From Streptomyces sp. NBC_00539 (GTDB taxonomy: Bacteria > Actinomycetota > Actinomycetes > Streptomycetales > Streptomycetaceae): a stretch of 64,000 bases of DNA. The notes beneath the pieces were generated by a model, which was not told the DNA's origin, made no database searches, and was given only the letters and a program-made list of their open reading frames with translations. Where the stretch lies: NCBI RefSeq assembly GCF_036346105.1, contig NZ_CP107811.1:6343501-6407500 (forward strand), in the 5' to 3' direction. Position numbers and translations under genes: made by a program. This document shows, in pieces, positions 1 through 64,000 of the stretch; position 1 is the stretch's first letter, and each line of letters starts with the position of its first letter.

Positions 1-1
1 G

Positions 2-319
2 ATCACCACGGAAGCCGAGCTGGAAGCCGTGCCGCACGCCCCGGAGTGCGTCATCGCGGTCAACAACAAGGACATCAGGACGCGCGAACGCGATACGGGC
101 GACCTCGGCCGCAGCATCGGACTCCTGCCGGCCGTCCGCGCCACCGGCACCCCCTGCCCGGTCAGCGCGAGCGGCATAGACGGCCCCACGACGGCCGCCC
201 GCCTGCTGGACGCCGGCTTCGGCGGCCTCCTGGTCGGCACCTCCCTGCTGCGCAGCGGATCCCCGGCCCAGTGGCTGGACGCGGTGAGCGGCGCCCGCAG
301 GGGACTGGCGGTCCGGTGA
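2..319 (+). CDS. Indole-3-glycerol-phosphate synthase-like protein, C-terminal part (partial)
   Basis: The frame is open to the left edge, so only the last 105 residues are visible. They show the end of a TIM barrel of the TrpC type: VIAVNNKDI (the conserved VNNRDL strand), VSASGI (usually SESGI) and GFGGLLVGTSLL (the phosphate-binding GxxxxLVGxxL segment). The family closes the indole ring in tryptophan synthesis. The stop overlaps the GTG of the next gene by 4 bp, so it is translated with the downstream hydrolase and membrane protein. This suggests a specialised pathway copy rather than the housekeeping trp operon, but that is inference. Confidence 0.7.
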   Translation: MTTEAELEAVPHAPECVIAVNNKDIRTRERDTGDLGRSIGLLPAVRATGTPCPVSASGIDGPTTAARLLDAGFGGLLVGTSLLRSGSPAQWLDAVSGARRGLAVR

Positions 320-1338
320 GCACCCCGGCGACCGCGGCCGGCGCCGCCCGGCCCTTCACCCTCGACGCGGCGGGCACCACCGTCTCCGGGCTCCTGGCCC
401 TGCCCGAGGGCGGCGCCCCCCGCTCCACGGTCCTGGCGATCCACGGCCGGGGCATGCGCGCGCGGTACTGGGACTCCTTCGTCCCCCTGGCCACCGCCCT
501 CGGCCACGCCGTCCTCGCCGTGGACCGCCCCGGCTACGGAGCCTCCGCGGCCTCCCTGCCCGACGGCCAGTCCCTGCCCGACCAGGCGAGGACACTGCGC
601 CGGGCGCTCGCGGAGCACGCCCGCACCCACCGGCTCGGCGCCGGGGTCTTCCTCCTCGGCCACTCCGACGGCGGCAAGGTCGCCCTGCACACGGCGGCGA
701 TCGCCCCGTCCGTCCCCCTGCTCGGCCTGGACGCCTCCGGCGTGGGCTACGAGTACCACCCGCAGGCCCTGCACTTCCCCTCGACGCTCGGCGGCGGCGC
801 GACCCGGCTCAACTGGGGCCCCCTGAACCTCTATCCGCCGGGCACCTTCCAGGCGAGCCGCGCCCTGCTCTCACCCGTCCCGCCCCGCGAGTCGGCGGAC
901 ACGCCCTGGTGGCCCCGGCAGTACGAGGAACTGGCTCCCGGCGTCCGGATCCCGGTCCGGCTGACCTTCGCCGAACACGAGGGGTGGTGGCGGCTCGACG
1001 CCCGCACCCTGACGGCGATGACCACCCGTCTGACGGCGTCGCCGTCGGTGACGGTGGAGCACCTGCCCGGCTCGGGACACAACCTGAGCCTCGGCCACAC
1101 CGCGACCGCCTACCACCTGCGGGTACTGGCCTTCCTGGAGGAGTGCCTCCTCGCCGCGCGCCGGTCCGCCGGGCCGGCCGGGAAGGGTCCGACCGAACAG
1201 CATGCGTCACCGGCCCTCGAAGAACGCTCGAGAGATGGTCGAAACCCCATGGCCGGGGGGCCCGGTGGATGCCACGATGCGATGTCCGTGCCGATGCGAG
1301 CAGCAACACAAGCACCCAGAAGAGGACGCAGCCAATGA
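316..1338 (+). CDS. Alpha/beta hydrolase
   Basis: A 340-residue alpha/beta-hydrolase fold protein. Visible are the oxyanion region AIHGRG (about 41-46), the nucleophile elbow GHSDGG with Ser117, a candidate acid in the FAEHEGWW region (about 217-224) and the catalytic His255 in GSGHNLS. There is no signal peptide, so it is probably cytoplasmic; the substrate is unknown. The GTG start is chosen because it forms a GTGA overlap with the upstream stop; the longer frame to the left is only the shadow of the upstream gene. About 50 residues after the last helix are Arg/Pro-rich and look poorly conserved. The stop overlaps the next ATG (ATGA). Confidence 0.8.
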   Translation: MSTPATAAGAARPFTLDAAGTTVSGLLALPEGGAPRSTVLAIHGRGMRARYWDSFVPLATALGHAVLAVDRPGYGASAASLPDGQSLPDQARTLRRALAEHARTHRLGAGVFLLGHSDGGKVALHTAAIAPSVPLLGLDASGVGYEYHPQALHFPSTLGGGATRLNWGPLNLYPPGTFQASRALLSPVPPRESADTPWWPRQYEELAPGVRIPVRLTFAEHEGWWRLDARTLTAMTTRLTASPSVTVEHLPGSGHNLSLGHTATAYHLRVLAFLEECLLAARRSAGPAGKGPTEQHASPALEERSRDGRNPMAGGPGGCHDAMSVPMRAATQAPRRGRSQ

Positions 1339-1964
1339 CCACACATCCGGCCGGGAACCCCCAGCCCTACCCGCCCCAGCCCGGCGTCCACAACCCGTAC
1401 GCCCAGCAGCAGCCCCAGCCCCCGCAGCACCAGCAGCAGGGGCCGGCCGCGGGACCGGCGGGACGCGGAAAGGGCGCGACGGTACTGCTCCTCGTCTCCA
1501 CCGCCCTGCTCGGTCTGATGGCCGGTCTGTTCTTCGCCTTCGACGTCTCGGTGATGCCGGGTCTGGCGAAGGCGGACGACCGGACCTACGTCACCGCGAT
1601 GCAGAACTTCAACGCCGCGATCGACGGCAACCCCCTGTTCGGCATGGCCTTCATGGTCGCGCTGCTGCTGCCGGTCGTGTCGGCGATCCTGGAGTACCGC
1701 AAGGGACGCCGCGACGTGGCGGTCTGGGTCGCCGTCGGCGCGGTCCTCTACTTCGTCGTCCTGATGATCACTTTCAGCGTCAACATCCCGCTGAACAACG
1801 AACTGGCGGACGCGGGCGACGCGGCGAAGATGACCGACTTCTCGATCGTCGAAAAGTTCAAGACGACCTGGGTCACCACCAACATCCTGCGCACGCTCCT
1901 GTCCACGGTGGCCCTCGCCGCCCTGTCCCGGGCCCTGGTGCTGTACGGCCGGGCCACTCGCTGA
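1335..1964 (+). CDS. DUF1772-like four-helix membrane protein
   Basis: A 209-residue protein with a Pro/Gln-rich cytoplasmic head (residues 1-45) and about four hydrophobic helices (near 48-68, 100-120, 138-160 and 184-202). The helix layout and the motif around GNPLFG resemble DUF1772, the family that includes anthrone-oxygenase-like proteins. It starts inside the stop of the hydrolase gene (ATGA), so translation is coupled. Family placement is moderate; enzymatic activity is not shown. Confidence 0.6.
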   Translation: MTTHPAGNPQPYPPQPGVHNPYAQQQPQPPQHQQQGPAAGPAGRGKGATVLLLVSTALLGLMAGLFFAFDVSVMPGLAKADDRTYVTAMQNFNAAIDGNPLFGMAFMVALLLPVVSAILEYRKGRRDVAVWVAVGAVLYFVVLMITFSVNIPLNNELADAGDAAKMTDFSIVEKFKTTWVTTNILRTLLSTVALAALSRALVLYGRATR

Positions 1965-2057
1965 CCGTCCGGACCGGGGAGCGGGCGGCGCGGGATCGTG
2001 CCAGGCTGGAAGGCGGGGGCAAGCGCGACGTTCCGGACGCACCCTGGGAGAACAGCC

Positions 2058-2579
2058 ATGAAACGTGCAGGACGAAGGAGCGCGACCGCCGCCGCCTGCT
2101 GCTCGCTCGTGCTGGGCGCCGTCCTGTCGGGTGGGGCGCTGACCGGCGCCCAGTCGGCGGCGGCCGCCCCCGCACCCGCCTGCAAGGGCGGTCAGCTGTC
2201 GGCGAGCGCCGCGGGCTCGACCCAGGTCACCATCACTGTGACCAACAAGGGACCGAAGGCCTGCACGCTCAAGGGCTACCCCACCGTCGCCCTCGCCGGG
2301 CAGGGCTCTCCGGAGAGGAACAAGCCCCTGAGCGTCCAACGGCAGGGCGCCGAGCGGGCGGTGCAACTCGCCGTCGGCGGACGGGCCGTGAGCCGTCTGA
2401 CGTTCACTCCGGTCCTCGGTGAGGCCGAGGGGTACTGCGCCTCCGGCGCCGAGCCGACGGTCGCCCCCTCGCTCGTGGTGGGCTTTGCCGGGATCAAGCA
2501 GCAGCTGGGCCCGGCCGACGCCGACGGGTTCGCCCTCTGCGGCACCACGGTGCGCGCCACCGCCTTCCGGCCGGCCTGA
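2058..2579 (+). CDS. Secreted DUF4232-like protein
   Basis: A 173-residue exported protein. The start is the ATG after CTGGGAG with a good Sec signal (basic MKRAGRR, hydrophobic core, AAAA cleavage region near 36-38). The mature part reads as a beta-sandwich: CKGGQLSAS at its start, VTNKGPKACTLKGYP, and paired cysteines, as in the DUF4232 proteins common in Streptomyces. Their role is unknown. The gene is convergent with the VanW-like gene, with a hairpin between them. Confidence 0.75.
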   Translation: MKRAGRRSATAAACCSLVLGAVLSGGALTGAQSAAAAPAPACKGGQLSASAAGSTQVTITVTNKGPKACTLKGYPTVALAGQGSPERNKPLSVQRQGAERAVQLAVGGRAVSRLTFTPVLGEAEGYCASGAEPTVAPSLVVGFAGIKQQLGPADADGFALCGTTVRATAFRPA

Positions 2580-2585
2580 GCCCGG

Positions 2586-2605
2586 CGGGCGGCGCCGGCC
2601 GCCCG
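2586..2605. terminator. Hairpin between convergent genes
   Basis: A perfect 8-bp GC stem (cgggcggc / gccgcccg) with a 4-nt loop lies 6 bp after one stop codon and 11 bp before the other. There is no U-run, as is usual in Streptomyces. Confidence 0.5.
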
Positions 2606-2616
2606 GGTGGTGGTGG

Positions 2617-3579
2617 TCAGCTGCGCTTCGGCGCGGGAGCGGACGTCGTGACGGCCGGGGTGCCCTGCGGGGCCGGGGCGGACGCGGCGGGCGGGACCGA
2701 CGGGTTCGGCGAGGCTGACGCGGTCGGCGGGGCCGACGGGGTCGGCGAGGGGTCCGGGAGGCAGGTGACCTCGTCGCGCGGGGTGTAGTGGGTGCGGAAC
2801 GTCTCGCGCTTGAGCTCTTCACCGCCCTTGACGAAGACCCGGTCGACGGAGACGTCGAAGCCCTCCAGCGGGGTCTGCGCCTCGCAGGAGTCGCCGGTGG
2901 CGGTGTGCTTGGCCGGCGCGGTGATGTTCGTCCGGGGCCCCTTGGTGGCGCGTATCGCGTCGTACTTCCTCGTACCGAGCAGGGTGATGGTCACCGACGT
3001 GTCGGTGGAGGCGGCCCGGATGCGGACGGGGTGGCCGGAGTCGTTCTTCCAGCGCAGGTCGAGGGTGCCCCAGGCGACCGTGGCCTCGCGGCCTTCGGGA
3101 TAGCGCTCGATGTAGAAGGAGTGGGCCCCGTGCTCCACCGGCTGCAGGCCCGCGAAGAACACGGCGTTGAACATCGTCGTCGCGACCGCCGAGATGCCGC
3201 CGCCCAGAGACTTCACGTACCGGCCGTCGTTGATCATGATGCCGTCGACGAAACCGTTCGCCTTCGTGCGCTCGCCGACCGTCTTGTTGAAGCTCCACGT
3301 GTCGCCGGGGCGGACCACGGAGCCGTTGATCAGCTGCACGGCGCGCGCGATGTTGTGGGTGCGGTACGGGGCGGAGGGGAACGCGACGGTGAAGGAGGAC
3401 ATCTGCTGCTCCGCGGCCCGGGCGGGACCGGCCGGCTTCCCGGCCGCCGGCGCACCGCCGGGTCCGTTCTCGGCGGCCGCCGAGCCCGCGGCGAGTGAGC
3501 CGAGGCCGAGGGCCGCGGCCGCGACGGCGGAGGTCAGGGCCAGTCGCCTGGCGGCGGTCCGACGGTCTGTGCGTCGCAT
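2617..3579 (-). CDS. VanW family secreted protein
   Basis: A 320-residue protein with a Sec signal (MRRTDRRTAARR then a hydrophobic Ala-rich stretch). Residues about 55-215 match the VanW domain: PGDTWSFNKTVGERT, LGGGISAVATTMFNA and IERYPEGREATV. VanW is a cell-envelope domain of unknown biochemical role, first seen beside vancomycin-resistance genes. The last 50 residues are a Pro/Ala/Ser tail. The ATG is preceded by GGGAG at 4-nt spacing; the long open frame upstream is non-coding. Confidence 0.85.
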   Translation of the reverse strand: MRRTDRRTAARRLALTSAVAAAALGLGSLAAGSAAAENGPGGAPAAGKPAGPARAAEQQMSSFTVAFPSAPYRTHNIARAVQLINGSVVRPGDTWSFNKTVGERTKANGFVDGIMINDGRYVKSLGGGISAVATTMFNAVFFAGLQPVEHGAHSFYIERYPEGREATVAWGTLDLRWKNDSGHPVRIRAASTDTSVTITLLGTRKYDAIRATKGPRTNITAPAKHTATGDSCEAQTPLEGFDVSVDRVFVKGGEELKRETFRTHYTPRDEVTCLPDPSPTPSAPPTASASPNPSVPPAASAPAPQGTPAVTTSAPAPKRS

Positions 3580-3768
3580 GTCACTCCCGGTAGCGGATGT
3601 CGCGGTGGAGCCCGGTACCCACTCGGAAGCGAGGCGGCAGGCCACGGACCATGCTGGGCGTGATCGCACCAAACAAGGGCAAAATGTGCCCCGTCTCACG
3701 CGCGGGGAGCCGGCACCCCGTCCGTGCAGTGGTCCGTCGTGAGGGGTCCGGTGGGGCATGATCGGGGG

Positions 3769-4479
3769 ATGTCTGAACGCATCATTGCCGCCTGCGACGG
3801 GGCGGCGAAGGGGAATCCCGGGCCTGCCGGATGGGCCTGGGTCATCGGCGACGCGCAGGGCCGTCCCGAGCGCTGGGAAGCCGGCGCGCTGGGCCGGGCC
3901 ACGAACAACGTGGGCGAGCTCACCGCGCTGCAGAAGTTGCTGGAGGCCGTCGCGCCGGGCACGGCGATCGAGGTGCGCATGGACTCCCAGTACGCCATGA
4001 AGGCGGTGACGCAGTGGCTGCCCGCGTGGAAGCGCAACGGGTGGAAGACCGCGGCCGGGAAGCCTGTCGCCAACCGTGAACTCGTCGAACGCATCGACGC
4101 CCTGCTCGCCGGGCGTGACGTCGAGTTCCGCTACGTCCCCGCCCACCGCGCGGACGGCGACCACCTGAACGCCATCGCCGACCAGGCCGCCAGCGACGCC
4201 GCCACCTCCCAGCGGCCCGCCGGCACCGCTCTGGGCGACCACGCCATCCCGGTACCCGCCCCGGCCCGTACCTCGCCCGCCCGCACGGCCGCCGCACGCA
4301 GGAAGCCGGCCGCCGCCACGGAGCCCGCATCCGGCACGGCATCCGCGGGGCGCGGCACCCGCACCATCAAGGCGAAGTTCAAGGGCACCTGTCCCTGCGG
4401 AACGGCCTACGCGGCCGGCGACAAGATCGCCAAGCACGGTTCGAGCTGGGGCCACCCCGACTGCGCGGCCACGGCTTAG
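3769..4479 (+). CDS. Ribonuclease HI with C-terminal Cys/His motif
   Basis: A 236-residue protein. Residues 1-150 are an RNase HI domain, which cuts the RNA strand of RNA:DNA hybrids. The metal ligands are visible as Asp10 (CDGAAKGNPG), Glu50 (NNVGELTAL), Asp72 (MDSQYAMKA) and Asp138 (LNAIADQAA). An Ala/Pro/Arg-rich linker follows, then a short module with CPCG, a His and a final Cys (WGHPDC) that could bind zinc. The ATG follows a GGGGG ribosome site; the upstream extension has none. The C-terminal module is not part of classic RNase HI. Confidence 0.88.
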   Translation: MSERIIAACDGAAKGNPGPAGWAWVIGDAQGRPERWEAGALGRATNNVGELTALQKLLEAVAPGTAIEVRMDSQYAMKAVTQWLPAWKRNGWKTAAGKPVANRELVERIDALLAGRDVEFRYVPAHRADGDHLNAIADQAASDAATSQRPAGTALGDHAIPVPAPARTSPARTAAARRKPAAATEPASGTASAGRGTRTIKAKFKGTCPCGTAYAAGDKIAKHGSSWGHPDCAATA

Positions 4480-4501
4480 GCCGTCTCTTCCGGAGACGGC
4501 C
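4479..4501 (+). terminator. Hairpin overlapping the RNase HI stop
   Basis: A 9-bp perfect stem (ggccgtctc / gagacggcc) with a 5-nt loop starts at the last base of the stop codon. The first 14 nt are identical to the first arm of the hairpin at 19805. Confidence 0.6.
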
Positions 4502-4677
4502 CAGGCCCCCGGCGCGGTTCACCCGTTCGGCACCCAGCGGGGGCGCACGGGGACGGGGGCCGTCACAGTGTGGGGTGCGTGCTGCTGCAGCGCGCAGCGG
4601 AGGCCACGTCCGAGACGCGGGGAGGGTCCGGTGGGGCACGTAGCCGCCCGCCACGGCCAGAGGAAAAGGAGCTGAAC

Positions 4678-4839
4678 ATGGTGCGCAACACGATCCGGAA
4701 CGACTCGACCCGGGCGGCCGATCAGCCCGAGGAGCACGCGAGAGCCCGCCACAAGTCGGCGGAGAGCGTCCGCGGGAGTTCCGAGCCGGTCCTGGAAAAG
4801 GGCACCACGGAGGACCACATCGTCCTCGGCGAGGACTGA
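4678..4839 (+). CDS. Small hydrophilic protein (53 aa), unknown
   Basis: A 53-residue acidic/basic protein without Cys or hydrophobic segments, ending in HIVLGED. It is believed real because a strong ribosome site (AAAAGGAG) sits 7 nt before the ATG and a strong hairpin follows the stop. No family recognised. Its low-complexity charged composition suggests an unfolded cytoplasmic protein. Confidence 0.55.
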   Translation: MVRNTIRNDSTRAADQPEEHARARHKSAESVRGSSEPVLEKGTTEDHIVLGED

Positions 4840-4856
4840 ACCGCCGCTGCGGACCC

Positions 4857-4891
4857 AGGTCCCCGGGAGCGCGAGCCGCTCCCGGGGACCT
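4857..4891. terminator. Strong bidirectional terminator hairpin
   Basis: A perfect 15-bp stem (aggtccccgggagcg and its complement) with a 5-nt loop lies between the convergent 53-aa gene and the M15-like gene. Confidence 0.75.
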
Positions 4892-4914
4892 CGTCGTGTG
4901 AGGGCCCGGGCGGG

Positions 4915-5424
4915 TCAGCAGCCGCCGCAGTTGTAGTAGGTGACGTCCCAGTGGCTGCCCTCGTCGGCGTAGACGTTCCCGGAGCCGGACTTCCACTGGA
5001 GGGCTCCGTCGCCGCGAACACCGATGTAGGTGAACGTGTTCTTGACGTAGTTGGTCAGGCACGTGGACTTGCCGAAGTCGAGCTTGTAGCCGTTCCAGTG
5101 CGAGTACGTCCCGGAGGCGTGGCCGGTCTCGGTGCCGCCGGTGATGTTGAGCGCACAGCCGGCGGCCTGCTTGAGCGTCTGGGCGCCCTGGGCGCTGGTC
5201 AGGTTGAGCTGCTCGAACGACGTACACGTGGAGTTGTAGCGGTCCGAGCAGCCTCCCGAAGAGGACCAGGTGATCCCGGAGCTGCGGAACATCGAGGTGG
5301 CCGTGGCGTGGCTGATCTTGGTGGCCGCGTAGGCCTCGGTGGTTCCGGTCAGCACGCCGATTCCCGGGGCGGCCACGGTGGCCACGGCGAGGGTGAGGGC
5401 GCTGAGGATCGGGCGGAGCTTCAT
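4915..5424 (-). CDS. Secreted protein with an M15-like zinc peptidase motif
   Basis: A 169-residue exported protein with a signal peptide up to about residue 33 (TEAYA-ATK). The mature part carries GGTETGHASGTYSHWNGYKLDF-type spacing: His109 and Asp116 in SHWNGYKLD, and EGSHWD with His158. This order (HxxxxxxD ... ExxH) is that of M15/MEROPS MD peptidases that cut peptidoglycan D-Ala or L-Ala-D-Glu bonds. Several cysteines suggest disulfides. The start has GGAGG upstream. I infer a cell-wall peptidase; an inhibitor or a plain secreted protein is possible. Confidence 0.5.
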   Translation of the reverse strand: MKLRPILSALTLAVATVAAPGIGVLTGTTEAYAATKISHATATSMFRSSGITWSSSGGCSDRYNSTCTSFEQLNLTSAQGAQTLKQAAGCALNITGGTETGHASGTYSHWNGYKLDFGKSTCLTNYVKNTFTYIGVRGDGALQWKSGSGNVYADEGSHWDVTYYNCGGC

Positions 5425-5814
5425 CGGCGTGTGCCTCCTGCGGGTGGCCTTGCACGGTGGGGTGGCGTTGCAGGCGGAGCCAGGTCCTGTCGTCCGGCGC
5501 GAGCGGCAGGGACCGATGGTGCCCGACGGCGGCGCGGGTCCGCCAGATGGCCTCGGCGCAGGGCGCGGGGGAGGGGACGGGGGGAGAGCGGGGTCGAAGG
5601 TGGGGACACTTTTACTCGCGACTGATGGCATGCTCCCGACAAATCTGCCAGGCTTCCGCCAGTCGCCGCCCCGACCCCGGGGCGGCGCGGCAAGGCATCT
5701 CACTCCAGCGATCGCGCACGCGATGCGCGCAGTCCGCGGCTGCCCACCGGCCCACCCAGCCGGTCGAGCGGTCACCGAGCAGGCCGGGATCCCGGCCGCC
5801 CAAAGGAGTTCCGC
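5425..5814. other. Divergent intergenic region, no gene seen
   Basis: 390 bp between the M15-like gene (leftward) and the M1 peptidase gene (rightward). It must hold both promoters. The only lower-GC patch, around 5600-5645, is a candidate promoter area. No convincing -35/-10 pair or operator was found. Confidence 0.4.
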
Positions 5815-7677
5815 GTGAGATCGACCCCCCACAAGGCCTTCGCCACGACCGTGCTCGCGGTCGCCGCGCTGGCCGCCGCCTCGCTCGGCACCACCCCCGC
5901 GGCGGCGGCGACGCCGTCCGCCGCCCCCCGCGCCGCCGCCTGCACCCCGGCCCAGGTCGTCGTCAACGGCGGTTTCGAGGGCGGCACTTCGCCCTGGAGC
6001 CAGTCCTCCACCAGCGTGATCACCAGCCGCACGGGCCAGAGCGCCCACACGGGCACGACCTTCGCCTGGCTGAACGGCGTCGGCTCCACGCACACCGACA
6101 CGCTCTCCCAGAGCGTCACGATCCCCGCCGGATGCAGCACGGCCAACCTCACGTTCTGGCTGCACATCGACACCGCCGAGACGACCACGTCGACGAAGTA
6201 CGACAAGCTGACGGCGAAGATCGGCAGCACGACGCTCGCGACCTACTCGAACCTCGACAAGAACACCGGGTACGTCCAGAAGTCCTTCGACGTCTCGGCG
6301 TTCGCCGGGCAGACCGTGACCGTCGCCTTCACCGGCACGGAGGACTCCAGCCTCCAGACCAGCTTCGTCATCGACGACGTCGCCCTCGACACCTCCGGCG
6401 CAACGACCCCGCCCGGCGATCCCACGCGCACACCGGCCTCACCCTCGTACACCGTCAGCCTCAGCAGCAACACGAGCGGCACCGTCTGGACCGGCCACCA
6501 GAGCGCGACCTTCACCAACGCCTCGGCCACCGCTCTGAACGAGGTGTACCTGAGGCTCTGGGACAACTACCACGGCACCTGCTCCGCCATGCCGATCACC
6601 GTCACCAACGTCACCGGTGGCACCGCGGGCGCGCTCTCGGTCGGCTGCACCGCCCTCCAGATCGCCCTGCCCACGCCGCTGGCACAGGGCCAGAGCGCCA
6701 CGATCGGCTTCGACCTGGGCATCACCGTACCCAGCGGGGCCGACCGCTTCGGCCACGACGGGGCGTTCAACTTCATCGGCAACGCCCTGCCCGTGCTCGC
6801 GGTCAAGGACGCGGCCGGCTGGCACCTGGACCCGTACACCAACAACGGCGAGTCGTTCTACTCCCTCGCCTCCGACTTCCGCGTGACCCTCGACCACCCC
6901 AGCACCCTCCTGGTCCCGGCCACCGGTACCTCGGTGGACACCCCCGGCTCCAGCGGCCGCACGGTCACCACCGCCACCGCCTCCAAGGTCCGCGACTTCG
7001 CCTGGGCGGCCGGTCCCTTCACCAAGATCTCGGGCACCTCGCCCGGCGGCACCCCGGTCAACGTCTACTCCGTCTCCGGCATCAGCTCCGCCGACTCGCA
7101 GTCGATGCTCACCACCGCCAAGTCCGCCGTGGACGCCCACGCCGCGAGGTTCGGCGCCTACCCGTACGGCGAACTGGACGCGGTGATCGACAACAACTAC
7201 TGGTTCGGCGGCATGGAATACCCCGGGTTCGTCCTCGACCTGGTCAGCACCACGGCGCTCACCCACGAGATCGGCCACCAGTGGTGGTACGGCATCGTCG
7301 GCGACGACGAGTACAACAGCCCCTGGCTCGACGAGGCGTTCACCGACTACGCCACCGACCTGGCGCTGAACAAGACGGGCACCAACTGCTGGAGCAGCGT
7401 CTCGTGGGCGTCGACCGCGGAGAAGATCACCAATCCGATGGCCTACTGGGACACCCACTCGTCCCGCTACTCCACCGTCATCTACGGCTACGGCAAGTGC
7501 GCCCTGCACGACCTGCGGCGCGTCCTCGGTGACAGCGTCATGGCCAAGCTGCTCAAGGACTACGCCACCTCGCACTGGTACGGCGTCTCGACCACCGCCG
7601 AGTTCAAGGCGGCCGCCCAGGCCGCCACGACCACGGACCTGACCTCCTTCTGGACCCAGCACCGCATCGAGGGCTGA
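5815..7677 (+). CDS. Secreted M1 family zinc aminopeptidase with N-terminal beta-sandwich
   Basis: A 620-residue exported protein with a GTG start, AAAGGAG upstream and a signal peptide ending near residue 32. Residues about 43-190 (VVNGGFEGG ... VIDDVALD) look like a carbohydrate-binding-type jelly roll. From about 205 onward is the M1 peptidase: GGMEYPG (the GxMEN-like substrate loop), HEIGH at 484-488 and the third zinc ligand Glu507 in LDEAFTDY, giving HEx2H-x18-E. It should remove N-terminal residues from peptides outside the cell. The C-terminal ARM domain of longer M1 enzymes is short or missing. Confidence 0.88.
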
Positions 7678-7820
7678 CCCCGCAACGGTCACCTTCCGCC
7701 GCGCCCGGTCGCGCCGTGAACGGCGGCGGCCGGGACCCGGTGGCACAGTGGGCGCCGGATGGCGCCCGCTGTGCCGTGGGGGCGTCCGACCGGCCCGGGC
7801 CCCCGCAGGAAGGAAGTCCC

Positions 7821-8669
7821 ATGCAGACCGTCACCCTGAACAACGGCGTCGCGATGCCGATCCTCGGCTTCGGCGTCTACCAGATCCCGCCGGAGCAGAC
7901 CGAACGGGCCGTCAGCGAGGCGCTCGCCGTCGGGTACCGGCTGCTCGACACGGCGGCCGCCTACCTGAACGAGGAGGCCGTCGGCAAGGCGATCAGGAGC
8001 AGCGGCATCCCGCGTGAGGAACTGTTCGTCACGACCAAGCTCTGGATCCAGGACGCCGGCGAGGACAACGCCCGCCGTGCCTTCGACACCTCGCTGCGCC
8101 GGCTCGGCCTCGACCACCTCGACCTGTACCTGATCCACCAGCCCTTCGGCGACGTCTACGGCTCCTGGCGCGCCCTGCAGAAGCTCTACCGGGAGGGCCG
8201 GGTGAGGGCGATCGGGGTCTCCAACTTCTACCCCGACCGGCTCATCGACCTCATCGACCACAACGAGGTCGCTCCCGCCGTGAACCAGGTGGAGACCCAC
8301 CCCTTCTTCCAGCGCACGGCCGAACAAGAACTCATGCGCGAGCGCGGAGTGCAGATCGAGTCGTGGGGACCGTTCGCCGAAGGCCGCAACAACCTCTTCA
8401 CCCACCCCGTCCTCGGTGACATCGCGAAGGAACACGGAAAGTCGGTGCCACAGGTCGTGCTCCGCTGGCTCGTCCAGCGGGAAGTCGTCGTGATCCCGAA
8501 GTCCGTCCGCGCCGACCGGATGGCCGAGAACTTCGACGTGTTCGACTTCGCGCTCACCGAGGAGGAGATGGCGCGCATCGCCGCCATGGACACCGGGCGC
8601 TCGCTCTTCTTCGACCACCGCGACCCCGCCATGGTCAGCCGGCTGGGCACCGCCCGGCTGCACGACTGA
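7821..8669 (+). CDS. Aldo/keto reductase
   Basis: A 282-residue NADPH-dependent TIM-barrel reductase of the AKR5-like bacterial group. The tetrad is visible as Asp43 and Tyr48 ([12 protein letters not shown]), Lys73 (VTTKLW) and His106 (LIHQPFG). The C-terminal cofactor segment IPKSVRADR is present. The ATG is preceded by AGGAAG. The protein is complete and of normal length. The substrate cannot be told; the gene stands alone and is convergent with the YjbQ-like gene. Confidence 0.9.
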
Positions 8670-8671
8670 CC

Positions 8672-8688
8672 CGGCGGGGGTCCCGCCG
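8672..8688. terminator. Short hairpin between convergent genes
   Basis: A 7-bp stem (cggcggg / cccgccg) with a 3-nt loop directly after the reductase stop codon. Confidence 0.35.
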
Positions 8689-8704
8689 TTACCGCACCGC
8701 CCCG

Positions 8705-9127
8705 TCAGCCCAGGAAGGAGAGCCGCACGGTCCGGTGCGGGTTGTCGCGGTTGGTGTCCACCAGGACCACCGACTGCCAGGTGCCCAGCGCCAGCTCGCC
8801 GCCGACCACCGGCAGTGTGGCGTGCGGCGGCACGAACGCGGGCAGCACGTGGTCGCGGCCGTGTCCGGGAGAGCCGTGCCGGTGCCGCCAGCGGTCGTCG
8901 GCGGGCAGCAGCGTACGCAGCGTCTCGAGGAGGTCGTCGTCGCTGCCGGCGCCCGTCTCGATCACCGCAAGTCCGGCCGTCGCGTGCGGGGTGAACACGT
9001 TGAGCAGCCCGTCCCGCCCCCGTGCGGCCTCGCGCAGGAACTGCGCGCAGGCGTCGGTCAGGTCGTGGACCGTCTCGGCGGAACCCGTCGTGAGTTGCAG
9101 GGTGCGTGTGGTGAAGGTGTCAGCCAT
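8705..9127 (-). CDS. YjbQ family protein (UPF0047)
   Basis: A 140-residue protein covering the whole YjbQ fold. Conserved features are TPHATAGLAVIE, the HRHGSPGHGRDH cluster, LPVVGGELALGTWQSV and the end NPHRTVRL. Some members rescue thiamine-phosphate synthesis weakly, and the true reaction is unsettled. The His-rich cluster suggests metal binding. It is monocistronic. Confidence 0.88.
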   Translation of the reverse strand: MADTFTTRTLQLTTGSAETVHDLTDACAQFLREAARGRDGLLNVFTPHATAGLAVIETGAGSDDDLLETLRTLLPADDRWRHRHGSPGHGRDHVLPAFVPPHATLPVVGGELALGTWQSVVLVDTNRDNPHRTVRLSFLG

Positions 9128-9376
9128 GTGACCATCTTCGCCCGCGGGCGCACGAGTGCTCTCCCGCGCGCCCGGACCGCCCTCCCGCGTGCCGGGCCGG
9201 GCCGTGCCGGAAGGTTCCCCGGCGCCGAGGCGACCAGCTCGTTCAGGTGAACGTCGAAATCCGTGCTGACCGCAGCAGACATCGGCGGCCCGGCGGATGG
9301 TGTTGAATTCCCTCGGGGCCCCGGTGCCGTACGGCATCCGGGCCCTTCGACGTATTTGCCGTATGCAGAGGTGAAA

Positions 9377-9763
9377 GTGACAGCAGAGAACCCTCTCGGG
9401 CGTCTTGACGACGACGACTACCCCGCCTTCACCATGGGCAGGGCCGCCGAGATGCTCGGTACCACCCCCGGCTTCCTCCGGGCGATCGGCGAGGCCCGGC
9501 TGATCACCCCGCTGCGCTCGCAGGGCGGCCATCGCCGGTACTCCCGCTACCAGCTGCGGATCGCCGCCCGCGCCCGTGAACTCGTGGACGCCGGTACTCC
9601 CATCGAGGCGGCCTGCCGGATCGTGATCCTCGAAGACCAGCTCGCCGAGGCCCAGCGCATCAACGCCGAATTCCGCCGTGCGGAGCATTCGTCCGCGTCC
9701 GCATGCCGCGCGGCGGCCGGGGCAGGCGAGCAGCCGACGGACCGTTCGACGAGCAAGGAGTAG
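9377..9763 (+). CDS. MerR-like helix-turn-helix regulator
   Basis: A 128-residue protein. Residues about 12-60 form a winged HTH of the MerR type: FTMGRAAEMLGTTPGFLRA is the recognition helix pair and GGHRRYSRYQL the wing. A helix ending in EDQLAEAQRINAEFRR could dimerise. The GTG at 9377 is chosen because AGAGG lies 5 nt before it; a second in-frame GTG at 9371 overlaps that site. It ends 7 bp before the PRC-barrel gene, so the two are likely co-transcribed. No effector-binding domain is present. Confidence 0.8.
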   Translation: MTAENPLGRLDDDDYPAFTMGRAAEMLGTTPGFLRAIGEARLITPLRSQGGHRRYSRYQLRIAARARELVDAGTPIEAACRIVILEDQLAEAQRINAEFRRAEHSSASACRAAAGAGEQPTDRSTSKE

Positions 9764-9770
9764 TGGTCAC

Positions 9771-10127
9771 ATGTGGGCTTTCCGTGAGACGGCCGGTCAC
9801 CTGGCGGGAACCGACCTGACGGGTTACAAGGTCGAGGCGACCGAGGGCGTCATCGGCAAGGTCGACAAGCACTCGGACGAGGCCGGCTCCGCCTACCTGG
9901 TCGTGGACACCGGTGTGTGGATCTTCGGAAAGGAGGTGCTGATCCCGGCGGGCGCCGTCACGCGCATCGACCCGGACGAAAAGCGCGTCCTGGTCGACCT
10001 CACCAAGGAGCAGGTCAAGAACGCGCCCGAGTTCCACCGGGACAAGCACCTGGGCGACGCCGGATACCACGCGCAGCTCGGTACGTATTACGGCACCGGC
10101 GCCCCGTTCGGCGGCCGCCCGGCCTGA
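9771..10127 (+). CDS. PRC-barrel domain protein
   Basis: A 118-residue soluble protein with one PRC-barrel: LTGYKVEATEGVIGKVDKHS, then YLVVDTGVWIFGKEVLIPAGAV and a strand ending RVLVDLTKEQV. PRC-barrels act as small protein- or RNA-interaction modules. The end is Gly/Tyr-rich. It follows the MerR-like gene closely, so a joint stress or envelope role is possible but not shown. Confidence 0.82.
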   Translation: MWAFRETAGHLAGTDLTGYKVEATEGVIGKVDKHSDEAGSAYLVVDTGVWIFGKEVLIPAGAVTRIDPDEKRVLVDLTKEQVKNAPEFHRDKHLGDAGYHAQLGTYYGTGAPFGGRPA

Positions 10128-10161
10128 CACCCGTACCCGGGGAGTCGTCCCGGCACTCCGT

Positions 10162-10198
10162 ACCCGCCCGCGGACCGACCACCGGTCTGCGGGCGGGT
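10162..10198. terminator. Hairpin terminator between PRC-barrel and marR genes
   Basis: A 15-bp stem (acccgcccgcggacc paired with ggtctgcgggcgggt, one G-U pair) with a 7-nt loop lies between convergent genes. Confidence 0.7.
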
Positions 10199-10240
10199 TC
10201 CGTTCCCCCGAGGTCCGGCCGGCCCGCGGCGGACCTCCGG

Positions 10241-10750
10241 TCAGGCGATGTCGCTGACGTCCACACCGGTGCGGCCGTGGCCCGGGCGGCCCGGGCCCGT
10301 ACCGGCGGCGGCGTCGCGGAAGGCGGCCAGCCCCTCGAACAGGGCCCCCCGCTCCTCGCGGCTCAGGCGCGCCAGCACGGTCTCGAGTTCCCGCGCCCGG
10401 GCCGCCCGTACGGAAGCCAGGACGCCCCGGCCGCTGCGGCTCAGCCGCACCTCCACCTCCCGGCGGTTCGCCGTCGCCCGGGAACGCTGGACGAGACCGG
10501 CCGCTTCGAGCCGGTCGCAGAGCCGGCTCACCGAGGGCGGTGTCGAACCGAGCGCTTCGCCCAGGTCGCGCAGGTTGACGGCTTCCCGCTCGTCGATCAC
10601 GGTCAGGGCACGCAACTGCGAGGGGGGCACGGGGGAGGGTACGGCTTCCTGGCCGCGGCCCCACAGGACGTCCAGCATCTCCAGGAGAGCGGATGCTTCG
10701 GCAGCCACCTGCGTGGAGTGCAGGGGTGGCAAGGGGAAGCTGTGCGGCAT
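10241..10750 (-). CDS. MarR family transcriptional regulator
   Basis: A 169-residue regulator. The winged helix covers about 45-115: LRALTVIDEREAVNLRDLGEALG, then SVSRLCDRLEAAGLVQR as recognition helix and REVEVRLSRSGRGVL as wing. It starts 12 bp after the PP2C stop, so it is probably the last gene of the stressosome operon. MarR proteins usually repress genes and respond to small ligands. Confidence 0.85.
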   Translation of the reverse strand: MPHSFPLPPLHSTQVAAEASALLEMLDVLWGRGQEAVPSPVPPSQLRALTVIDEREAVNLRDLGEALGSTPPSVSRLCDRLEAAGLVQRSRATANRREVEVRLSRSGRGVLASVRAARARELETVLARLSREERGALFEGLAAFRDAAAGTGPGRPGHGRTGVDVSDIA

Positions 10751-10762
10751 CGCACTACTCTC

Positions 10763-12082
10763 TCATCCGATAGACCGTTTGTCAGCCCGCCTGCCTTGGG
10801 CGGGCAGGCGGCGAACACCCTTCGTCGCGGGGGCCATCGAGGCCTTCGCGGTCATCCGCATGGCGAGGGCGAGGGTGTCGTCGGCATGGAGGACGACGGT
10901 GTGCATCTCGGCGGCCACGGCATCGGGGATCTCCGCTATCGGGCGGTGGGCGTGTTGCTCCACGGCCTTGATGAGCCGCGACTCCCCCTCGATGAGGTCC
11001 CTGCGGCTCTCGGTGAGGCCGTCGGTGTAGAGCAGGAGCAGATCACCGGGCTCCATGCGTTCTCGCAGCACCGCATCGCCGCCCGGGGAGGGGAAGCCGA
11101 TGCCCCGGCCGGTCGCTTCGAGGAAGTGCGGCGTGCCGCCGTGCCGTACGAGCAGCGGGGGCGGGTGGCTGCCGCTGACGACCTGGAGGTCCCCGGTGGC
11201 GGGGTCGAGCCGGACCAGGAGCACCGTCGCCATCAGATCCGGGTTGAAGGGCATGAGGAGGTGATGGGTGCGGGCGAGGATGGAGGGCAACGGGTGCCCC
11301 TCCAGGGCCAGGGTGCGTACCGCGTGCGTGACCGTGACCGCACCGCGGGTGCTGCGCACGCCGTGGCCCAGCGCGTCGACCACGGTGACGTGCACGGTGC
11401 CGTCGGGCAGGGCGAACCAGTCGTAGAGGTCCCCGCCGGTCGGCGCGGCCGGGTCCGCGGGCGCGTAGTGCACGGCCAGTTCCAAGCCGTCGATCTCCGG
11501 GGGGAGGGGGCGCAGCGCGTCCTCCAGCTCCCGCAGGACCTGGCCGTGCGCCTTGCGCACCTGCTCGTCGCGCTCGTCGAGTTGTACGTAGAGGGCGAGG
11601 ACGCCGGCGTTGGTCTCCGCCAACTCGTGCTTGATCAGCCGGTGTTCGGCAGTGAGGTGGTCGGCCCGGGCGAGGGCGGCGCGCAGCTCCTCGTCCGCCG
11701 CGCGGACCTGCGCCGACAGGGAGTCCGGCAAGGGCGCCGGCGCCCGGGCTTCCCCGCACGGTCCGGCGTCCCGGTCGGGTAGCGGGATGTGCCAGGTGAC
11801 CGAGTTCGCCGACGTCTCGGGCGCGGTCAGCGGCAGGTCGGCGCTCCGCAGCGGGCCGGCCGCTCGCGGGGCGGTCAGGGTGAGGTTCAGCTGGGGCACG
11901 TCGTGCGCGGCGTCGAACACGCTCGTCAGCCTGACGGGGTGGCCGGCCTCGAACTCCGGGCAGGCCAGGTCCGTCACCGACAGCACCAGTCGGCCGCGTA
12001 CGTCCGCGGGCAGCCGGTAGGAGCGCGCGAGGTCGCGCACCTCCTCGCGGAGCACCGTCACGTCCCAGAAGAGTCTGCTCAT
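10763..12082 (-). CDS. SpoIIE/RsbU-type PP2C protein serine phosphatase
   Basis: A 439-residue protein. Residues 1-110 resemble a reduced HATPase-like domain (SYRLPADVRGRLVLSVTDLA). Residues about 140-215 form a long coiled coil (EELRAALARADHLTAEH ... DEQVRKAHGQVLRELEDAL). From about 220 is a SpoIIE phosphatase with GGDLYDWF, VVDALGHG and LLLYTDGLTESR, which bind two Mn/Mg ions. By position it is the RsbU-like output that dephosphorylates an anti-anti-sigma factor when RsbT binds. The ATG overlaps the previous stop (ATGA). Confidence 0.87.
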   Translation of the reverse strand: MSRLFWDVTVLREEVRDLARSYRLPADVRGRLVLSVTDLACPEFEAGHPVRLTSVFDAAHDVPQLNLTLTAPRAAGPLRSADLPLTAPETSANSVTWHIPLPDRDAGPCGEARAPAPLPDSLSAQVRAADEELRAALARADHLTAEHRLIKHELAETNAGVLALYVQLDERDEQVRKAHGQVLRELEDALRPLPPEIDGLELAVHYAPADPAAPTGGDLYDWFALPDGTVHVTVVDALGHGVRSTRGAVTVTHAVRTLALEGHPLPSILARTHHLLMPFNPDLMATVLLVRLDPATGDLQVVSGSHPPPLLVRHGGTPHFLEATGRGIGFPSPGGDAVLRERMEPGDLLLLYTDGLTESRRDLIEGESRLIKAVEQHAHRPIAEIPDAVAAEMHTVVLHADDTLALAMRMTAKASMAPATKGVRRLPAQGRRADKRSIG

Positions 12083-13104
12083 GACGGCTCGTCGGGGGCT
12101 CTGGCCGCCACCACGGTGGCGTCGTCGCGGGTGCGGTGGTAGCCGTGCGCGACCGTGGCGGCGAGCAGCGGGGCGGGCAGGCGCAGCAGGTGAGCGGGCG
12201 GGGTGTGCGCCCACCGCAGGTCGATGCCGTCGGTGTGCAGCGCGGTGGTGGTCGACGCGGTCAGCGGGACGCGGTGGGTGCGCGGGGCGGGCATCCGCCA
12301 GCCGACCACCCCCGGCTGACCCGTCAGCCGGTGGTGCACCTCGTCGGGGGAGAGGGCCACCATGCGGACGTTGCCGATCCCGCAGTACTCCGCTTCCCCG
12401 GCGCGCAGTCGAAGGAGCGCGACGGCGGCCCCCCGGCTGTGCCGGAGCGCCCGGTGCATGACCGCCATGATCTCCGGGAGGGTGCCCTCGGCGGCCCCGC
12501 GGAAGGAACGCACCGCCGCCTGGGCGGCCTCCGCCGCCTCACGGCCGTGCCCGAGGCCGTCCACCACGAGCGCGGTGCGCGCCCCACCGAGGTCGAGGAC
12601 TGCCGCGGCGTCCCCGCAGTCCTCCTCGCCCGCGGCCGGCAGGCAGACCAGTCCCACCGGCTGCCGGGCGGCTTCGCGCCGGCCGGGAAGGGCGAGCCGG
12701 GCGCAGACCACGGTGCCGGTGTCGGTCCTCGAAGTGATGGCGAGCTCCGTCGCGATGCGTCCGACCGCGCCCAGTCCGGCGCCGAGCGTCCCCGTCGTGG
12801 TGTAACCGTCGGCCAGGCACCGCGCGACCTCCGCTATCCCCGGACCCCGGTCCGCGGCCACCACTTCCAGGCCGCCGCCCAGCGGAAGCGGCTGCACGTA
12901 GAGCACACCGTCGCGGGCGTGCTTGTCGATGTTGCTGGCCAGTTCCGAGGCGACCACGGCCGCCTGGTCGGGCATCGCGCCGGGCAGCGCGCACTCCCGC
13001 GCCACGGCGCGCGCGGTCTCGGCCGCGACGTGCACCGCGCTGTAGTGGTCGATGCGGACTTGGCGCGTCGGCGCCACCGGGGCGGGGACCATCAGCGCCG
13101 CCAT
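12079..13104 (-). CDS. HATPase / PP2C fusion (RsbT-like kinase plus RsbX-like phosphatase)
   Basis: A 341-residue two-domain protein. Residues about 15-140 are a GHKL ATPase like RsbT or RsbW, with N-box ELASNIDKHAR and DRGPGIAEV plus GAGLGAVGRIA. Residues about 145-341 are a compact PP2C of RsbX size with LVVDGLGHGREA and a His/Asp-rich end (LHTDGIDLRW). In known systems RsbX removes phosphates from RsbS and RsbR. A kinase and a phosphatase domain in one chain is the notable point. The ATG at 13092 would give a TGATG junction with the upstream gene and is an alternative start. Confidence 0.8.
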   Translation of the reverse strand: MAALMVPAPVAPTRQVRIDHYSAVHVAAETARAVARECALPGAMPDQAAVVASELASNIDKHARDGVLYVQPLPLGGGLEVVAADRGPGIAEVARCLADGYTTTGTLGAGLGAVGRIATELAITSRTDTGTVVCARLALPGRREAARQPVGLVCLPAAGEEDCGDAAAVLDLGGARTALVVDGLGHGREAAEAAQAAVRSFRGAAEGTLPEIMAVMHRALRHSRGAAVALLRLRAGEAEYCGIGNVRMVALSPDEVHHRLTGQPGVVGWRMPAPRTHRVPLTASTTTALHTDGIDLRWAHTPPAHLLRLPAPLLAATVAHGYHRTRDDATVVAARAPDEPS

Positions 13105-13559
13105 CGTGTGGTGACGATGGTCGTGCCCTCGCCCGGCGTGCTGCGCACCTCGAACTCGTCCATCAGCCGACGGGCGCCGCCCAGCCCGTGTCCCAGACCC
13201 ACACCGGTGCTGTAGCCGTCGGCCAGCGCCGCCTCCACGTCGGGGATGCCCGGCCCGCGGTCGGTGATCGTGAGCCGGAGCCCCGTACGGCCCTCGGCGC
13301 GCGCGGGGCCGACCACGAGGTCCCCGCCCCCGCCGTGGATGTAGGCGTTGCGGGCCAGTTCGCTGGCCGCAGTGATCACCCGCGTCTGGTCGATGAGGGA
13401 GAACCCGGCCGCTACGGCGGCGAAGCGCACGGCGTGCCGGACCGCCAGCAGATCGTCCTCGGTGGCCAGGGAGAGCCGGACGGGTTGCGTGCCGGAGGCG
13501 TCCGCCGCCGTGGTGTCCGTGCCGTCCACGGTCCGGTTGCCGTCAGCCAGTGGTGCCAT
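13092..13559 (-). CDS. rsbT: RsbT-like serine/threonine kinase (switch protein)
   Basis: A 155-residue GHKL kinase. The ATP-site motifs are the N-box ELARNAYIHGGGG, G1 DRGPGIPD and the lid GVGLGHGLGGARRLMDEF. RsbT phosphorylates RsbS and RsbR in the stressosome and then leaves it to activate an RsbU-type phosphatase. The first 25 residues are extra and low-complexity. The start overlaps the end of rsbS by 17 bp, so translation is coupled. Confidence 0.88.
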   Translation of the reverse strand: MAPLADGNRTVDGTDTTAADASGTQPVRLSLATEDDLLAVRHAVRFAAVAAGFSLIDQTRVITAASELARNAYIHGGGGDLVVGPARAEGRTGLRLTITDRGPGIPDVEAALADGYSTGVGLGHGLGGARRLMDEFEVRSTPGEGTTIVTTRWRR

Positions 13560-13986
13560 GCGGCGCCCCTTCCCGGGGCTGCGGGGCCCGGACCCAGCCC
13601 AGCGCGGCCATGCCCTGCTCGGCGTGCAACGCCGTTTCCACGCCCGTGAGTTCCAGCCCGAGTTCCACGAGCGTGATGGCCACCGGGGGGCGCATGCCGG
13701 CCACGATGACCCTGGCCCCCAGCAGCCGGGCCATGCTCGTGAGCTCCATCAGGTTGCGCGCCACGAACGAGTCGATGATCTCCAGGCGGGAGATGTCGAT
13801 GAGGACGCCCCGGGCCCGGTCGGCGGAGATCCGCTCGGTGAGTTCCTGCGCGAAGGCCACGGCGGACTTGTCGTCCAGTTCGTTGAGCAGCCCGGTGACC
13901 AGGACGTCGCCCAGTCGCAGGATCGGTACGGCGCAGGAAGGGGCCCCGGCGTGTGTGCCGGAGTGGGCACTTGAATGTGCGCTCAT
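13543..13986 (-). CDS. rsbS: RsbS-like STAS protein (stressosome core)
   Basis: A 147-residue STAS-domain protein. The stretch IDISRLEIIDSFVARNL contains the conserved Asp-Ser switch site (IIDSF) phosphorylated by RsbT; LRLGDVLVTGLLNELDD and VIVAGMRPPVAITLVELG frame the fold. It forms the stressosome scaffold with RsbR. An extra C-terminal tail of about 20 residues is rich in Gly/Pro. The ATG lies within the stop of rsbR (ATGA). Confidence 0.9.
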   Translation of the reverse strand: MSAHSSAHSGTHAGAPSCAVPILRLGDVLVTGLLNELDDKSAVAFAQELTERISADRARGVLIDISRLEIIDSFVARNLMELTSMARLLGARVIVAGMRPPVAITLVELGLELTGVETALHAEQGMAALGWVRAPQPREGAPHGTTG

Positions 13987-14870
13987 CGGGAAACCGGGGC
14001 GCTCGGGGCCGGCGCGGAACCGCCGGTGATCTTCATCGCCTCGGACAGGGCCTCGGCGAGCGTGGCCCGCGTCAGGATGTCGAAGAGGTCGATGCCCAGC
14101 TGCGCGATGGTCTGCGCGATGGTGGGCCGGATGCCGCTGATGATGCAGCCCGCTCCCATCAGCCGCACTGCCCGCACGGTCTGCATGAGGTGCTGGGCCA
14201 CCGCGGTGTCGACGGTGGGCACCCCGGTGATGTCGATGATCGCGACTTGCGCGTCCTCGTCCTGGATGGCCTGGAGCAGGTTCTCCATCACCACCTGGGT
14301 GCGTGCGGTGTCCAGGGTGCCGATCAAGGGCACGGCCACGACCTGCCGCCACAGGCGTACGACGGGTGTCGAGACCTCCAGCAGCTGTCGGCTCTGCCGC
14401 CGGATGATCTCCTCGCGGCCTTCCGCGTACGTGGCGAAGGACAGGGCGCCGGCCGCGTCGAGCAACTGGTTGATCAGCAACGCCGCCGAGAGCAGCAGGG
14501 CGCTGTCGTCGATGGTGTCCCGGACGATGTCCAGCAGGACTTCCTTGAGGGCGAGCACCGACAGCGAGGTGGCGGTCGGGGCTGCCCCCGCCCGTGCCCT
14601 GCGCAGCGACAACTCCCTCACCGCGTCGCGCAGTTCCCGGTGCTGGTTCGCCATCTGGCCGACCGGCAGCGTGGTGTCGAGAGCGCTGATCAGCGCGGAG
14701 GCCAGGGTGTCCGCCTCGTAGCGCAGGTCGCGCTCGTTGTTGGCCGGGTCCATGGGCGCGCGCTCCAGCTGGAGCACCACCCAGCGGTCAGCTATGTCGT
14801 CCGCGCGCCCCTTGAACGACTCCACCACGAGCCGGCGGACATCGGCCGCACCGGTCGGACTGCTGACCAC
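13983..14870 (-). CDS. rsbR: RsbR-like stressosome sensor
   Basis: A 295-residue protein with two parts. Residues about 15-165 are an all-helical sensor domain (non-haem-globin-like N-terminal RsbR domain), and residues about 175-280 a STAS domain with VAIIDITGVPTVDTAVAQHL, where Thr residues replace the RsbS Ser as usual in RsbR. It should form the outer turrets of the stressosome. The GTG at 14870 is preferred because AAGGGAG lies 6 nt before it; an ATG at 14906 is the alternative. It is first in the operon. Confidence 0.88.
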   Translation of the reverse strand: MVSSPTGAADVRRLVVESFKGRADDIADRWVVLQLERAPMDPANNERDLRYEADTLASALISALDTTLPVGQMANQHRELRDAVRELSLRRARAGAAPTATSLSVLALKEVLLDIVRDTIDDSALLLSAALLINQLLDAAGALSFATYAEGREEIIRRQSRQLLEVSTPVVRLWRQVVAVPLIGTLDTARTQVVMENLLQAIQDEDAQVAIIDITGVPTVDTAVAQHLMQTVRAVRLMGAGCIISGIRPTIAQTIAQLGIDLFDILTRATLAEALSEAMKITGGSAPAPSAPVSR

Positions 14871-14925
14871 GCGGGTCTCCCTTCGCTGTGCCGGCGTCCG
14901 TCCCACATTTAACGCATGGCAATGG

Positions 14926-14939
14926 TTGTCTCATGACAA
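14926..14939. promoter_or_regulatory. Inverted repeat upstream of rsbR
   Basis: ttgtc-tcat-gacaa is a perfect 5-bp inverted repeat in the least GC-rich part of the region between rsbR and the small membrane protein gene. It could be an operator or part of the rsbR promoter; no clear sigma-B-type GGGTA -10 box was seen. Confidence 0.3.
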
Positions 14940-14952
14940 ATATACGCACGGT

Positions 14953-14978
14953 GACCCCGGGACGGAAGTCCCGGGGTC
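14953..14978. terminator. Hairpin terminator of the small membrane protein gene
   Basis: A perfect 11-bp stem (gaccccgggac / gtcccggggtc) with a GGAA loop, 42 bp after the leftward gene that ends at 15020. Confidence 0.65.
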
Positions 14979-15019
14979 TCGGCCGCACAGATCCACAAGG
15001 ATGTCCCCGATTGCGCCAC

Positions 15020-15298
15020 TCATTCGTGGGAAGGGCGGTGAGCATGGCCGCACACCGCCGAGACGGTGCTCACCACGCCTATCCAGGCCGTCACCGCGGC
15101 CCAGGCCATGGCCGTCGAGCCGCTGACGGCGCCCGCGACGAGCAGCACCAGGCACGTGCCCAGGAGCGCCGCGGCGAGCGGGCGGTTCAGCGGTGGCCGA
15201 CCGGGCGCGGCGCCGGAGCGGCCCGCAGGCCGCTGCTCGTCGGGTCGGTGGGCCCGTGCGGCGTTCTCGCGCGTGGCCAGTCTCACCCGTGCCGGCAT
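15020..15298 (-). CDS. Small membrane protein, two helices, unknown function
   Basis: A 92-residue protein: a basic, Arg-rich N-terminus (1-40), two hydrophobic helices (about 41-60 and 65-83) and a short tail with His residues. It is accepted because ACGGAGG sits 6 nt before the ATG and a strong hairpin follows. The family is not recognised. It lies alone between the stressosome promoter and a tandem repeat. Confidence 0.6.
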   Translation of the reverse strand: MPARVRLATRENAARAHRPDEQRPAGRSGAAPGRPPLNRPLAAALLGTCLVLLVAGAVSGSTAMAWAAVTAWIGVVSTVSAVCGHAHRPSHE

Positions 15299-15311
15299 CT
15301 ATGCCTCCGTG

Positions 15312-15375
15312 TGTTCAGGAACGGTTGTGCTCGCCAACGGTCGTGCTCAGGAACGGCCGTGCTCACCAACGGCCG
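15312..15375. repeat. Four tandem 16-bp repeats
   Basis: Four head-to-tail copies of a 16-mer of the form tgctcaggaacggccg / tgctcaccaacggccg, starting at 15312, 15328, 15344 and 15360, with a decayed fifth at 15376. Copies 1/3 and 2/4 are most alike, so the ancestral unit was probably a 32-mer. It lies upstream of the small membrane protein gene, outside any credible reading frame. Confidence 0.8.
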
Positions 15376-15581
15376 TGGTCGCCCACCGGGGTGGGAAACG
15401 GGGGCGGGGCATGAGCGTGAGGGAGTTCTCGAACGCGCTCATGCCGCGCGTGTGACCGCATCCGCGCGGGTTAAGCCGACGTATTCCGGCCGACTGGCCG
15501 GAATGTGGCCGCCTCGCGCACCTGCCGTGCCGGCCGCGGGTCCCGGGTGACTTATCGTGCCCCCCGCGCTACTTTGTGCAC

Positions 15582-16007
15582 ATGATCGGTGCGGCGTCGG
15601 CTCACGCGGTGGATCACCGCGCGCGGACCGTCGGCGTCCTCGCGCTGCTGCTCGCCGTCGCCTTCCACCTCCTCGGGTGCCTCCACGGACCGGCCGGGGA
15701 AGGCCCTCACCTGCGGCCGGAAACCGTCGCGCCCCTCTCCCTCTCCCTCCCCCTCGCCATGGCCCCTGCCGACGCCGTGGTGCCGGTCCACCGTGCCGAG
15801 CAGGGCGAGGGCTGCCCCGACGGACTCGGCCACGCCGTCGACCGCGTGCGGGGGGACGCCCACGCCGCGCCGACGACGGCCCGTACGCCGCTCGCCGTCG
15901 CCGGGCCGGCCTCGTCGGCGGGTACGGGCAAGGCCGCGTCCCCGGCCGACGACCGGGGCCCGGGCGGCCGGGGAGTCCTCGCCGCGACGTGCGTCGCCCG
16001 GACCTGA
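15582..16007 (+). CDS. Small exported or membrane-anchored protein, unknown
   Basis: A 141-residue protein with one hydrophobic segment (about 12-28: VGVLALLLAVAFHLLGC) that could be a signal or anchor; the Cys after LLG is lipobox-like but weak. The rest is Ala/Pro/Gly-rich with scattered His. Codon bias is actinomycete-like throughout. An in-frame GTG at 15576 is an alternative start. It ends 150 bp before the PLP enzyme gene and points the same way, so it may be co-transcribed with it. Confidence 0.5.
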   Translation: MIGAASAHAVDHRARTVGVLALLLAVAFHLLGCLHGPAGEGPHLRPETVAPLSLSLPLAMAPADAVVPVHRAEQGEGCPDGLGHAVDRVRGDAHAAPTTARTPLAVAGPASSAGTGKAASPADDRGPGGRGVLAATCVART

Positions 16008-16157
16008 CAGGACCCGCACGGCCGCCGCCGCCGCGCCCCCGCCCGCCCGCGCCCGCGTGCGCCGGGGCCCGGCGGAACGTCCGGCCGTGCGTCCCCGCCC
16101 TGATCCGCCGATGCCCGCGCGCCCCAGCGCCGCCCGGGCCCAGGAGCCGCGACACCG

Positions 16158-17303
16158 ATGCCCACCACCTCCGTGCACGTCACCCCCGCACCTCCCACAC
16201 CTCCCGCCCCGTACGCACCCGCCCCCCTGCCCGCGCGCCGGCCCGCGGATCTCGTCGGCCGCACCCCGCTGCTGTGGGTCGACGAGCCCTTCGCGGACAC
16301 CGGCCGCGGATTCTGGGCCAAGCTGGAGGGCGCCAACCCCGGCGGAATCAAGGACCGTCCGGCCCTGCACATGGTGGCCCGCGCCCGGGCCCGGGGCGAC
16401 CTCGCCGACGGGGCGCCGGTCATCGAGTCCTCCAGCGGGACCCTGGCGCTGGGCCTGGCCCTGGCCGGCATCACGTACGGGCATCCGGTGACCGTGGTCA
16501 CCGACCCCGGACTGGAGCCCTCGATCCGCCGGGCCCTGGCCGCGTACCGAGTCCACGTCGACACCGTCAGCGAGGCTCACACGGCCGGGGGCTGGCAGCA
16601 GGCACGCCGGGACAGGGTCACCGAACTGCTCCACGGGCACCCCGGCGCGTGGTGCCCCGACCAGTACAACAACCCCGACAACGCCGCCGCCTACACCGGG
16701 CTCGCCGCCGAACTGGTCACCCAGCTGGGCCGCGTCGACGTACTGGTCACCGCGGTCGGCACCGGCGGCCACTCCGCGGGGATCTCCGCCGCACTGCGCG
16801 AGACCTCCCCGGCGCTCGAACTGATCGGCGTGGACTCCACCGGCTCCGCCATCTTCGGGCAGCCGGCCGGACAGCGCCTGATGCGCGGCCTCGGCTCCAG
16901 CATCCACCCCGCCAACGTCGCCCACGAGGCGTTCGCGGAGGTCCACTGGGTCGCCCCCGAAGAAGCCGTCACCGCCTGCCGCACACTGGCCCGCCACCAG
17001 TACGCCACCGGCGGGTGGAGCGTGGGGGCGGTCGCGCTCGTCGCGGGCTGGGTGGCGCGCACCCGTCCCGCCGGGACCCGGATCGCCGCCGTCTTCCCCG
17101 ACGGCCCCCACCGCTACCTCGACACCGTCTACGACGACGGCTGGTGCCACGGCCACGGCCTGCTCGGCCACGCCCTCCCCGACGCCCCGCAGGAGATCGG
17201 ACATCCGGCGGAGCGGGTGGTCACCTCCTGGACCCGCTGCACCGACGTCACCCGCCCGGCGCCGGCGCCGCGCACCGCCACGGCGCTTGCGGCTGTCCGA
17301 TGA
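16158..17303 (+). CDS. PLP-dependent enzyme of the cysteine synthase fold, ESSSGT subfamily
   Basis: A 381-residue fold-type II PLP enzyme. Lys65 (GGIKDRPA) should form the Schiff base. The substrate loop is ESSSGT instead of the TSGNTG of ordinary cysteine synthases, and the phosphate loop is GTGGHS. It resembles, along its length, the PLP half of the fusion protein at 41260-43536 (shared ESSSGT, TDP after HPV, NPDN and YTETVY/YLDTVY segments). A Pro-rich 30-residue N-terminus precedes the domain. The nucleophile used is unknown. The stop overlaps the MFS start (ATGA), so product export is likely. Confidence 0.82.
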
Positions 17304-18556
17304 GGCGGCTGCGCGCACAGATGCGCTCCTTCGACCCCGGCGTGCGCCTGCTGATGGTCAACCAGTTCGGCATCAACCTCGGCTTCTACATGCTGATGCC
17401 CTACCTCGCCGACCACCTCGGGCACGGTCTGGGTCTCGCCGCCTGGGCCGTCGGCCTGGTCCTCGGCGTACGGAACCTCTCCCAGCAGGGGATGTTCTGG
17501 CTGGGCGGCACCCTCGCGGACCGGATCGGCTACAAGCCCATGATCCTGGCCGGCTGTGCACTGCGCACCGGGGCGTTCGCGCTGCTGGCCGTCGCCGACA
17601 CCCTGCCCGCGCTCGTCGCCGCCTCGGCGGCCACCGGTTTCGCCGGAGCGCTGTTCAACCCCGCCGTGCGGGCCTACGTCGCGGCCGGGGCCGGTGCCCG
17701 CCGGGTGGAGGCCTTCGCCTGCTTCAACGTCTTCTACCAGGCCGGGATACTGCTCGGGCCGCTCGCCGGACTCGCCCTGCTGCTCCTGGACTTCCGGCTG
17801 GTCTGCGCGGCGGCAGCGGCGATCTTCGGCGTGCTGGCCGTCGTACAGGCCCGGTCGCTGCCCGCGCGACGGCCCGGACCGGACCCGCAGCGGACGCCTG
17901 GCTGGCGGGGGATCACCGCCGACTGGGCCACGATAGTGCGCAACCGGCCCTTCGTCCTCTTCTCCGCGGCGATGGCCGGCTCCTACCTGCTGGCCTTCCA
18001 GACGTACTTGGCCCTGCCGCTCCGGGCGCGGTCCCTGTTCGGCGACGGCGCCGGCACCGTCATGGGCGTCGCCTTCGCCGTTTCCGCGCTGGTGGCGGTC
18101 GTGGGCCAGCTCCGGCTGACCGACTGGGCCCGTGAGCGCCTGGACGCCCCGAAGGCGATCGCCATCGGTCTCGCGGTCATGGGGGCGGCCTTCCTGCCGC
18201 TGCTGCTGCCGGTGGGCCGCTGGGCGGGCGCGGTCGCCCTGGCCGGGTGCGCGGCACTGCTGGCCGCCGGGGCGGCGCTGCTGTACCCGTTCGAGATGGA
18301 CACCCTGGTCCGCCTCTCGGGGGAAGGGCTGGTCGCCACGTATTACGGGGCCTACAGCACGGCCTCCGGCGTCGCCGTCGCCGCGGGGAACCTGGGCGTG
18401 GGCGCCCTGTTCGACCTCGCGGCCCGTCTGGGCGCACCGTGGCTGCCGTGGACGGTACTGGCCGCGGTCGGAGCGGCCTGCGCGGCCGCCCTGACCGCAC
18501 TGCGCCGCACCGCCTGCTTCGCCCCGGAACCGGAGGCGGCCACGGTCCCGGGCTGA
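17300..18556 (+). CDS. MFS exporter
   Basis: A 418-residue major facilitator protein with 11-12 hydrophobic helices. The loop 2-3 motif reads [12 protein letters not shown] (motif A GxLaDrxGrkp), and [12 protein letters not shown] resembles the motif of drug-efflux-type MFS proteins. It starts within the stop of the PLP enzyme gene, so the pair is translated together and it probably exports the product of that enzyme. Confidence 0.87.
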
Positions 18557-18657
18557 GGGTGCGGGGCCTCGGGCGGGGCAGGCTGTGCGCCCGCACCGCC
18601 GGGGGAACGGCGGCCGGCGCCGCGGCCTCGGGGCGGCGGCGCCGGGCCGTGCGCAGC

Positions 18658-19590
18658 CTAGGGGGCCGTGGTTTCCGCTTCGGCGGCGTCCGCACCCATT
18701 TCCGGGAGGATCGCCTCCGGCAGGTCGGGCATCTCGTAGGGGACGGGTTCGGGGAGCGGGGGGACCGGCGACGGCTGCTCGGACCGGTAGAGCAGGGCCA
18801 TGCCCGCGAGGACGGCGCCGAGGGCCGCCACGACCACCGCGATGCCCGTCGGCCACGGCAGGAGGCCGCCGACGGCGCCGCCCAGGAGGGACAGGCCCGT
18901 CATGGCCGCCAGGGCGTGGACCGCCAGGATCCCGAGGCCGGTCACGGTCGCGGCCGCCCACACCCGCGTACGGTCACGCACCGCCAGGCAGACGGCGAGT
19001 GCAACGCACACCGCCACCATGCCCAGCAGCAGCCACGTCCCCGCGCCGCCCTCGGCCAGCAGGCGGGACGGGTGCCGGGGCAGGTACAGCAGCGCGGACC
19101 CGGTCAGGACCGCGGCGGTGGGCCACCGCAGCCCCCCGCCGGGCGCCGCGGACTGCCCGGAGCGCTTGACACGCTTGCGCGAGCGGGGCGCCGGGGGTTC
19201 GTCGTCCCGTCCTATTCGGTCGGGATGCGGCGCGGGCTCCTCTTCGTTGCTCAGGAGCAGCGCGAGGGAGACGACGTCCTCGACGGGGCGGCTGAGGGCG
19301 GCGGCGCGCAGTGCTTCGTTCGCGGCGTCGGGAACCTGGCCGGACCGCCTCAGCAGCGTCACCAGGTCCGCGACCTCTTCCAGGGGCCGGTGGGCGACGG
19401 CGGTCTGCAACAGGGTGCGCAGGCCTTCGTCGCCGACGGCGCCGGCCGGGGTGTCAGCGGAACCGGGACCGGCGCCGGTGCCGGCTTCCCCCGACGTGGT
19501 CGGTCCGGTCGGCGGGGGCGGCGGGGCAACGGAACCGCGGGCCGAGGCCGGTTCCTCGTCCCCGGCCCGGGGTGGGGGGTAGTCACTCAT
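18658..19590 (-). CDS. Membrane protein with disordered N-terminus, unknown function
   Basis: A 310-residue protein. Residues 1-45 are Pro/Gly-rich, about 50-115 form helices with repeated LLRRSGQVPDAANEALRAA-like pattern, and about 155-275 hold roughly four to five hydrophobic helices. The C-terminus is acidic. The start is the ATG at 19590 with GGAG upstream. The arrangement resembles conserved Streptomyces membrane proteins of unknown role; no motif points to an activity. Confidence 0.65.
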   Translation of the reverse strand: MSDYPPPRAGDEEPASARGSVAPPPPPTGPTTSGEAGTGAGPGSADTPAGAVGDEGLRTLLQTAVAHRPLEEVADLVTLLRRSGQVPDAANEALRAAALSRPVEDVVSLALLLSNEEEPAPHPDRIGRDDEPPAPRSRKRVKRSGQSAAPGGGLRWPTAAVLTGSALLYLPRHPSRLLAEGGAGTWLLLGMVAVCVALAVCLAVRDRTRVWAAATVTGLGILAVHALAAMTGLSLLGGAVGGLLPWPTGIAVVVAALGAVLAGMALLYRSEQPSPVPPLPEPVPYEMPDLPEAILPEMGADAAEAETTAP

Positions 19591-19804
19591 AGAACGCTCC
19601 GTCCGGGTTGACCGTCGCGTGACGACCGCGCACGGCTGGGGGCCGTGCGGCCCCCACGACGTGAGGAGATGTCCACTCGCCGCCACGATGCAGCACATCG
19701 GGGGACCCCACCATGCGGAGCAAGCAAACGAGTGCCGCCCCCCGCCCGGCTTGCGTTCCGCGGGGTTCCGTGCGCCCCACCGCCGACCGGTACGGCCCGG
19801 CCTG

Positions 19805-19864
19805 GGCCGTCTCTTCCGCAGCTTGCCTGACCCGCGCCGCCGGCAAGATCCGGAAGAGATGGCC
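19805..19864. terminator. Long inverted repeat touching the lipoprotein stop codon
   Basis: Two 23-nt arms match at 20 positions (ggccgtctcttccgcagcttgcc against the complement of 19842-19864) around a 14-nt loop. It begins at the stop of the leftward lipoprotein gene, so a terminator is the simplest reading. The arm shares 14 nt with the hairpin at 4479. Confidence 0.6.
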
Positions 19865-21291
19865 TAGCCGGCGAACTTGCCGCTGGTCAGCGGCCACTCC
19901 CGGTTGAGGCTGCCGAGCGGGATGCGGCGTTCGAAGACCGGGGTGCCGAACAGGGACAGCTGCAGGTGCAGCTGCCCGCTCAGGTCGAAGCCGCCGTAGA
20001 GCGCCCACGCACCGCTGACGGCGGTCTTGCCGTCCGTGGAGGCGGATGCCTTGGCGTCGGCCTCGCCGCGCAGGTAGGGGGCGAAGTCCGCGGAGACGCC
20101 GACGGCCCCGTACAGGCCGACGGAGGCCTCGGCGCCGAGTGCGCTCTTGACCCGGCCGGCGGCGGTGACCTCTGCCTTCACCGGGGAGCTGTGGACGTTC
20201 GACGTACTGACCGGGGTCCAGCCCTTGCCCGTCGCGTAGCTGCCGCCGACCCGGAAGTCACCCTTGACGTCCTGTCGCACGTCCAGGGTCACGCGCCCGT
20301 CGGCCTCCACCTGCACGTAGCAGGTCAGGTCGAGGTTGACGACGACGGGTACGGGGCCCACCTGGATGACCGGAGCGCTGTGCAGCTTGGCGAACGGGAT
20401 CCGCTTGGGCGCGCCGGTGCTCGCGGCGGCGTGGCCCTTGAGGCTCCACTGCGAGGACCAGTCGCCGCTCATGCCGAGGAACGCGGAGCGCGGGCCGGAG
20501 CCGCCCGCTCCGTCGTACGCGAACTCGACCGTGGGGGCGAGCTGGACGAAGCCGGAGACCGAAGCGCCGGCCGTGACGGGGGCGTCCGGGGCGGTGTCGA
20601 TCGGGGCGTCGAGGTCGAGGCGCAGGTTGCCCAGGGGCAGCTTCGCGCCCTGGGGACCGAACCGCGCCCCCTGGCCCTTCGCCCAGGACAGGGTGACGCC
20701 CTTCATCAGCGGCACCACCGTGACGGAGGCCGGGTCGACGGGGACCTTGCCGTCGGCCTTGTCGTCGCCCAGTGCGGAGGACAGCGTGGTGGGGGCCGTG
20801 GCGACCTCGGTGCCGCGGTCGGTCTTCCGTCCGACTTCGGTGACCTTCGCCAGGAGCCCGTCGGGGGCGCCGGGCGCCGGGGCGCTGGCGATGACGTCAC
20901 CGACGGCGACGGGCCTGTCGGCGGAGGGGGAGCTGCTCGGGGAGCTGCCCGCAGAGCGGTCGGGGGAGGGGCTCGGTATCGGCGAAGCACCCTTCACCGG
21001 CGCGGCTATGACGGCTCGTCGGGTGGCCGGGTCGTAGGAGGCGACCTTCAGGGACGACTTCACCGGCGCGCCCTTCCCGGTGCCTTCGGCGCGGGTCACC
21101 GCAGCCGTCGCGACGGCGTCCTGCGGGGTCGGTGTGACGTCGAGCCGTTGTGTGCCGTCGGCAATGGGGGCGAGCGTGGCGGGACTTGCGGTGTCCGCCG
21201 CCGCGGTGTGCCCGGTCGAGGAGCAACCGGTGGCGGTGAGTGCCAGGGTGGCGAGGCCGGGGAGCAGGAATCGTCTGGCGAGCTTGCGCAC
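19864..21291 (-). CDS. Large lipoprotein, unknown function
   Basis: A 475-residue protein with a lipoprotein signal: basic MRKLARRF, hydrophobic core and lipobox LTATGCSS (Cys23). The mature part starts Thr/Ala-rich, then reads as beta-rich segments (VASYDPATRRAVIAA; VNLDLTCYVQVEADGRVTLDV; LYGGFDLSGQLHLQLSLFG). It ends in PLGSLNREWPL. It is probably anchored on the outer face of the membrane. No catalytic motif recognised. Confidence 0.8.
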   Translation of the reverse strand: MRKLARRFLLPGLATLALTATGCSSTGHTAAADTASPATLAPIADGTQRLDVTPTPQDAVATAAVTRAEGTGKGAPVKSSLKVASYDPATRRAVIAAPVKGASPIPSPSPDRSAGSSPSSSPSADRPVAVGDVIASAPAPGAPDGLLAKVTEVGRKTDRGTEVATAPTTLSSALGDDKADGKVPVDPASVTVVPLMKGVTLSWAKGQGARFGPQGAKLPLGNLRLDLDAPIDTAPDAPVTAGASVSGFVQLAPTVEFAYDGAGGSGPRSAFLGMSGDWSSQWSLKGHAAASTGAPKRIPFAKLHSAPVIQVGPVPVVVNLDLTCYVQVEADGRVTLDVRQDVKGDFRVGGSYATGKGWTPVSTSNVHSSPVKAEVTAAGRVKSALGAEASVGLYGAVGVSADFAPYLRGEADAKASASTDGKTAVSGAWALYGGFDLSGQLHLQLSLFGTPVFERRIPLGSLNREWPLTSGKFAG

Positions 21292-21437
21292 GTACGTGGA
21301 GACCTTCTGGTGAGGGGAGTTGCGCTACTTACGAGTAACGTGAGGCCCGATCATGCCAGGCCCTCTCACCCCACCGGCGACAACCGGCCACCTCTGCCGA
21401 CCGCTCCGGCGGACGCCGCCGGCCCCCCGCGGGTACG

Positions 21438-21472
21438 CGTCAGGGCCGGCCCGTTGTGGGCCGGCCCTGACG
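21438..21472. terminator. Terminator hairpin of katG
   Basis: A perfect 15-bp stem (cgtcagggccggccc and its complement) with a 5-nt gttgt loop, 35 bp after the katG stop. Confidence 0.78.
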
Positions 21473-21507
21473 TGACGGATCAGTCGTGCGGGATCACTCG
21501 CGCGGGA

Positions 21508-23772
<2,265 letters not shown>

Positions 23773-23983
23773 TCAGGTTCTGCATGCGGTGGATCAAGCG
23801 GGGCACTCGCCCCCAGTAGATGGCCCCGGCCTCGTCGCTCGCCTCGACGCCGAGGTGGTCACCGTCCCGGACGGTCCCGGGCAGCGGGAGACGGCGCCGG
23901 CATCCGCGCGTCGTCGCGGTGCAGTGCCCGGGCGGCGGCCGCTCACGTCTTCGTCTCCTGCCGCTGTGGAATCTTCGTGTCCC

Positions 23984-24012
23984 TTGGCTATCAACGAAAC
24001 CGATCCTACGAT
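23984..24012 (+). promoter_or_regulatory. Candidate promoter of the fur-type gene
   Basis: TTGGCT at 23984-23989 and TACGAT at 24007-24012, spacing 17 bp. Its -10 overlaps that of the opposite promoter. Confidence 0.55.
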
Positions 24013-24030
24013 GGACGCAGTCCAAGTCAA
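24003..24030 (-). promoter_or_regulatory. Candidate promoter of katG
   Basis: On the minus strand TTGACT (24030-24025) and TAGGAT (24008-24003), spacing 16 bp. It faces the fur-type promoter and shares bases 24007-24008 with its -10, so one bound repressor could block both. Confidence 0.55.
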
Positions 24031-24131
24031 GAAGCAGACCAAGCCGCTATCCAATCGGACTCCACCCGTCCGCGAGTGGATTTCGAGGGTCCCGCCGGAC
24101 CGGAAGACCGGACCAAAAGAGGTGAGCCGGA

Positions 24132-24542
24132 ATGAGTGACCTGCTGGAGCGGCTACGGGGGCGCGGCTGGCGAATGACGGCCCAGCGACGGGTCGTTGCG
24201 CAGGTGCTCGACGGCGACCACGTGCACCTCACGGCCGACGAGGTGCACGCCCGTGCGGTCCGGCTGCTGCCGGAGATCTCCCGGGCCACCGTCTACAACG
24301 CCCTGGGTGAACTCGTCCTGCTCGGCGAGGTCGTGGAGGTCTCCACCGACGGCCGCGCCAAGCGCTACGACCCCAACGCCCGTCGGCCGCACCAGCACCT
24401 GGTCTGCTCCGGATGCGGCCTCATCCGCGACGTCCACCCGTCCGGCGACCCACTGGCCCACCTCCCCTCCGACGAGCGCTTCGGCTTCACCCTCTCCGGC
24501 GTCGAGGTCACCTACCGAGGACTGTGCCCCTCCTGCGTTTGA
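24132..24542 (+). CDS. Fur family repressor (CatR/FurA-like)
   Basis: A 136-residue Fur-fold regulator. The winged helix (about 8-75) contains RMTAQRRVVAQVL and the recognition helix ISRATVYNALGELV. The C-terminal dimer domain has two CxxC pairs (CSGCG and CPSC) for structural zinc and the metal-binding region RRPHQHLVC. GAGGTGA lies 6 nt before the ATG. Divergence from katG points to a peroxide-sensing repressor of katG and of itself. Confidence 0.9.
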   Translation: MSDLLERLRGRGWRMTAQRRVVAQVLDGDHVHLTADEVHARAVRLLPEISRATVYNALGELVLLGEVVEVSTDGRAKRYDPNARRPHQHLVCSGCGLIRDVHPSGDPLAHLPSDERFGFTLSGVEVTYRGLCPSCV

Positions 24543-24647
24543 ATCCCGCCGCAGCGAGCACCCCCGAAAGGGACCGGGCGCGCGAGCGGGCCGCCCGGCG
24601 GGTTCCGCCGCCCGGGCGGGGCCGCACGTAGCGAGCAGGAGTGGACC

Positions 24648-25139
24648 ATGGCAGTGGAACAGGACGTCGTCGCGGTGATCCTCGAGGACCACCGGCGCAT
24701 GGAGGACCTCTTCCGTCGGATGCGGAGCGTCGAAGCCGACCGCGCGGCGGCGCTGCGCGAGTTCGCCGCGCTGCTCATCGCGCACGGCGAGGCCGAGGAG
24801 GCGGAGGTCTACGGCGCTCTCAAGCGGTTCAAGGGAGTGGACGACGAGGAAGTGGACCACGGCTCCGAGGAGCACGACGAGGGGAACGAGGCCCTGCTGG
24901 CGCTGCTGGAAGTCGGCGAAGTCGGCTCGGACGAGTGGGACGAGCGCCTGGAGGAACTGGCCAAGGCGGTGACGCACCACATCGACGAGGAGGAGCGGAC
25001 GATCCTCAACGGTGCCAGGGAGAGCGTGCCCGATGACCGGCGCGCCGAGCTGGGGGCGGCGTTCCTGCGCGAGCGCGAGCGGCTGTTGGACTCCGACTGC
25101 GGCAGCGTCGAGAACGTCCGCGCCGTGGTACGGGGATGA
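24648..25139 (+). CDS. Hemerythrin-like HHE domain protein
   Basis: A 163-residue four-helix bundle with iron ligands spread as in HHE proteins: LEDHRRMEDLF, LLIAHGEAEEAEVY, EEHDEGNEALL and THHIDEEERTIL. Such proteins bind a di-iron centre and sense or carry oxygen or nitric oxide. AGGAG precedes the ATG. Its stop overlaps the start of the cation efflux gene (ATGA). Being next to katG/fur suggests a role in oxidative or iron stress. Confidence 0.85.
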   Translation: MAVEQDVVAVILEDHRRMEDLFRRMRSVEADRAAALREFAALLIAHGEAEEAEVYGALKRFKGVDDEEVDHGSEEHDEGNEALLALLEVGEVGSDEWDERLEELAKAVTHHIDEEERTILNGARESVPDDRRAELGAAFLRERERLLDSDCGSVENVRAVVRG

Positions 25140-26152
25140 GCGCACGGGGGGCGGCGCAGACGACGGGGACCGGGCGCCCGGCGGAGGGGTCCGCCGGCCA
25201 GGACGGCGAGACACGGCTCACGGTGTGGGTGGCCCTCGCGGCGAACCTCGCCATCTGCGTGGCCAAGGCGATCGGCGGAGTCATCGCCGGCTCACCCGCC
25301 CTGCTCTCGGAGGCGGCGCACTCCGTGGCCGATTCCATCAACGAGGTGTTCCTGCTGGCGTCGGTCAAGCGCAGCAGGCGCCCCGCCGACAGGCGGCACC
25401 CGTTCGGCTACGGCAAGGAACGCTTCTTCTGGTCGCTGCTCGCCGCCGTCGGCATCTTCGTCACGGGTGGCTGCTTCTCGGTCTTCCAGGGCGTCGAGGC
25501 CTTGCGCGCGGGCGGCGGTGAATCGCACAGCGGGTACGTGATCGGCCTGATCGTGCTCTTCGTGGCGCTCCTGGCCGAGAGCGCCTCCCTCCTGCGGGCC
25601 GTCCTCCAGGTACGCCGCGCGGCGCGGGAAGCCGGCCACGGCCTGGTGGCGGAGGTGCGCGCCGGGCGCGACCCCGCCCTGCGCACGGTCCTGGCGGAGG
25701 ACAGCACGGCCTGCCTGGGCGTCGTCCTGGCCATGGCGGGGATGGCGCTGCACATGGCGACGGGCGAGGTGGCGTACGAGGCGGGCGCCTCCATACTCAT
25801 CGGCGTCCTGCTCGTGTACGTCGCCTACGTCCTCGGCAAGCAGGCCCGTACGCAGCTGATCGGCGAGGCGGTCGACCCGGGGCTGCAGGACGAAATCCGC
25901 GCGGACCTCGAACGCCAGCCGGAGATCGACTCGGTGACCTCGCTGCTGACCATGCGGCTCGGGCCCGATTCGGCGCTCCTCGCCGCGAGCATCGACCTGA
26001 CGGCCGGGTACGACAGCGAGACCGTCGAGGACGCGATGGTGCGCATCCGCACCGGCCTCAAGGAACGCTGGCCCGAGCTGGACCAGGTGTTCCTCGACGT
26101 GACGGACGCCGCGGCCTCCCGCCGGGCCGGCGTACGGGGACCGGCTCAGTAG
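25136..26152 (+). CDS. Cation diffusion facilitator (CDF) metal efflux transporter
   Basis: A 338-residue CDF transporter with six helices. The metal site reads SEAAHSVADSINE in helix 2 (HxxxD) and AEDSTACLG in helix 5. The cytoplasmic end (about 255-325) is the ferredoxin-like CDF domain (SVTSLLTMRLGPDSALLAA). It exchanges protons for Zn, Fe or Mn. Coupling to the HHE gene hints at iron or zinc export under oxidative stress. Confidence 0.88.
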   Translation: MSARGAAQTTGTGRPAEGSAGQDGETRLTVWVALAANLAICVAKAIGGVIAGSPALLSEAAHSVADSINEVFLLASVKRSRRPADRRHPFGYGKERFFWSLLAAVGIFVTGGCFSVFQGVEALRAGGGESHSGYVIGLIVLFVALLAESASLLRAVLQVRRAAREAGHGLVAEVRAGRDPALRTVLAEDSTACLGVVLAMAGMALHMATGEVAYEAGASILIGVLLVYVAYVLGKQARTQLIGEAVDPGLQDEIRADLERQPEIDSVTSLLTMRLGPDSALLAASIDLTAGYDSETVEDAMVRIRTGLKERWPELDQVFLDVTDAAASRRAGVRGPAQ

Positions 26153-26640
26153 ACGAGCTTGATCGTCACGTCCTTCGAGACGGGGGCCGGTGCGGTGTCG
26201 GTGTAGAGGAGCCGGATGGTGGTGAAGCGCTGCGTGCCGGGGCGTTCGGGCCACGGCTGCGGCTTGCTCAGGGTCACCGTCACGGGGTAGGGGCGGAAGC
26301 GGCCCGCCGCGCAGTAGGGGCGGCAGTCGTTGACCATGTCGGTACCGGTGGCCGTGGCGGTCTTCGGCCCCCAGGTCTCCCAGCGCAGCCGCACGAGGCG
26401 GTTGTTGCCGTCGCCGCAGGCCAGCAGGTACTCGTCAGGACGCACCTGGCCCTTGGCGAAGCAGTCGACGACCACTACCGGATCGGCGGGGGCCGTGCGG
26501 TCGGGGGCCGCTTCGGGGCCGGTGCGCGCCGACGCCGGAACGGCTGCCGCCACGAGGGCCGCGATGGCGCACAGCACACCGGCCGTCCGTACTCCGGCCC
26601 GGGGCGCGCGGGTGCGCCGGCCGTCTCCTGATCCGTCCAC
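26146..26640 (-). CDS. Secreted protein, unknown function
   Basis: A 164-residue exported protein; its end overlaps the CDF stop by 7 bp (convergent). The GTG start has GAGGAGG 6 nt upstream. The signal includes a long twin-Arg-like basic head and hydrophobic segment ending at PASA. The mature domain has four Cys (VVDCFAKG, LLACGDG, CRPYCAAG) and strands such as LVRLRWETW, like small Streptomyces secreted beta-proteins. No function recognised. Confidence 0.72.
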   Translation of the reverse strand: MDGSGDGRRTRAPRAGVRTAGVLCAIAALVAAAVPASARTGPEAAPDRTAPADPVVVVDCFAKGQVRPDEYLLACGDGNNRLVRLRWETWGPKTATATGTDMVNDCRPYCAAGRFRPYPVTVTLSKPQPWPERPGTQRFTTIRLLYTDTAPAPVSKDVTIKLVY

Positions 26641-26737
26641 GAGACCTCCTCGCCCGTCCGTCTCCCACTGGGGACGCCGCCCTGCCAGCTTCCCCCATAC
26701 GAGCGGACCCCGCATCCGAGGCGGGCGGGACCGCAGG

Positions 26738-27163
26738 TCAGGGCAGTGCGACGAGCTCGACCTCGAAGCCGTCCTCGTTCTCCAGGTAGGCCGCGTAGTG
26801 ACCCGCGCCCCCGGCGTGCGGGTGCCGGTCGCCGAACAGCAGCCGCCAGCCGTGCCGCTGCGCCCGCGCGGCCAACGCCTCCACCGCGGCGGCGTCCTCG
26901 ACGTGGAACGCCAGGTGGTTCAGCCCGGGGCGGCGACGGTCGTGGTGGCCGGCGGTGAGGGCCGGGGACTGTTCGAAGACGAGGTACACCGGGCCGAGCC
27001 GCCAGCTCCGTCCCCCGCTCCAGTCCTGGTACGGCGTGTACCCCAGCGCCTTGAGCAGCCAGCCGAACGTGGCGACCGCGCGGGCGAGGTCGGGCACCCA
27101 GATCTCGACGTGGTGCAGCGCACCGTGCGTCGGCCGGTCGTCGGGCGGGAGCGCAGGCGTCAT
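26738..27163 (-). CDS. VOC (glyoxalase/dioxygenase fold) protein
   Basis: A 141-residue VOC protein: ALHHVEIWVPDLARAVAT, GLNHLAFHVED, and YLENEDGFEVELVAL. The His and Glu positions fit a single metal site. The ATG at 27163 is used; the upstream residues look random. Substrate unknown; the family includes fosfomycin- and bleomycin-resistance proteins and extradiol dioxygenases. Confidence 0.82.
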   Translation of the reverse strand: MTPALPPDDRPTHGALHHVEIWVPDLARAVATFGWLLKALGYTPYQDWSGGRSWRLGPVYLVFEQSPALTAGHHDRRRPGLNHLAFHVEDAAAVEALAARAQRHGWRLLFGDRHPHAGGAGHYAAYLENEDGFEVELVALP

Positions 27164-27334
27164 GCGGGTGATCCTCGCAGCCGGCACCGACGACTGCGGC
27201 CCCTCACCGGACCGTGGTTCGTCGCAGGAGGGGAACCGGGTTGTGCACAGGTGGGTTAAACGGCTCCGATCGCTTCCTTAAGCCCGCCTCAAGGTCTCCG
27301 GCCGGAGAGCCAAACCGCACATTTGTCCGTTTCG

Positions 27335-27355
27335 TGGTCGCTAGCGTGCTGGTCG
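27335..27355. promoter_or_regulatory. Direct repeat in the chitinase upstream region
   Basis: tggtcg occurs at 27335-27340 and 27350-27355, 34 bp before the chitinase start. Direct repeats near chitinase promoters and TGGTC half-sites (as in DasR operators) are known in Streptomyces. Two half-sites alone are weak evidence. Confidence 0.3.
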
Positions 27356-27388
27356 ATCCCTCATCCCACACGCAGAAGCAGGTCCTCC

Positions 27389-28882
27389 ATGGCTGGCAAT
27401 TCCCACCGCCGCACCACGGGTCCCAAGGCGAAGGCGGCAGCGGCCCTGGCCGTCGCGGCGGCCGTCGGCGGCGGCGCCGTCGCCCTGACGGGCACCGCCC
27501 AAGCGGCCTCCGTCAGCGCGGCGTTCACCAAATCGAGCAGCTGGACCACCGGTTACACCGGGCAGTACGTGATCACCAACCGGACCGGCACCCCGCTGAG
27601 GGACTGGACCCTCGAATTCGACCTGCCCGCCGGCACGGCCCTCTCCTCCCTCTGGAACGGCGAACAGACCGTCAGCGGGCGCCACGTGACGGTCAAGCCG
27701 CCCCGCTGGGACAGCGCGGGGCTCGCCCCCGGCGCCTCCCTCACCGTCGGGTTCGTCACCTCCGCGACCGGCGGCGCCGGCAACCCCACGGGCTGCCTCG
27801 TCAACAAGGAGAAGTGCTCCCCGAGCACCGGATCCACCCCCTCGCCCAGCGGGCGGCCGACCACCCGCCCCACCTCCGCCCCGACGGCGGCCCCGTCCAC
27901 CGGGCCCACCTCCCGGCCCACGGCCGCACCCACCGCGACGGCCACCTCCGAGCCCGCCCCCACCGGCACCCCGGGCGGCGGGGGCACGACCTCCGCCGGA
28001 TTCGCGCCGTACGTGGACACCTCGCTCTACCCGGCCCACGACCTCCTCGACACCGTCGCGAAGACCGGCGTCAAGGAGTTCAACCTCGCCTTCGTCACCT
28101 CGGGCGGCGGCTGCACACCGCTCTGGGGCGGGACCACCGCCCTGGACGCCGACCGGGTCGCCTCCCAGATCTCCGCGCTGCGGGCCAAGGGCGGTGACGT
28201 GCGCGTATCGTTCGGCGGCGCCGCCGGCTCCGAGCTGGCTCTGGCCTGCGACTCCGCCCCCGCCCTCGCCGCCGCCTACGGCAAGGTCATCGACACCTAC
28301 GGACTGACCAAGGTCGACTTCGACATCGAGGGCGGTGCCCTGCCCAACGCCGCGGCGAACACCCGCAGGGCGCAGGCCATCGCCCGGCTCCAGAAGAGCC
28401 ACCCCGGACTCGACGTCTCCTTCACCCTCCCGGTGATGCCGGAGGGCCTCACCCAGGCCGGCCTCGACCTGCTCGCCGACGCCCGGCACAACGGGGTGGC
28501 GATCGCCGCCGTCAACATCATGGCCATGGACTACGGGCCCGCCTACGCGGCGGACATGGGCGGGTACGCCATCCAGGCCGCGACCGCGACGCAGGCGCAG
28601 ATCAAGTCGGTTCTCGGTCTCTCCGACGCCGCGGCGTGGAAGACGGTGGCCGTGACGCCGATGATCGGGGTCAACGACGTGGCCGCCGAGGTCTTCACGG
28701 TCGAGGACGCCGCCCAGCTGGCGTCCTTCGCCCGCTCCAAGGGCATCGGCCGGCTCGCGATGTGGTCCGCCGCCCGGGACAGGCAGTGCGCCGGCGGCGC
28801 CAAGGACCACGCCGACCCGACCTGCTCCTCCGTCGTCCAGGAACCGCTGGCCTTCACCAAGGCCCTCGCCGCACTCCGCTGA
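27389..28882 (+). CDS. Secreted chitinase: CBM2 domain plus GH18 catalytic domain
   Basis: A 497-residue exported enzyme. The signal ends at about residue 40 (TAQA-AS). Residues about 42-140 are a CBM2-type binding domain (FTKSSSWTTGYTGQYVI; DWTLEFDLPAG). A Thr/Pro/Ala linker runs to about 205. The GH18 barrel follows (FAPYVDTSLYP) with the catalytic VDFDIEGG (DxDxE) and IMAMDYGPAYA. It should cleave chitin outside the cell. The ATG at MAGNSHRR is chosen over the upstream one since the signal begins there. Confidence 0.93.
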   Translation: MAGNSHRRTTGPKAKAAAALAVAAAVGGGAVALTGTAQAASVSAAFTKSSSWTTGYTGQYVITNRTGTPLRDWTLEFDLPAGTALSSLWNGEQTVSGRHVTVKPPRWDSAGLAPGASLTVGFVTSATGGAGNPTGCLVNKEKCSPSTGSTPSPSGRPTTRPTSAPTAAPSTGPTSRPTAAPTATATSEPAPTGTPGGGGTTSAGFAPYVDTSLYPAHDLLDTVAKTGVKEFNLAFVTSGGGCTPLWGGTTALDADRVASQISALRAKGGDVRVSFGGAAGSELALACDSAPALAAAYGKVIDTYGLTKVDFDIEGGALPNAAANTRRAQAIARLQKSHPGLDVSFTLPVMPEGLTQAGLDLLADARHNGVAIAAVNIMAMDYGPAYAADMGGYAIQAATATQAQIKSVLGLSDAAAWKTVAVTPMIGVNDVAAEVFTVEDAAQLASFARSKGIGRLAMWSAARDRQCAGGAKDHADPTCSSVVQEPLAFTKALAALR

Positions 28883-28986
28883 CCCGGCGGCCGCCCGTTC
28901 GGCCTGCTTGGGACCTCGGCGACCGGGTAGGCGGGGCTGTGACCGCCGGCGTGCTCGCCGGCCGGTGGAGAGGAAAGGACTCGACG

Positions 28987-29214
28987 ATGACCGACCGCGA
29001 ACGCAGCGAGCCGCCGCGCACCACCCCGTCCCACGCCCCGGGTGAGGCGGGTGACGAGGCAGCACGACGGGAAGCCGAACGCGCCCAGCGCGGCACCCAG
29101 GACCAGACCGCGGAGGGCGAGCCGGGAGAGGCGGCCGACGCGCTCTCCCCGAGCCCCGGCGCGCAGCGCAGCTCCCGCAGGCACGCGCAGTCCGGCGACT
29201 CCGACCGGCCTTGA
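28987..29214 (+). CDS. Small hydrophilic protein (75 aa), unknown
   Basis: A 75-residue polar protein rich in Glu, Arg, Pro and Ala, without hydrophobic segments. GAGAGGAAAGG precedes the ATG. It is probably intrinsically unfolded. Such small charged proteins are common in Streptomyces; no family recognised. It converges with the phospholipase D-type gene. Confidence 0.5.
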   Translation: MTDRERSEPPRTTPSHAPGEAGDEAARREAERAQRGTQDQTAEGEPGEAADALSPSPGAQRSSRRHAQSGDSDRP

Positions 29215-29251
29215 CCGGTTCCCGTCCGGCGCCCACGGCGCGCCCCAAGGG

Positions 29252-30469
29252 TCACAGATAACGGCGGATGGGCAGGACCGCGGCCTCGCGTGCGCGCTGC
29301 GCGAGGGAGCGGTCCTTCCATCTGCCGGGGCGGATGGGGTCACTGGCCTTGAGGTCGGTGTCGTAGTGCCCGTCGAGAACGGCGGTGAAGCTCCGGTCCA
29401 TGACGGCGAGCATCACCTCTTCGTCGTGGTCCAGGGAGCGCCGGTTGAAGTTGGTGGAGCCGATCAGTGAGACGACCCCGTCCATGGTGATGATCTTGGC
29501 GTGCATCATGGTCGGCTGGTATTCGAAGATCCTCACACCGCTGGCGGTCAGCGCTTCGTAGTGACGCTGGCCCGCCAGCCGGCACACCCGCTTGTCCGTG
29601 TGGGGGCCGGGCAGCAGGATCTGGACCTCCACGCCGCGACGCGCCGTCGCGCACAGCAGGTCGACGAAGTACGTGTCGGGCGCGAAGTAGGCCGTGGCCA
29701 GACGCACCCGCTCCTCGGCCGACTCCAGGATGACGCGGATCAGGGTCTGCATGTCCTGCCAGCCGAAGCTCGCCGACCCGCGTACGACCTGCACGATCGC
29801 ATCGCCCGACGGTTCGTGCCCGACGAAGCGGTCCCGGTCGTCGAAGAGCTCCGCATGGCACTCCGCCCAGTTCTGGGCGAACGCCGCGGCGATGCCGTCG
29901 ACGGCCGGACCGCGCACCTCGACGTGCGTGTCACGCCACTCCCCGGGATTGCGGGCGTCGCCGCACCACTCCTGCGCGATGCCGACGCCGCCGGTGAACG
30001 CGGTCTGTTCGTCCACCACCAGCACCTTGCGGTGACAGCGGTGGTTCTGCTTGAGCGGGGAGAGGTAGAGGGGCTTGCGGAACCAGGCCACCTGCACCCC
30101 CGCGGCGTCCATCTCCTCCAGGAGCTCGGGCTCTATGAGACGGCTCCCGAACCCGTCCAGGAGGAGACGGACCCGCAGACCGGCACGGGCCCGGGCGGCC
30201 AGTGCCGCGGCGAACCGGCGGGCGATGTCCCCGCGCCAGTAGACGAAGGTCATCATGTCCACCGTGTGGCGGGCCTCCTCGATCGAGGACAGCATCGCCG
30301 CGAAGATCTCGTCTCCGTTGCGCAGCGGACGCAGACTGTTGCCCTCGGTCGCGGCGATGCCTATGAGCCGTTCCAGGCGCCTGCGGATCCGGACGATCCG
30401 TTCGTCCGCTCCGGGGGCTGCCGGCTCTTCGGCCGGTTCGCAGGTGGCCGATGGCACTCCGCTGGTCAT
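29252..30469 (-). CDS. Phospholipase D-like cardiolipin synthase family protein
   Basis: A 405-residue protein with two HKD motifs: HRKVLVVDEQTAFTGG near 165-180 and HAKIITMDGVVSLIGSTNFN near 320-340. These form one active site joining or splitting phosphodiester bonds, as in cardiolipin synthase. The two N-terminal membrane helices of ClsA are absent, so it is of the soluble ClsB/C-like type. GAGGAG precedes the ATG. Confidence 0.9.
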   Translation of the reverse strand: MTSGVPSATCEPAEEPAAPGADERIVRIRRRLERLIGIAATEGNSLRPLRNGDEIFAAMLSSIEEARHTVDMMTFVYWRGDIARRFAAALAARARAGLRVRLLLDGFGSRLIEPELLEEMDAAGVQVAWFRKPLYLSPLKQNHRCHRKVLVVDEQTAFTGGVGIAQEWCGDARNPGEWRDTHVEVRGPAVDGIAAAFAQNWAECHAELFDDRDRFVGHEPSGDAIVQVVRGSASFGWQDMQTLIRVILESAEERVRLATAYFAPDTYFVDLLCATARRGVEVQILLPGPHTDKRVCRLAGQRHYEALTASGVRIFEYQPTMMHAKIITMDGVVSLIGSTNFNRRSLDHDEEVMLAVMDRSFTAVLDGHYDTDLKASDPIRPGRWKDRSLAQRAREAAVLPIRRYL

Positions 30470-30547
30470 ACAAGCACTCCTCGATCGGTCCCGTGCGACC
30501 TCGGACCCTATCGAACAGTTCTGCGCAGGGGGTCACCGCCCGTGCGG

Positions 30548-31801
30548 TCAGTCGATCACGATCTCCGCCTCGAAGCGGGCTCCCAGCTCCCGCAGCCGCT
30601 TCTCGCACTCCTCCCGCGTCGGCGCCGACAGGACCGCCGCGGCCAGGAAGTCCGAGGACAACGCGGCTTCGGCGAGCACCTCGCCGGGCTCCGCGAACAC
30701 CCCGTAGAACTCCACCCACGGCTCCTCCGGCGTGGCCGGGATGCCGCGCACCGTTCCCGGGCGCTTCATCATCAGGACCTGACCCGCCATCCGGAGCGGC
30801 TCCAGCCGGCCGCCCTCCGGGAGGCGCTCCAGGGCCGGCAGCCGCAGTCCCGTGTGCGCGCGCGACGCCAGCTCCACCGGGTGCACCCCGAAGACGGCGG
30901 TCAGCACCTCGCGGATGCGCGCGCCCGCCGGCCGGGCCGCGACCTCGCAGACCACCAGCCGGTCGTCGGGCGTGTGGAACACCTCTGCGTGGAAGGCGAA
31001 GTCGGCCGGGCCGCCCAGCGCCGCGAGCGCCGCCTGCGCCAGCTCCAGCAGCCTCGGCGACAGCGGGTCCGACGGGTCCAGCGTGAGGTCCACCCGGGCG
31101 CCGCTGTCGGCCTGGAAGGACGACAGCTCGTACTGGTACTGCGAGGGCCAGGCCATGACCGTACGGCCGCCCGCCACCACCCCGTCCACGTGGCACATCC
31201 GGCCCGGGACGTACGCCTCCAGCAGCAGGTCCTCGCGGGGACCGGCGCCCGGGGCGAAGGCCTCGGACAGGTGCTGCTCCAGCTCCTCCACGCTCCGCAC
31301 GGTCCGCAGGCCCACGGAGCCGAAGCCGTCGCGCGCCTTGAACACCAGCGGCAGTCCGTGCTCCGCCGCGAACGCACGCGCCTCGTCCGCCGTCCGGGGC
31401 AGGGTGTGCGGGGCGACGGCGATGCCCGCCGCCGCCAGTTTCCGCTTCATCAGGACCTTGTCCCGGAAGGGCAGCACCTCCTCGGGCAGCTGGCCGGGCA
31501 GGCCGAACTTCTCCCGCAGGGCGGCGGCCCGGATCAGGTCCGCCTCGTGGTGCGCGATGACGTGGGTCACCCCGTATTCCTGGATCAGGTCACGGGCGAG
31601 CCGGTCGACGAGGTCCTCGTCGTCGAACGTGTCGATGAGTTCGAGGTGGCGGTATCCGCCGGGCCCGTCCGGGACCGGCTCGCGGCCCGCCACGATCTTG
31701 TCCCGGGCGGCGATCATCACCACGCCGCCGTCGAGCCCCGCCAGCCACCGGTCGTACGGGAAGGGCTCCAGCGGGAACCGGTGCAGTACGAGCGCGCTCA
31801 C
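30548..31801 (-). CDS. ATP-grasp ligase, third of the tandem
   Basis: A 417-residue ATP-grasp protein that should activate a carboxylate as acyl phosphate and join it to an amine. Visible are the N-domain (THVIAHHEADL), the ATP-clamp Lys in LPLVFKARDGFGSVG, the LLLEAYVPG segment and the metal site CEVAARPAG, where the usual Asn after Glu is Ala. Residues about 310-417 form the C-terminal lid. GTG overlaps the previous stop (GTGA), and it is last in the operon. Substrate unknown. Confidence 0.85.
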   Translation of the reverse strand: MSALVLHRFPLEPFPYDRWLAGLDGGVVMIAARDKIVAGREPVPDGPGGYRHLELIDTFDDEDLVDRLARDLIQEYGVTHVIAHHEADLIRAAALREKFGLPGQLPEEVLPFRDKVLMKRKLAAAGIAVAPHTLPRTADEARAFAAEHGLPLVFKARDGFGSVGLRTVRSVEELEQHLSEAFAPGAGPREDLLLEAYVPGRMCHVDGVVAGGRTVMAWPSQYQYELSSFQADSGARVDLTLDPSDPLSPRLLELAQAALAALGGPADFAFHAEVFHTPDDRLVVCEVAARPAGARIREVLTAVFGVHPVELASRAHTGLRLPALERLPEGGRLEPLRMAGQVLMMKRPGTVRGIPATPEEPWVEFYGVFAEPGEVLAEAALSSDFLAAAVLSAPTREECEKRLRELGARFEAEIVID

Positions 31802-33114
31802 GCCGCAACCCCCAGTCCGCGGTCGGCGGCGGGAGCGTGCGCAGGGGTCACGTCGATGCGGATCTCCTCGGTCAGCCGCTCGCAGAGGGCTATCGCCGCG
31901 TCGGTGTCGGCCGCCGTCACCGCGGCGAAGCCGAGCCGGTCCCAGTTGTCCCGCAGCGGCCGGACCTCGTCGCCGGGGCTCACGGAGACCTCCACGGCCA
32001 GCACGTCCGGACGCGCCGCGACCTCCTCCACGCCGGAGACGGCCGTGACCGTGCCTGGGTCCCGGAGGACGAAGCGCGTGCAGGCGCCGGCGCGGGCGAT
32101 CGGGGGTTCGGGCAGTTCCTCGACCAGGCCCAGCGGCCAGGCGACGCCGTACCGCAGGAGGTCGATCCCGTACGCGGCCTCGACCAGCTCGTTGATGTGG
32201 CCGCCGCCGACCCGGTTGTGGGACTCGATGACGACGGGCCCGCGCGAGGTCAGGCGCAACTCGGTGTGGCTCGGCCCGTCGGTCACGCCCATGGTGTCGA
32301 GGAAGTCCGCGACCGCGGTGGTGACCTGCTCGTACGCCTGCGGTACGAGCCGGGCGGGCAGGGCGTGGCCCAGCTCCGCGAAGTGCGTGTCGTCGACGAG
32401 CTTCTCGGTCACGGCGACCACCACGTGGCGGCCGCCGAAGCTGAACCCCTCCACGCTGAACTCGGGGCCGTCGAGGTAGGACTCCATCAGGAACTCGCGC
32501 ACCGTGAACAGCGTCGATCCGCGGTCGGTGCGCCGGCCGCGCAGCTCCTCGATCCGCTCCCACGCCGCTTCCAGGTCGGCGGCGCCGCCGACCCGGATCA
32601 GACCGAAGCTGGCGGTCGCGTCCGTCGGCTTGACGATGAACGGGAAGCCCGCCTTCAGGGCGAAAGCCTCCAGCGACTCGCGGTCGGTGACCCGGCCCCA
32701 GTGGATCGACAACTTGCCGTGTTCCGCCAGGTGTTGGCGCATCAGGCACTTGTTGCGCATCCTGCGGCTCACTTCCGGCCGGGTGCCCGGGAAGCCGAAG
32801 TGGTCGTTCAGCCGCGCCGCCATGTCGAGACCGCCCTCGGTGAGGGAGACGATCGTGTCGAACCCCCAGACCTCGCGGGCCGCCTCGGCCAGCGGCCGTA
32901 CGGTGTCCCACGCGGTGTAGTCGACCATCAGCAGCACGTCGGCCAGCCCGGTCTGGAAGGCGTTGATCTTGTCCGGGTGCTGGAGCAGCACCACGCGGAC
33001 GCCCAGGGCCTTCGCGCGTTCGAGGTGCTGGTCGGTCCCACCGACGAGGAGCATCGTCCGCTCGGTAACTGGTGTGGCCGGTGGGGCGGCTGCGGTCACG
33101 GTTCTCGCGCTCAT
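31798..33114 (-). CDS. ATP-grasp ligase, second of the tandem
   Basis: A 438-residue ATP-grasp enzyme. Residues 20-130 are the pre-ATP-grasp domain (MLLVGGTDQHLERAKALG); the clamp Lys is in PFIVKPTDATASFG; ESYLDGPEFSVEG and TELRLTSRGPVVIESHNRVGGG carry the canonical Glu/Asn metal ligands. A C-terminal domain of about 100 residues follows. It overlaps both neighbours by 4 bp. The closest architecture known to me is that of L-amino-acid ligases (dipeptide forming). Confidence 0.87.
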   Translation of the reverse strand: MSARTVTAAAPPATPVTERTMLLVGGTDQHLERAKALGVRVVLLQHPDKINAFQTGLADVLLMVDYTAWDTVRPLAEAAREVWGFDTIVSLTEGGLDMAARLNDHFGFPGTRPEVSRRMRNKCLMRQHLAEHGKLSIHWGRVTDRESLEAFALKAGFPFIVKPTDATASFGLIRVGGAADLEAAWERIEELRGRRTDRGSTLFTVREFLMESYLDGPEFSVEGFSFGGRHVVVAVTEKLVDDTHFAELGHALPARLVPQAYEQVTTAVADFLDTMGVTDGPSHTELRLTSRGPVVIESHNRVGGGHINELVEAAYGIDLLRYGVAWPLGLVEELPEPPIARAGACTRFVLRDPGTVTAVSGVEEVAARPDVLAVEVSVSPGDEVRPLRDNWDRLGFAAVTAADTDAAIALCERLTEEIRIDVTPAHAPAADRGLGVAA

Positions 33115-34430
33115 GACAAGGCTTCCTTCTTGCTGGGGGTGCTGGGAGTGCCGACGTTGCCGGGCGTGCTGGACGTGATGGGCGTGCTCTGCGTGCTGGA
33201 CGTGTCGTGTGTGCCGGGTGTCACCGTGGTGCGCAGCGCTGCGAACGCAGCGTCGATCCGCTCGGCGGCTTCGGCGGGGCTCGGGGCGTCGACGACGGCG
33301 TAGCCGTGCCGGGTACCGGAGTCGGTGGTGCGCGGCAGGACGTCGCCCGGCCCGTACGGGAAGTGCAGGGCGTGCACGTGCTCCTCGGCGCCGAGCTCCG
33401 CCAGGCCCTCGACGGACTCCAGGCGCCCGGCGGGCAGCCGGAAGAAGCCGACGCCGGCGTACCGCCGCGGGGCGGGCGTCCTGACGTCCTCGCCGGCCAG
33501 GGCCCGGAAGATCGCCGCTTCCATGTCGAGGCCGGTGGCGACCTCCACGAGCAGCGGGATCCGGTCACCGCCCAGCCGGGCCTGCGACTCCACGATGCGC
33601 GGGCCGGCCGAAGTGAGGATGACCTCGGTGTGCGCCGGACCGAACGCGTAGCCGGCCAGGTCGAGCAGTGCGGTGACGGTGGACCGGATCGCCTGCGCGT
33701 CGACGTCGGGGAGCGGGGCAGGGTGGACGTGCCCGGTCTCCACGAACCCGGGCGGACCGCTGGTCTGCTTGGCCGTGATGCCGACGACCTCGTGCCTGCC
33801 CCCGACGGTCAGGGTCTCGACGCTGAACTCCGGGCCCTCCAGGAAGTCCTCGACGATGTACGGGCCTTCGATGCCGGCCGACTTGACCCGCTCGGTCCAC
33901 TCCGCGAGGTCCGCGGCGGTGCGGACGAGGGCGATCCCGCGACTGCCCGCCGAGTTGGCGGGTTTGACCACGGCAGGCAGGCCGAACTCCGCCAGCAACG
34001 GCTCCACTTCGCCGAGCGCGGCGGCTTCCCGGGCGCGGACCACGGAGACGCCGTTGCGGTTGAGCAGACGGCGCATCGCGTTCTTGTCGTTGAGCAGCCT
34101 GACGGACTCCGCGCGGTTGGGCGACAGACCGAGCGCCTCGGCTTCGGCGACCACCGGGGCCATGCTGGACTCGCTGCCCAGGTGCAGGACGTGCTGGATG
34201 CCGTTCTCCACGGCCATCCGGGCCACGAGCGTGCGCAGCGCGGCCTCGTCCTCGAAGTCGACCAGGGCCAGTGCCTCGGAGTGGGCCGCGACCTTGTCGA
34301 GGTAGGCGGCCGGGCGGAGCGCGGGGTCCCAGATGGACCAGACCCGGAATCCGGCCTCGACGGCCTTGCGGACGAGCTGTTCGTACGGCATCACCATCAG
34401 CAGGCGGCCGGCGGTGGGGGAGTGGGTCAT
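33111..34430 (-). CDS. ATP-grasp ligase, first of the tandem, with a Thr/Ser/Pro tail
   Basis: A 439-residue ATP-grasp enzyme similar to its downstream neighbour: PAVVKPANSAGSRG, VEDFLEGPEFSVETL and VESQARLGGDRI, in which the usual Asn ligand is Ala. Its FVETGHVHPAPL and GPAHTEVILT segments are nearly those of the ATP-grasp half of the fusion at 41260. The last 35 residues are a Thr/Ser/Pro tail coded by imperfect short DNA repeats (33132-33223). It starts within the MFS stop (ATGA). Confidence 0.86.
   Translation of the reverse strand: MTHSPTAGRLLMVMPYEQLVRKAVEAGFRVWSIWDPALRPAAYLDKVAAHSEALALVDFEDEAALRTLVARMAVENGIQHVLHLGSESSMAPVVAEAEALGLSPNRAESVRLLNDKNAMRRLLNRNGVSVVRAREAAALGEVEPLLAEFGLPAVVKPANSAGSRGIALVRTAADLAEWTERVKSAGIEGPYIVEDFLEGPEFSVETLTVGGRHEVVGITAKQTSGPPGFVETGHVHPAPLPDVDAQAIRSTVTALLDLAGYAFGPAHTEVILTSAGPRIVESQARLGGDRIPLLVEVATGLDMEAAIFRALAGEDVRTPAPRRYAGVGFFRLPAGRLESVEGLAELGAEEHVHALHFPYGPGDVLPRTTDSGTRHGYAVVDAPSPAEAAERIDAAFAALRTTVTPGTHDTSSTQSTPITSSTPGNVGTPSTPSKKEALS
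33132..33223. repeat. Imperfect short repeats coding the ATP-grasp tail
   Basis: Several degenerate copies of a gggcgtgctggacgt-like unit in the 3' end of the ATP-grasp gene. They translate to a Ser/Thr/Pro-rich unstructured tail absent from the two other ATP-grasps. Confidence 0.55.
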
Positions 34431-35803
34431 GACGTTGCTCCGTTCCGGGCCGACGCGACGACCGGCCGGGCCGGCTGCGCGGCGGCGGTGTTCTGGTCCG
34501 AGGGCGCCTCGACGGGCTCCGGCTCCGCGGCCGCCTCACCGTGCTCCGCGGCGGCCCGTTCCGCCGCGGCCTGGCGCGCATCGCGCAGCGGCAGCAGGGA
34601 CCGGTAGACGAGGATGGCGCCGAGGCCGAAGGCCGCGTACAGCAGGCTCATGCCGACCGGCGAGAGGAAGGCCCCGACGGTCACGCACAGCGAGCCGATG
34701 AGCAGGCCGATGCGGGCGTTGAGACCGTAGGCGGCCAGGTACTTGGTGCGGGCGGCCGGATCCACCAGGTCGGCGAGCAGCGCCTGCTTGACCGGCACGT
34801 TCGCGATCTCGCCGACCGTCAGCAGTACCGCGGCCGCGATCAGGACCCAGCCGCTGTTGCTGACGGCGAGGACCATGTACCCGGCGGTGAAGACCGTGAG
34901 GCCCGCGTAGAGCCGGACGCGGTCGGGCAGCCGGCGGAACATGCTGCCGGCGAAGAGCGCGAACACGACGATCAGGGCGGTGTTGACGGCCCGCAGGATG
35001 CCGAGCATCGCGACGCCGTCCACCGCCGGGAACCAGCGGTCCAGTCCGGCCAGCGCCTGCTCGGGGAAGTCGTCCGCGAGCCGGACGGCGATGTAGTAGC
35101 CGATCTGCACCTCGATGGCCCGGCTGAACGTCGCCGCGGCCAGGAGCCGCAGGAACACCCGGTCCCGGGAGACCGCGAGGTAGCCGCGGAGCATGGCGGG
35201 GATGCCGGCCGCCTGGTCCTTGGCGGATTCCGGGGCGCTCTCGGCGATCCACCACCAGGTGACCAGGGCGGTTGCCGCGGAGAGTCCGGCCGCGGCGGTC
35301 AGCAGCAGCGTGAAGTGCTCGCCGTAGAAGAAACCGCCGATCAGGGCGCCGGCGGTGAACGCCAGGTTGATCGACCAGTAGTTGACGGTGTAGACGAAGT
35401 TCCGGTTCTCGGGGGTGGAGACGTCGATCATCATCGCTTCGGCGGCCGGGGTGGCCGCGCTCGCGAGACAGGTGTTGAGCAGGAAGAGGACGAAGGTCAC
35501 CGCTCCCGACTGCCACCAGGGCGAGTTGGCCAGGGCCAGCAGCCCGAAGGTGAGGGCCGCCCCGACCTCGCCCGCCACCATCAGCGGTTTGCGGCCGTAG
35601 ACGTCGGCCAGGTGGCCGCCGAGGAAGTTGCTGGCGATGCCCGCGGCCGCCACGACCAGGGTGAGCACGCCCGCCGCGGCAGCCCCGTACAGGGCGGCCA
35701 GGTGGATGACCATCAGCGGCATCAGCATGATGCCGAGCAGCCGCTGGACGAATCCCACGCCCAGCCTCAGTTTGATGTTCGGGTGCAACGCGCGGAAGTT
35801 CAT
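34427..35803 (-). CDS. MFS transporter of the ATP-grasp operon
   Basis: A 458-residue major facilitator with 12 helices. Motif A reads GGHLADVYGRKPL in loop 2-3; PAAEAMMIDVSTPENRN is typical of drug or peptide exporters of the MFS MdtH/TetA-like type. A Glu/Ala/Pro tail of about 50 residues is cytoplasmic. Its end overlaps the first ATP-grasp gene by 4 bp. It probably exports the cluster product or gives self-resistance. Confidence 0.87.
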   Translation of the reverse strand: MNFRALHPNIKLRLGVGFVQRLLGIMLMPLMVIHLAALYGAAAAGVLTLVVAAAGIASNFLGGHLADVYGRKPLMVAGEVGAALTFGLLALANSPWWQSGAVTFVLFLLNTCLASAATPAAEAMMIDVSTPENRNFVYTVNYWSINLAFTAGALIGGFFYGEHFTLLLTAAAGLSAATALVTWWWIAESAPESAKDQAAGIPAMLRGYLAVSRDRVFLRLLAAATFSRAIEVQIGYYIAVRLADDFPEQALAGLDRWFPAVDGVAMLGILRAVNTALIVVFALFAGSMFRRLPDRVRLYAGLTVFTAGYMVLAVSNSGWVLIAAAVLLTVGEIANVPVKQALLADLVDPAARTKYLAAYGLNARIGLLIGSLCVTVGAFLSPVGMSLLYAAFGLGAILVYRSLLPLRDARQAAAERAAAEHGEAAAEPEPVEAPSDQNTAAAQPARPVVASARNGATS

Positions 35804-35841
35804 GCTCCGGCTCCCTCTCGGACGGCGCGACGGCGGTGGGC

Positions 35842-36861
35842 TCAGGGCTTGGCGGTCAGCGCGGCGGGCTGCCCCGCGGGCCGGGTGACGGGCTGTTCGA
35901 CGGCGGGGGCGGCGGGCGCTTCGTCCTCGTTCAACATGCTGAGGTAGCGCTCGCCCGTGTCGGGGAGGACCGTGACGATCGTGGCGCCGATGTAGTCCGG
36001 GTGCCCGGCCAGCCGGGCGCAGGCGTGGGCGACGGCGCCGGAGGAGACCCCGGCGAAGATCCCCTGGCGGCGGGCGAGGGCGCGGGCGGCGAGCATGGCG
36101 TCTTCGTCGGAGACCGTCACCACGCTGTCGATCAGGTCGACGGCGGTGGTGGGGGCGACGAAGCCGCCGTTGAGACCGGGGATGCGGTGCAGCCCGCCGA
36201 CGCCCTGGGACAGGACCGGCGAGTTCTCCGGTTCGACCGCGACGACGCGTACCTCCGGGTTCTGCTCCTTCAAGTACTTCGCGATGCCGCTGAGGGTGCC
36301 GCCGGTGCCCACACCGCAGACCAGTACGTCGATCCGCCCGGCCGTGTCGGTCCAGATCTCCGGGCCGGTCGTCTCGTAGTGGGCCCGCACGTTGTCGGGG
36401 TTCTCGTGCTGGCACGGGAACCAGGAGCCCGGCGTCGCCGCGTGCAACTCCTCGGCCTTGGCGATCGCACCGGGGTATCCGCTCTCGCGCGGGGTCTGCA
36501 CCACCTCCGCGCCCAGCGCCTTGAGCAGGGAGACCCGCTCGGCGGTGGCGCTGTCGGGCAGCACGATCACGCAGCGGTAGCCGCGGGCGGCACAGAACGC
36601 GGCCAGCGAGATGCCCGTGTTGCCGGACGTCGCCTCGATGACGGTGCCACTTCCGGCCTTGAGGTCGCCCCGGAGTTCCGCCGCCCGCAGCATGTACAGG
36701 GCGGCGCGGTCCTTGCTGCTGGACATCGGGTTGGCCGATTCCAGCTTCGCCAGCACCTCGGTGCCCGGGGCGGTGTCGTCGAAGCGCAGGCGGATCAGGG
36801 GGGTCGAGCCGACCAAGTCCTCGATGCTGTCGGCGATGTCGCGCTTCTGGCGGCTTTCCAC
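35842..36861 (-). CDS. Cysteine synthase-family PLP enzyme
   Basis: A 339-residue fold-type II PLP enzyme with Lys50 (SSSKDRAAL), the TSGNTGIS loop and GTGGTLSG phosphate loop, all canonical for O-acetylserine sulfhydrylase. With the serine acetyltransferase gene upstream it can make cysteine or another beta-substituted alanine from O-acetylserine. The GTG at 36861 has GAGGAA upstream; the N-terminal extension of the frame is rejected. A Pro/Ala tail of 20 residues is unusual for CysK. Confidence 0.88.
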   Translation of the reverse strand: MESRQKRDIADSIEDLVGSTPLIRLRFDDTAPGTEVLAKLESANPMSSSKDRAALYMLRAAELRGDLKAGSGTVIEATSGNTGISLAAFCAARGYRCVIVLPDSATAERVSLLKALGAEVVQTPRESGYPGAIAKAEELHAATPGSWFPCQHENPDNVRAHYETTGPEIWTDTAGRIDVLVCGVGTGGTLSGIAKYLKEQNPEVRVVAVEPENSPVLSQGVGGLHRIPGLNGGFVAPTTAVDLIDSVVTVSDEDAMLAARALARRQGIFAGVSSGAVAHACARLAGHPDYIGATIVTVLPDTGERYLSMLNEDEAPAAPAVEQPVTRPAGQPAALTAKP

Positions 36862-36989
36862 GTCTGGTTCCTCACAAGTCGTTCGGTGGGGCGGTGTGTC
36901 GGTCGGTCGTACGGTGCGGCGCACGCCGGCGTGGTCCTCGCGGGGGGAATCCGCCGGGGGCCGGCGCCGCGGGACGGGAGGGGGCGGTA

Positions 36990-37601
36990 CTACCAGGAGC
37001 CGGCCGAGGCGGTGACGGCGTACAGGTCCTCCATGGGCTGCGGAGCCTGGCCGACGGCCTTGATCACGGCGGTGGCGGCGAGCACCCGGGCGCCCGGCGG
37101 CACGTCCTTGTTCACCAGGGCCTGGGCCCCGATGACGGCGTGCTCACCGATGGTGACGGGGCCCAGCACGGTCGCGTTCGTACCGAGCACGACGTCGTGG
37201 CCGACCACCGGATGGCGGCGTTCCCCCGCGGCCCGGTTGTTGTCGCTCCACCAGCCCACCGCTCCCAGCGTGACCTGGTGGTAGATGGTCACGTCGTCCC
37301 CGACCACCGCGGTCTCGCCGATCACGACGGCCGCGCCGTGGTCGATGAACACCCGCCGGCCGAGCACCGCACCGGGATGGATCTCCACGGCGGTGCCCCG
37401 GCGGGCGTACCAGGCGATGGCCCGCGCGATGAACCGCAGCCCGCGCAGGTGCAGCCGGTGTGCGACGCGGTGCGCCCACAGGGCGGGCAGTGCCGCGTGC
37501 AGCAGGGCTTCGCGGCGGTTGCGCATGGACGGGTCCCGGGCGAGCACCACGTCCAGGTCTTCCTTCATGATCCGCAGGAGGCCGGGCCGGTCGTCCGCCA
37601 T
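36990..37601 (-). CDS. cysE: Serine O-acetyltransferase
   Basis: A 203-residue CysE-type protein. The N-terminal helices (MKEDLDVVLARDPSMRNRREALL) and the left-handed beta-helix (IHPGAVLGRRVFIDHGAAVVIG, with the catalytic Asp-His) are complete; VTLGAVG and the C-terminal loop follow. It makes O-acetylserine from serine and acetyl-CoA. The last residues end in ASAGSW rather than the usual Ile that forms the CysK-docking tail, so the complex with CysK may be lost. The ATG shares one base with the upstream stop. Confidence 0.9.
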   Translation of the reverse strand: MADDRPGLLRIMKEDLDVVLARDPSMRNRREALLHAALPALWAHRVAHRLHLRGLRFIARAIAWYARRGTAVEIHPGAVLGRRVFIDHGAAVVIGETAVVGDDVTIYHQVTLGAVGWWSDNNRAAGERRHPVVGHDVVLGTNATVLGPVTIGEHAVIGAQALVNKDVPPGARVLAATAVIKAVGQAPQPMEDLYAVTASAGSW

Positions 37602-38200
37602 CAGACGAGCACCCCGGCGGGCTCACCGAGGGGGCCGAGCTCGGCGCCGAGGGGGCTGAGCTCGGCGACGAGGGCGCGGGTCAGGCTCTCCAGCCGCGCC
37701 ACGACCTCCGGATCGGTGTAACGGCCGTCCGTGCCGTCCGGCACGGTGACGCCGCCGATGGCGACCGGCTCGTGTCCGACGACCAGTGCGCCGCACCGGC
37801 CGAGTACGCCGACCAGGCCGGGCTGGGCGTCGATCCCGCCGCGCGCCCCGGGGGAGGCGCTGGCCACGGCCGTCACCTTGCCGGTCAGCGGGCTTTGGCC
37901 GCCCGGCCGGGACAGCCAGTCCAGGGCGTTCTTGAGCGCGCCGGGCATCTCGCCGTTGTAGGAGGGGGTGCTGATGAACAACGCGTCCGCGCCGGCGACC
38001 AGTTCCTTGGCCGCGCGCACGGCCGCCGACCCGTCGGCGAGCTCCAGGCCGGCCTCGTAGAACGGCAGGCCGGCAACGGGGAGCAGCACGGTCTCGTGGT
38101 CACCGGGCAGCTCGCCCAGGATGTGGCGCACGGTCGCCAGCACGGCGTTGTTCAGCGAGTCCCGGCGCGTACTGCCGGATATCAGGACGATCTTCGCCAC
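37601..38200 (-). CDS. NAD(P)H-dependent FMN reductase
   Basis: A 199-residue flavodoxin-fold reductase. ISGSTRRDSLNNAVL binds the FMN phosphate, TPSYNGEMPGALKNALDWLSRP is the family signature, and a Gly-rich ASASPGARGG loop follows. It would supply reduced flavin. The GTG start is preceded by GAGAGGGG. It is first in the cysE-cysK-MFS-ATP-grasp operon, and the cysE start overlaps its stop. No flavin monooxygenase partner is in the window. Confidence 0.87.
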   Translation of the reverse strand: MAKIVLISGSTRRDSLNNAVLATVRHILGELPGDHETVLLPVAGLPFYEAGLELADGSAAVRAAKELVAGADALFISTPSYNGEMPGALKNALDWLSRPGGQSPLTGKVTAVASASPGARGGIDAQPGLVGVLGRCGALVVGHEPVAIGGVTVPDGTDGRYTDPEVVARLESLTRALVAELSPLGAELGPLGEPAGVLV

Positions 38201-38508
38201 GGTGAACCCCTCTCCTCGGCCCGGGACTTCCGCCTGCGGTTCCCGGACCCCTCTTGTCGCGGCCCCGGCGGTGAGGCCGACGCGCGGACGGGAGAGCACT
38301 GTCGGCCGGGGGCACACACGTGCCGCCCGGCCCGGGTGGTGGCTCCGGCCCGCGTCGTCTTCGTCACGGTCCCAGCCCGTGCTGTTGGCAGCCTTGACCG
38401 GGACTCGCGTCGCGACGGAGGACCTCAGGAGTCTGCCTGCACCGGCGGCCTTGCCGGCATCCTCGCCGGTGTCGCCACCGGCCTTTGTGCCGGTCCGTGC
38501 GGCCTGCG
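38201..38508. other. Intergenic region before the ATP-grasp operon
   Basis: 308 bp that must hold the promoter of the leftward operon. No clear -35/-10 pair and no copy of the element at 46488 was found. The right end is hairpin-rich (38440-38500). Confidence 0.4.
38466..38483. terminator. Hairpin after the DD-carboxypeptidase gene
   Basis: A 7-bp perfect stem (gccggtg / caccggc) with a 4-nt loop, 26 bp after the stop of the leftward gene. Confidence 0.35.
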
Positions 38509-39447
38509 TCAGTCGAGGACGTCCGGGACCGGCTCGGTGCTGCCGCGCCGGAGGGCGGTCCTGGAACCGGCAGCCGGGCCCAGCGCCCAGTCGGAGAGGG
38601 CCATCGAGTCCACGTACCGCTCCTCGTCGTTCAGCAGGACGCCGATGACCGTCCTGCCGCCCCGGGTCACGGAGAAGACGAGGCACTTGCCCGCCGCCGT
38701 GCCCGTGCCGGTCTTGACGCCGATCGCACCCGGGTACCCGTATCCGGTCGGCCGGGGCCGCACCAGCAGGTTGGTGTTGGACCACGCCGCGTCGGTCGAA
38801 GTGCCGCCGGTGCTGATCGAGGTGGTCTTCACCAGGGTCCGGAACGTGGTGCCGGTCATCGCGTACTTGGTGAGCTTCGCGAGGTCGCGCGGGGTGGTGA
38901 GGTTGTTGCCGGTCGGCGAGATGCCGTCGAAGGAGTCGTACCCGGTCCGGGTCAGGCCCAGCGCCCTGGCCTTGGAGTTCATCTGGGCGATGAAGTCCGC
39001 CGTGCGGGCCGCCGTGGTCGTGCCCTTGCCGAAGGTGTCGGCGAGCGCGTACGCCGCGTCGCAGCCCGAGGGCAGCATCATGGCGTACAGCAGCTGTCGG
39101 ACCGTCGGCCGGGCGCCCGCCTTGAGGTGGGCCGAGCTCGCGCCCTCGCGGACCACGTAGTCCAGGTACGCCTGCTTGACGGTGACGTGCCGTTCGAGGT
39201 CGACGCCCGGCTGGGTGGTCACCACCAGAGCCGTCATTATCTTCGTGGTGCTGGCCATCTGACGCCTGGTGTCGGCGGCCTTGGAGGTGAGGGTCGCCCC
39301 GGTGGCACCGTCCATCAGGAACGCTCCGGCCGCGGTGAGGGGCGGCGCGGAGGCGGCCCGGGCCGGCGCCGGGACCGTGAGCAGGGCGCCGGTCGCGACG
39401 GCGACGGCGAGCGCGCCACGCGCACGGCGCATCAGTTTCGAGGTCAA
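38509..39447 (-). CDS. Secreted D-alanyl-D-alanine carboxypeptidase
   Basis: A 312-residue penicillin-binding protein of the S11 type. A signal peptide ends near residue 34 (ARA-AS). The motifs are the nucleophile ASTTK (SxxK), SGC in LPSGCDAAYALAD (third residue Cys instead of Asn) and KTGTG. It trims the terminal D-Ala of peptidoglycan stems. TTG at 39447 is preferred because GGGGGA lies before it; ATG at 39432 is the alternative. The C-terminal domain of DacA proteins is missing. Confidence 0.87.
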   Translation of the reverse strand: MTSKLMRRARGALAVAVATGALLTVPAPARAASAPPLTAAGAFLMDGATGATLTSKAADTRRQMASTTKIMTALVVTTQPGVDLERHVTVKQAYLDYVVREGASSAHLKAGARPTVRQLLYAMMLPSGCDAAYALADTFGKGTTTAARTADFIAQMNSKARALGLTRTGYDSFDGISPTGNNLTTPRDLAKLTKYAMTGTTFRTLVKTTSISTGGTSTDAAWSNTNLLVRPRPTGYGYPGAIGVKTGTGTAAGKCLVFSVTRGGRTVIGVLLNDEERYVDSMALSDWALGPAAGSRTALRRGSTEPVPDVLD

Positions 39448-39576
39448 GTCGGTCCCCCCGCGTTGGCTTTCGATCCGCTCGGACGCGGGCCGGGTGCCTG
39501 CGCCCGGGCGGGATCCTAGCGCCGCACCCGTGGTCCGCCCAGAGGTTCGGCGGCGCGGGGACGGGGACATGGGTGA

Positions 39577-39605
39577 GGCGTGCCGCGGGATTCCCGCGGC
39601 ACGCC
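39577..39605. terminator. Terminator hairpin of the lamin-tail gene
   Basis: A perfect 13-bp stem (ggcgtgccgcggg / cccgcggcacgcc) with a 3-nt loop, 57 bp after the stop of the leftward gene. Confidence 0.7.
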
Positions 39606-39661
39606 GTCCCAGGAGCACGTCACGTCACCGTCGGCGCGGGACGTGACGGGCGGTGGACCGG

Positions 39662-40138
39662 TCAGCCGTGGTGACGGCGACCCTGGCGGCCGCCCCAGGA
39701 CTCGGTGTCGATGACGCGGCCGCGGTCGTCACGCAGGGTCGCGATGTCGCGGGCGTCCCAGATCTGCTGGCGGCGGTTCTGGTAGACGTCCCGGTGGGTG
39801 TTGCGGCCCTGGCCGGTGTGGACCTTCACGCTGTGGCCGCCCTCCAGCCGCAGGCCGGCGAAGCGGTAGCGGTTGCCCTGCTTGTCGGTGAGGGTGTAGC
39901 CGCGCAGCTCGACGCTGCGGCGGCCGGTGTTCTTCACCTCGACCCATTCCCGGTTGAGCGCGTGGTTGGACACGTTGCGGACGTGGCTCTCGTGCTGGAC
40001 GGAGCCGATGACGACCGAGGAGTGCGTGGCGCGGTGGTGGTCGCCGGAGGCGGAGGCCGGCAGGGCGGCGGCGCCGACCAGGGCGCCGGCGGCGAGGAAC
40101 GCCGCGACGACACGACGGGGGGTGAGAGAAGCAGACAA
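39662..40138 (-). CDS. Secreted lamin-tail-like domain protein
   Basis: A 158-residue exported protein. The signal ends near residue 31 (ASA-SG). The mature domain shows LNREWVEVKNTGRRSVELRGYTLTD and FAGLRLEGGHSVKVHTG, typical of the lamin tail domain (LTD), an Ig-like fold found in secreted bacterial proteins and nucleases. TTG at 40138 is chosen since GGAAGGGG lies upstream and no ATG or GTG is near. Its role is probably adhesive or structural. Confidence 0.8.
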   Translation of the reverse strand: MSASLTPRRVVAAFLAAGALVGAAALPASASGDHHRATHSSVVIGSVQHESHVRNVSNHALNREWVEVKNTGRRSVELRGYTLTDKQGNRYRFAGLRLEGGHSVKVHTGQGRNTHRDVYQNRRQQIWDARDIATLRDDRGRVIDTESWGGRQGRRHHG

Positions 40139-40338
40139 GGAAATGGCCCCTTCCAACGTTGGGCCGCCCCGGGGTTCGAACTGGCCGGGCGGGCTCCGAG
40201 CGGTTCTCGGCAAATGGCCGAGGAGCCATACTTTGGCCCACTTCCGCCGCCCGGCACGGTGGACTCGCCCTGTGTTGCCTAATACAGACATGTCGGTAAC
40301 TGTCCCTTTACCAAAGGAATGCAGCTGAAAGTCAGGAA

Positions 40339-40350
40339 ATAACCGGTTAT
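40339..40350. other. 12-bp palindrome in an AT-rich gap
   Basis: ataaccggttat is a perfect palindrome followed on the + strand by gtcgtttttt. It lies between the lipoprotein stop and the lamin-tail start, in one of the most AT-rich patches of the window. It may be a terminator or an operator. Confidence 0.35.
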
Positions 40351-40383
40351 GTCGTTTTTTCGTATGTGTGGGCGCGTGAGGGT

Positions 40384-41106
40384 TCAGGAGATCCCGTACC
40401 ACTGGCTGCCCCAGCCGGTGTTGATGGTGCTCGTGGACTGCTCGGCGAGGTTCACGGTGGCGGGCAGCGAGCTCTGACCGGTCAGCACCGTGCTGTACCG
40501 CAGCTTCGGCGGCGCCAGACCGGCGTTGACCGAGATGCCGGCCCCCGTGGACTTCAAGGTGAGGGCGTTGGTGGCCCAGTTGCCGTTGAGCAGCAGGGCG
40601 ATGAAGTACGTCCCGGGGGCGGCGGTGAACGGCTTGCCCAGCGGCAGCGGCTTGGCCACCGCATCGCCCATCAGCTGCGGTGAGATGTCCGAGGTGGCCG
40701 CGCGCAGGGTGCCGGCGCCGTCGTACACACCGAGGTAGCAGTTGGCGAGCTGGGCGCTCGGGTCGACACCGGCCAGGCCCAGCCAGATGTTCGACCAGGT
40801 GATCTGCTCGCGCAGGACGACCCGTACGAGGGTGAGCCGCCCGCCGACCCCGGCGGCCGACTGGGCGGTGACGTGCCCCGCGTCGTTGGGGTCGCCGGTC
40901 CAGGCCAGCAGGTTCTGGTCCTGCGGCCGGGGCCCCTGGTACCCCTCGGCCGCGGGCCCCCCGTCGTGCGCGGGCGCCGGAGCCGAAGGGGTGGCGCCCC
41001 CGTGTCCCCGCTCGCCCGGGGAGGTGCAGCCGGCCACGAGGAACAGGGCGGCGAGGGCCCCGAGGAGGCCCTTCGCGGCGGTGGCGGTGATGGTCCGGGT
41101 GCGCAT
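40384..41106 (-). CDS. Lipoprotein, unknown function
   Basis: A 240-residue lipoprotein: MRTRTITATAAKG, hydrophobic core, lipobox LVAGCTS (Cys near 26). After a Gly/Pro-rich spacer the mature part is a beta-rich domain with ITWSNIWLGLAG and YFIALLLNGNWATN, like tail-fibre or jelly-roll proteins. GGGGGG precedes the ATG. It lies between the two ATP-grasp operons; a link to them is not shown. Confidence 0.7.
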   Translation of the reverse strand: MRTRTITATAAKGLLGALAALFLVAGCTSPGERGHGGATPSAPAPAHDGGPAAEGYQGPRPQDQNLLAWTGDPNDAGHVTAQSAAGVGGRLTLVRVVLREQITWSNIWLGLAGVDPSAQLANCYLGVYDGAGTLRAATSDISPQLMGDAVAKPLPLGKPFTAAPGTYFIALLLNGNWATNALTLKSTGAGISVNAGLAPPKLRYSTVLTGQSSLPATVNLAEQSTSTINTGWGSQWYGIS

Positions 41107-41190
41107 GGTCCCCCCATGAGGCGCGGTGTGCCGACGCGCCATGATCACACGGCCGGGGCCGGACGCCACAGGGCGGCCCCGCACGCACGC

Positions 41191-41222
41191 AGACCGGCCG
41201 CCGCGGCTGCGGCGACCGGTCT
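41191..41222. terminator. Terminator of the right-hand biosynthetic operon
   Basis: A 14-bp stem (agaccggccgccgc against gcggcgaccggtct, one mismatch) with a 4-nt loop, 38 bp after the stop of the PLP/ATP-grasp fusion. Confidence 0.65.
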
Positions 41223-41259
41223 CCCGTCGGCCCTGACGAGGAGAGCTCGCCCGGTGCGG

Positions 41260-43536
41260 TCAGCGGGCCCGTGCCCCCTGCTGCGCCTCGATGCCGACGC
41301 GCAGCTCGCCCACCGCGGCGTCCAGCGAGCGCGTCACCGCGGCCGCGGCCGGGCCGGTGGCGATGACGTGCCCGAGCCGGTCGTACGCGTTTTCGGCGGG
41401 CCGTACGGCGGCACCCGTCGCGGCGGTGACGGTGACGGCCGTGACACCGTCGACGGCGCGCGCGGCGTCGACGCCCTCGACGCCGCGCAGCGTCCCCGCG
41501 CCCCCGGGGAGCAGGAACCTGATGCCGGCGCAAGCGGAGTGCGAGGGAGTCAGGTCCAGCGGCATCCCGGTCGCGACCCGCAGCTGCTGCTCCAGCAGGT
41601 CGATGCCGGTGGCCTGCCGGACCGCCTCCGGAATCATGCCGCCCGCCAGTCGCGGGTTGACCTCGATCACCGCGACTCCGCTCCCGGTGAGCTTGACCTC
41701 CGTGTGGGTCGGGCCGAGTTCCCAGCCGATGGCCTTGAGGGCCGCGCTGACCGTCTCGGCGACGGCGCCCGCGACCGGCCCGGTGAGGGGGGCGGGGAAC
41801 AGGTGCCCGGTCTCCACGAAGTGCGGGCCGGCCGTGACCTGCTTGGCGGTGATGCCGACACAGGTGGCGACGCCGTCGTGGGAGAACATCTCCACGCTGA
41901 ACTCGGGACCGTCGAGGTACTCCTCCAGGAGCACGGTCCGCGCCGTGGGCAGCCCCCGGGCGTTGGCCGTCACCGCGAGGACGCGCTCCGCGTGCGCCGC
42001 GACCTCTTCGGCGGTGGAGCACAGCAGGACGCCGTTCGAGCCGGAGTCGTCGGCGGGCTTCACCACGCACGGCAGACCGACGGCGCGTACCGCACCGTCC
42101 ACGTCGGCCGCGTCCGTCAGGATCGCGAACCGCGGCTGCCCGACGCCCGCGTCCCGCAGGACACGGCGCGTCGTCGCCTTGTTGCGGCAGGCGGCCACGG
42201 CGTCCGCCGTGTTGCCGGCCAGACCCAGCCAGTCGGTCAGCCCGGCCACCGCGGGAACGTAGAAGTCGCTCGTCGTCGTCACCCCGACCAGCTCCTCGCG
42301 GGGGTACCGCCGGCTGATGACGGCCCGCAGTTCGGCCGGCGAGCCGGTGTCGCAGACGACGACCTCGGCGCCCGTTTCCGCCAGGCCCGCGTACCGCTGC
42401 GGCCCGGCCGTCAGCAGCACCGGGGTCAGCCCCAGCTCCCTCGCCCGGGACAGCGCGATCATGCCGGTGCCCGTGGTGTTGGACTCGACGAACAGCACCC
42501 GCCTGGGCAGGTCCCGGGGCCGGCGCACCTCGGCGCGCGACCACTGGCTCACATGGGTCCCGTAGGCGACCTGGGCCGGCTCGGAGGCCAACGGCAGGTC
42601 GGCCACCTTGTGCTCGGTCCAGTACTCGTCGCTGTACACGGTCTCCGTGTAGCGGTCACCGCGGTCCGGGAAGATGCCGACGATCCGGCTGCCCGGCTCC
42701 GCGCGGGCTGCCACGTCGGTGAGCACCCGGTAGACCGACCCGGAGGTGTTGCCCGCGAAGATCTGCTGCTCCCCGGCCAGGGCGCGGGCCGCGGCGAACG
42801 CCTCGTGGTCGTTGAGCCAGTGCACCTCGTCGATGATCCCGCGGTCGAGGTTGTGCGGCGACAGGCTGTTGCCGAGGCCGCTCTGGAGCCGCTTGGGCAC
42901 GTCCGGCTGCTCGAAGAGGGCACTGCCCACGCAGTCCACGCCGACCGACCGCAGCCCCGGCAGGCGCCGCCGCAGGGCGCGGGTGCTGCCGCACAGGGAG
43001 CCGCCGCTGCCCACCGCCCCCACCAGTACGTCCACGGTGCCCAGGTCGCGCAGCAGTTCGTCGGCGAGTACGCGGTAGGCGCGCGGGTTGTCCGGGTTGG
43101 TGTACTGCCGCGGCCAGAAGGCGCCGGGCATGTCCCGCATCAGCGCGTCCAGTCGCTCCAGGCGGGCGCCCTGCCAGCCCTGGTCGGTCATCTTGGGGAC
43201 CACGTGGACCTCGGCGCCCAGCGAGCGCAGCTTCGCCATGGTCATGCGGTCGATACGGGGATCGGTGACGATGTGCACAGGGTGGCCCAGCGAGCGGCCC
43301 ACGAGCGCCACCCCGAGGGCCATCGTGCCGGACGAACTCTCCACGATGGGAGCTCCCGGCAGCAGCGCCCCGATGCGGCGCGCCTCCTCGATGGCACTCT
43401 TGGCCACCCGGTCCTTCATGCCGAAGGGATTGGCGAGTTCCAGCTTCGCGTAGACCTCGGTCCCGTCCGGCACATCGAGGTCGAGCCGGACGAGCGGGGT
43501 GTGCCCGACCATGTCGTAGACGGTTTGAAAGAGCAT
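41260..43536 (-). CDS. Fusion of a cysteine-synthase-like PLP enzyme and an ATP-grasp ligase
   Basis: A 758-residue two-enzyme protein. Residues 1-325 are a fold-type II PLP domain with Lys41 (FGMKDRVA), ESSSGTMA and GSGGSLCG; it is similar along its length to the enzyme at 16158. Residues about 350-758 are an ATP-grasp ligase starting RRVLFVESNTTGTG, with CVVKPADDSGSNGV, LEEYLDGPEFSVEMF and the canonical metal site IEVNPRLAGG. I infer that the PLP domain replaces the phosphate of a phospho-amino acid by an amine (DabA-type) and the ATP-grasp half couples the product. No frameshift is needed; the frame is continuous. Confidence 0.88.
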   Translation of the reverse strand: MLFQTVYDMVGHTPLVRLDLDVPDGTEVYAKLELANPFGMKDRVAKSAIEEARRIGALLPGAPIVESSSGTMALGVALVGRSLGHPVHIVTDPRIDRMTMAKLRSLGAEVHVVPKMTDQGWQGARLERLDALMRDMPGAFWPRQYTNPDNPRAYRVLADELLRDLGTVDVLVGAVGSGGSLCGSTRALRRRLPGLRSVGVDCVGSALFEQPDVPKRLQSGLGNSLSPHNLDRGIIDEVHWLNDHEAFAAARALAGEQQIFAGNTSGSVYRVLTDVAARAEPGSRIVGIFPDRGDRYTETVYSDEYWTEHKVADLPLASEPAQVAYGTHVSQWSRAEVRRPRDLPRRVLFVESNTTGTGMIALSRARELGLTPVLLTAGPQRYAGLAETGAEVVVCDTGSPAELRAVISRRYPREELVGVTTTSDFYVPAVAGLTDWLGLAGNTADAVAACRNKATTRRVLRDAGVGQPRFAILTDAADVDGAVRAVGLPCVVKPADDSGSNGVLLCSTAEEVAAHAERVLAVTANARGLPTARTVLLEEYLDGPEFSVEMFSHDGVATCVGITAKQVTAGPHFVETGHLFPAPLTGPVAGAVAETVSAALKAIGWELGPTHTEVKLTGSGVAVIEVNPRLAGGMIPEAVRQATGIDLLEQQLRVATGMPLDLTPSHSACAGIRFLLPGGAGTLRGVEGVDAARAVDGVTAVTVTAATGAAVRPAENAYDRLGHVIATGPAAAAVTRSLDAAVGELRVGIEAQQGARAR

Positions 43537-43545
43537 GTCTCTTCC

Positions 43546-44547
43546 TCAGACGTTGGTGGGGGCCGCCGCGGGGGCGGAGGCGGCGAGCGGACGGAACCCT
43601 CCGTAGGACCAGTCGTCGCCGTGGCCAAGGGAGCGGTGGAGCATCGTGGTGCCGGGCAGCGACGCACACGCGGCGAGCGCGATCTCGGCCTTGAGCGAGG
43701 TCTCGGGATCGTCGTGGGGCAGCAGGATGCCGAGCATCGTCCCGCTGTGGGCGCAGGCGATGCCGAGCCCGTCGATGTCGCGGCAGATGCGCTGGAGGGT
43801 GGGCAGGGAGGGGCGGGGCATGTGCCGCGCGTTCAGCTCGGCGCTGCGGGTGGCGACGCGGCCCAGCGCGCGCAGGTCCGAAACGAGGATCGCGTCGCGA
43901 GCCTGGTCGAGGAGGCCGGCGTACTCGCGCTGTTCCTGCGCGCTGCGCGCCGTGGCCGCGTGGTTGTGGCTGATGGTGTCGACCTGTCCGCCTTCGTCGT
44001 AGGCGATGACGGTCATGGAAGGTACGGTTCCCAGGCGTTCGCGGAGCCGGACCTCACGGTGGCTGAACGCCACGATCTCGTCGTACATGACGCCGTCCGA
44101 CGGTTCTATGCCACGCAGCAGTGCCTCGATGTCCGCCGGGGTGAAGCGGACGTCCAGGGCGTCGGCCACCGCGCGCGCCGTGGCCACGAGGTCCGCCGAC
44201 GAGCTGGCCATGCCCTTGCCTTCGGGCAGCTCGCTGCCGATGCGCAGCTGGCCGCCGCCGCTGTGGCCCGCGGCGCGAAGGGCCCGCTGCGCGAGCTTCG
44301 CGGCCTTGCGTTTGTGGCGGGGCGCCACGTGGATGGCCGTCGCGTCCGGTTCGTGCGCGAAGGTCGCCGTGGACCAGGCCGCCACCGGTGACGTGACCAT
44401 GAAATGCTCGCCGGTGCCGGGCAGCACGCCCTGGAGGAGCTCCCCGAACGTTCCGAAGGCCCTGCCGACGCCGGCGTTGCGCGTGCGCGGCAGTCCGGCC
44501 GGTTCGGCCAGCCCGTCGAGCTCAGGCGTGTACGGCTGCACTGTCAT
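43546..44547 (-). CDS. GHMP kinase, PduX/DabC-like amino-acid kinase
   Basis: A 333-residue GHMP-fold kinase. The ATP loop is LPEGKGMASSSADLVAT, as in PduX L-threonine kinase; AFGTFGELLQGVLP is the N-terminal substrate loop, SDGVMYDEIVAF the region after helix B, and CAHSGTMLGILLP motif 3. It should phosphorylate the hydroxyl of threonine or serine. It lies 9 bp before the PLP/ATP-grasp gene and overlaps the lyase gene by 26 bp, so the three are one translational unit. Confidence 0.85.
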   Translation of the reverse strand: MTVQPYTPELDGLAEPAGLPRTRNAGVGRAFGTFGELLQGVLPGTGEHFMVTSPVAAWSTATFAHEPDATAIHVAPRHKRKAAKLAQRALRAAGHSGGGQLRIGSELPEGKGMASSSADLVATARAVADALDVRFTPADIEALLRGIEPSDGVMYDEIVAFSHREVRLRERLGTVPSMTVIAYDEGGQVDTISHNHAATARSAQEQREYAGLLDQARDAILVSDLRALGRVATRSAELNARHMPRPSLPTLQRICRDIDGLGIACAHSGTMLGILLPHDDPETSLKAEIALAACASLPGTTMLHRSLGHGDDWSYGGFRPLAASAPAAAPTNV

Positions 44548-46042
44548 GCTCTTCTCCTCCGTGTCCGCTACGGGTGGACCGGGCGCGGGCCGCCCATTCC
44601 TCTCCCAGCCGTTCGAGTTCCTCGTCCTGCGCCCGCAGTACGGCCTTGACCGCTTCCGGCCGGGCGGAGCCCTCGGAGCGCGGCGCGTTCAGGGCGTGCC
44701 GTACGTCGAAGGTTCCGGCCAGCACCGACTCCGGCGCCGTCAGCTCGAAGCCGAGTTCCGCCGCCGTCCGCTTGAGCAGGCCCGCGTCGGTCCGGGCAGG
44801 CGCGAGCCCGGCCTCCATCGCGGCGACGATGTAACGGCCCGAGATCACCTGGGCCCGGCGCCAGGGCACTCCTTCGCGCAGCGTCAGGGCGTTGGCCAGG
44901 GCGAAACCGCCGAGGAACTCCCGCTCGCACGCCTCGCTCATGCGCTTCGTGTCGAAGCGCACGTGTTCCAGGACCGCCGTGGAAAGCCGCAGCACGCTCT
45001 CGAAGGTCTCGAACGCGAAGGACAGCTGCGATCCCGCTTCCTTCGACACCTCGACCGAGTTGGAGAACGGAGTGTTGCGCTGCCCGAGCACCGCGTCCAT
45101 GTGGGCCGAGGACAGGTGCGCCGACTTGCCCCGGATCCGTTCGAGCACCGGGAAGTTCTTCTTCTGCGGCATCGCAGACGAGATCCCGGAGAGCTCGTCC
45201 GGCAGGTCCAGATAGCCGTAGGCGCTGCTGCCCCACGCCATCAGATCGGTGGTGAAACGGCTCAGGGCCACTGCGAACACACTGAACTCGGCCGTGATCT
45301 CCAGGACCCAGCCGCGGTACGCGACCGAGGTCAGGGCGAGGGGCTGCACCCTTGTGAAGCCGAGCAGGGCGGCCAGCCGTCCGCGGTCCCACGCCAGCTC
45401 CTGGCCCGACATGGCGCCGGCGCCCAGGGGGCACGCGTCGATACCGTCGTAGGTGGCGAGCAGGCGCCGCGCCGTGTGCAGCACCTGCTCGGACAGCGCC
45501 GCGAGGTAGAACCCGGGCGAGATGATCTGAGCGGCCTGCAAGTGGGTGTAGCCGGGCATCGGGTCGTCGGCGTACCGACCGGCGAGCCCTCCCGCCGCCC
45601 GGCCGAAGGCCAGCAGCGCCTCGGCGGCCGATACCAGTCGCTCACGTCCGGACATCAACTGGGCGCAGGCCTGGAGGTCGTTGCGGCTGCGGTCCACGTG
45701 CCAGGCGGCGACCGGCTCGGCGAGCCGCGTCTCGACGTGGCGCTCCAGCGAGAAGGCGATGTCCGACATGTTCGCCTCGCGCCCCGCCAGCAGTTGCCCG
45801 GCGGTCACGGAGTCGAGCAGCCCGCGGAGTTCCGCGGCCTGGCCGGCCGTCACCAGCCCCATCCGCAGGTATTCGGCGACGAGCGCCTTCTCGATCGCGA
45901 TGTAGTGGGGCAGGAGATGCTCGGCCTCGTACCGGAACTGCGGGTCGAGGACCTCTTCCCGCAGCAGGTCGCTCGGTCCTTTGCCGATGCGTCCGCTCAG
46001 CGGCAGCGCGTCGCTCCCACCGTTGTCGTGGTCAGGGTGCAC
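44522..46042 (-). CDS. Argininosuccinate lyase-like enzyme (DabB-like)
   Basis: A 506-residue lyase of the fumarase/ASL superfamily. The signature loop is SGISSAMPQKKNF (usual GSSxMPQKxNP, here Phe instead of Pro), and DRSRNDLQA and PGYTHLQAAQ hold the first two conserved regions. It is longer than the 460 residues of ArgH. It should eliminate fumarate from an N-succinyl-type adduct. No arg genes are near. GTG at 46042 is the only plausible start before the domain; its ribosome site is weak. It is first in the operon. Confidence 0.85.
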   Translation of the reverse strand: MHPDHDNGGSDALPLSGRIGKGPSDLLREEVLDPQFRYEAEHLLPHYIAIEKALVAEYLRMGLVTAGQAAELRGLLDSVTAGQLLAGREANMSDIAFSLERHVETRLAEPVAAWHVDRSRNDLQACAQLMSGRERLVSAAEALLAFGRAAGGLAGRYADDPMPGYTHLQAAQIISPGFYLAALSEQVLHTARRLLATYDGIDACPLGAGAMSGQELAWDRGRLAALLGFTRVQPLALTSVAYRGWVLEITAEFSVFAVALSRFTTDLMAWGSSAYGYLDLPDELSGISSAMPQKKNFPVLERIRGKSAHLSSAHMDAVLGQRNTPFSNSVEVSKEAGSQLSFAFETFESVLRLSTAVLEHVRFDTKRMSEACEREFLGGFALANALTLREGVPWRRAQVISGRYIVAAMEAGLAPARTDAGLLKRTAAELGFELTAPESVLAGTFDVRHALNAPRSEGSARPEAVKAVLRAQDEELERLGEEWAARARSTRSGHGGEEHDSAAVHA

Positions 46043-46374
46043 CTGGAATCCGTTTTCTCTCTTGGGGGACGGGAATCGGCAGGGCGCCGTTCTTCCGGGA
46101 AGGGCGCCGGCATGACCGCGCGTCGCTCCCGGGTGACCCGCGCGGGAGCCGGGGCGGGCGGGGCCGGCACCTTCCCGACGCCGCGGATCCGGGCCGAGCG
46201 GCTGACCGGAGGCAGGAAGATCAGCGGTGCGCGCACCACGCCGAGGTTGACGGGCGCCGTACGGAAGCCCTCGTGACCCACCAGGGTGAAGCCGGCGGCG
46301 ACGCCGGCGGCCTGTCAACGGGGCGGGGCGGCAGCTGGGTTCGGGCATCGCGCGCCTTCGGACAGCTCACTCAT
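45997..46374 (-). pseudogene. Coding-like frame interrupted by an in-frame TGA
   Basis: A 125-codon frame begins at ATG 46374 after GAGG and runs MSELSEGARCPNPAAAPPR, then TGA (46315-46317), then continues with very high third-position G/C (AAGVAAGFTLVGHEGFRTAP ...) into the start of the lyase gene. Either a broken gene, or a 19-residue peptide followed by a second short frame (GTG 46281). No family recognised. Confidence 0.35.
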
Positions 46375-46487
46375 CTGGTCCTCACAATCCCTGCTCGGTC
46401 GGCGATTGACCCACGGTCGGCCGGCGTTGGCCGGGGCGGACGCCGGGTTTCGGCACCTCACGGAAATCGACCAACCCCGAAAAGAAA

Positions 46488-46511
46488 AAACCAACCGTGT
46501 GGTTTTGTCAA
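46488..46511 (-). promoter_or_regulatory. Promoter/operator element, copy A (leftward)
   Basis: On the minus strand it reads TTGACAAAAC-N6-GTTGGTTT, with a consensus -35 at 46511-46506 and a T-rich -10 region (TTTTCT) 17 bp later. It faces the lyase operon. Confidence 0.6.
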
Positions 46512-46629
46512 CGCCCGCTCAAGTGGACTTCGATGGCCTTTCCGGGGCCCTCGCGCTGGCTCGATCCACCCGGAAATTGCAGGGATAGGGCGTCGCCTAG
46601 GGGGCGGGGTGAGTCGCAGAAGACTACCC

Positions 46630-46653
46630 TTGACAAAACAGCTCAGTTGGTTT
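46630..46653 (+). promoter_or_regulatory. Promoter/operator element, copy B (rightward)
   Basis: TTGACAAAAC-N6-GTTGGTTT with -35 TTGACA at 46630-46635 and TGTTCT 17 bp later. Identical to copy A outside the central six bases; it drives the transketolase-like gene. Confidence 0.6.
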
Positions 46654-46700
46654 GTTCTGGCGAGGTAGTGGCTTGCTGGACGGCTTCGGAAGGACCGAGC

Positions 46701-47462
46701 ATGCTCACGAAGGCACCACCAGACGACGTGGCCACACGACTCGCCGTGGACATCCGCCGCAAGGTCGGCGAGCTGAGCGCCTCGCCGAGCGGCGTGCGCG
46801 CCGACGGCAGCACGTCGATCGCCGACCTCCTCGCCGTCCTCTGCGGCGAGGTGCTGCGCCGGCCGGCCGGAGGGGGGCCGGGGGAGGTAGGCGACCACCT
46901 GATCCTCAGCAAGGGGCAGGCGTCCGGGGCCCTTTGCGCGGCGCTCGCCTCCACGGGTGCGGTGCCGCAGCCGCAGTGCGCGACGTACGCCGACGAGGGC
47001 AGCCGACCGGGCGGTCGCCTCGTGAAACGCCTGCCGGGCGTGGACTTCTCCACGGGCGCGCTCGGCCACGGGCTGTCACTGGGCTTGGGCGTCGCACTGG
47101 CCGAACGCTGCTACGGGCGCGGCGGCCGCGCGTTCGTGGTCCTCGGTGACGGGGAACTCCGGCAAGGCTCCCACTGGGAGGCGGCCGTGGGGGCGTCCGA
47201 CCTCGCAGCCGACAACCTGACCGCGATCGTGGACCACAACGAGCGGGAGGCCGACGGCCGGAGCGAGGGCACCCTGTCCCTGCGACCGCTGGTGGACAGG
47301 TGGCTCGGCTCCGGCTGGCGCGTGCTGTCCATCGACGGGCACGACCACGACCAGATCAGGGAGGCCCTGCAGGGCCCCGTGGAGCCGGGCCGGCCCACGG
47401 CCGTCATCGCCCACACGATCAGGGCGCGCGGCGTCCCCGGCCCGCACGATGAGCGGGCCTGA
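46701..47462 (+). CDS. Transketolase N-terminal (TPP-binding) subunit, orphan
   Basis: A 253-residue protein equal to the first domain of transketolase. ILSKGQASGALCAAL and GALGHGLSLGLGVALA hold the catalytic His region, and VVLGDGELRQGSHWEAA with IVDHNE is the TPP/Mg motif (GDGE ... N). The second (pyrimidine-binding) domain is absent, and no gene for it is nearby. Split transketolases in antibiotic clusters transfer two-carbon units. AAGGA precedes the ATG. Without a partner it may be inactive or use one from elsewhere. Confidence 0.85.
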   Translation: MLTKAPPDDVATRLAVDIRRKVGELSASPSGVRADGSTSIADLLAVLCGEVLRRPAGGGPGEVGDHLILSKGQASGALCAALASTGAVPQPQCATYADEGSRPGGRLVKRLPGVDFSTGALGHGLSLGLGVALAERCYGRGGRAFVVLGDGELRQGSHWEAAVGASDLAADNLTAIVDHNEREADGRSEGTLSLRPLVDRWLGSGWRVLSIDGHDHDQIREALQGPVEPGRPTAVIAHTIRARGVPGPHDERA

Positions 47463-47464
47463 GC

Positions 47465-47503
47465 GCGGGGCCCGGTCGCCGGGGTGTGGCTACCGGGCCC
47501 CGC
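47465..47503. terminator. Terminator between transketolase-like and VOC genes
   Basis: A perfect 12-bp stem (gcggggcccggt / accgggccccgc) with a 15-nt loop between convergent genes. It closes the cluster on this side. Confidence 0.65.
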
Positions 47504-47515
47504 GGCACGCACCGG

Positions 47516-47890
47516 TTACAGGTAGGGGCGGGTGATCAACTCGATCGCGTGGCCCGCAGGGTCCTTGAAGTACACGCCCCGGCCGCCGTGCTCGGTGTTG
47601 GTCTCGCGCGGGCGGCGCATCTGCGGATCGGCCCAGTGCTCGATACCGCGGTCGCAGAGCCGCCCGTACGCCCGGTCGAACAGCTCGTCGTCGATCAGGA
47701 AGGCGTAGTGCTGCATCTGGATCTCCACGGGCGGCTCCGCGAACTGGAGCAGCACGCCGTCGGGGAGTGCGATGTTGGTGAACGGCCCCCAGGACGGTGC
47801 TTCCGGAAGTTCCAGCAACTCCCGGAAGAAACGGGCCGACTCGTGGCGGTCCTTGGCGGCGATGATGGTGTGGTTGAACGTGACTGTCAT
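47516..47890 (-). CDS. VOC (glyoxalase fold) protein
   Basis: A 124-residue VOC protein: FNHTIIAAKDRHESARFF, IQMQHYAFLIDD and GVYFKDPAGHAIELIT give the paired His/Glu metal site. Complete and of normal length. Substrate unknown. It is convergent with the cluster and probably unrelated; a resistance role cannot be excluded. Confidence 0.83.
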   Translation of the reverse strand: MTVTFNHTIIAAKDRHESARFFRELLELPEAPSWGPFTNIALPDGVLLQFAEPPVEIQMQHYAFLIDDELFDRAYGRLCDRGIEHWADPQMRRPRETNTEHGGRGVYFKDPAGHAIELITRPYL

Positions 47891-48154
47891 GGAACTGACC
47901 TCGGTGTGTTCGACAGGTGCACGGAAATGGGGCGCTGGTGGTCAAGCGCCGGGGGTCCGCGTGCCGAACAACGGGGGTGCCTTCGTCGCACCCCGGGAGG
48001 GATCAGCCCTCCACCGGGTAGCCGATCCGTGTGTGGCGTAGCGCCGGTCCGGTGTTCACATCGGCGACCCTACGTGATCCAACACGCCCGGCACAACCGG
48101 CATTTGCCCCTCCCGCCGAGCCCGGTCCCGCCCCTCGCGGGTAGTTCGCTCCTG

Positions 48155-48625
48155 TCAGCCGGTCCTCCCGGTGAGGCGTTCGCGGACGGCCGGGCGGTCG
48201 ACGCCCAGCTGCTCCATCAGCTCGGCGGCCGGGTCCGGGCGCTCGCGGGCGAGGAGCGCCAGCAGCAGGTGCTCCGGCCCCAGGCGCCGGCCGCCGGTCT
48301 TCTTCACCTCGACGAGGGCGTGCGGCAGGACCGAGCGGGCGCCGGAGGTGAAGGGCGTGCGCTTGCGCGAGAGGGGGACGGGCGGCCGCTCGACCCCCTC
48401 GACGTCGATCCCGATCGCGGCCAGCGCCGAGCGGTCCAGGCCCTCAAGGGCGGCCCGTGCGTCGTCGAGCCCGAAGCCGAGGCACCTCACCGCCGGTGAG
48501 CCGGGCTCGTGGAGGAGGCCCAGGAGGAGGTGCTCGGTCCCGACGCGGCGATCGCCCCGCAGTCGGGCTTCTTCCAGTGCGCAGGTGACGGCCGCGCGGG
48601 CGCCGGCTGTGAACTTCTCGAACAC
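48155..48625 (-). CDS. Clp N-terminal repeat protein (ClpC-N-like, no ATPase)
   Basis: A 156-residue protein with two Clp-N helical repeats: FEKFTAGARAAVTCALEEA with GTEHLLLGLLHEPGS and FTSGARSVLPHALVEVKK with GPEHLLLALLARE. These domains bind substrates or arginine-phosphorylated proteins for ClpC. With no ATPase module it may be an adaptor or decoy. GTG at 48625 is used. It lies 7 bp after the small HTH gene. Confidence 0.85.
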   Translation of the reverse strand: MFEKFTAGARAAVTCALEEARLRGDRRVGTEHLLLGLLHEPGSPAVRCLGFGLDDARAALEGLDRSALAAIGIDVEGVERPPVPLSRKRTPFTSGARSVLPHALVEVKKTGGRRLGPEHLLLALLARERPDPAAELMEQLGVDRPAVRERLTGRTG

Positions 48626-48632
48626 CGTCGTC

Positions 48633-48836
48633 TCACTTCCCGTGTTTGGCGTGTGCGGACTGCCGGGACACGCCGAGGGCGTCCCCGATCTGTTCCCAGG
48701 ACCATCCCTGCTGCCTGGCGCGCGCCACCGCCGCCGCCTCGACCTGCTCGGCCAGCCGGTGCAGCGCACCCACCGCCCGTAGCCCCACGGCGGGGTCGTG
48801 CGACCTGAGACGTTCTGCCAGATCTCCGGTTTCCAT
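48633..48836 (-). CDS. Small HTH protein
   Basis: A 67-residue helix-turn-helix protein. ARARQQGWSWEQIGDALGVSRQSAHAKHGK is the sigma-region-4-like HTH pair seen in Streptomyces genes that precede Clp-N proteins. It is probably a DNA-binding partner or regulator of the Clp-N gene that follows in the same transcript. Confidence 0.78.
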   Translation of the reverse strand: METGDLAERLRSHDPAVGLRAVGALHRLAEQVEAAAVARARQQGWSWEQIGDALGVSRQSAHAKHGK

Positions 48837-48888
48837 GAATGTCAGTCTGGGCTGACATGCGTCCGCGTGTCAACCCAGGCTGACATCT

Positions 48889-49347
48889 TCAGGGATGCAT
48901 GCGCGTCCCCTTGAGGACCTTGTCCACGGCGTTGCGCGGCCCGTACACGGCCATCCCCACCAGGTCGAGCTCGCCCGTGCCCACGGCCCGCACGGCCGCC
49001 CGGTTGTCGCGGTCGTTGCCCGTGCGGAAGAGGTCCGACGTGAACACGGCGGTCGTCAGCGCGCGGGAGCGGGCCCGGCCGTGCGCGGCGGTCAGGGTCT
49101 CCTTCGCCGCCTCGAAGACCAGCACGGGCTGACGGAACATCGGCAGGTAGGCGGTGTCGTCGGCGTCCGCGTACGGCTCGCCGATCACCTCCGGTGACGT
49201 CGTGCCGAGCCCGCTCACCAGGAACGCGGTCACGTTCAGCCGCTGCCAGGTCTCCAGGTCGTCCCGCAGCACGACGGCGATCTTGGTGTCGAAGCGGACG
49301 GGGACCATCGAGTCTTCCGCGCCGCCGGTCTCGTTCGTGATTCTCAT
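48889..49347 (-). CDS. DUF2000 family protein
   Basis: A 152-residue protein of DUF2000 type: FDTKIAVVLRDDLETWQRLNVTAFLVSG and AVFTSDLFRTGNDRDNRAAV with ELDLVGMAVYGPRN. The fold resembles PTH2 peptidyl-tRNA hydrolases; activity unknown. The ATG at 49347 is used; a second ATG lies at 49308. It is divergent from an AraC-type regulator, a pairing often seen, so the regulator probably controls it. Confidence 0.83.
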   Translation of the reverse strand: MRITNETGGAEDSMVPVRFDTKIAVVLRDDLETWQRLNVTAFLVSGLGTTSPEVIGEPYADADDTAYLPMFRQPVLVFEAAKETLTAAHGRARSRALTTAVFTSDLFRTGNDRDNRAAVRAVGTGELDLVGMAVYGPRNAVDKVLKGTRMHP

Positions 49348-49396
49348 GCCCTGAGACTGTCGCGTACGCCGGTCCTGCGTCTTGTACGTTCCTTGC

Positions 49397-50221
49397 ATGA
49401 CGCCCCGGCAGGAGACCTCGGCCTGGCGCCCGCCGGTGGCGGGCGTCCTGGAGGTCTTCCACGCCCACTTCACCGCGCACGCCTACCCGATGCACGTCCA
49501 CGACGCCTGGACCCTGCTGATCGTCGACGACGGCGCGGTCCGCTACGACCTCGACCGCCACGAGCGCGCCACCCCGGGCGACACCGTCAGCCTCCTCCCG
49601 CCGCAGGTCCCGCACAACGGTTCACCCGCCACCACGGGCGGCTTCCGCAAGCGCGTGCTCTACCTCGACATGACCCACCTCGACGCGAGCCTCATCGGAC
49701 CGGCGGTGGACGGCCCGGACCTCGCCGACCCCCTCCTGCGCAGCCGCATCGGACAACTGCACACGGTCCTCGCCCACCCGGGCGACGAGTTCGAGGCGGA
49801 GAGCCGCCTCGCCCTCATCGGTGAACGGCTGCGCGCACACCTGCGCCCCAGGCTGCCGCGCGGTGCGCGACCCGGCCACGGCGTCGCCCGGACACTGCGC
49901 GAACTCCTCGACGAACGGCTCCTGCAACCCCTCACCCTGGACGAGGCGGCCCGCCTCGTCCACGCCCACCCCACGCACCTCGTACGGGCGTTCAGCAGCG
50001 CGTTCGGCATGGCGCCGCACCAGTACGTGACTTCCCGCCGCGTCGACCTGGCCCGCCGGCTGCTGCTCGACGGGCAACCGCCGGGCGAGGTGGCGACCGC
50101 CGCCGGGTTCTACGACCAGTCGCACCTCACCCGGCACTTCAAGCGGGTCGTAGGCACCACCCCGGGCCGGTTCGCCCGGCTCAAAGGTCCGCCGCCGGGC
50201 GGGACCGCGGTGCCGGGGTGA
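49397..50221 (+). CDS. AraC family transcriptional regulator
   Basis: A 274-residue regulator. The N-terminal cupin (about 15-140) has the AYPMHVHDAW metal or ligand motif and LLPPQVPHNG. The C-terminal pair of HTHs is LTLDEAARLVHAHPTHLVRAF and GEVATAAGFYDQSHLTRHFKRVVGTTPGRF, canonical for AraC. It should activate or repress the divergent DUF2000 gene. It overlaps the convergent XRE gene by 41 bp at its end. Confidence 0.88.
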   Translation: MTPRQETSAWRPPVAGVLEVFHAHFTAHAYPMHVHDAWTLLIVDDGAVRYDLDRHERATPGDTVSLLPPQVPHNGSPATTGGFRKRVLYLDMTHLDASLIGPAVDGPDLADPLLRSRIGQLHTVLAHPGDEFEAESRLALIGERLRAHLRPRLPRGARPGHGVARTLRELLDERLLQPLTLDEAARLVHAHPTHLVRAFSSAFGMAPHQYVTSRRVDLARRLLLDGQPPGEVATAAGFYDQSHLTRHFKRVVGTTPGRFARLKGPPPGGTAVPG

Positions 50222-51041
50222 GGGCGGCCAGGAACTCAAGGGCGTGCGCGGCGGCAGAGCCGGCCGGCGCGCTGTAGATCATCAGGGTCATGTCGGGGTC
50301 GTCGGGCGCCCGCATGGCCACGTAGTCCAAGGCCAGTTCGCCGACGCGCGGATGGACGAACCGCTTGCGGCCGCGGGTCTTGCCGCTGACGGTGTGGTCG
50401 TCCCACAGGCGGCGGAAATCAGGGCTGCCGAGGGAGAGTTCACCGACCAGCGCGGACAGCTGCGGGTCGTCGGGGTGGCGTCCGGCGTCGAGACGGAGGT
50501 TGGAGACGGTGTCCCGGGCCTTGGCCTCCCAGTCGGGGTAGAGGTCCTTGGCGGCAGGGTCCAGGAAGACCAGGCGCGCCATGTTCCGTTCGCCCGGCGG
50601 CAGGACGGGGAAGTCGGCGATCAGGGTGCGGGCCAGGTCGTTCCAGGCCAGGACGTCCAGACGCCGTCCGATGAGGTAGGCCGGTACGGTGACCAGCGCG
50701 TCCAGGGCCTGGCGCAGCTCGGGGCCGACGTGCTGGGTACGGCCGGGGTGCCGGTGCGCCCTGCCGGGCTTGGCGAGATTGTGGAGGTGGCCGCGTTCGT
50801 CGGCGTCCAGGCCGAGGGCATCGGCAACGGCGTCGAGTACGGCGGGGGAGACGTTGCGGGCCCGGCCCTGCTCCAGACGGGTGTAGTAGTCGACGCTCAC
50901 GCCCGCCAGCAGGGCGAGTTCCTCACGGCGCAGGCCCGGCACGCGGCGCCGGCCGCCGAAACCGCCCGGGCCGACGGCGTCCGGACCGATGCGGGCCCGG
51001 CGCGACTTGAGGAACTCGGTGAGCTGGTGTGCACGGTCCAT
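50181..51041 (-). CDS. XRE regulator with MmyB-like ligand domain
   Basis: A 286-residue protein. Residues about 30-90 are an XRE HTH (VPGLRREELALLAGVSVDYYTRLEQGRA). Residues about 105-275 match the MmyB-like ligand-binding domain (LVTVPAYLIGRRLDVLAWNDLARTL; RFVHPRVGELALDYVAM), which binds fatty acid-like ligands in known members. Such proteins are often beside the redox gene they control, here perhaps the monooxygenase-like gene. Confidence 0.88.
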   Translation of the reverse strand: MDRAHQLTEFLKSRRARIGPDAVGPGGFGGRRRVPGLRREELALLAGVSVDYYTRLEQGRARNVSPAVLDAVADALGLDADERGHLHNLAKPGRAHRHPGRTQHVGPELRQALDALVTVPAYLIGRRLDVLAWNDLARTLIADFPVLPPGERNMARLVFLDPAAKDLYPDWEAKARDTVSNLRLDAGRHPDDPQLSALVGELSLGSPDFRRLWDDHTVSGKTRGRKRFVHPRVGELALDYVAMRAPDDPDMTLMIYSAPAGSAAAHALEFLAALTPAPRSRPAADL

Positions 51042-51196
51042 GCCCCCAGTGTCCGCCACCGCACCGCAGAGCCCAGCCTGGTCCTGCCGGACCCGGGCAC
51101 GGCGGACCCCGGTCGAAGGGGGCCCTGGGCGGCGCCCTCCCGGGAGCGCAGGATGGACACCGTTCACCCGCGAACCCACTGGACCGGAGCCCCCTC

Positions 51197-51496
51197 ATGC
51201 CGAACACGCTCGTGATCGTCGCCCGCTTCACCGCCAAGCCGGGCCAGGAAGGCCGTCTGCGCGACGAGCTGCACGCGATGATCGAACCCTCCCTGGCGGA
51301 GGAGGGCTGCCTCGCCTACCAGCCCTACGCCGATCCCCATCGCAGCGACCGGATGGTCATCGTCGAGGAGTGGGCCGACCCGGCCGCCCTCGACCACCAC
51401 TTCTCGTTGCCGCACTTCCGCCGGGTCGCCAAGGCCCTGGACGAGATCCTCGCCGAGCCGTTCACCTTGCGCCGTCTGAACGACGCCCCGGCCTGA
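51197..51496 (+). CDS. ABM-domain (antibiotic biosynthesis monooxygenase) protein
   Basis: A 99-residue ferredoxin-like ABM protein: LVIVARFTAKPGQEGRLRDEL, EEGCLAYQPYADP and MVIVEEWADPAALDHHFS. The family includes quinol and haem monooxygenases. It is divergent from the XRE regulator and is the likely target of it. Confidence 0.86.
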   Translation: MPNTLVIVARFTAKPGQEGRLRDELHAMIEPSLAEEGCLAYQPYADPHRSDRMVIVEEWADPAALDHHFSLPHFRRVAKALDEILAEPFTLRRLNDAPA

Positions 51497-51505
51497 CCCG
51501 GCTCC

Positions 51506-51934
51506 TCAGTCGATGCAGAACTCGTTGCCCTCGATGTCCAGCATCGGGATGCACGCGTCATTGCCGTCGTACAGCGTCCGCACGTGTACCGCGCCGAGCG
51601 GGACCAGTCGTGCGCATTCGGCCTCGAGTGCGGCGAGGCGCTCTTCCCCAACGAGTCCGGTGCCGACCCGCACGTCGAGATGAAGCCGGTTCTTGGCGGC
51701 CTTCCCTTCGGGGACGCGCTGGAAGTACAGTCGCGGGCCCACACCCGAGGGATCACTGCAGGCGAACCACGCATCCCGCTGCTCAGGTGGTTGCGAGCGT
51801 TTGAAATCGTCCCAGGTGGCGAACCCCTCCGGTGGCGGCGGTACGACATATCCCAGCACCTCGCACCAGAAACGGGCGAGGCGCTCGGGTTCTGCGCAGT
51901 CGAAGGTGACTTGGAACTGCTTGGTCGGTGCCAT
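51506..51934 (-). CDS. VOC-like protein
   Basis: A 142-residue protein with two VOC half-domains: FQVTFDCAEPERLARFW, RLYFQRVPEGKAAKNRLHLDVRV and IPMLDIEGNEFCID. It belongs to the glyoxalase-like group with a conserved NRLHLD strand. The ATG at 51934 begins MAPTKQ. Function unknown. Confidence 0.83.
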   Translation of the reverse strand: MAPTKQFQVTFDCAEPERLARFWCEVLGYVVPPPPEGFATWDDFKRSQPPEQRDAWFACSDPSGVGPRLYFQRVPEGKAAKNRLHLDVRVGTGLVGEERLAALEAECARLVPLGAVHVRTLYDGNDACIPMLDIEGNEFCID

Positions 51935-52008
51935 CGGTCCTCGGATCTCCGTCACGGCGGGCGATCCTGCCACGTGATCATCCGGGGCTCAACGGATTTC
52001 AGCACGCG

Positions 52009-52830
52009 CTACGCCGCCGGCAGCGATCCGCCCTGCACGGCCTGGATGTCCAGCTCCACCCTCAGCGTCGCGCCGATGGCGGCGATGCCCGCCTGGACGA
52101 CCTGGTTGTAGTTCATCGCGAAGTCCTCGCGGCGCAGTTCGGCGGTGGCGCGGAACGCGGCGCGCGTGCCGCCCCACGGGTCGGCGCCCGTGCCCAGGTA
52201 GGCCAGGTCCAGGTCGACGGGGCGCACGACACCGCGCAGCGTCAGGTCGCCGTGCACCGTCCAGCGGTCGGAGCCGGCCGGGGACAGGCCCGTCGAGCGG
52301 TACCTGATCTGCGGGTACGCCGCCACGTCCAGGAAGTCCGGCGATTTGAGGTGCCCGTCGCGCATGCCGTTGCCCGTGTCGATGGAGGCCGCCTCGATCA
52401 CCGCTTCCACGCGGGACGCCGACACCTCCCGCGGGGCGATCTCGATCCGGCCCGCGAACGCGGTGAACCGGCCGTGCACGCTGGAGATGCCCAGGTGCTG
52501 GGCGACGGCGGCCACCGACGAGTGCGCCGGGTCGATCGTCCACGGCCCGGGCGGCGGCAGCTCGGCGCCGCCGTGCCGGGCGAGGACCACGCTGCCGACC
52601 TCCGCGCGCCCGCTCGCCGTGACGATGGTGCTCGACGCCGTGGGCGCGTAGCCGACCGCGGTGACTATGACGGTGTACGCCCCCGGCGCGAGCGCGGTCG
52701 GGTCGTGCACGGCGCCCTCTTCGTCGGCCTCGGCCCGTACCACCTGTGTGCCCGTCATGTCCGTCACCGTGACGACCGCGTGCGACACGGCCCATCCGTC
52801 GCGCGTGCGGATCCGTGCGGTGAGTCCCAT
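52009..52830 (-). CDS. YceI protein with N-terminal carboxypeptidase-regulatory-like domain
   Basis: A 273-residue protein. Residues 1-88 are a beta-sandwich of the carboxypeptidase-regulatory type (VTVTDMTGTQVVRAEADEEG; APGAYTVIVTAVGYAP). Residues about 98-273 are a YceI lipocalin-like barrel: GPWTIDPAHSSVAAVAQHLG, RVEAVIEAASIDTGN and FRATAELRREDFAMNYN. YceI proteins bind isoprenoids or amphiphiles. No signal peptide is seen. AGGGAG precedes ATG 52830. The N-terminal domain resembles those at the end of the adjacent MFS protein. Confidence 0.86.
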   Translation of the reverse strand: MGLTARIRTRDGWAVSHAVVTVTDMTGTQVVRAEADEEGAVHDPTALAPGAYTVIVTAVGYAPTASSTIVTASGRAEVGSVVLARHGGAELPPPGPWTIDPAHSSVAAVAQHLGISSVHGRFTAFAGRIEIAPREVSASRVEAVIEAASIDTGNGMRDGHLKSPDFLDVAAYPQIRYRSTGLSPAGSDRWTVHGDLTLRGVVRPVDLDLAYLGTGADPWGGTRAAFRATAELRREDFAMNYNQVVQAGIAAIGATLRVELDIQAVQGGSLPAA

Positions 52831-52875
52831 CCCGTTTTCTCCCTGCCGAAGCATCTCGAGTCAGTCGAAAAGAGG

Positions 52876-52923
52876 ACCGGCCCGTGGGGCGCCCCCGCTC
52901 CGCGGCGCGCCCCACGGGCCGGT
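52876..52923. terminator. Terminator of the MFS/beta-sandwich gene
   Basis: A perfect 17-bp stem (accggcccgtggggcgc and its complement) with a 14-nt loop, 6 bp after the leftward stop. Confidence 0.8.
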
Positions 52924-52929
52924 GCCCGT

Positions 52930-55446
52930 CTACTCGCCGGGGTGGGCGAGTGCGATGTCGTGGCCGTCCACGCCCCCACCGCTCACGGTCAGCGCCGTGG
53001 CCACCGGCGGGTATCCCGTAGCGATGACGGTGTACTCGCCGCCGTCCAGGTCGGTGAAGGCGTACGCGCCGTCCGCGCCGGTCCGCGCGGTCGCGACCAC
53101 GTTGCCCGCCGCGTCGACCAGCGTGACCCGGGCGTCGCCGAGCGGTCCGCCCGGCGAGCGCACGACGCCCTGGACCTGTGCGCCCGAGCTCAGCTCGACC
53201 TCGACCCGGGTGACTCCCGCTCCGCCGACCTCCACCTGCAGGGCCTTCGGGCGGCGCCCGGCGGCGTTCACGGCGATGGTCACGGGGCCCGGCACCAGCT
53301 CGGCGAAGCCGAACGCGCCCTGCGCGCCGGTGACTGCGGTGGCCAGTACGTCCCCGCGGACGTCGGTCACGATGACCATGGCACCCTCGACCGGGGCCCC
53401 GGTCTCGGTGGCCCGTACGACGCCGCTCAGACCGCTCGTCCCGCTCAGCAGGATGTCGTAGGAGACCGGCTCGCCGTTCACCACGACCGTCGAGGCCTGC
53501 GGCTGGTAACCGTCGGCCGCCGCGATCAGTACGTACGAGCCGCTGCCCGGCGCATCGACCGCGTACGAGCCGTCCGCCTGGGCGACCGACCGGTCCAGCT
53601 GACGTCCCGCGAGCGAGATCAGCGTGACCGCCGCCCGCGCCACGGGGGTGCTCTCGGCGCCGCGTACGTAACCGCGTACCGCGATACCGTCGGGCAGCGG
53701 AGCGGACCCCGGGTCACCCGGCGGCGCGACGGCAGCCGCCGACTGCCGCGGCACGTGCGGCACGTGCGGCACGGCGGGCTCGGCCGGGCTCGGGGCAGCG
53801 GCTTGCGCGTCGGCCTTCGCGTCCTGGGCGCCCTGGATGTCCTCGCCACCCTGGGAGGCCTGCGCCAGGCCGCCCGAGGTCCGCAGCGGGACCTCCTTGA
53901 TGAAGATCGTGACGAGGAAGGCGATCAGCGCCAGCGGCGCGGCGATCAGGAACACGTCCGCGATGCCGTGGCCGTACGCGCTCTCCATCACGGTGCGCAG
54001 GGGGCCGGGCAGGCTGTTCATGTCCGGGATGCTGCCGCCGGAGCTCTGCTGCCCCGCGGCGGCCGCGTACTTCGGGTCGAGGGTGGCGAGCCCTTCCTTG
54101 GCGTAGTGGGTGATCCGGTTGGCCATGATCGCGCCGAGCGCGGAGACACCGATCGCACCGCCGAGGGAGCGGAAGAACGTCACCGTGGAACTGGCGGAGC
54201 CGAGGTCGGACGGCGCCACCTGGTTCTGCGTGCAGAGCACCAGGTTCTGCATCATCATGCCGATGCCGAGGCCCAGCAGGGCCATGAAGACCGCGATGTG
54301 CCAGTACGTCGTGTCGTAGCGGATCGTGCCGAGCAGGCCGAGGCCGGCCGTCACCAGCACGCCACCGCACAGCAGCCATGCCTTCCACCGGCCGGTCTTG
54401 GTGATGACCTGCCCGGAGACGGTGGAGGAGACGAACAGACCGGCGATCATCGGGATCGTCATCACGCCGGACATGGTCGGGGACTTGTCTCGGGCCAGCT
54501 GGAAGTACTGGCTGAAGAAAACGGTGCCGGTGAACATCGCGACACCGACGAACAGGGAAGCGATCGACGACAGCGCGATGGTGCGGTTGCGGAACAGCCG
54601 CAGCGGGATGATCGGTTCGCTCGCCTTGGATTCGACGAGGACGAACAGGGCGCCGAGGACGAGCGAGCCCCCGACCATCGCGTACGTCTGCCACGACAGC
54701 CAGTCGTACTTGTCGCCGGCGAAGGTGACCCAGAGCAGGAGCAGTGAGACGGCGGCGGAGATGAAGAACGCGCCGCCCCAGTCGACCTTGACCTCGCGCT
54801 TGACGACGGGGAGGTGGAGGGTCTTCTGGAGGACGATCAGGGCGATGATCGCGAAGGGGACACCGACGTAGAAGCACCAGCGCCAGCCGAGCCAGTCGGT
54901 GTCGGTGATGACACCGCCGAGCAGCGGGCCGCCGACGGTGGCGACTGCAAAGGTAGCGCCGAGGTAGCCGCTGTAGCGGCCCCGCTCGCGCGGGGAGATC
55001 ATCGCGGCCATCACGATCTGGGCGAGGGCGGACAGGCCGCCGACGCCGATGCCCTGGACCACGCGGCAGGCGATCAGCATGCCGGCGTTCTGCGACATGC
55101 CGGCGACGGCCGATCCCAGGACGTAGATGACCAGGGCTATCTGGACCAGGGCCTTCTTGCTGTACAGGTCGGAGAGCTTGCCCCACAGCGGGGTGGCCGC
55201 CGTCATGGACAGGAGGGCGGCGGTGACGACCCAGGTGTAGGCGGACTGGCCGCCGCCGAGGTCGCCGATGATGTGGGGGAGGGCGTTGGAGACGATCGTG
55301 GACGACAGGATCGCGACGAACATGCCGAGCAGCAGCCCGGACAGCGCCTCCATGATCTGCCGGTGCGTCATCGGCGCGTCGTCGTGGCCGCCGCCTCCGT
55401 GCCTGGCGTGAGAGGCCCGCACACCGGCTGGTGTGGTCGTTGCCAT
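52930..55446 (-). CDS. EmrB/QacA-type MFS transporter with a C-terminal tail of beta-sandwich domains
   Basis: An 838-residue protein. Residues 30-540 are a 14-helix drug/H+ antiporter: LSDLYSKKALVQIAL in the motif A loop, LGATFAVATVGGPLLGGV (motif C) and PSDLGSASSTVTFFRSLGGAIG. A Pro/Ala linker (about 545-605) is followed by three carboxypeptidase-regulatory-like domains to the end (VRGYVRGAESTPVARAAVTL, LSGVVRATETGAPVEGAMVI, VQGVVRSPGGPLGDARVTL). AAGGAAG precedes the ATG. The tail should be cytoplasmic if the transporter has an even helix number, which is odd for such domains. Confidence 0.9.
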   Translation of the reverse strand: MATTTPAGVRASHARHGGGGHDDAPMTHRQIMEALSGLLLGMFVAILSSTIVSNALPHIIGDLGGGQSAYTWVVTAALLSMTAATPLWGKLSDLYSKKALVQIALVIYVLGSAVAGMSQNAGMLIACRVVQGIGVGGLSALAQIVMAAMISPRERGRYSGYLGATFAVATVGGPLLGGVITDTDWLGWRWCFYVGVPFAIIALIVLQKTLHLPVVKREVKVDWGGAFFISAAVSLLLLWVTFAGDKYDWLSWQTYAMVGGSLVLGALFVLVESKASEPIIPLRLFRNRTIALSSIASLFVGVAMFTGTVFFSQYFQLARDKSPTMSGVMTIPMIAGLFVSSTVSGQVITKTGRWKAWLLCGGVLVTAGLGLLGTIRYDTTYWHIAVFMALLGLGIGMMMQNLVLCTQNQVAPSDLGSASSTVTFFRSLGGAIGVSALGAIMANRITHYAKEGLATLDPKYAAAAGQQSSGGSIPDMNSLPGPLRTVMESAYGHGIADVFLIAAPLALIAFLVTIFIKEVPLRTSGGLAQASQGGEDIQGAQDAKADAQAAAPSPAEPAVPHVPHVPRQSAAAVAPPGDPGSAPLPDGIAVRGYVRGAESTPVARAAVTLISLAGRQLDRSVAQADGSYAVDAPGSGSYVLIAAADGYQPQASTVVVNGEPVSYDILLSGTSGLSGVVRATETGAPVEGAMVIVTDVRGDVLATAVTGAQGAFGFAELVPGPVTIAVNAAGRRPKALQVEVGGAGVTRVEVELSSGAQVQGVVRSPGGPLGDARVTLVDAAGNVVATARTGADGAYAFTDLDGGEYTVIATGYPPVATALTVSGGGVDGHDIALAHPGE

Positions 55447-55711
55447 GGGCTTCCTTACGTTCTCTGCGGGTGGGCGGGTGGTCGATATCCGCATTTCGTT
55501 GCTCTAGGCAACCGTAGGAGTAGTTGGTTGCCCCACGCAAATCGGATCGGAGCTATCACCCTAAAGTCTTCGCAAAGGCAAGTGCCGGTGACCGTAAACC
55601 CGCAGTTGAGTGGTGGCGACCGGCCCGTCGGCTTGTCCGGTCCCGTACGGCGTGACACCGTCGACGAACCCCAGCCCCAGCCCTCAGCCCTACGCCGCAG
55701 GAGGCCGCACC

Positions 55712-55915
55712 ATGCCGGACGACCTGGCCGCAGACACCATCCGGAAACTGGAAGACGCCGTGGCGTCCGGCTCGCTGCCGGAGCACACCGTCGAACTGCT
55801 CCGCGTCTCCCTGAGTCAGGCCCGGGCCGCGAAGGCGGCGGGCCGCGACCAGGAAGCGATCACCATCGCGGCCCAGGCCCTCCAGACGGCCGAGGCCCCG
55901 TCCACGGACCAGTAG
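55712..55915 (+). CDS. Small helical protein (67 aa), unknown
   Basis: A 67-residue acidic protein of two to three amphipathic helices (IRKLEDAVASGSLPEHTVELL; LSQARAAKAAGRDQEAITIAAQAL). CAGGAGG precedes the ATG and a hairpin follows the stop. It may be a small helical bundle or a TPR-like half-repeat. Family not recognised. Confidence 0.6.
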   Translation: MPDDLAADTIRKLEDAVASGSLPEHTVELLRVSLSQARAAKAAGRDQEAITIAAQALQTAEAPSTDQ

Positions 55916-55924
55916 CGCGCACGA

Positions 55925-55968
55925 CCCGGCCCCCTGTCCCCGGCGACGGCCGGGAACAGGGGGCCGGG
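55925..55968. terminator. Terminator between convergent genes
   Basis: A 13-bp perfect stem (cccggccccctgt / acagggggccggg) with an 18-nt loop that itself can fold. Confidence 0.68.
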
Positions 55969-55982
55969 AGCGGTGGCACCCG

Positions 55983-56339
55983 TCAGCAGTGGCCGACGCC
56001 GGTCTGGGCCGCCACCAGCGACGAGTGGACGTAGCCGGTCCCCACGGAGCTGGAGACGCGGAACCACCGGTTGGAGGCGTAGTTGGAGCTCGGCGGGTAC
56101 ACCCACTGGCTGTCGGTCCAGCACAGCATCGTGACGCCCGTCCCGTTGGACAGGTAGCCGAGCGCACCGCACCCGGTGTTGGCGCAGGTCCGCACGTTCG
56201 CCCCGCCGCTGTTGGACGAGATGTAACTGCCGGCCGCGTCGGCGCCGCCGGCGCCGGCGATCAGACCGGTCAGGGCGACGGCGGCCGCGGCGGCGGCCAG
56301 TCCGGCCCGGGACCGCAGGGTGGTGGTCGTCATGCGCAT
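55983..56339 (-). CDS. Secreted SH3-domain-like protein
   Basis: A 118-residue exported protein. The signal ends near residue 36 (GADA-AG). The mature part is one SH3b-like domain: GGANVRTCANTGCGALGYLSNGT, WTDSQW and WFRVSSSVGTGYVHSSLV, with paired Cys. Such domains bind cell-wall peptides. GAGGAG lies 7 nt before ATG 56339; a second ATG is two codons later. Confidence 0.8.
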   Translation of the reverse strand: MRMTTTTLRSRAGLAAAAAAVALTGLIAGAGGADAAGSYISSNSGGANVRTCANTGCGALGYLSNGTGVTMLCWTDSQWVYPPSSNYASNRWFRVSSSVGTGYVHSSLVAAQTGVGHC

Positions 56340-56557
56340 CGTCGTTCTCCTCGGAAGACTCGCGGTGGTGTGCGGCGCCCCGGCGGATCCGGCGGCGCTC
56401 CACCAGAGAGCCATCCCGACCGCGGCGGGGGGAAGGAGGGAACCGCAGGTCGACCGGGCCCGTACGGCGGTCCGTACAACTCCGTACGGCCCGGCCCCCG
56501 TACCGTCGGCCGGACCCGCACGCCCCACCGCGGCGGACCGCACACCCGCCGGCCCCT

Positions 56558-59500
56558 TCACCGGCACGGCGGCGCGTACGGCAGTCCGGGGACGAGCTGG
56601 GCCCACTCCGCGGCGGTGATGGGCGTCCCCGCCCGCTCGCACAGCCTGCGGGCGATCTCCCCCTCGTCGCGGGACCACACCAGGGCGGCCGGGCCGGCCC
56701 CACCGGCCGCGAGGGTGCGGCCGTCCGGGCTGTACGCGACGGCGTACGCCTTCCCGCCCAGGCCGCTCAGTACGGTGCGCGGCCGCGGCCGTCGCGGGTC
56801 ACCGGTCTCCCACAGCCACACCGTGCCGTCCGTGCTGGCGGCGGCGAGCGCGTGGCCCTGCGGACTGAACGACAGGGCGTACACGTAACTGCTCGGCCCC
56901 GTCAGCGTCGGCCCGGCGGTGCGCGGCCGGTCCCCGCTCACGTCCCACAGCCACACGTCCCGGTCCGCGGTACCGGCCGCCAGCAGCCGGCCGTCGGGGC
57001 TGAACGCCACGGACATGACGTAGCTGCCCGGCCCGCGCAGGGTGGATTCCAGCGCCGGACGGCCACCGCCCGACGGCATCCGCCACAGCAGCACCTGCTT
57101 GTCGACCGTGCCGGCCGCCAGCCGCCGGCCGTCCGGGCTGAACGCCACCGAGTAGACGTAGTTCGTCGGCTCCGACAGTTCGGCCGAGAGCGCGGGGTGC
57201 GCCGGGTCCGCCGTGTTCCACACGCGTACGGTCCGCCCCTCGCTTCCCACGGCGAGGATCCGGCCCGTCCGGTCGAAAGCCGCGGACTGGATGGTTCCGG
57301 CGCCTGCGGTCAGAGGTTCTCCGTAGGGCACGGCACGGTCGGGGCGGGAGAGGTCCCACAGCCACAGCTTGCCTTCCCGGCCGCCCACCGCGAGGGTGCG
57401 GCCGTCCGGGGTGAAGGAGACCGTCGCGGAGTACCCCGTGGGGTTCGTCAGGGGCGGCCCGACGGGGCGCGGGGCCCAGGGATCGGAGACGTCCCACAGC
57501 TGTACGTCGCGTCCCGCGACGGCCAGCAGCTTCCCGTCCGGCGCGTAACCGATCGCGTTGACCGTGCCCTGGAAGCCGCGCAGCGGGCGGGGAGGCAGCT
57601 GCCACAGGCGTACGGTCCCGTCCGCGGCGCCCGTCACCAGCTGCCGCCCACCGGGGTGGAACGAGAGCGAGGTGACCGGCCCCGGGTGCGGGAAGACCCC
57701 GGCGAGGACGCGCGTCCGCGCGTCGTACAAGCGCACCTGGTTGTCCGCGCTGCCGGTCGCCAGCCACTGCCCGTCGGGACTGAGGCCCACCGCGTTGACG
57801 TAGCTGGCCGGGCCGTCGGGAGCGGCCGGGGCCCCGCCGATCACCGCGGGTGAACCCGGGCCGGAGCCGGGCGCGGGTACGTCCCACACCCGTGTGGAGC
57901 GGTCCTGGCTCCCCGCGGCGAGCCGTAGGCCGTCGGCCGTGAAGGCCAGCCCGAACACCGGGCCGGCCGCCCCGGTCAGCGGCTGCCCGTGGGCGAGCGG
58001 CCGGCCGGGATCGGCGAGGTCCCACATCCGTACGGAGCCGTCCGCGCCCCCCGCCGCCAGCAGGGCCGGACCGGGGCCGGGCCGGAACGCGACCGTGTGC
58101 ACCGCCCCGGTGAAGCCGGTGAGCCGCAGACCGGGGGCGGCGGAAGGGGCGGAACCCCCCTCCGTGCGGGCGGCCACCGCCGGGTCCGGCCACAGGTACA
58201 CGCCGCCGTCGGCGCCCGCCGCGGCCAGGCTCTCGCCGTCCGGCGCGAAAGCCACCCCGTACACGGCTGAATCCGGCCCCTTGAACGACCGGACCCCGGC
58301 CGCCGCCGGATCGGGGCCCGACGGCTCCCACACGCGTACGGTCCCGTCCCCCGACCCGGCCGCGAGCCGTCGGCCGTCCGGGCTGAAGGCGAGCGCGTAC
58401 ACGGTGTCGGCGAAGGTGACCGGAGCCGCGCCCAGCGCTCGCGGCCGCTGCGGATCACGCAGGTCCCACAGCGCGACCTGGTGGTCCAGGCCGCCCGCGG
58501 CGAGGGTGTGCCCGTCCGGGCTGAGGGCCACCGCCTGTACGACACCGCGGAACGCGAGGATCCGGGTCACGGCCGGCAGCGCCGAGGCGTCCATCAGCGC
58601 CTCCCGGGCTTCGGCCGTGGGAGCCGTACGGTAGGCCACCAGAGCGAGCTGCGCGGACAGGGCGAGGTCGCTGCCCCGCAGCCGTTCGGCGCGCGCCGCC
58701 ACCAGCCGGGACAGCGCGACGGACTGCTGTCCCTGCGCGTCACGGCGCTGGACCACGGCGACTGCGGTGAGCAGGACCGACAGGACGACCATCAGCGAGA
58801 GCAGGACGAGGAGCCGGCGCAGCCGCCGGGCGCCGCGCCGTTCGCGCCGGACGCGGACGTCCTCCGCCAGCCGGCTCGCATCGAGGAACTCGCTCTCGCG
58901 GGCGTCGAGTTCCGGGGCGTGCCCGCTGTCCTGGGCCCAGCCGGAGGCGACGGCCAGGCGGGTGCCCCGGTAGAGCAGCGAGGGATCGCGGCCGTGCGCG
59001 AGCCAGCGGTCCGCGTCCCGGGTCAGGTCCTGCCACACGATCTGTCCGGCCCGGTCGGTGTCGATCCAGCCGCGCAGCCTCGGCCAGGCGGTGAGCAGCG
59101 CCTCGTGGGTGATCCTGGCACCGTCGCCGTCGAGCGTGACCAACCGCCGGTCGACGAAGCGCTCCAGGACCGCGTACACCTGTCCGGCCCGGTCGGGCCG
59201 GCCGGTGGGCGGCGGCAGCGGCAGCAGCCGCCGCGCGTCGGGAACGCCGTCCCCCACCGCGACCATCCGCAGGAACAGCTGCCGCGCGAGTACGCACTCG
59301 TCCTGCGACAGGCCCGCGTAGACCTCTTCCGCCGTCTCGGAGACCGCCGCGGACATCCCGCCGCCCGCCCGGTAGTCGGCGATGGTCAGAGCGGTGCCGC
59401 GCCCGCGTTCCCAGGTCGACAGCAACGCGTGCGACAGCAGGGGCAGGGCCCCGGGGCCGCGGTCCCGCAGATCGGCCAGGAGCAGGTCGACGAACCCTTC

Positions 59501-60451
59501 GTCCAGGACGAGACCGGCCTTGGCGGCGGGCCCGCCGACCACGGCGCGGATCTCGTCCTCGCTGAGCGCGCCCACGACTGTCTGGCCCTTCTGCAGCGCC
59601 ACCGCCAGGGAAGGCCGGGCGAGGGCCTGGCTGTAGAAGTCGGCGCGCAGGCACCCGGTGACGCGCACGTCGGGGGAGGGGAGGGCGGCGAGGCAGCGCA
59701 GGAACCGCTCCCGTTCCGCCGGGTCGGGGCACGCGGTGAACACCTCCTCCAGCTGGTCGACCGCCACGACGATGCGTGTGCCCTTCCGCTCGGCCAACCC
59801 CCTTATCCGGGCCGCAAGTGCGAGGGGATCAGGCGTCTCGTCCTGCCGTGCGGGATCCTCCTGGGCCTCCCACTCCGCGGGCAGGGCGGACAGCAGTGCC
59901 CGCACCGGGTCGCGGCCGGGTGCCAGCAACAGCGGCGTGAAGCCGTGCTCGCCCCGCAGGACGGGCAGTACCCCGGCCCGCAGCAGGGAGGACTTCCCCG
60001 ACCCGGAAGCCCCGACGAGCAGTTGGGGTACGTCGGCCCCCTCGCGGAGGATCCGTTCCACGACGACCGCCCGTAGACCCTCCCGGCCGAAGAACCAGTC
60101 GGCGTGGCGTTCCTCGAAGCCCGCCAGCCCCCTGTAGGGCGCCGCGCCTCCCGCGACGCGCAGGACCCTGGACCGTCGCAGCTCGGCGAGCCGTTCCAGC
60201 CAGCGCTCGATCTCGGCCGCGTCGCTCACCCCGCAGACGTGCAGGACCCGGCGGAACAGGGGCAGGGAGCTGATCGACGGCAGGTTCTGGCCGGCGAACC
60301 AGCCGCCGATGGTGCTGTGGGCGCCCGGTGCGCCGACGCGCGTGGCGACGGCGCGGACGGTGAGGTCGGCCTTCTCCCGCAGGCGCGTCAGTTCGGCCGC
60401 GAACTCCTCCCGGGATAAAGGGGGTTGGGGCAGGAGCGGGGTGGGGTCCAT
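56558..60451 (-). CDS. HTH / STAND NTPase / WD40 protein
   Basis: A 1297-residue signalling protein. Residues about 12-95 are an XRE-like HTH. The STAND NTPase follows, with Walker A LVGASGSGKSSLLRAG and Walker B VVAVDQLEEVF, and a WFFGREGLRAVV linker before it. One transmembrane helix (LLVLLSLMVVLSVLLTAVAVV) lies near 600. Fourteen WD40 repeats then end in [LV]WD-like dipeptides, enough for two seven-bladed propellers. Such STAND proteins sense a ligand with the repeats and oligomerise. Codon 12 is TTA (60416-60418), which needs the bldA tRNA. Confidence 0.92.
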   Translation of the reverse strand: MDPTPLLPQPPLSREEFAAELTRLREKADLTVRAVATRVGAPGAHSTIGGWFAGQNLPSISSLPLFRRVLHVCGVSDAAEIERWLERLAELRRSRVLRVAGGAAPYRGLAGFEERHADWFFGREGLRAVVVERILREGADVPQLLVGASGSGKSSLLRAGVLPVLRGEHGFTPLLLAPGRDPVRALLSALPAEWEAQEDPARQDETPDPLALAARIRGLAERKGTRIVVAVDQLEEVFTACPDPAERERFLRCLAALPSPDVRVTGCLRADFYSQALARPSLAVALQKGQTVVGALSEDEIRAVVGGPAAKAGLVLDEGFVDLLLADLRDRGPGALPLLSHALLSTWERGRGTALTIADYRAGGGMSAAVSETAEEVYAGLSQDECVLARQLFLRMVAVGDGVPDARRLLPLPPPTGRPDRAGQVYAVLERFVDRRLVTLDGDGARITHEALLTAWPRLRGWIDTDRAGQIVWQDLTRDADRWLAHGRDPSLLYRGTRLAVASGWAQDSGHAPELDARESEFLDASRLAEDVRVRRERRGARRLRRLLVLLSLMVVLSVLLTAVAVVQRRDAQGQQSVALSRLVAARAERLRGSDLALSAQLALVAYRTAPTAEAREALMDASALPAVTRILAFRGVVQAVALSPDGHTLAAGGLDHQVALWDLRDPQRPRALGAAPVTFADTVYALAFSPDGRRLAAGSGDGTVRVWEPSGPDPAAAGVRSFKGPDSAVYGVAFAPDGESLAAAGADGGVYLWPDPAVAARTEGGSAPSAAPGLRLTGFTGAVHTVAFRPGPGPALLAAGGADGSVRMWDLADPGRPLAHGQPLTGAAGPVFGLAFTADGLRLAAGSQDRSTRVWDVPAPGSGPGSPAVIGGAPAAPDGPASYVNAVGLSPDGQWLATGSADNQVRLYDARTRVLAGVFPHPGPVTSLSFHPGGRQLVTGAADGTVRLWQLPPRPLRGFQGTVNAIGYAPDGKLLAVAGRDVQLWDVSDPWAPRPVGPPLTNPTGYSATVSFTPDGRTLAVGGREGKLWLWDLSRPDRAVPYGEPLTAGAGTIQSAAFDRTGRILAVGSEGRTVRVWNTADPAHPALSAELSEPTNYVYSVAFSPDGRRLAAGTVDKQVLLWRMPSGGGRPALESTLRGPGSYVMSVAFSPDGRLLAAGTADRDVWLWDVSGDRPRTAGPTLTGPSSYVYALSFSPQGHALAAASTDGTVWLWETGDPRRPRPRTVLSGLGGKAYAVAYSPDGRTLAAGGAGPAALVWSRDEGEIARRLCERAGTPITAAEWAQLVPGLPYAPPCR

Positions 60452-60814
60452 GGGGCCTCCGTGGTCCGGTTCCGCTACGGGCGGTGATGCGGTGGACCAC
60501 CCTTCCCCCGCCCGTGCGGCCACGCGGCCGGAACACCTCGATCCGGTCTGTTTATACGCTGTCCCACCGGCGGGTTCCGGCCAGTCACCGCCGTCTCCGC
60601 ACCCTCATCCGCCCCGGCCCCCCCGGGGCTCCCGGCCGGAACAGGCACTGCGGGAGAAGCGGCGCGAAGCGCTGCCCGAAGCGCCTCTCGAGGCGGTGCC
60701 GGTGGTGACGCAGGCGCCGCGGCACCGGGCTGCCGCACGTCGTGGCCTGTGTCAGTCTGGAAGGGCCGACCGGCCGGCTGGACCGAACGACTCCGGCAGA
60801 CTTTGGACAACGCC
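60452..60814. other. Divergent intergenic region, no gene seen
   Basis: 363 bp between the STAND gene and the sortase gene. It has GC-rich runs and a small lower-GC patch at 60546-60560 (tgtttatac) that could be part of a promoter. No gene or clear operator found. Confidence 0.4.
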
Positions 60815-61462
60815 ATGTCTCCACGCCTCTTCCGCTCTTCGCGCAGCGTGCCAGCGGCGCTCGCCAGTGTGTCTCTCGCCGTCCTGTTGACGGCTGCTCC
60901 CGGCGCCCTCGCGCAGCAGCCGGCCTCGCACGCGCCCTCCGCGGCCGTGACCGGCATCCAGGCCGCCACGCTGTCGATCCCGGCCATCGGCCTTTCCGGC
61001 CTGCCCGTCGTCCCGTACCAGGGCAGCCCCGACGACGCCCCGGGTACGGCGATCCAGGACCGGGGCCTGGCCGCGAGCCCCTACGGCCCCGGTGGCGGCG
61101 TGGGTCCCGGCGACGTCGGCAACTACATCGTCACCGGTCACCGCATCGCCGGTGGCGGCCCGCTGAACGCCCTGCCGTCATTGCCCCAGGGCGCGTCCGT
61201 CTTCGTCACCGCGGGCGGTGTGACGTACGAGTACGTCATCGGCACCACCCGCACGACCTCCTTCCGCTCACCCTCCTCCATGGAGGAGCAGCGCGCCGCG
61301 GTCCCCGGCTCCAGCGGCACGTCGCCGAGCCGCGCGATGATCACCGTGTCCACCTGTCTCACGCCGGAGGACGACGCCGCGGGGAACACCTGGCGGGACG
61401 CGCAGAACAACCCCGAACACCGCATCGACAAGGTCGGCGTCCTCGTCGGGACCAGCCCCTGA
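60815..61462 (+). CDS. Sortase (class E/F-like), exported
   Basis: A 215-residue sortase-fold protein. An N-terminal signal or anchor (about 10-38) precedes the barrel. The catalytic triad is visible as His in VTGHRIAGGG, Cys in ITVSTCLTPED and Arg in NPEHRIDKVGVL. Sortases attach surface proteins to peptidoglycan. ATG 60815 fits the signal; GTG 60749 is an alternative. No sortase-signal protein lies next to it, so a housekeeping role is likely. Confidence 0.85.
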   Translation: MSPRLFRSSRSVPAALASVSLAVLLTAAPGALAQQPASHAPSAAVTGIQAATLSIPAIGLSGLPVVPYQGSPDDAPGTAIQDRGLAASPYGPGGGVGPGDVGNYIVTGHRIAGGGPLNALPSLPQGASVFVTAGGVTYEYVIGTTRTTSFRSPSSMEEQRAAVPGSSGTSPSRAMITVSTCLTPEDDAAGNTWRDAQNNPEHRIDKVGVLVGTSP

Positions 61463-61613
61463 CGTCCGTGCACCCGCCCTGTCACGTTCTCGTGCGGCGA
61501 TTCGTCAGTGAGGCGATGAAGCGGTAGACCCCGGCCGGACCGGCGAGCACCTCGACGTTCCGGCGGGAGGCCGGCCGGCCGACGAACGGACAGGACGACG
61601 ATCGCGATGCTGA

Positions 61614-61739
61614 CCTGCCCGTGATGTGACCTTCGAGCAGGACGAACCGGAGGACTACCCGTTCGGGGCCCGCATCGAGGCCGTCGACCCCGACGGCAAC
61701 CGCATCGCGCTGCGCCAGCGCGGCGGGGGCGACAGCTGA
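61614..61739 (+). pseudogene. Fragment of a VOC family gene
   Basis: The 41-codon stretch before TGA reads ...VTFEQDEPEDYPFGARIEAVDPDGNRIALRQ, the typical C-terminal strand pair of a VOC (glyoxalase-like) protein. A stop codon lies directly upstream in the same frame, and no N-terminal half with the first metal ligand can be found. It is a decayed remnant. Confidence 0.6.
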
Positions 61740-61761
61740 CGGCTGACCACTCGCGGTTCGC

Positions 61762-61789
61762 GTGACCGGCGCCGCTCGGCGCCGGTCAC
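61762..61789. terminator. Hairpin after the VOC fragment
   Basis: A perfect 12-bp stem (gtgaccggcgcc / ggcgccggtcac) with a 4-nt loop. Confidence 0.6.
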
Positions 61790-62044
61790 CCGACCGGGCC
61801 CGCCCCGGTGCGCGTTTGTATGGTGTGGCAGACGCGCGGTGCGGTGGAGTGCTTCCGCACGGCTACGGAAAAGGGGCGGCCGGGACCTCACGTTCTACGA
61901 CCGCGGGGGTACGCACGCTGTCACCCGCCCGCGGCTCCCGGCAAGGCGACCTCCGGCCATTCACCGCCCCTCCGGGTGCACGGGCCCCGGCCACCGCTGC
62001 GTGCGGTGACCGAGGACCGCGGCCGTCCGAGCGGGCCCGAGGGG

Positions 62045-63379
62045 TTACTTCGGGGTGACCCAGACCTGGCGCTTGTTCGCGTTCGCCGTGTAGAGCTGGA
62101 CGGCGGTCCCGTTGGCGGTGGACCCGCCGGTCACGTCGAGCACCTTGCCCGACGCCACGTGGACGATCTGGCCCTTGGCGTTGACGGACCAGCGCTGGGC
62201 CGGCGTGCCGTTGCAGTCGTAGAGGCTGATCTTGTCACCGTTGGCACCGGCGTTGCGTGCGTCGTCCAGGCACTTGCCCAGCGCGCGCAGCGTCCCGTCC
62301 TTGCCCAGGATCCACGACTGCGCCGCGGACCCGTTGCAGGTGTAGAGCTGGATCTGCGTGCCGTTGGCCGCCTTCCCGCCCTTGACGTCCAGGCACTTGG
62401 AGCCGATGCCGGTCACTTTGCCCTGCGGCGCCAGCACGGCGCCGGCACCGGAGGCGAGCAGCCGCAGGCCCTGGACGTCGAACTGCTGGACGTAGGTGCC
62501 GGCGCGCTTGTCCTGGTACGCGTAGGCCGGCGAGCACATCACCGGGAACTCGCCGGAGTCGCTCCCCTTGGCGCAGTCGCTCTTGTCCATGCTGCGGTTG
62601 GCGTGGGCCAGGCCCAGCGTGTGCCCGAGTTCGTGACTGATGTGGTTGCGCATGTACGTCTCACCCATGGCGGCCGTGGGCTTGCCGGCCGGGGTGAAGA
62701 ACTCGTCGTCGATGTAGGCGTGGCCGCTGGTGGCCGTGTCGGGCAGGGAGGAACTGGTGAAGCCACAGCTGAGGTTCGCCATGCCGGAGCCGTCACGGAC
62801 CACCTTCCAGCCCGTGTTCCCCATGCTGTCGCCGTCCGGGGGCAGGCACGGGCGGTGCGCGACGCCGATGACCACCTCGCCCCGGGGCCGGGAGTAGTCC
62901 CAGCCGACGGGCCTGGTGTCGACGGTCACCGGCAGGTTGGTGATGCGGCGCAGGTCCGCGGCGCTCGCCTGAACGTACGGCGCCAGCCAGTCCGCGGACT
63001 TCTGGTCGTAGAACTTGATGGTGTAGCCGGTCTGCAGCCACTTGGTCACGCCGCCCAGTTTCCACCCCTCGCCCTGGAGTGGTGCGGGCGCGGCGGCCAC
63101 GCCCGACTTCGGTGCGGAGCGGGACGCCGGTGCGCCCAGCGACATGACGCCGCCCTTGAAGGCGGTGGTGTCGCTGCCGTAGACGGCGGAGTCCTGCGCG
63201 TGGGCGTCGACGTCCTCCACCGCCGGCAGGGCCGCCGGGGAGCTCGCGGCCTCCGGCGCGGGGTCCTCGTCGGTCTCGGTCCCGAACGCGCTGGAGGTGA
63301 GCTGCATGCTTCCCGCGATCGCGGCGGAGGCCGCCACCGCCGCGAGGATGGATATCCGGTGCTTGCCTGTCAATCGCAA
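62045..63379 (-). CDS. Secreted metzincin-type metallopeptidase with ricin-type lectin domain
   Basis: A 444-residue exported protein. The signal is followed by an acidic propeptide-like stretch (about 35-110). The peptidase domain has the zinc site HELGHTLGLAH (HExxHxxGxxH) and a downstream Met turn (FPVMCS). Residues about 310-444 are a ricin-B lectin (CLDVKGGKAANGTQIQLYTCNG; QxW-type WILG and RW repeats). It should cut proteins and bind sugars outside the cell. TTG 63379 is used because GAGAGG lies upstream; no ATG or GTG fits before the signal. Confidence 0.83.
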   Translation of the reverse strand: MRLTGKHRISILAAVAASAAIAGSMQLTSSAFGTETDEDPAPEAASSPAALPAVEDVDAHAQDSAVYGSDTTAFKGGVMSLGAPASRSAPKSGVAAAPAPLQGEGWKLGGVTKWLQTGYTIKFYDQKSADWLAPYVQASAADLRRITNLPVTVDTRPVGWDYSRPRGEVVIGVAHRPCLPPDGDSMGNTGWKVVRDGSGMANLSCGFTSSSLPDTATSGHAYIDDEFFTPAGKPTAAMGETYMRNHISHELGHTLGLAHANRSMDKSDCAKGSDSGEFPVMCSPAYAYQDKRAGTYVQQFDVQGLRLLASGAGAVLAPQGKVTGIGSKCLDVKGGKAANGTQIQLYTCNGSAAQSWILGKDGTLRALGKCLDDARNAGANGDKISLYDCNGTPAQRWSVNAKGQIVHVASGKVLDVTGGSTANGTAVQLYTANANKRQVWVTPK

Positions 63380-63539
63380 GTGTTCGATGCCTCTCGTCAA
63401 GAGTCGCCACCCGCCCGCGAGAATCGAACAGATGATAGGCCAGCGCAGCAGGCTCACCTGCCTCGGGGGCGTCCCGTCACGTGTCGTCAAAACATGTCGC
63501 CCACAGGTCACTTGGCGCCCCATCGGCCGGTGTCTGCCG

Positions 63540-64000
63540 TCAGCCGAGCCGCACCACGACCGGACCACCCGTGAGGTCGACGCCGGCCGTCCACCCCTGC
63601 GGCAGCCTCAGCGACCGCGACGGCGACACCCGGCCCGGGAACCGGCGCCGCCACAGCAGCCGCCCGTCCTGCCCGACCGTCACCACGGGGCTCGTCAGCG
63701 CTTCCCCCGACCGCAGGAGCAACGGCCGGCCGGCCAGACCCGTGACCCGGCTCGGCGTCACCCACACCAGCGGCGCCCGTACGGCCAGCGGCACTCCTGC
63801 ACCGGGCCAGGCGGCGCCCGACAGGTGGGCCAGCACCGAGGCCGCCGCGGCGGCGCCTTCGGCGGCGGCGGTGGCCGCGCTCTCGATGCCGTGGAGCACG
63901 TTGCCGACCGCGAACACCCCTGGCGTGGACGTACGGAACGAGGCGTCCACGCAGGGGCCGCGGGTCCCGGGGTCCAGGGTGACCCCGCCGCGGCGGGCCA
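63540..64000 (-). CDS. FAD/NAD(P)-dependent oxidoreductase, C-terminal part (partial)
   Basis: The frame is open to the right edge; 152 residues of the C-terminus are visible. TSTPGVFAVGNVLHGIESAATAAAEGAAAAAS is the FAD-binding end of pyridine-nucleotide disulfide-type oxidoreductases (TxxpGvfAaGD pattern, here GN). A domain of about 80 residues (VWVTPSRVTGLAG; LRLPQGWTAGVDLTGG) follows. Its substrate cannot be told from this part. Confidence 0.8.
   Translation of the reverse strand, partial: ARRGGVTLDPGTRGPCVDASFRTSTPGVFAVGNVLHGIESAATAAAEGAAAAASVLAHLSGAAWPGAGVPLAVRAPLVWVTPSRVTGLAGRPLLLRSGEALTSPVVTVGQDGRLLWRRRFPGRVSPSRSLRLPQGWTAGVDLTGGPVVVRLG

Follow-up and report, generated by a model that had tools for sequence, protein, structure and literature searches.

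Among the closest described systems are precursor-supply cassettes of NRPS clusters. Those for friulimicin, laspartomycin, mureidomycin, and gausemycin combine a CysK/SbnA-type PLP enzyme with a lyase of the argininosuccinate-lyase (ASL) family. In the DabA-C scheme for 2,3-diaminobutyrate, as given in excerpts of the source, DabB is a VioK-like deaminase and no ATP-grasp appears, while the diaminobutyrate of mureidomycin is formed by beta-replacement on threonine (PMC4052310). In an excerpt of another paper, cysteine synthesis and argininosuccinate cleavage are among the functions of a cluster that contains dabA-C (PMC11117518). The gausemycin-type cluster of B188M101, whose product contains 2,3-diaminobutyrate, carries a cysteine synthase and an ASL/adenylosuccinate lyase gene, and the gausemycin cluster of INA-Ac-5812 lacks both genes in the excerpted comparison (PMC12471526), which counts against the proposed diaminobutyrate route. 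For dapdiamide/APV of Pantoea, the excerpted text describes ATP-dependent ligases and a cysteine-synthase homologue that supplies 2,3-diaminopropionate (PMC3535389).

The window analyzed here is a stretch of 64,000 nt from Streptomyces sp. NBC_00539 (GCF_036346105.1, NZ_CP107811.1, 6,343,501-6,407,500 of the forward strand). An earlier note had described two leftward gene sets with named families in it, and Pfam and NCBIfam profiles confirmed all ten operon genes on the minus strand, together with four ATP-grasp domains (Table 1). Stop/start overlaps at several gene junctions are typical of real operons. The operons are separated by three core genes which are part of neither system; one of them, encoding a putative lipoprotein, has no Pfam match.

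Table 1. Features of the locus, in window coordinates.
Feature	Position	Strand	Evidence or remark
Operon 2, divergent ATP-grasp g01	30548..31801	-	CPSase_L_D2 2.5e-07; marker of genome survey
Operon 2, ATP-grasp g02, L-amino-acid-ligase type	31798..33114	-	ATP-grasp_4 8e-25, LAL_C2 1.1e-22
Operon 2, ATP-grasp g03, L-amino-acid-ligase type	33111..34430	-	LAL_C2 9.9e-17, ATP-grasp_4 5.8e-16
Operon 2, MFS exporter	34427..35803	-	MFS_1 1.1e-29
Operon 2, CysK-type O-acetylserine sulfhydrylase homologue	35842..36861	-	TIGR01136 352.0 bits (cut-off 344.15)
Operon 2, serine acetyltransferase CysE/EpsC	36990..37601	-	EpsC NF041874 158.5 bits (cut-off 150)
Operon 2, NADPH-dependent FMN reductase family protein	37601..38200	-	FMN_red 9.6e-33
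Three core genes between operons	38509..41184	-	D-Ala-D-Ala carboxypeptidase and lamin-tail-domain protein (Pfam), putative lipoprotein
Operon 1, SbnA-like PLP domain/ATP-grasp fusion	41260..43536	-	PALP 5e-51, ATP-grasp_4 3.5e-24, LAL_C2 2.1e-21
Operon 1, GHMP kinase, putative L-threonine (or serine) kinase	43546..44547	-	GHMP_kinases_N 4e-10
Operon 1, ASL-family C-N lyase	44522..46042	-	Lyase_1 3e-23
MFS gene stub	46141..46281	-	tblastn 44% over 73 columns, E 3.4e-11
ATP-grasp gene stub, initial nine codons	46348..46374	-	9/9 residues match start of L144:4772-6118
Promoter/operator-like element, copy 1, toward operon 1	46483..46511	-	TTGACAAAAC-N6-GTTGGTTT-N-TTCT
Promoter/operator-like element, copy 2, divergent, toward transketolase half	46630..46658	+	perfect copy
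Decaying transketolase N-terminal half	46701..47462	+	Transketolase_N 1.3e-16

The fusion protein of operon 1 consists of a PLP domain (residues 1 to ~335) and an ATP-grasp (~340-758), and a seven-row alignment shows that long conserved stretches are retained. Among solved structures, SbnA is the best relative of the PLP domain, which scores 245.2 bits against TIGR03945 (under the cut-off of 349.95). The ATP-grasp part is nearest, by profile and by the fold of the predicted model, to the L-amino acid ligases 3vot (BL00235), BacD, and RizA, from which it differs by an identity of about 20% and by its fusion to a PLP enzyme. An ATP-grasp together with LAL_C2, the mark of the L-amino acid ligase (Lal) family, is found in the fusion, g02, and g03, all passing the LAL_C2 cut-off of 29.4 bits, while g01 falls below it at 26 bits. 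The kinase, which had been called PduX-like, is placed in the GHMP superfamily by profile and by the fold of its predicted model, but the name PduX does not occur among the matches listed; its best Foldseek matches are mevalonate kinases, with homoserine kinase within the first 20. The ASL has PDB relatives including 6g3d and scores 222.6 bits against TIGR00838 (ArgH cut-off 279.5), that is, below the level of a primary ArgH; a separate ArgH-type relative with 28% identity lies at 5.62 Mb of the same genome. A role in primary arginine or cysteine metabolism, which the earlier note had named as fatal to its reading, was rejected on this score and on the other ArgH- and CysK-type genes elsewhere in the genome, from which the trio is distinct.

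By its families, the kinase/fusion/ASL trio has the make-up of a 2,3-diamino-acid cassette. Operon 1 shares the combination of a CysK/SbnA-type PLP enzyme and an ASL-family lyase with the antibiotic cassettes above, and its PLP domain is the cysteine-synthase homologue expected of DabA. In contrast to DabABC, as excerpted in PMC4052310, operon 1 has a GHMP kinase and an ATP-grasp, and no NRPS or VioK-like deaminase; a VioK/SbnB-like deaminase (DabB) is absent among the ten operon genes and the five extra genes of the Streptomyces cirratus locus described below. The earlier note's equation of DabA-C with a kinase, a cysteine synthase, and an ASL differs from this scheme, in which DabB is the deaminase. 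Dapdiamide clusters have an ornithine-cyclodeaminase homologue where operon 1 has the ASL and kinase, and the window has lost the DdaF-like gene; compared with SbnA of staphyloferrin B, the PLP domain is fused to an ATP-grasp and has an ASL and a kinase as partners. The GHMP kinase would phosphorylate L-threonine (or serine), the SbnA-like domain would swap the phosphate for an amine, most simply that of L-aspartate, and the ASL-family enzyme would release fumarate to yield 2,3-diaminobutyrate (or 2,3-diaminopropionate). The fused ligase domain would attach a second amino acid to the diamino acid itself or to an intermediate, though its role may differ from peptide ligation; all reactions and products named here and below are predictions of this kind.

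In a sample of 296 genomes of the genus, taken from a larger group, we found the full-length fusion (counted at E <= 1e-150) in 15 genomes at 16 loci, and NRPS genes adjoin all 15 loci other than the window copy. One trio copy lies within an NRPS cluster of the window genome itself, at about 0.72-0.75 Mb (L021), and S. cirratus also carries both copies. When loci were selected by the kinase alone, 28 of 40 contained an ASL, and each of these 28 also has an ATP-grasp, an NRPS gene, and a labelled SbnA-like or related PLP gene; neither ASL nor ATP-grasp is labelled in the other 12, so the kinase is not restricted to the diamino-acid cassette. Of 126 relatives, the best 80 were kept as named fusion loci, and 78 of these have an ATP-grasp, a count that, like that of PLP genes, is partly built in, since the loci were ranked by their match to the fusion. 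Sixteen of these loci are shorter than 20 kb; NRPS genes lie near 56 of the 64 longer ones, and one of the remaining eight, L151, has an NRPS-like gene by another reading. NRPS genes were detected by BLAST with NRPS proteins from L021 alone or from L021 and L023, and genes of fetched loci were called by a home-made GC3 script that fails on the low-GC loci L207, L212, and L223, which were re-read by tblastn. A quick tree without bootstrap was built from 64 rows, namely the window, the NRPS copy of the same genome, and 62 named loci for which the call was full-length; the no-NRPS label in it was assigned manually and takes in L151 and the short contigs L177 and L182.

Among the open-licence papers listed, none was found to describe an ATP-grasp in such cassettes, which does not prove absence; Kasichelin KasC, as excerpted, is an ATP-grasp with an ASL-like annotation, but in a different pathway (PMC12305651). 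Given the counts above, the ATP-grasp is part of the cassette, and we rejected it as a sign of NRPS-free coupling. The proposal that it replaces an NRPS is not supported. The description of the locus as NRPS-free is supported: in contrast to the precursor-supply cassettes, no NRPS gene was matched by BLAST anywhere in the 64-kb window, nor in the corresponding locus of S. cirratus JCM 4738 (L144).

Cirratiomycins and antrimycin contain diaminobutyrate. According to an excerpt, they are made by S. cirratus and S. xanthocidicus (PMC4282715). The NRPS cluster L157/L021 may be a candidate for the one behind cirratiomycin. L144 has about 93-94% DNA identity to the window over the operons, and its operon 1 is fuller: it begins with a dapdiamide-synthase-like ATP-grasp (448 aa; 206.5 bits against the dapdiamide A synthase model, far under the cut-off of 840) and an MFS gene (428 aa), and a split transketolase and an EamA exporter gene diverge from it. 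About 2.1 kb with the EamA gene and the C-half of the transketolase is missing from the window, where stubs of the ATP-grasp and MFS genes sit between the ASL and the transketolase N-half. The MFS stub corresponds, with a gap, to residues 350-422 of the S. cirratus protein. The persistence of stubs shows that genes were lost here rather than gained in S. cirratus, and no intact DdaF-like gene was found elsewhere in the window genome at E <= 1e-45. Operon 1 of the window thus probably lacks NRPS because it descends from an NRPS-free cluster. In S. cirratus, one more residue would be attached by the dapdiamide-synthase-like ATP-grasp before export through the MFS and EamA proteins. With the ligase, most of the exporter gene, the transketolase C-half, and EamA deleted, at most the diamino acid or a dipeptide would still be made in the window strain. 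The NRPS-free coupling suggested earlier therefore fits the ancestor, represented by the S. cirratus operon with its own ligase and exporter, but not the decayed window copy, which is no complete antimetabolite cluster.

The dN/dS values between the window and S. cirratus are 0.10 for the ASL, 0.13 for the kinase, and 0.23 for the fusion, and 0.22 and 0.16 for the flanking carboxypeptidase and VOC genes, as against 0.54 for the transketolase remnant. The trio is under purifying selection, although such a pairwise value is an average and may reflect the time before any recent decay. Locus L069 has the three core genes side by side without either intact operon (85-87% protein identity). It retains a stub of operon 2, while no stub of operon 1 was found there, so the history is not fully resolved.

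The promoter/operator-like element (Table 1) has exactly two perfect copies in the 7.5-Mb genome, both at operon 1, with 0 expected by chance, and the genome-wide scan found no perfect copy at operon 2; a further copy with three mismatches lies on the other contig. Its arms are 83% complementary. In the copy facing operon 1, 24 bases including the spacer are identical in S. cirratus, and the divergent copy is likewise identical there. That the inverted-repeat pair is a mobile element was rejected, as the genome has only two perfect copies.

The operon 2 marker (g01, full-length matches at 45% identity or more) occurs in 18 of the 296 genomes, 17 of which lack the fusion; shorter or weaker matches are present in 14 more, of which only L069 and L070 were read. 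The 18 other operon-2 loci read (L051-L068) include CysK in 15 and CysE in 13 cases, and no kinase or ASL match was found in them. Operon 2 has the same two adjacent families as the cysE-cysK cysteine synthase complex. Unlike the housekeeping pair, its CysK is an extra copy (two further CysK-type genes elsewhere in the genome have 42-43% identity) that shares its operon with ATP-grasps and an MFS gene, and its CysE scores 170.6 bits against TIGR01172, under the cut-off of 210.65; CysK has 344.3 bits against TIGR01139, slightly under 350.95. O-acetylserine and cysteine (or a beta-substituted alanine) would come from CysE and CysK, the three ATP-grasps would assemble a small peptide, and the MFS protein would export it. 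Operon 2 is probably an independent, mostly NRPS-free cluster type, and looks complete.

We therefore lean towards two separate systems flanking the three core genes, with operon 1 the remnant of an NRPS-free cluster and operon 2 independent. This had been a caveat of the earlier note, whose single four-ligase pathway does not agree with the absence of the fusion from 17 of the 18 genomes with the operon 2 marker. Among the 296 genomes, marker and fusion are shared by the window genome alone, and both operons together are known only there and in S. cirratus. Genome G186, which has the marker, carries on a different contig an NRPS cluster (L115) that includes a quartet of more distantly related kinase, SbnA-like, ATP-grasp, and ASL genes. 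A joint pathway, in which the diamino acid comes from operon 1, is coupled by the ATP-grasps of operon 2, and leaves as a peptide through the MFS protein of operon 2, we consider unlikely. The operons do lie 3 kb apart in both species, operon 2 is the nearest source of a ligase and an exporter after the losses of operon 1, and the trio is still constrained, so the two may function jointly in this clade. Still, operon 2 generally occurs without the fusion and with amino-acid supply genes of its own, only operon 1 has the regulatory element, core genes in the L069 arrangement separate the operons, and operon 1 of S. cirratus has its own ligase and exporter.

The constraint on an intact trio whose local partners are gone would also agree with its serving in trans, as a spare diamino-acid supply, the NRPS cluster at 0.72-0.75 Mb; this is very improbable, as that cluster already has a full trio and S. 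cirratus keeps both copies, the window-type one in a fuller NRPS-free cluster. It is also quite improbable that the ATP-grasp and ASL form an amidation pair of the PurC/PurB kind, which converts a carboxylate and aspartate to an amide and fumarate, rather than a diamino-acid route with a peptide ligase. Such a pair would account for the physical fusion of ATP-grasp and ASL in another cassette (L028; NF002563 734 bits) and for the ATP-grasp in all 28 kinase-chosen loci with an ASL, but the ATP-grasp domain is nearest to L-amino acid ligases, and the PLP gene labelled in the same 28 loci is unneeded for amidation.

Returning to two separate systems, we tentatively suggest that the ancestral locus could encode a route, not yet described, that yields a diamino-acid antimetabolite without NRPS, and that actinomycete diaminobutyrate-type cassettes could pass on a ligase-built dipeptide, not the free amino acid. 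The kinase/SbnA-ligase fusion/ASL cassette would have originated in NRPS clusters and then come to work with a dapdiamide-synthase-like ATP-grasp and two exporters. The locus is a diamino-acid cassette outside an NRPS cluster that later decayed, which warns genome miners off inferring a product from the window copy; S. cirratus JCM 4738 is better suited. An ATP-grasp of the L-amino-acid-ligase type recurs in diaminobutyrate-type cassettes, fused to an SbnA-like enzyme in this lineage, and its role there is a concrete, testable gap bearing on several antibiotic classes.

The transketolase N-half, whose end at 47462 the earlier note had used as the upper end of the region without mentioning this plus-strand gene, belongs to the operon 1 story. 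In the ancestral route tentatively suggested above, the two-part transketolase could build a second unusual residue. The remnant is 75% identical to the S. cirratus copy, with a dN/dS of 0.54. Relatives of the N-half are found in varied clusters; no diamino-acid trio is labelled in the four such loci read (L136-L139), and the C-half gene adjoins the N-half in all four.

The gene content assigned to this region in the earlier note is correct, the families being confirmed by Pfam and NCBIfam. The two operons are separated by three genes, encoding a carboxypeptidase, a lamin-tail protein, and a putative lipoprotein. A search of the 64-kb window with NRPS proteins from two related clusters yielded no match at E ≤ 1e-4.

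Extent of the two operons in the window
Feature	First gene	Last gene	Strand	Family assignment
Operon 2	FMN reductase (38200)	third ATP-grasp (30548)	minus	Pfam and NCBIfam
Operon 1	ASL (46042)	end of SbnA/ATP-grasp fusion (41260)	minus	Pfam and NCBIfam

Operon 1, comprised of an argininosuccinate-lyase family lyase (ASL), a kinase with the GHMP fold, and an SbnA-like/ATP-grasp fusion, is a known kind of cassette. The full-length fusion is present in 15 of 296 sampled genomes of the genus (16 loci), and the fetched stretches of all 15 loci other than that of the window contain NRPS genes. The strain itself has a second fusion copy, 66% identical, within an NRPS cluster located near 735 kb. For an independent choice of loci, we used the kinase alone as the query (E ≤ 1e-20), which matched in 83 of the 296 genomes. 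Among 40 of these loci that were read, ASL was found in 28, in every case together with an ATP-grasp, an NRPS gene, and a PLP gene of the SbnA-like or a related type; the remaining 12 had neither ASL nor ATP-grasp. A scan of named-species genomes produced 126 fusion relatives; the counts that follow cover the best 80. In these, the SbnA-like domain (80/80) and ATP-grasp (78/80) are both partly built in by the ranking; 70 of the 80 loci have ASL and 68 the kinase, and NRPS genes occur in 56 of the 64 loci of at least 20 kb. The occurrence of ATP-grasp in the kinase-chosen and named-species loci means that it belongs to the cassette. As it is also found in NRPS-borne loci, this component, taken earlier as a sign of NRPS-free coupling, is on its own uninformative about such coupling.

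By profile and predicted fold, the fused ATP-grasp is nearest to the L-amino acid ligases 3vot, BacD, and RizA, and the window copy retains the conserved stretches. The solved protein nearest to the PLP domain is SbnA, with the score below the SbnA cut-off. Relatives of the ASL include PDB entry 6g3d, which we take to be a lyase acting on ethylenediamine-disuccinate. Judging by the enzyme families, the amine donor would be aspartate, and ASL would release fumarate. As described in a section of a review, DabA is cysteine-synthase-like, DabB is a VioK-like deaminase, and mureidomycin involves beta-replacement on threonine (PMC4052310). Excerpts of a gausemycin study report one 2,3-diaminobutyrate-containing lipopeptide cluster with genes for cysteine synthase and ASL/adenylosuccinate lyase, and the cluster of the other producer without them (PMC12471526). 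A paper on Kitasatospora lists dabA-C in a cluster that has cysteine synthesis and argininosuccinate cleavage among its functions (PMC11117518).

Related genes occur in other settings. In L092 (7456-9318), L093, and similar loci, relatives of the operon 1 kinase (about 50%) adjoin a distant PLP gene, which is a second setting for this kinase family; L092 also has DUF364 and FecCD siderophore-type transporter genes. Loci L166 and L177 carry the same trio with no NRPS within the fetched stretch, which may be a further case of the cassette leaving NRPS clusters; the L166 trio adjoins a lantibiotic-dehydratase-like gene and S-adenosylhomocysteine hydrolase, and the L177 neighbours look similar. 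In Paenibacillus and Tumebacillus (L207, L212, L222), ASL, SbnA-like, ATP-grasp, and threonine-aldolase-like genes are found together, with no kinase detected. Among the best 80 of the 126 fusion relatives, 25 have a threonine-aldolase-like gene close to the cassette. Whether or not a cassette includes the kinase might distinguish those for diaminobutyrate from those for diaminopropionate.

The best named relative, Streptomyces cirratus JCM 4738, shares about 93-94% DNA identity with the window over the operons and has both at the same places, its fetched stretch stopping within the last ATP-grasp. Two extra genes ahead of ASL encode an ATP-grasp of 448 aa and an MFS protein of 428 aa; genes for an EamA exporter and a transketolase in two parts lie on the opposite strand. 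The 448-aa ATP-grasp is above the NF005543 threshold; with the dapdiamide A synthase model it reaches 206.5 bits, the cut-off being 840. Two segments of the S. cirratus locus are absent from the window: one of about 2.1 kb, which contains EamA and the C-half of the transketolase, and one of about 2.4 kb, which contains the ATP-grasp and most of the MFS gene. Since the first nine codons of the ATP-grasp gene and part of the MFS gene tail are still legible there, the loss happened in the window. The transketolase N-half left there is 75% identical to that of S. cirratus, with dN/dS of 0.54. ASL, the kinase, and the fusion are 93-96% identical (dN/dS 0.10-0.23); the respective dN/dS values are 0.03-0.26 for FMN reductase, CysE, CysK, MFS, and the ATP-grasps g03 and g02 of operon 2, and 0.16-0.22 for two flanking genes. 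The interval between the two divergent units contains a 24-base element in two copies, themselves divergent, which are the same in both species down to the spacer; no further perfect copy exists elsewhere in the genome. Of the reading proposed in the earlier note, one part stands, as the ancestor very probably had an NRPS-free diamino-acid/ATP-grasp cluster; what the window retains of it, however, is a ruin, and operon 2 most likely represents a different system. This makes S. cirratus, not the window strain, the better object for further study.

A quick tree built from 64 fusions pairs the window copy with that of S. cirratus (100), and this pair joins the copy of S. hygroscopicus (100), from a locus with NRPS genes; the surrounding set is mostly NRPS-borne. 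This placement suggests that the cassette was captured from an NRPS cluster. The 448-aa ATP-grasp has homologues in 15 other stretches that were read; the clusters there are varied, and in none was a diamino-acid trio labelled. The closest relative of the transketolase pair found outside S. cirratus (L136, 2357-5931; 72-73% to the S. cirratus halves) adjoins a gene that, from its start, reads as aspartate-kinase-like, hinting at action of such transketolases on aspartate-derived aldehydes.

As the marker of operon 2 we used its ATP-grasp g01, counting full-length matches with at least 45% identity; 18 of 296 genomes have it, at 19 loci. Apart from the window, 18 of these loci remain; they have CysK in 15 cases, CysE in 13, and a nearby NRPS-like gene in five (L055, L056, L062, L065, L068), and contain no match to the operon 1 kinase or ASL. 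The caveat that the operons may be separate is borne out by the marker and fusion lists, which share only the window genome, about one shared genome being expected by chance (18 x 15 / 296). Contrary to a clean split, genome G186 combines the marker with a quartet of more distant kinase, SbnA-like, ATP-grasp, and ASL genes that belongs to an NRPS cluster (L115) on a different contig. In genome G102, the fusion is NRPS-borne (L086), and the syntenic site (L069) retains the three core genes that separate the operons in the window and just the end of g01, without operon 1, no remnant of which was found there. According to Pfam, one operon 2 relative (L059) adds asparagine-synthase-like, PrpF-like, acyl-CoA-dehydrogenase, and amidohydrolase genes, and another (L063) an AMP-ligase and a mycothiol-dependent nitroreductase homologue. 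These loci look like members of one family, clusters for small peptides that have their own supply of cysteine or O-acetylserine; we propose with low confidence that the operon 2 product is a peptide containing cysteine or a beta-substituted alanine. Close relatives L051, L052, and L056 have a small gene between CysK and MFS, of the tautomerase family in L051 and L056 and absent in the window and S. cirratus.

At 16158-18556 (plus strand), the window also contains a third SbnA-family PLP gene (TIGR03945, 249 bits) overlapping an MFS gene. A 55-59% relative is found near an ATP-grasp gene in L032 and L036-L040, of which L032 and L037-L039 are similar by sequence and L040 is shorter. The L036 cluster has the look of a metallophore system, as it also includes DUF364 'heavy-metal chelation', enolase-like, methyltransferase, and ABC-permease genes; the window has just the PLP and MFS genes.
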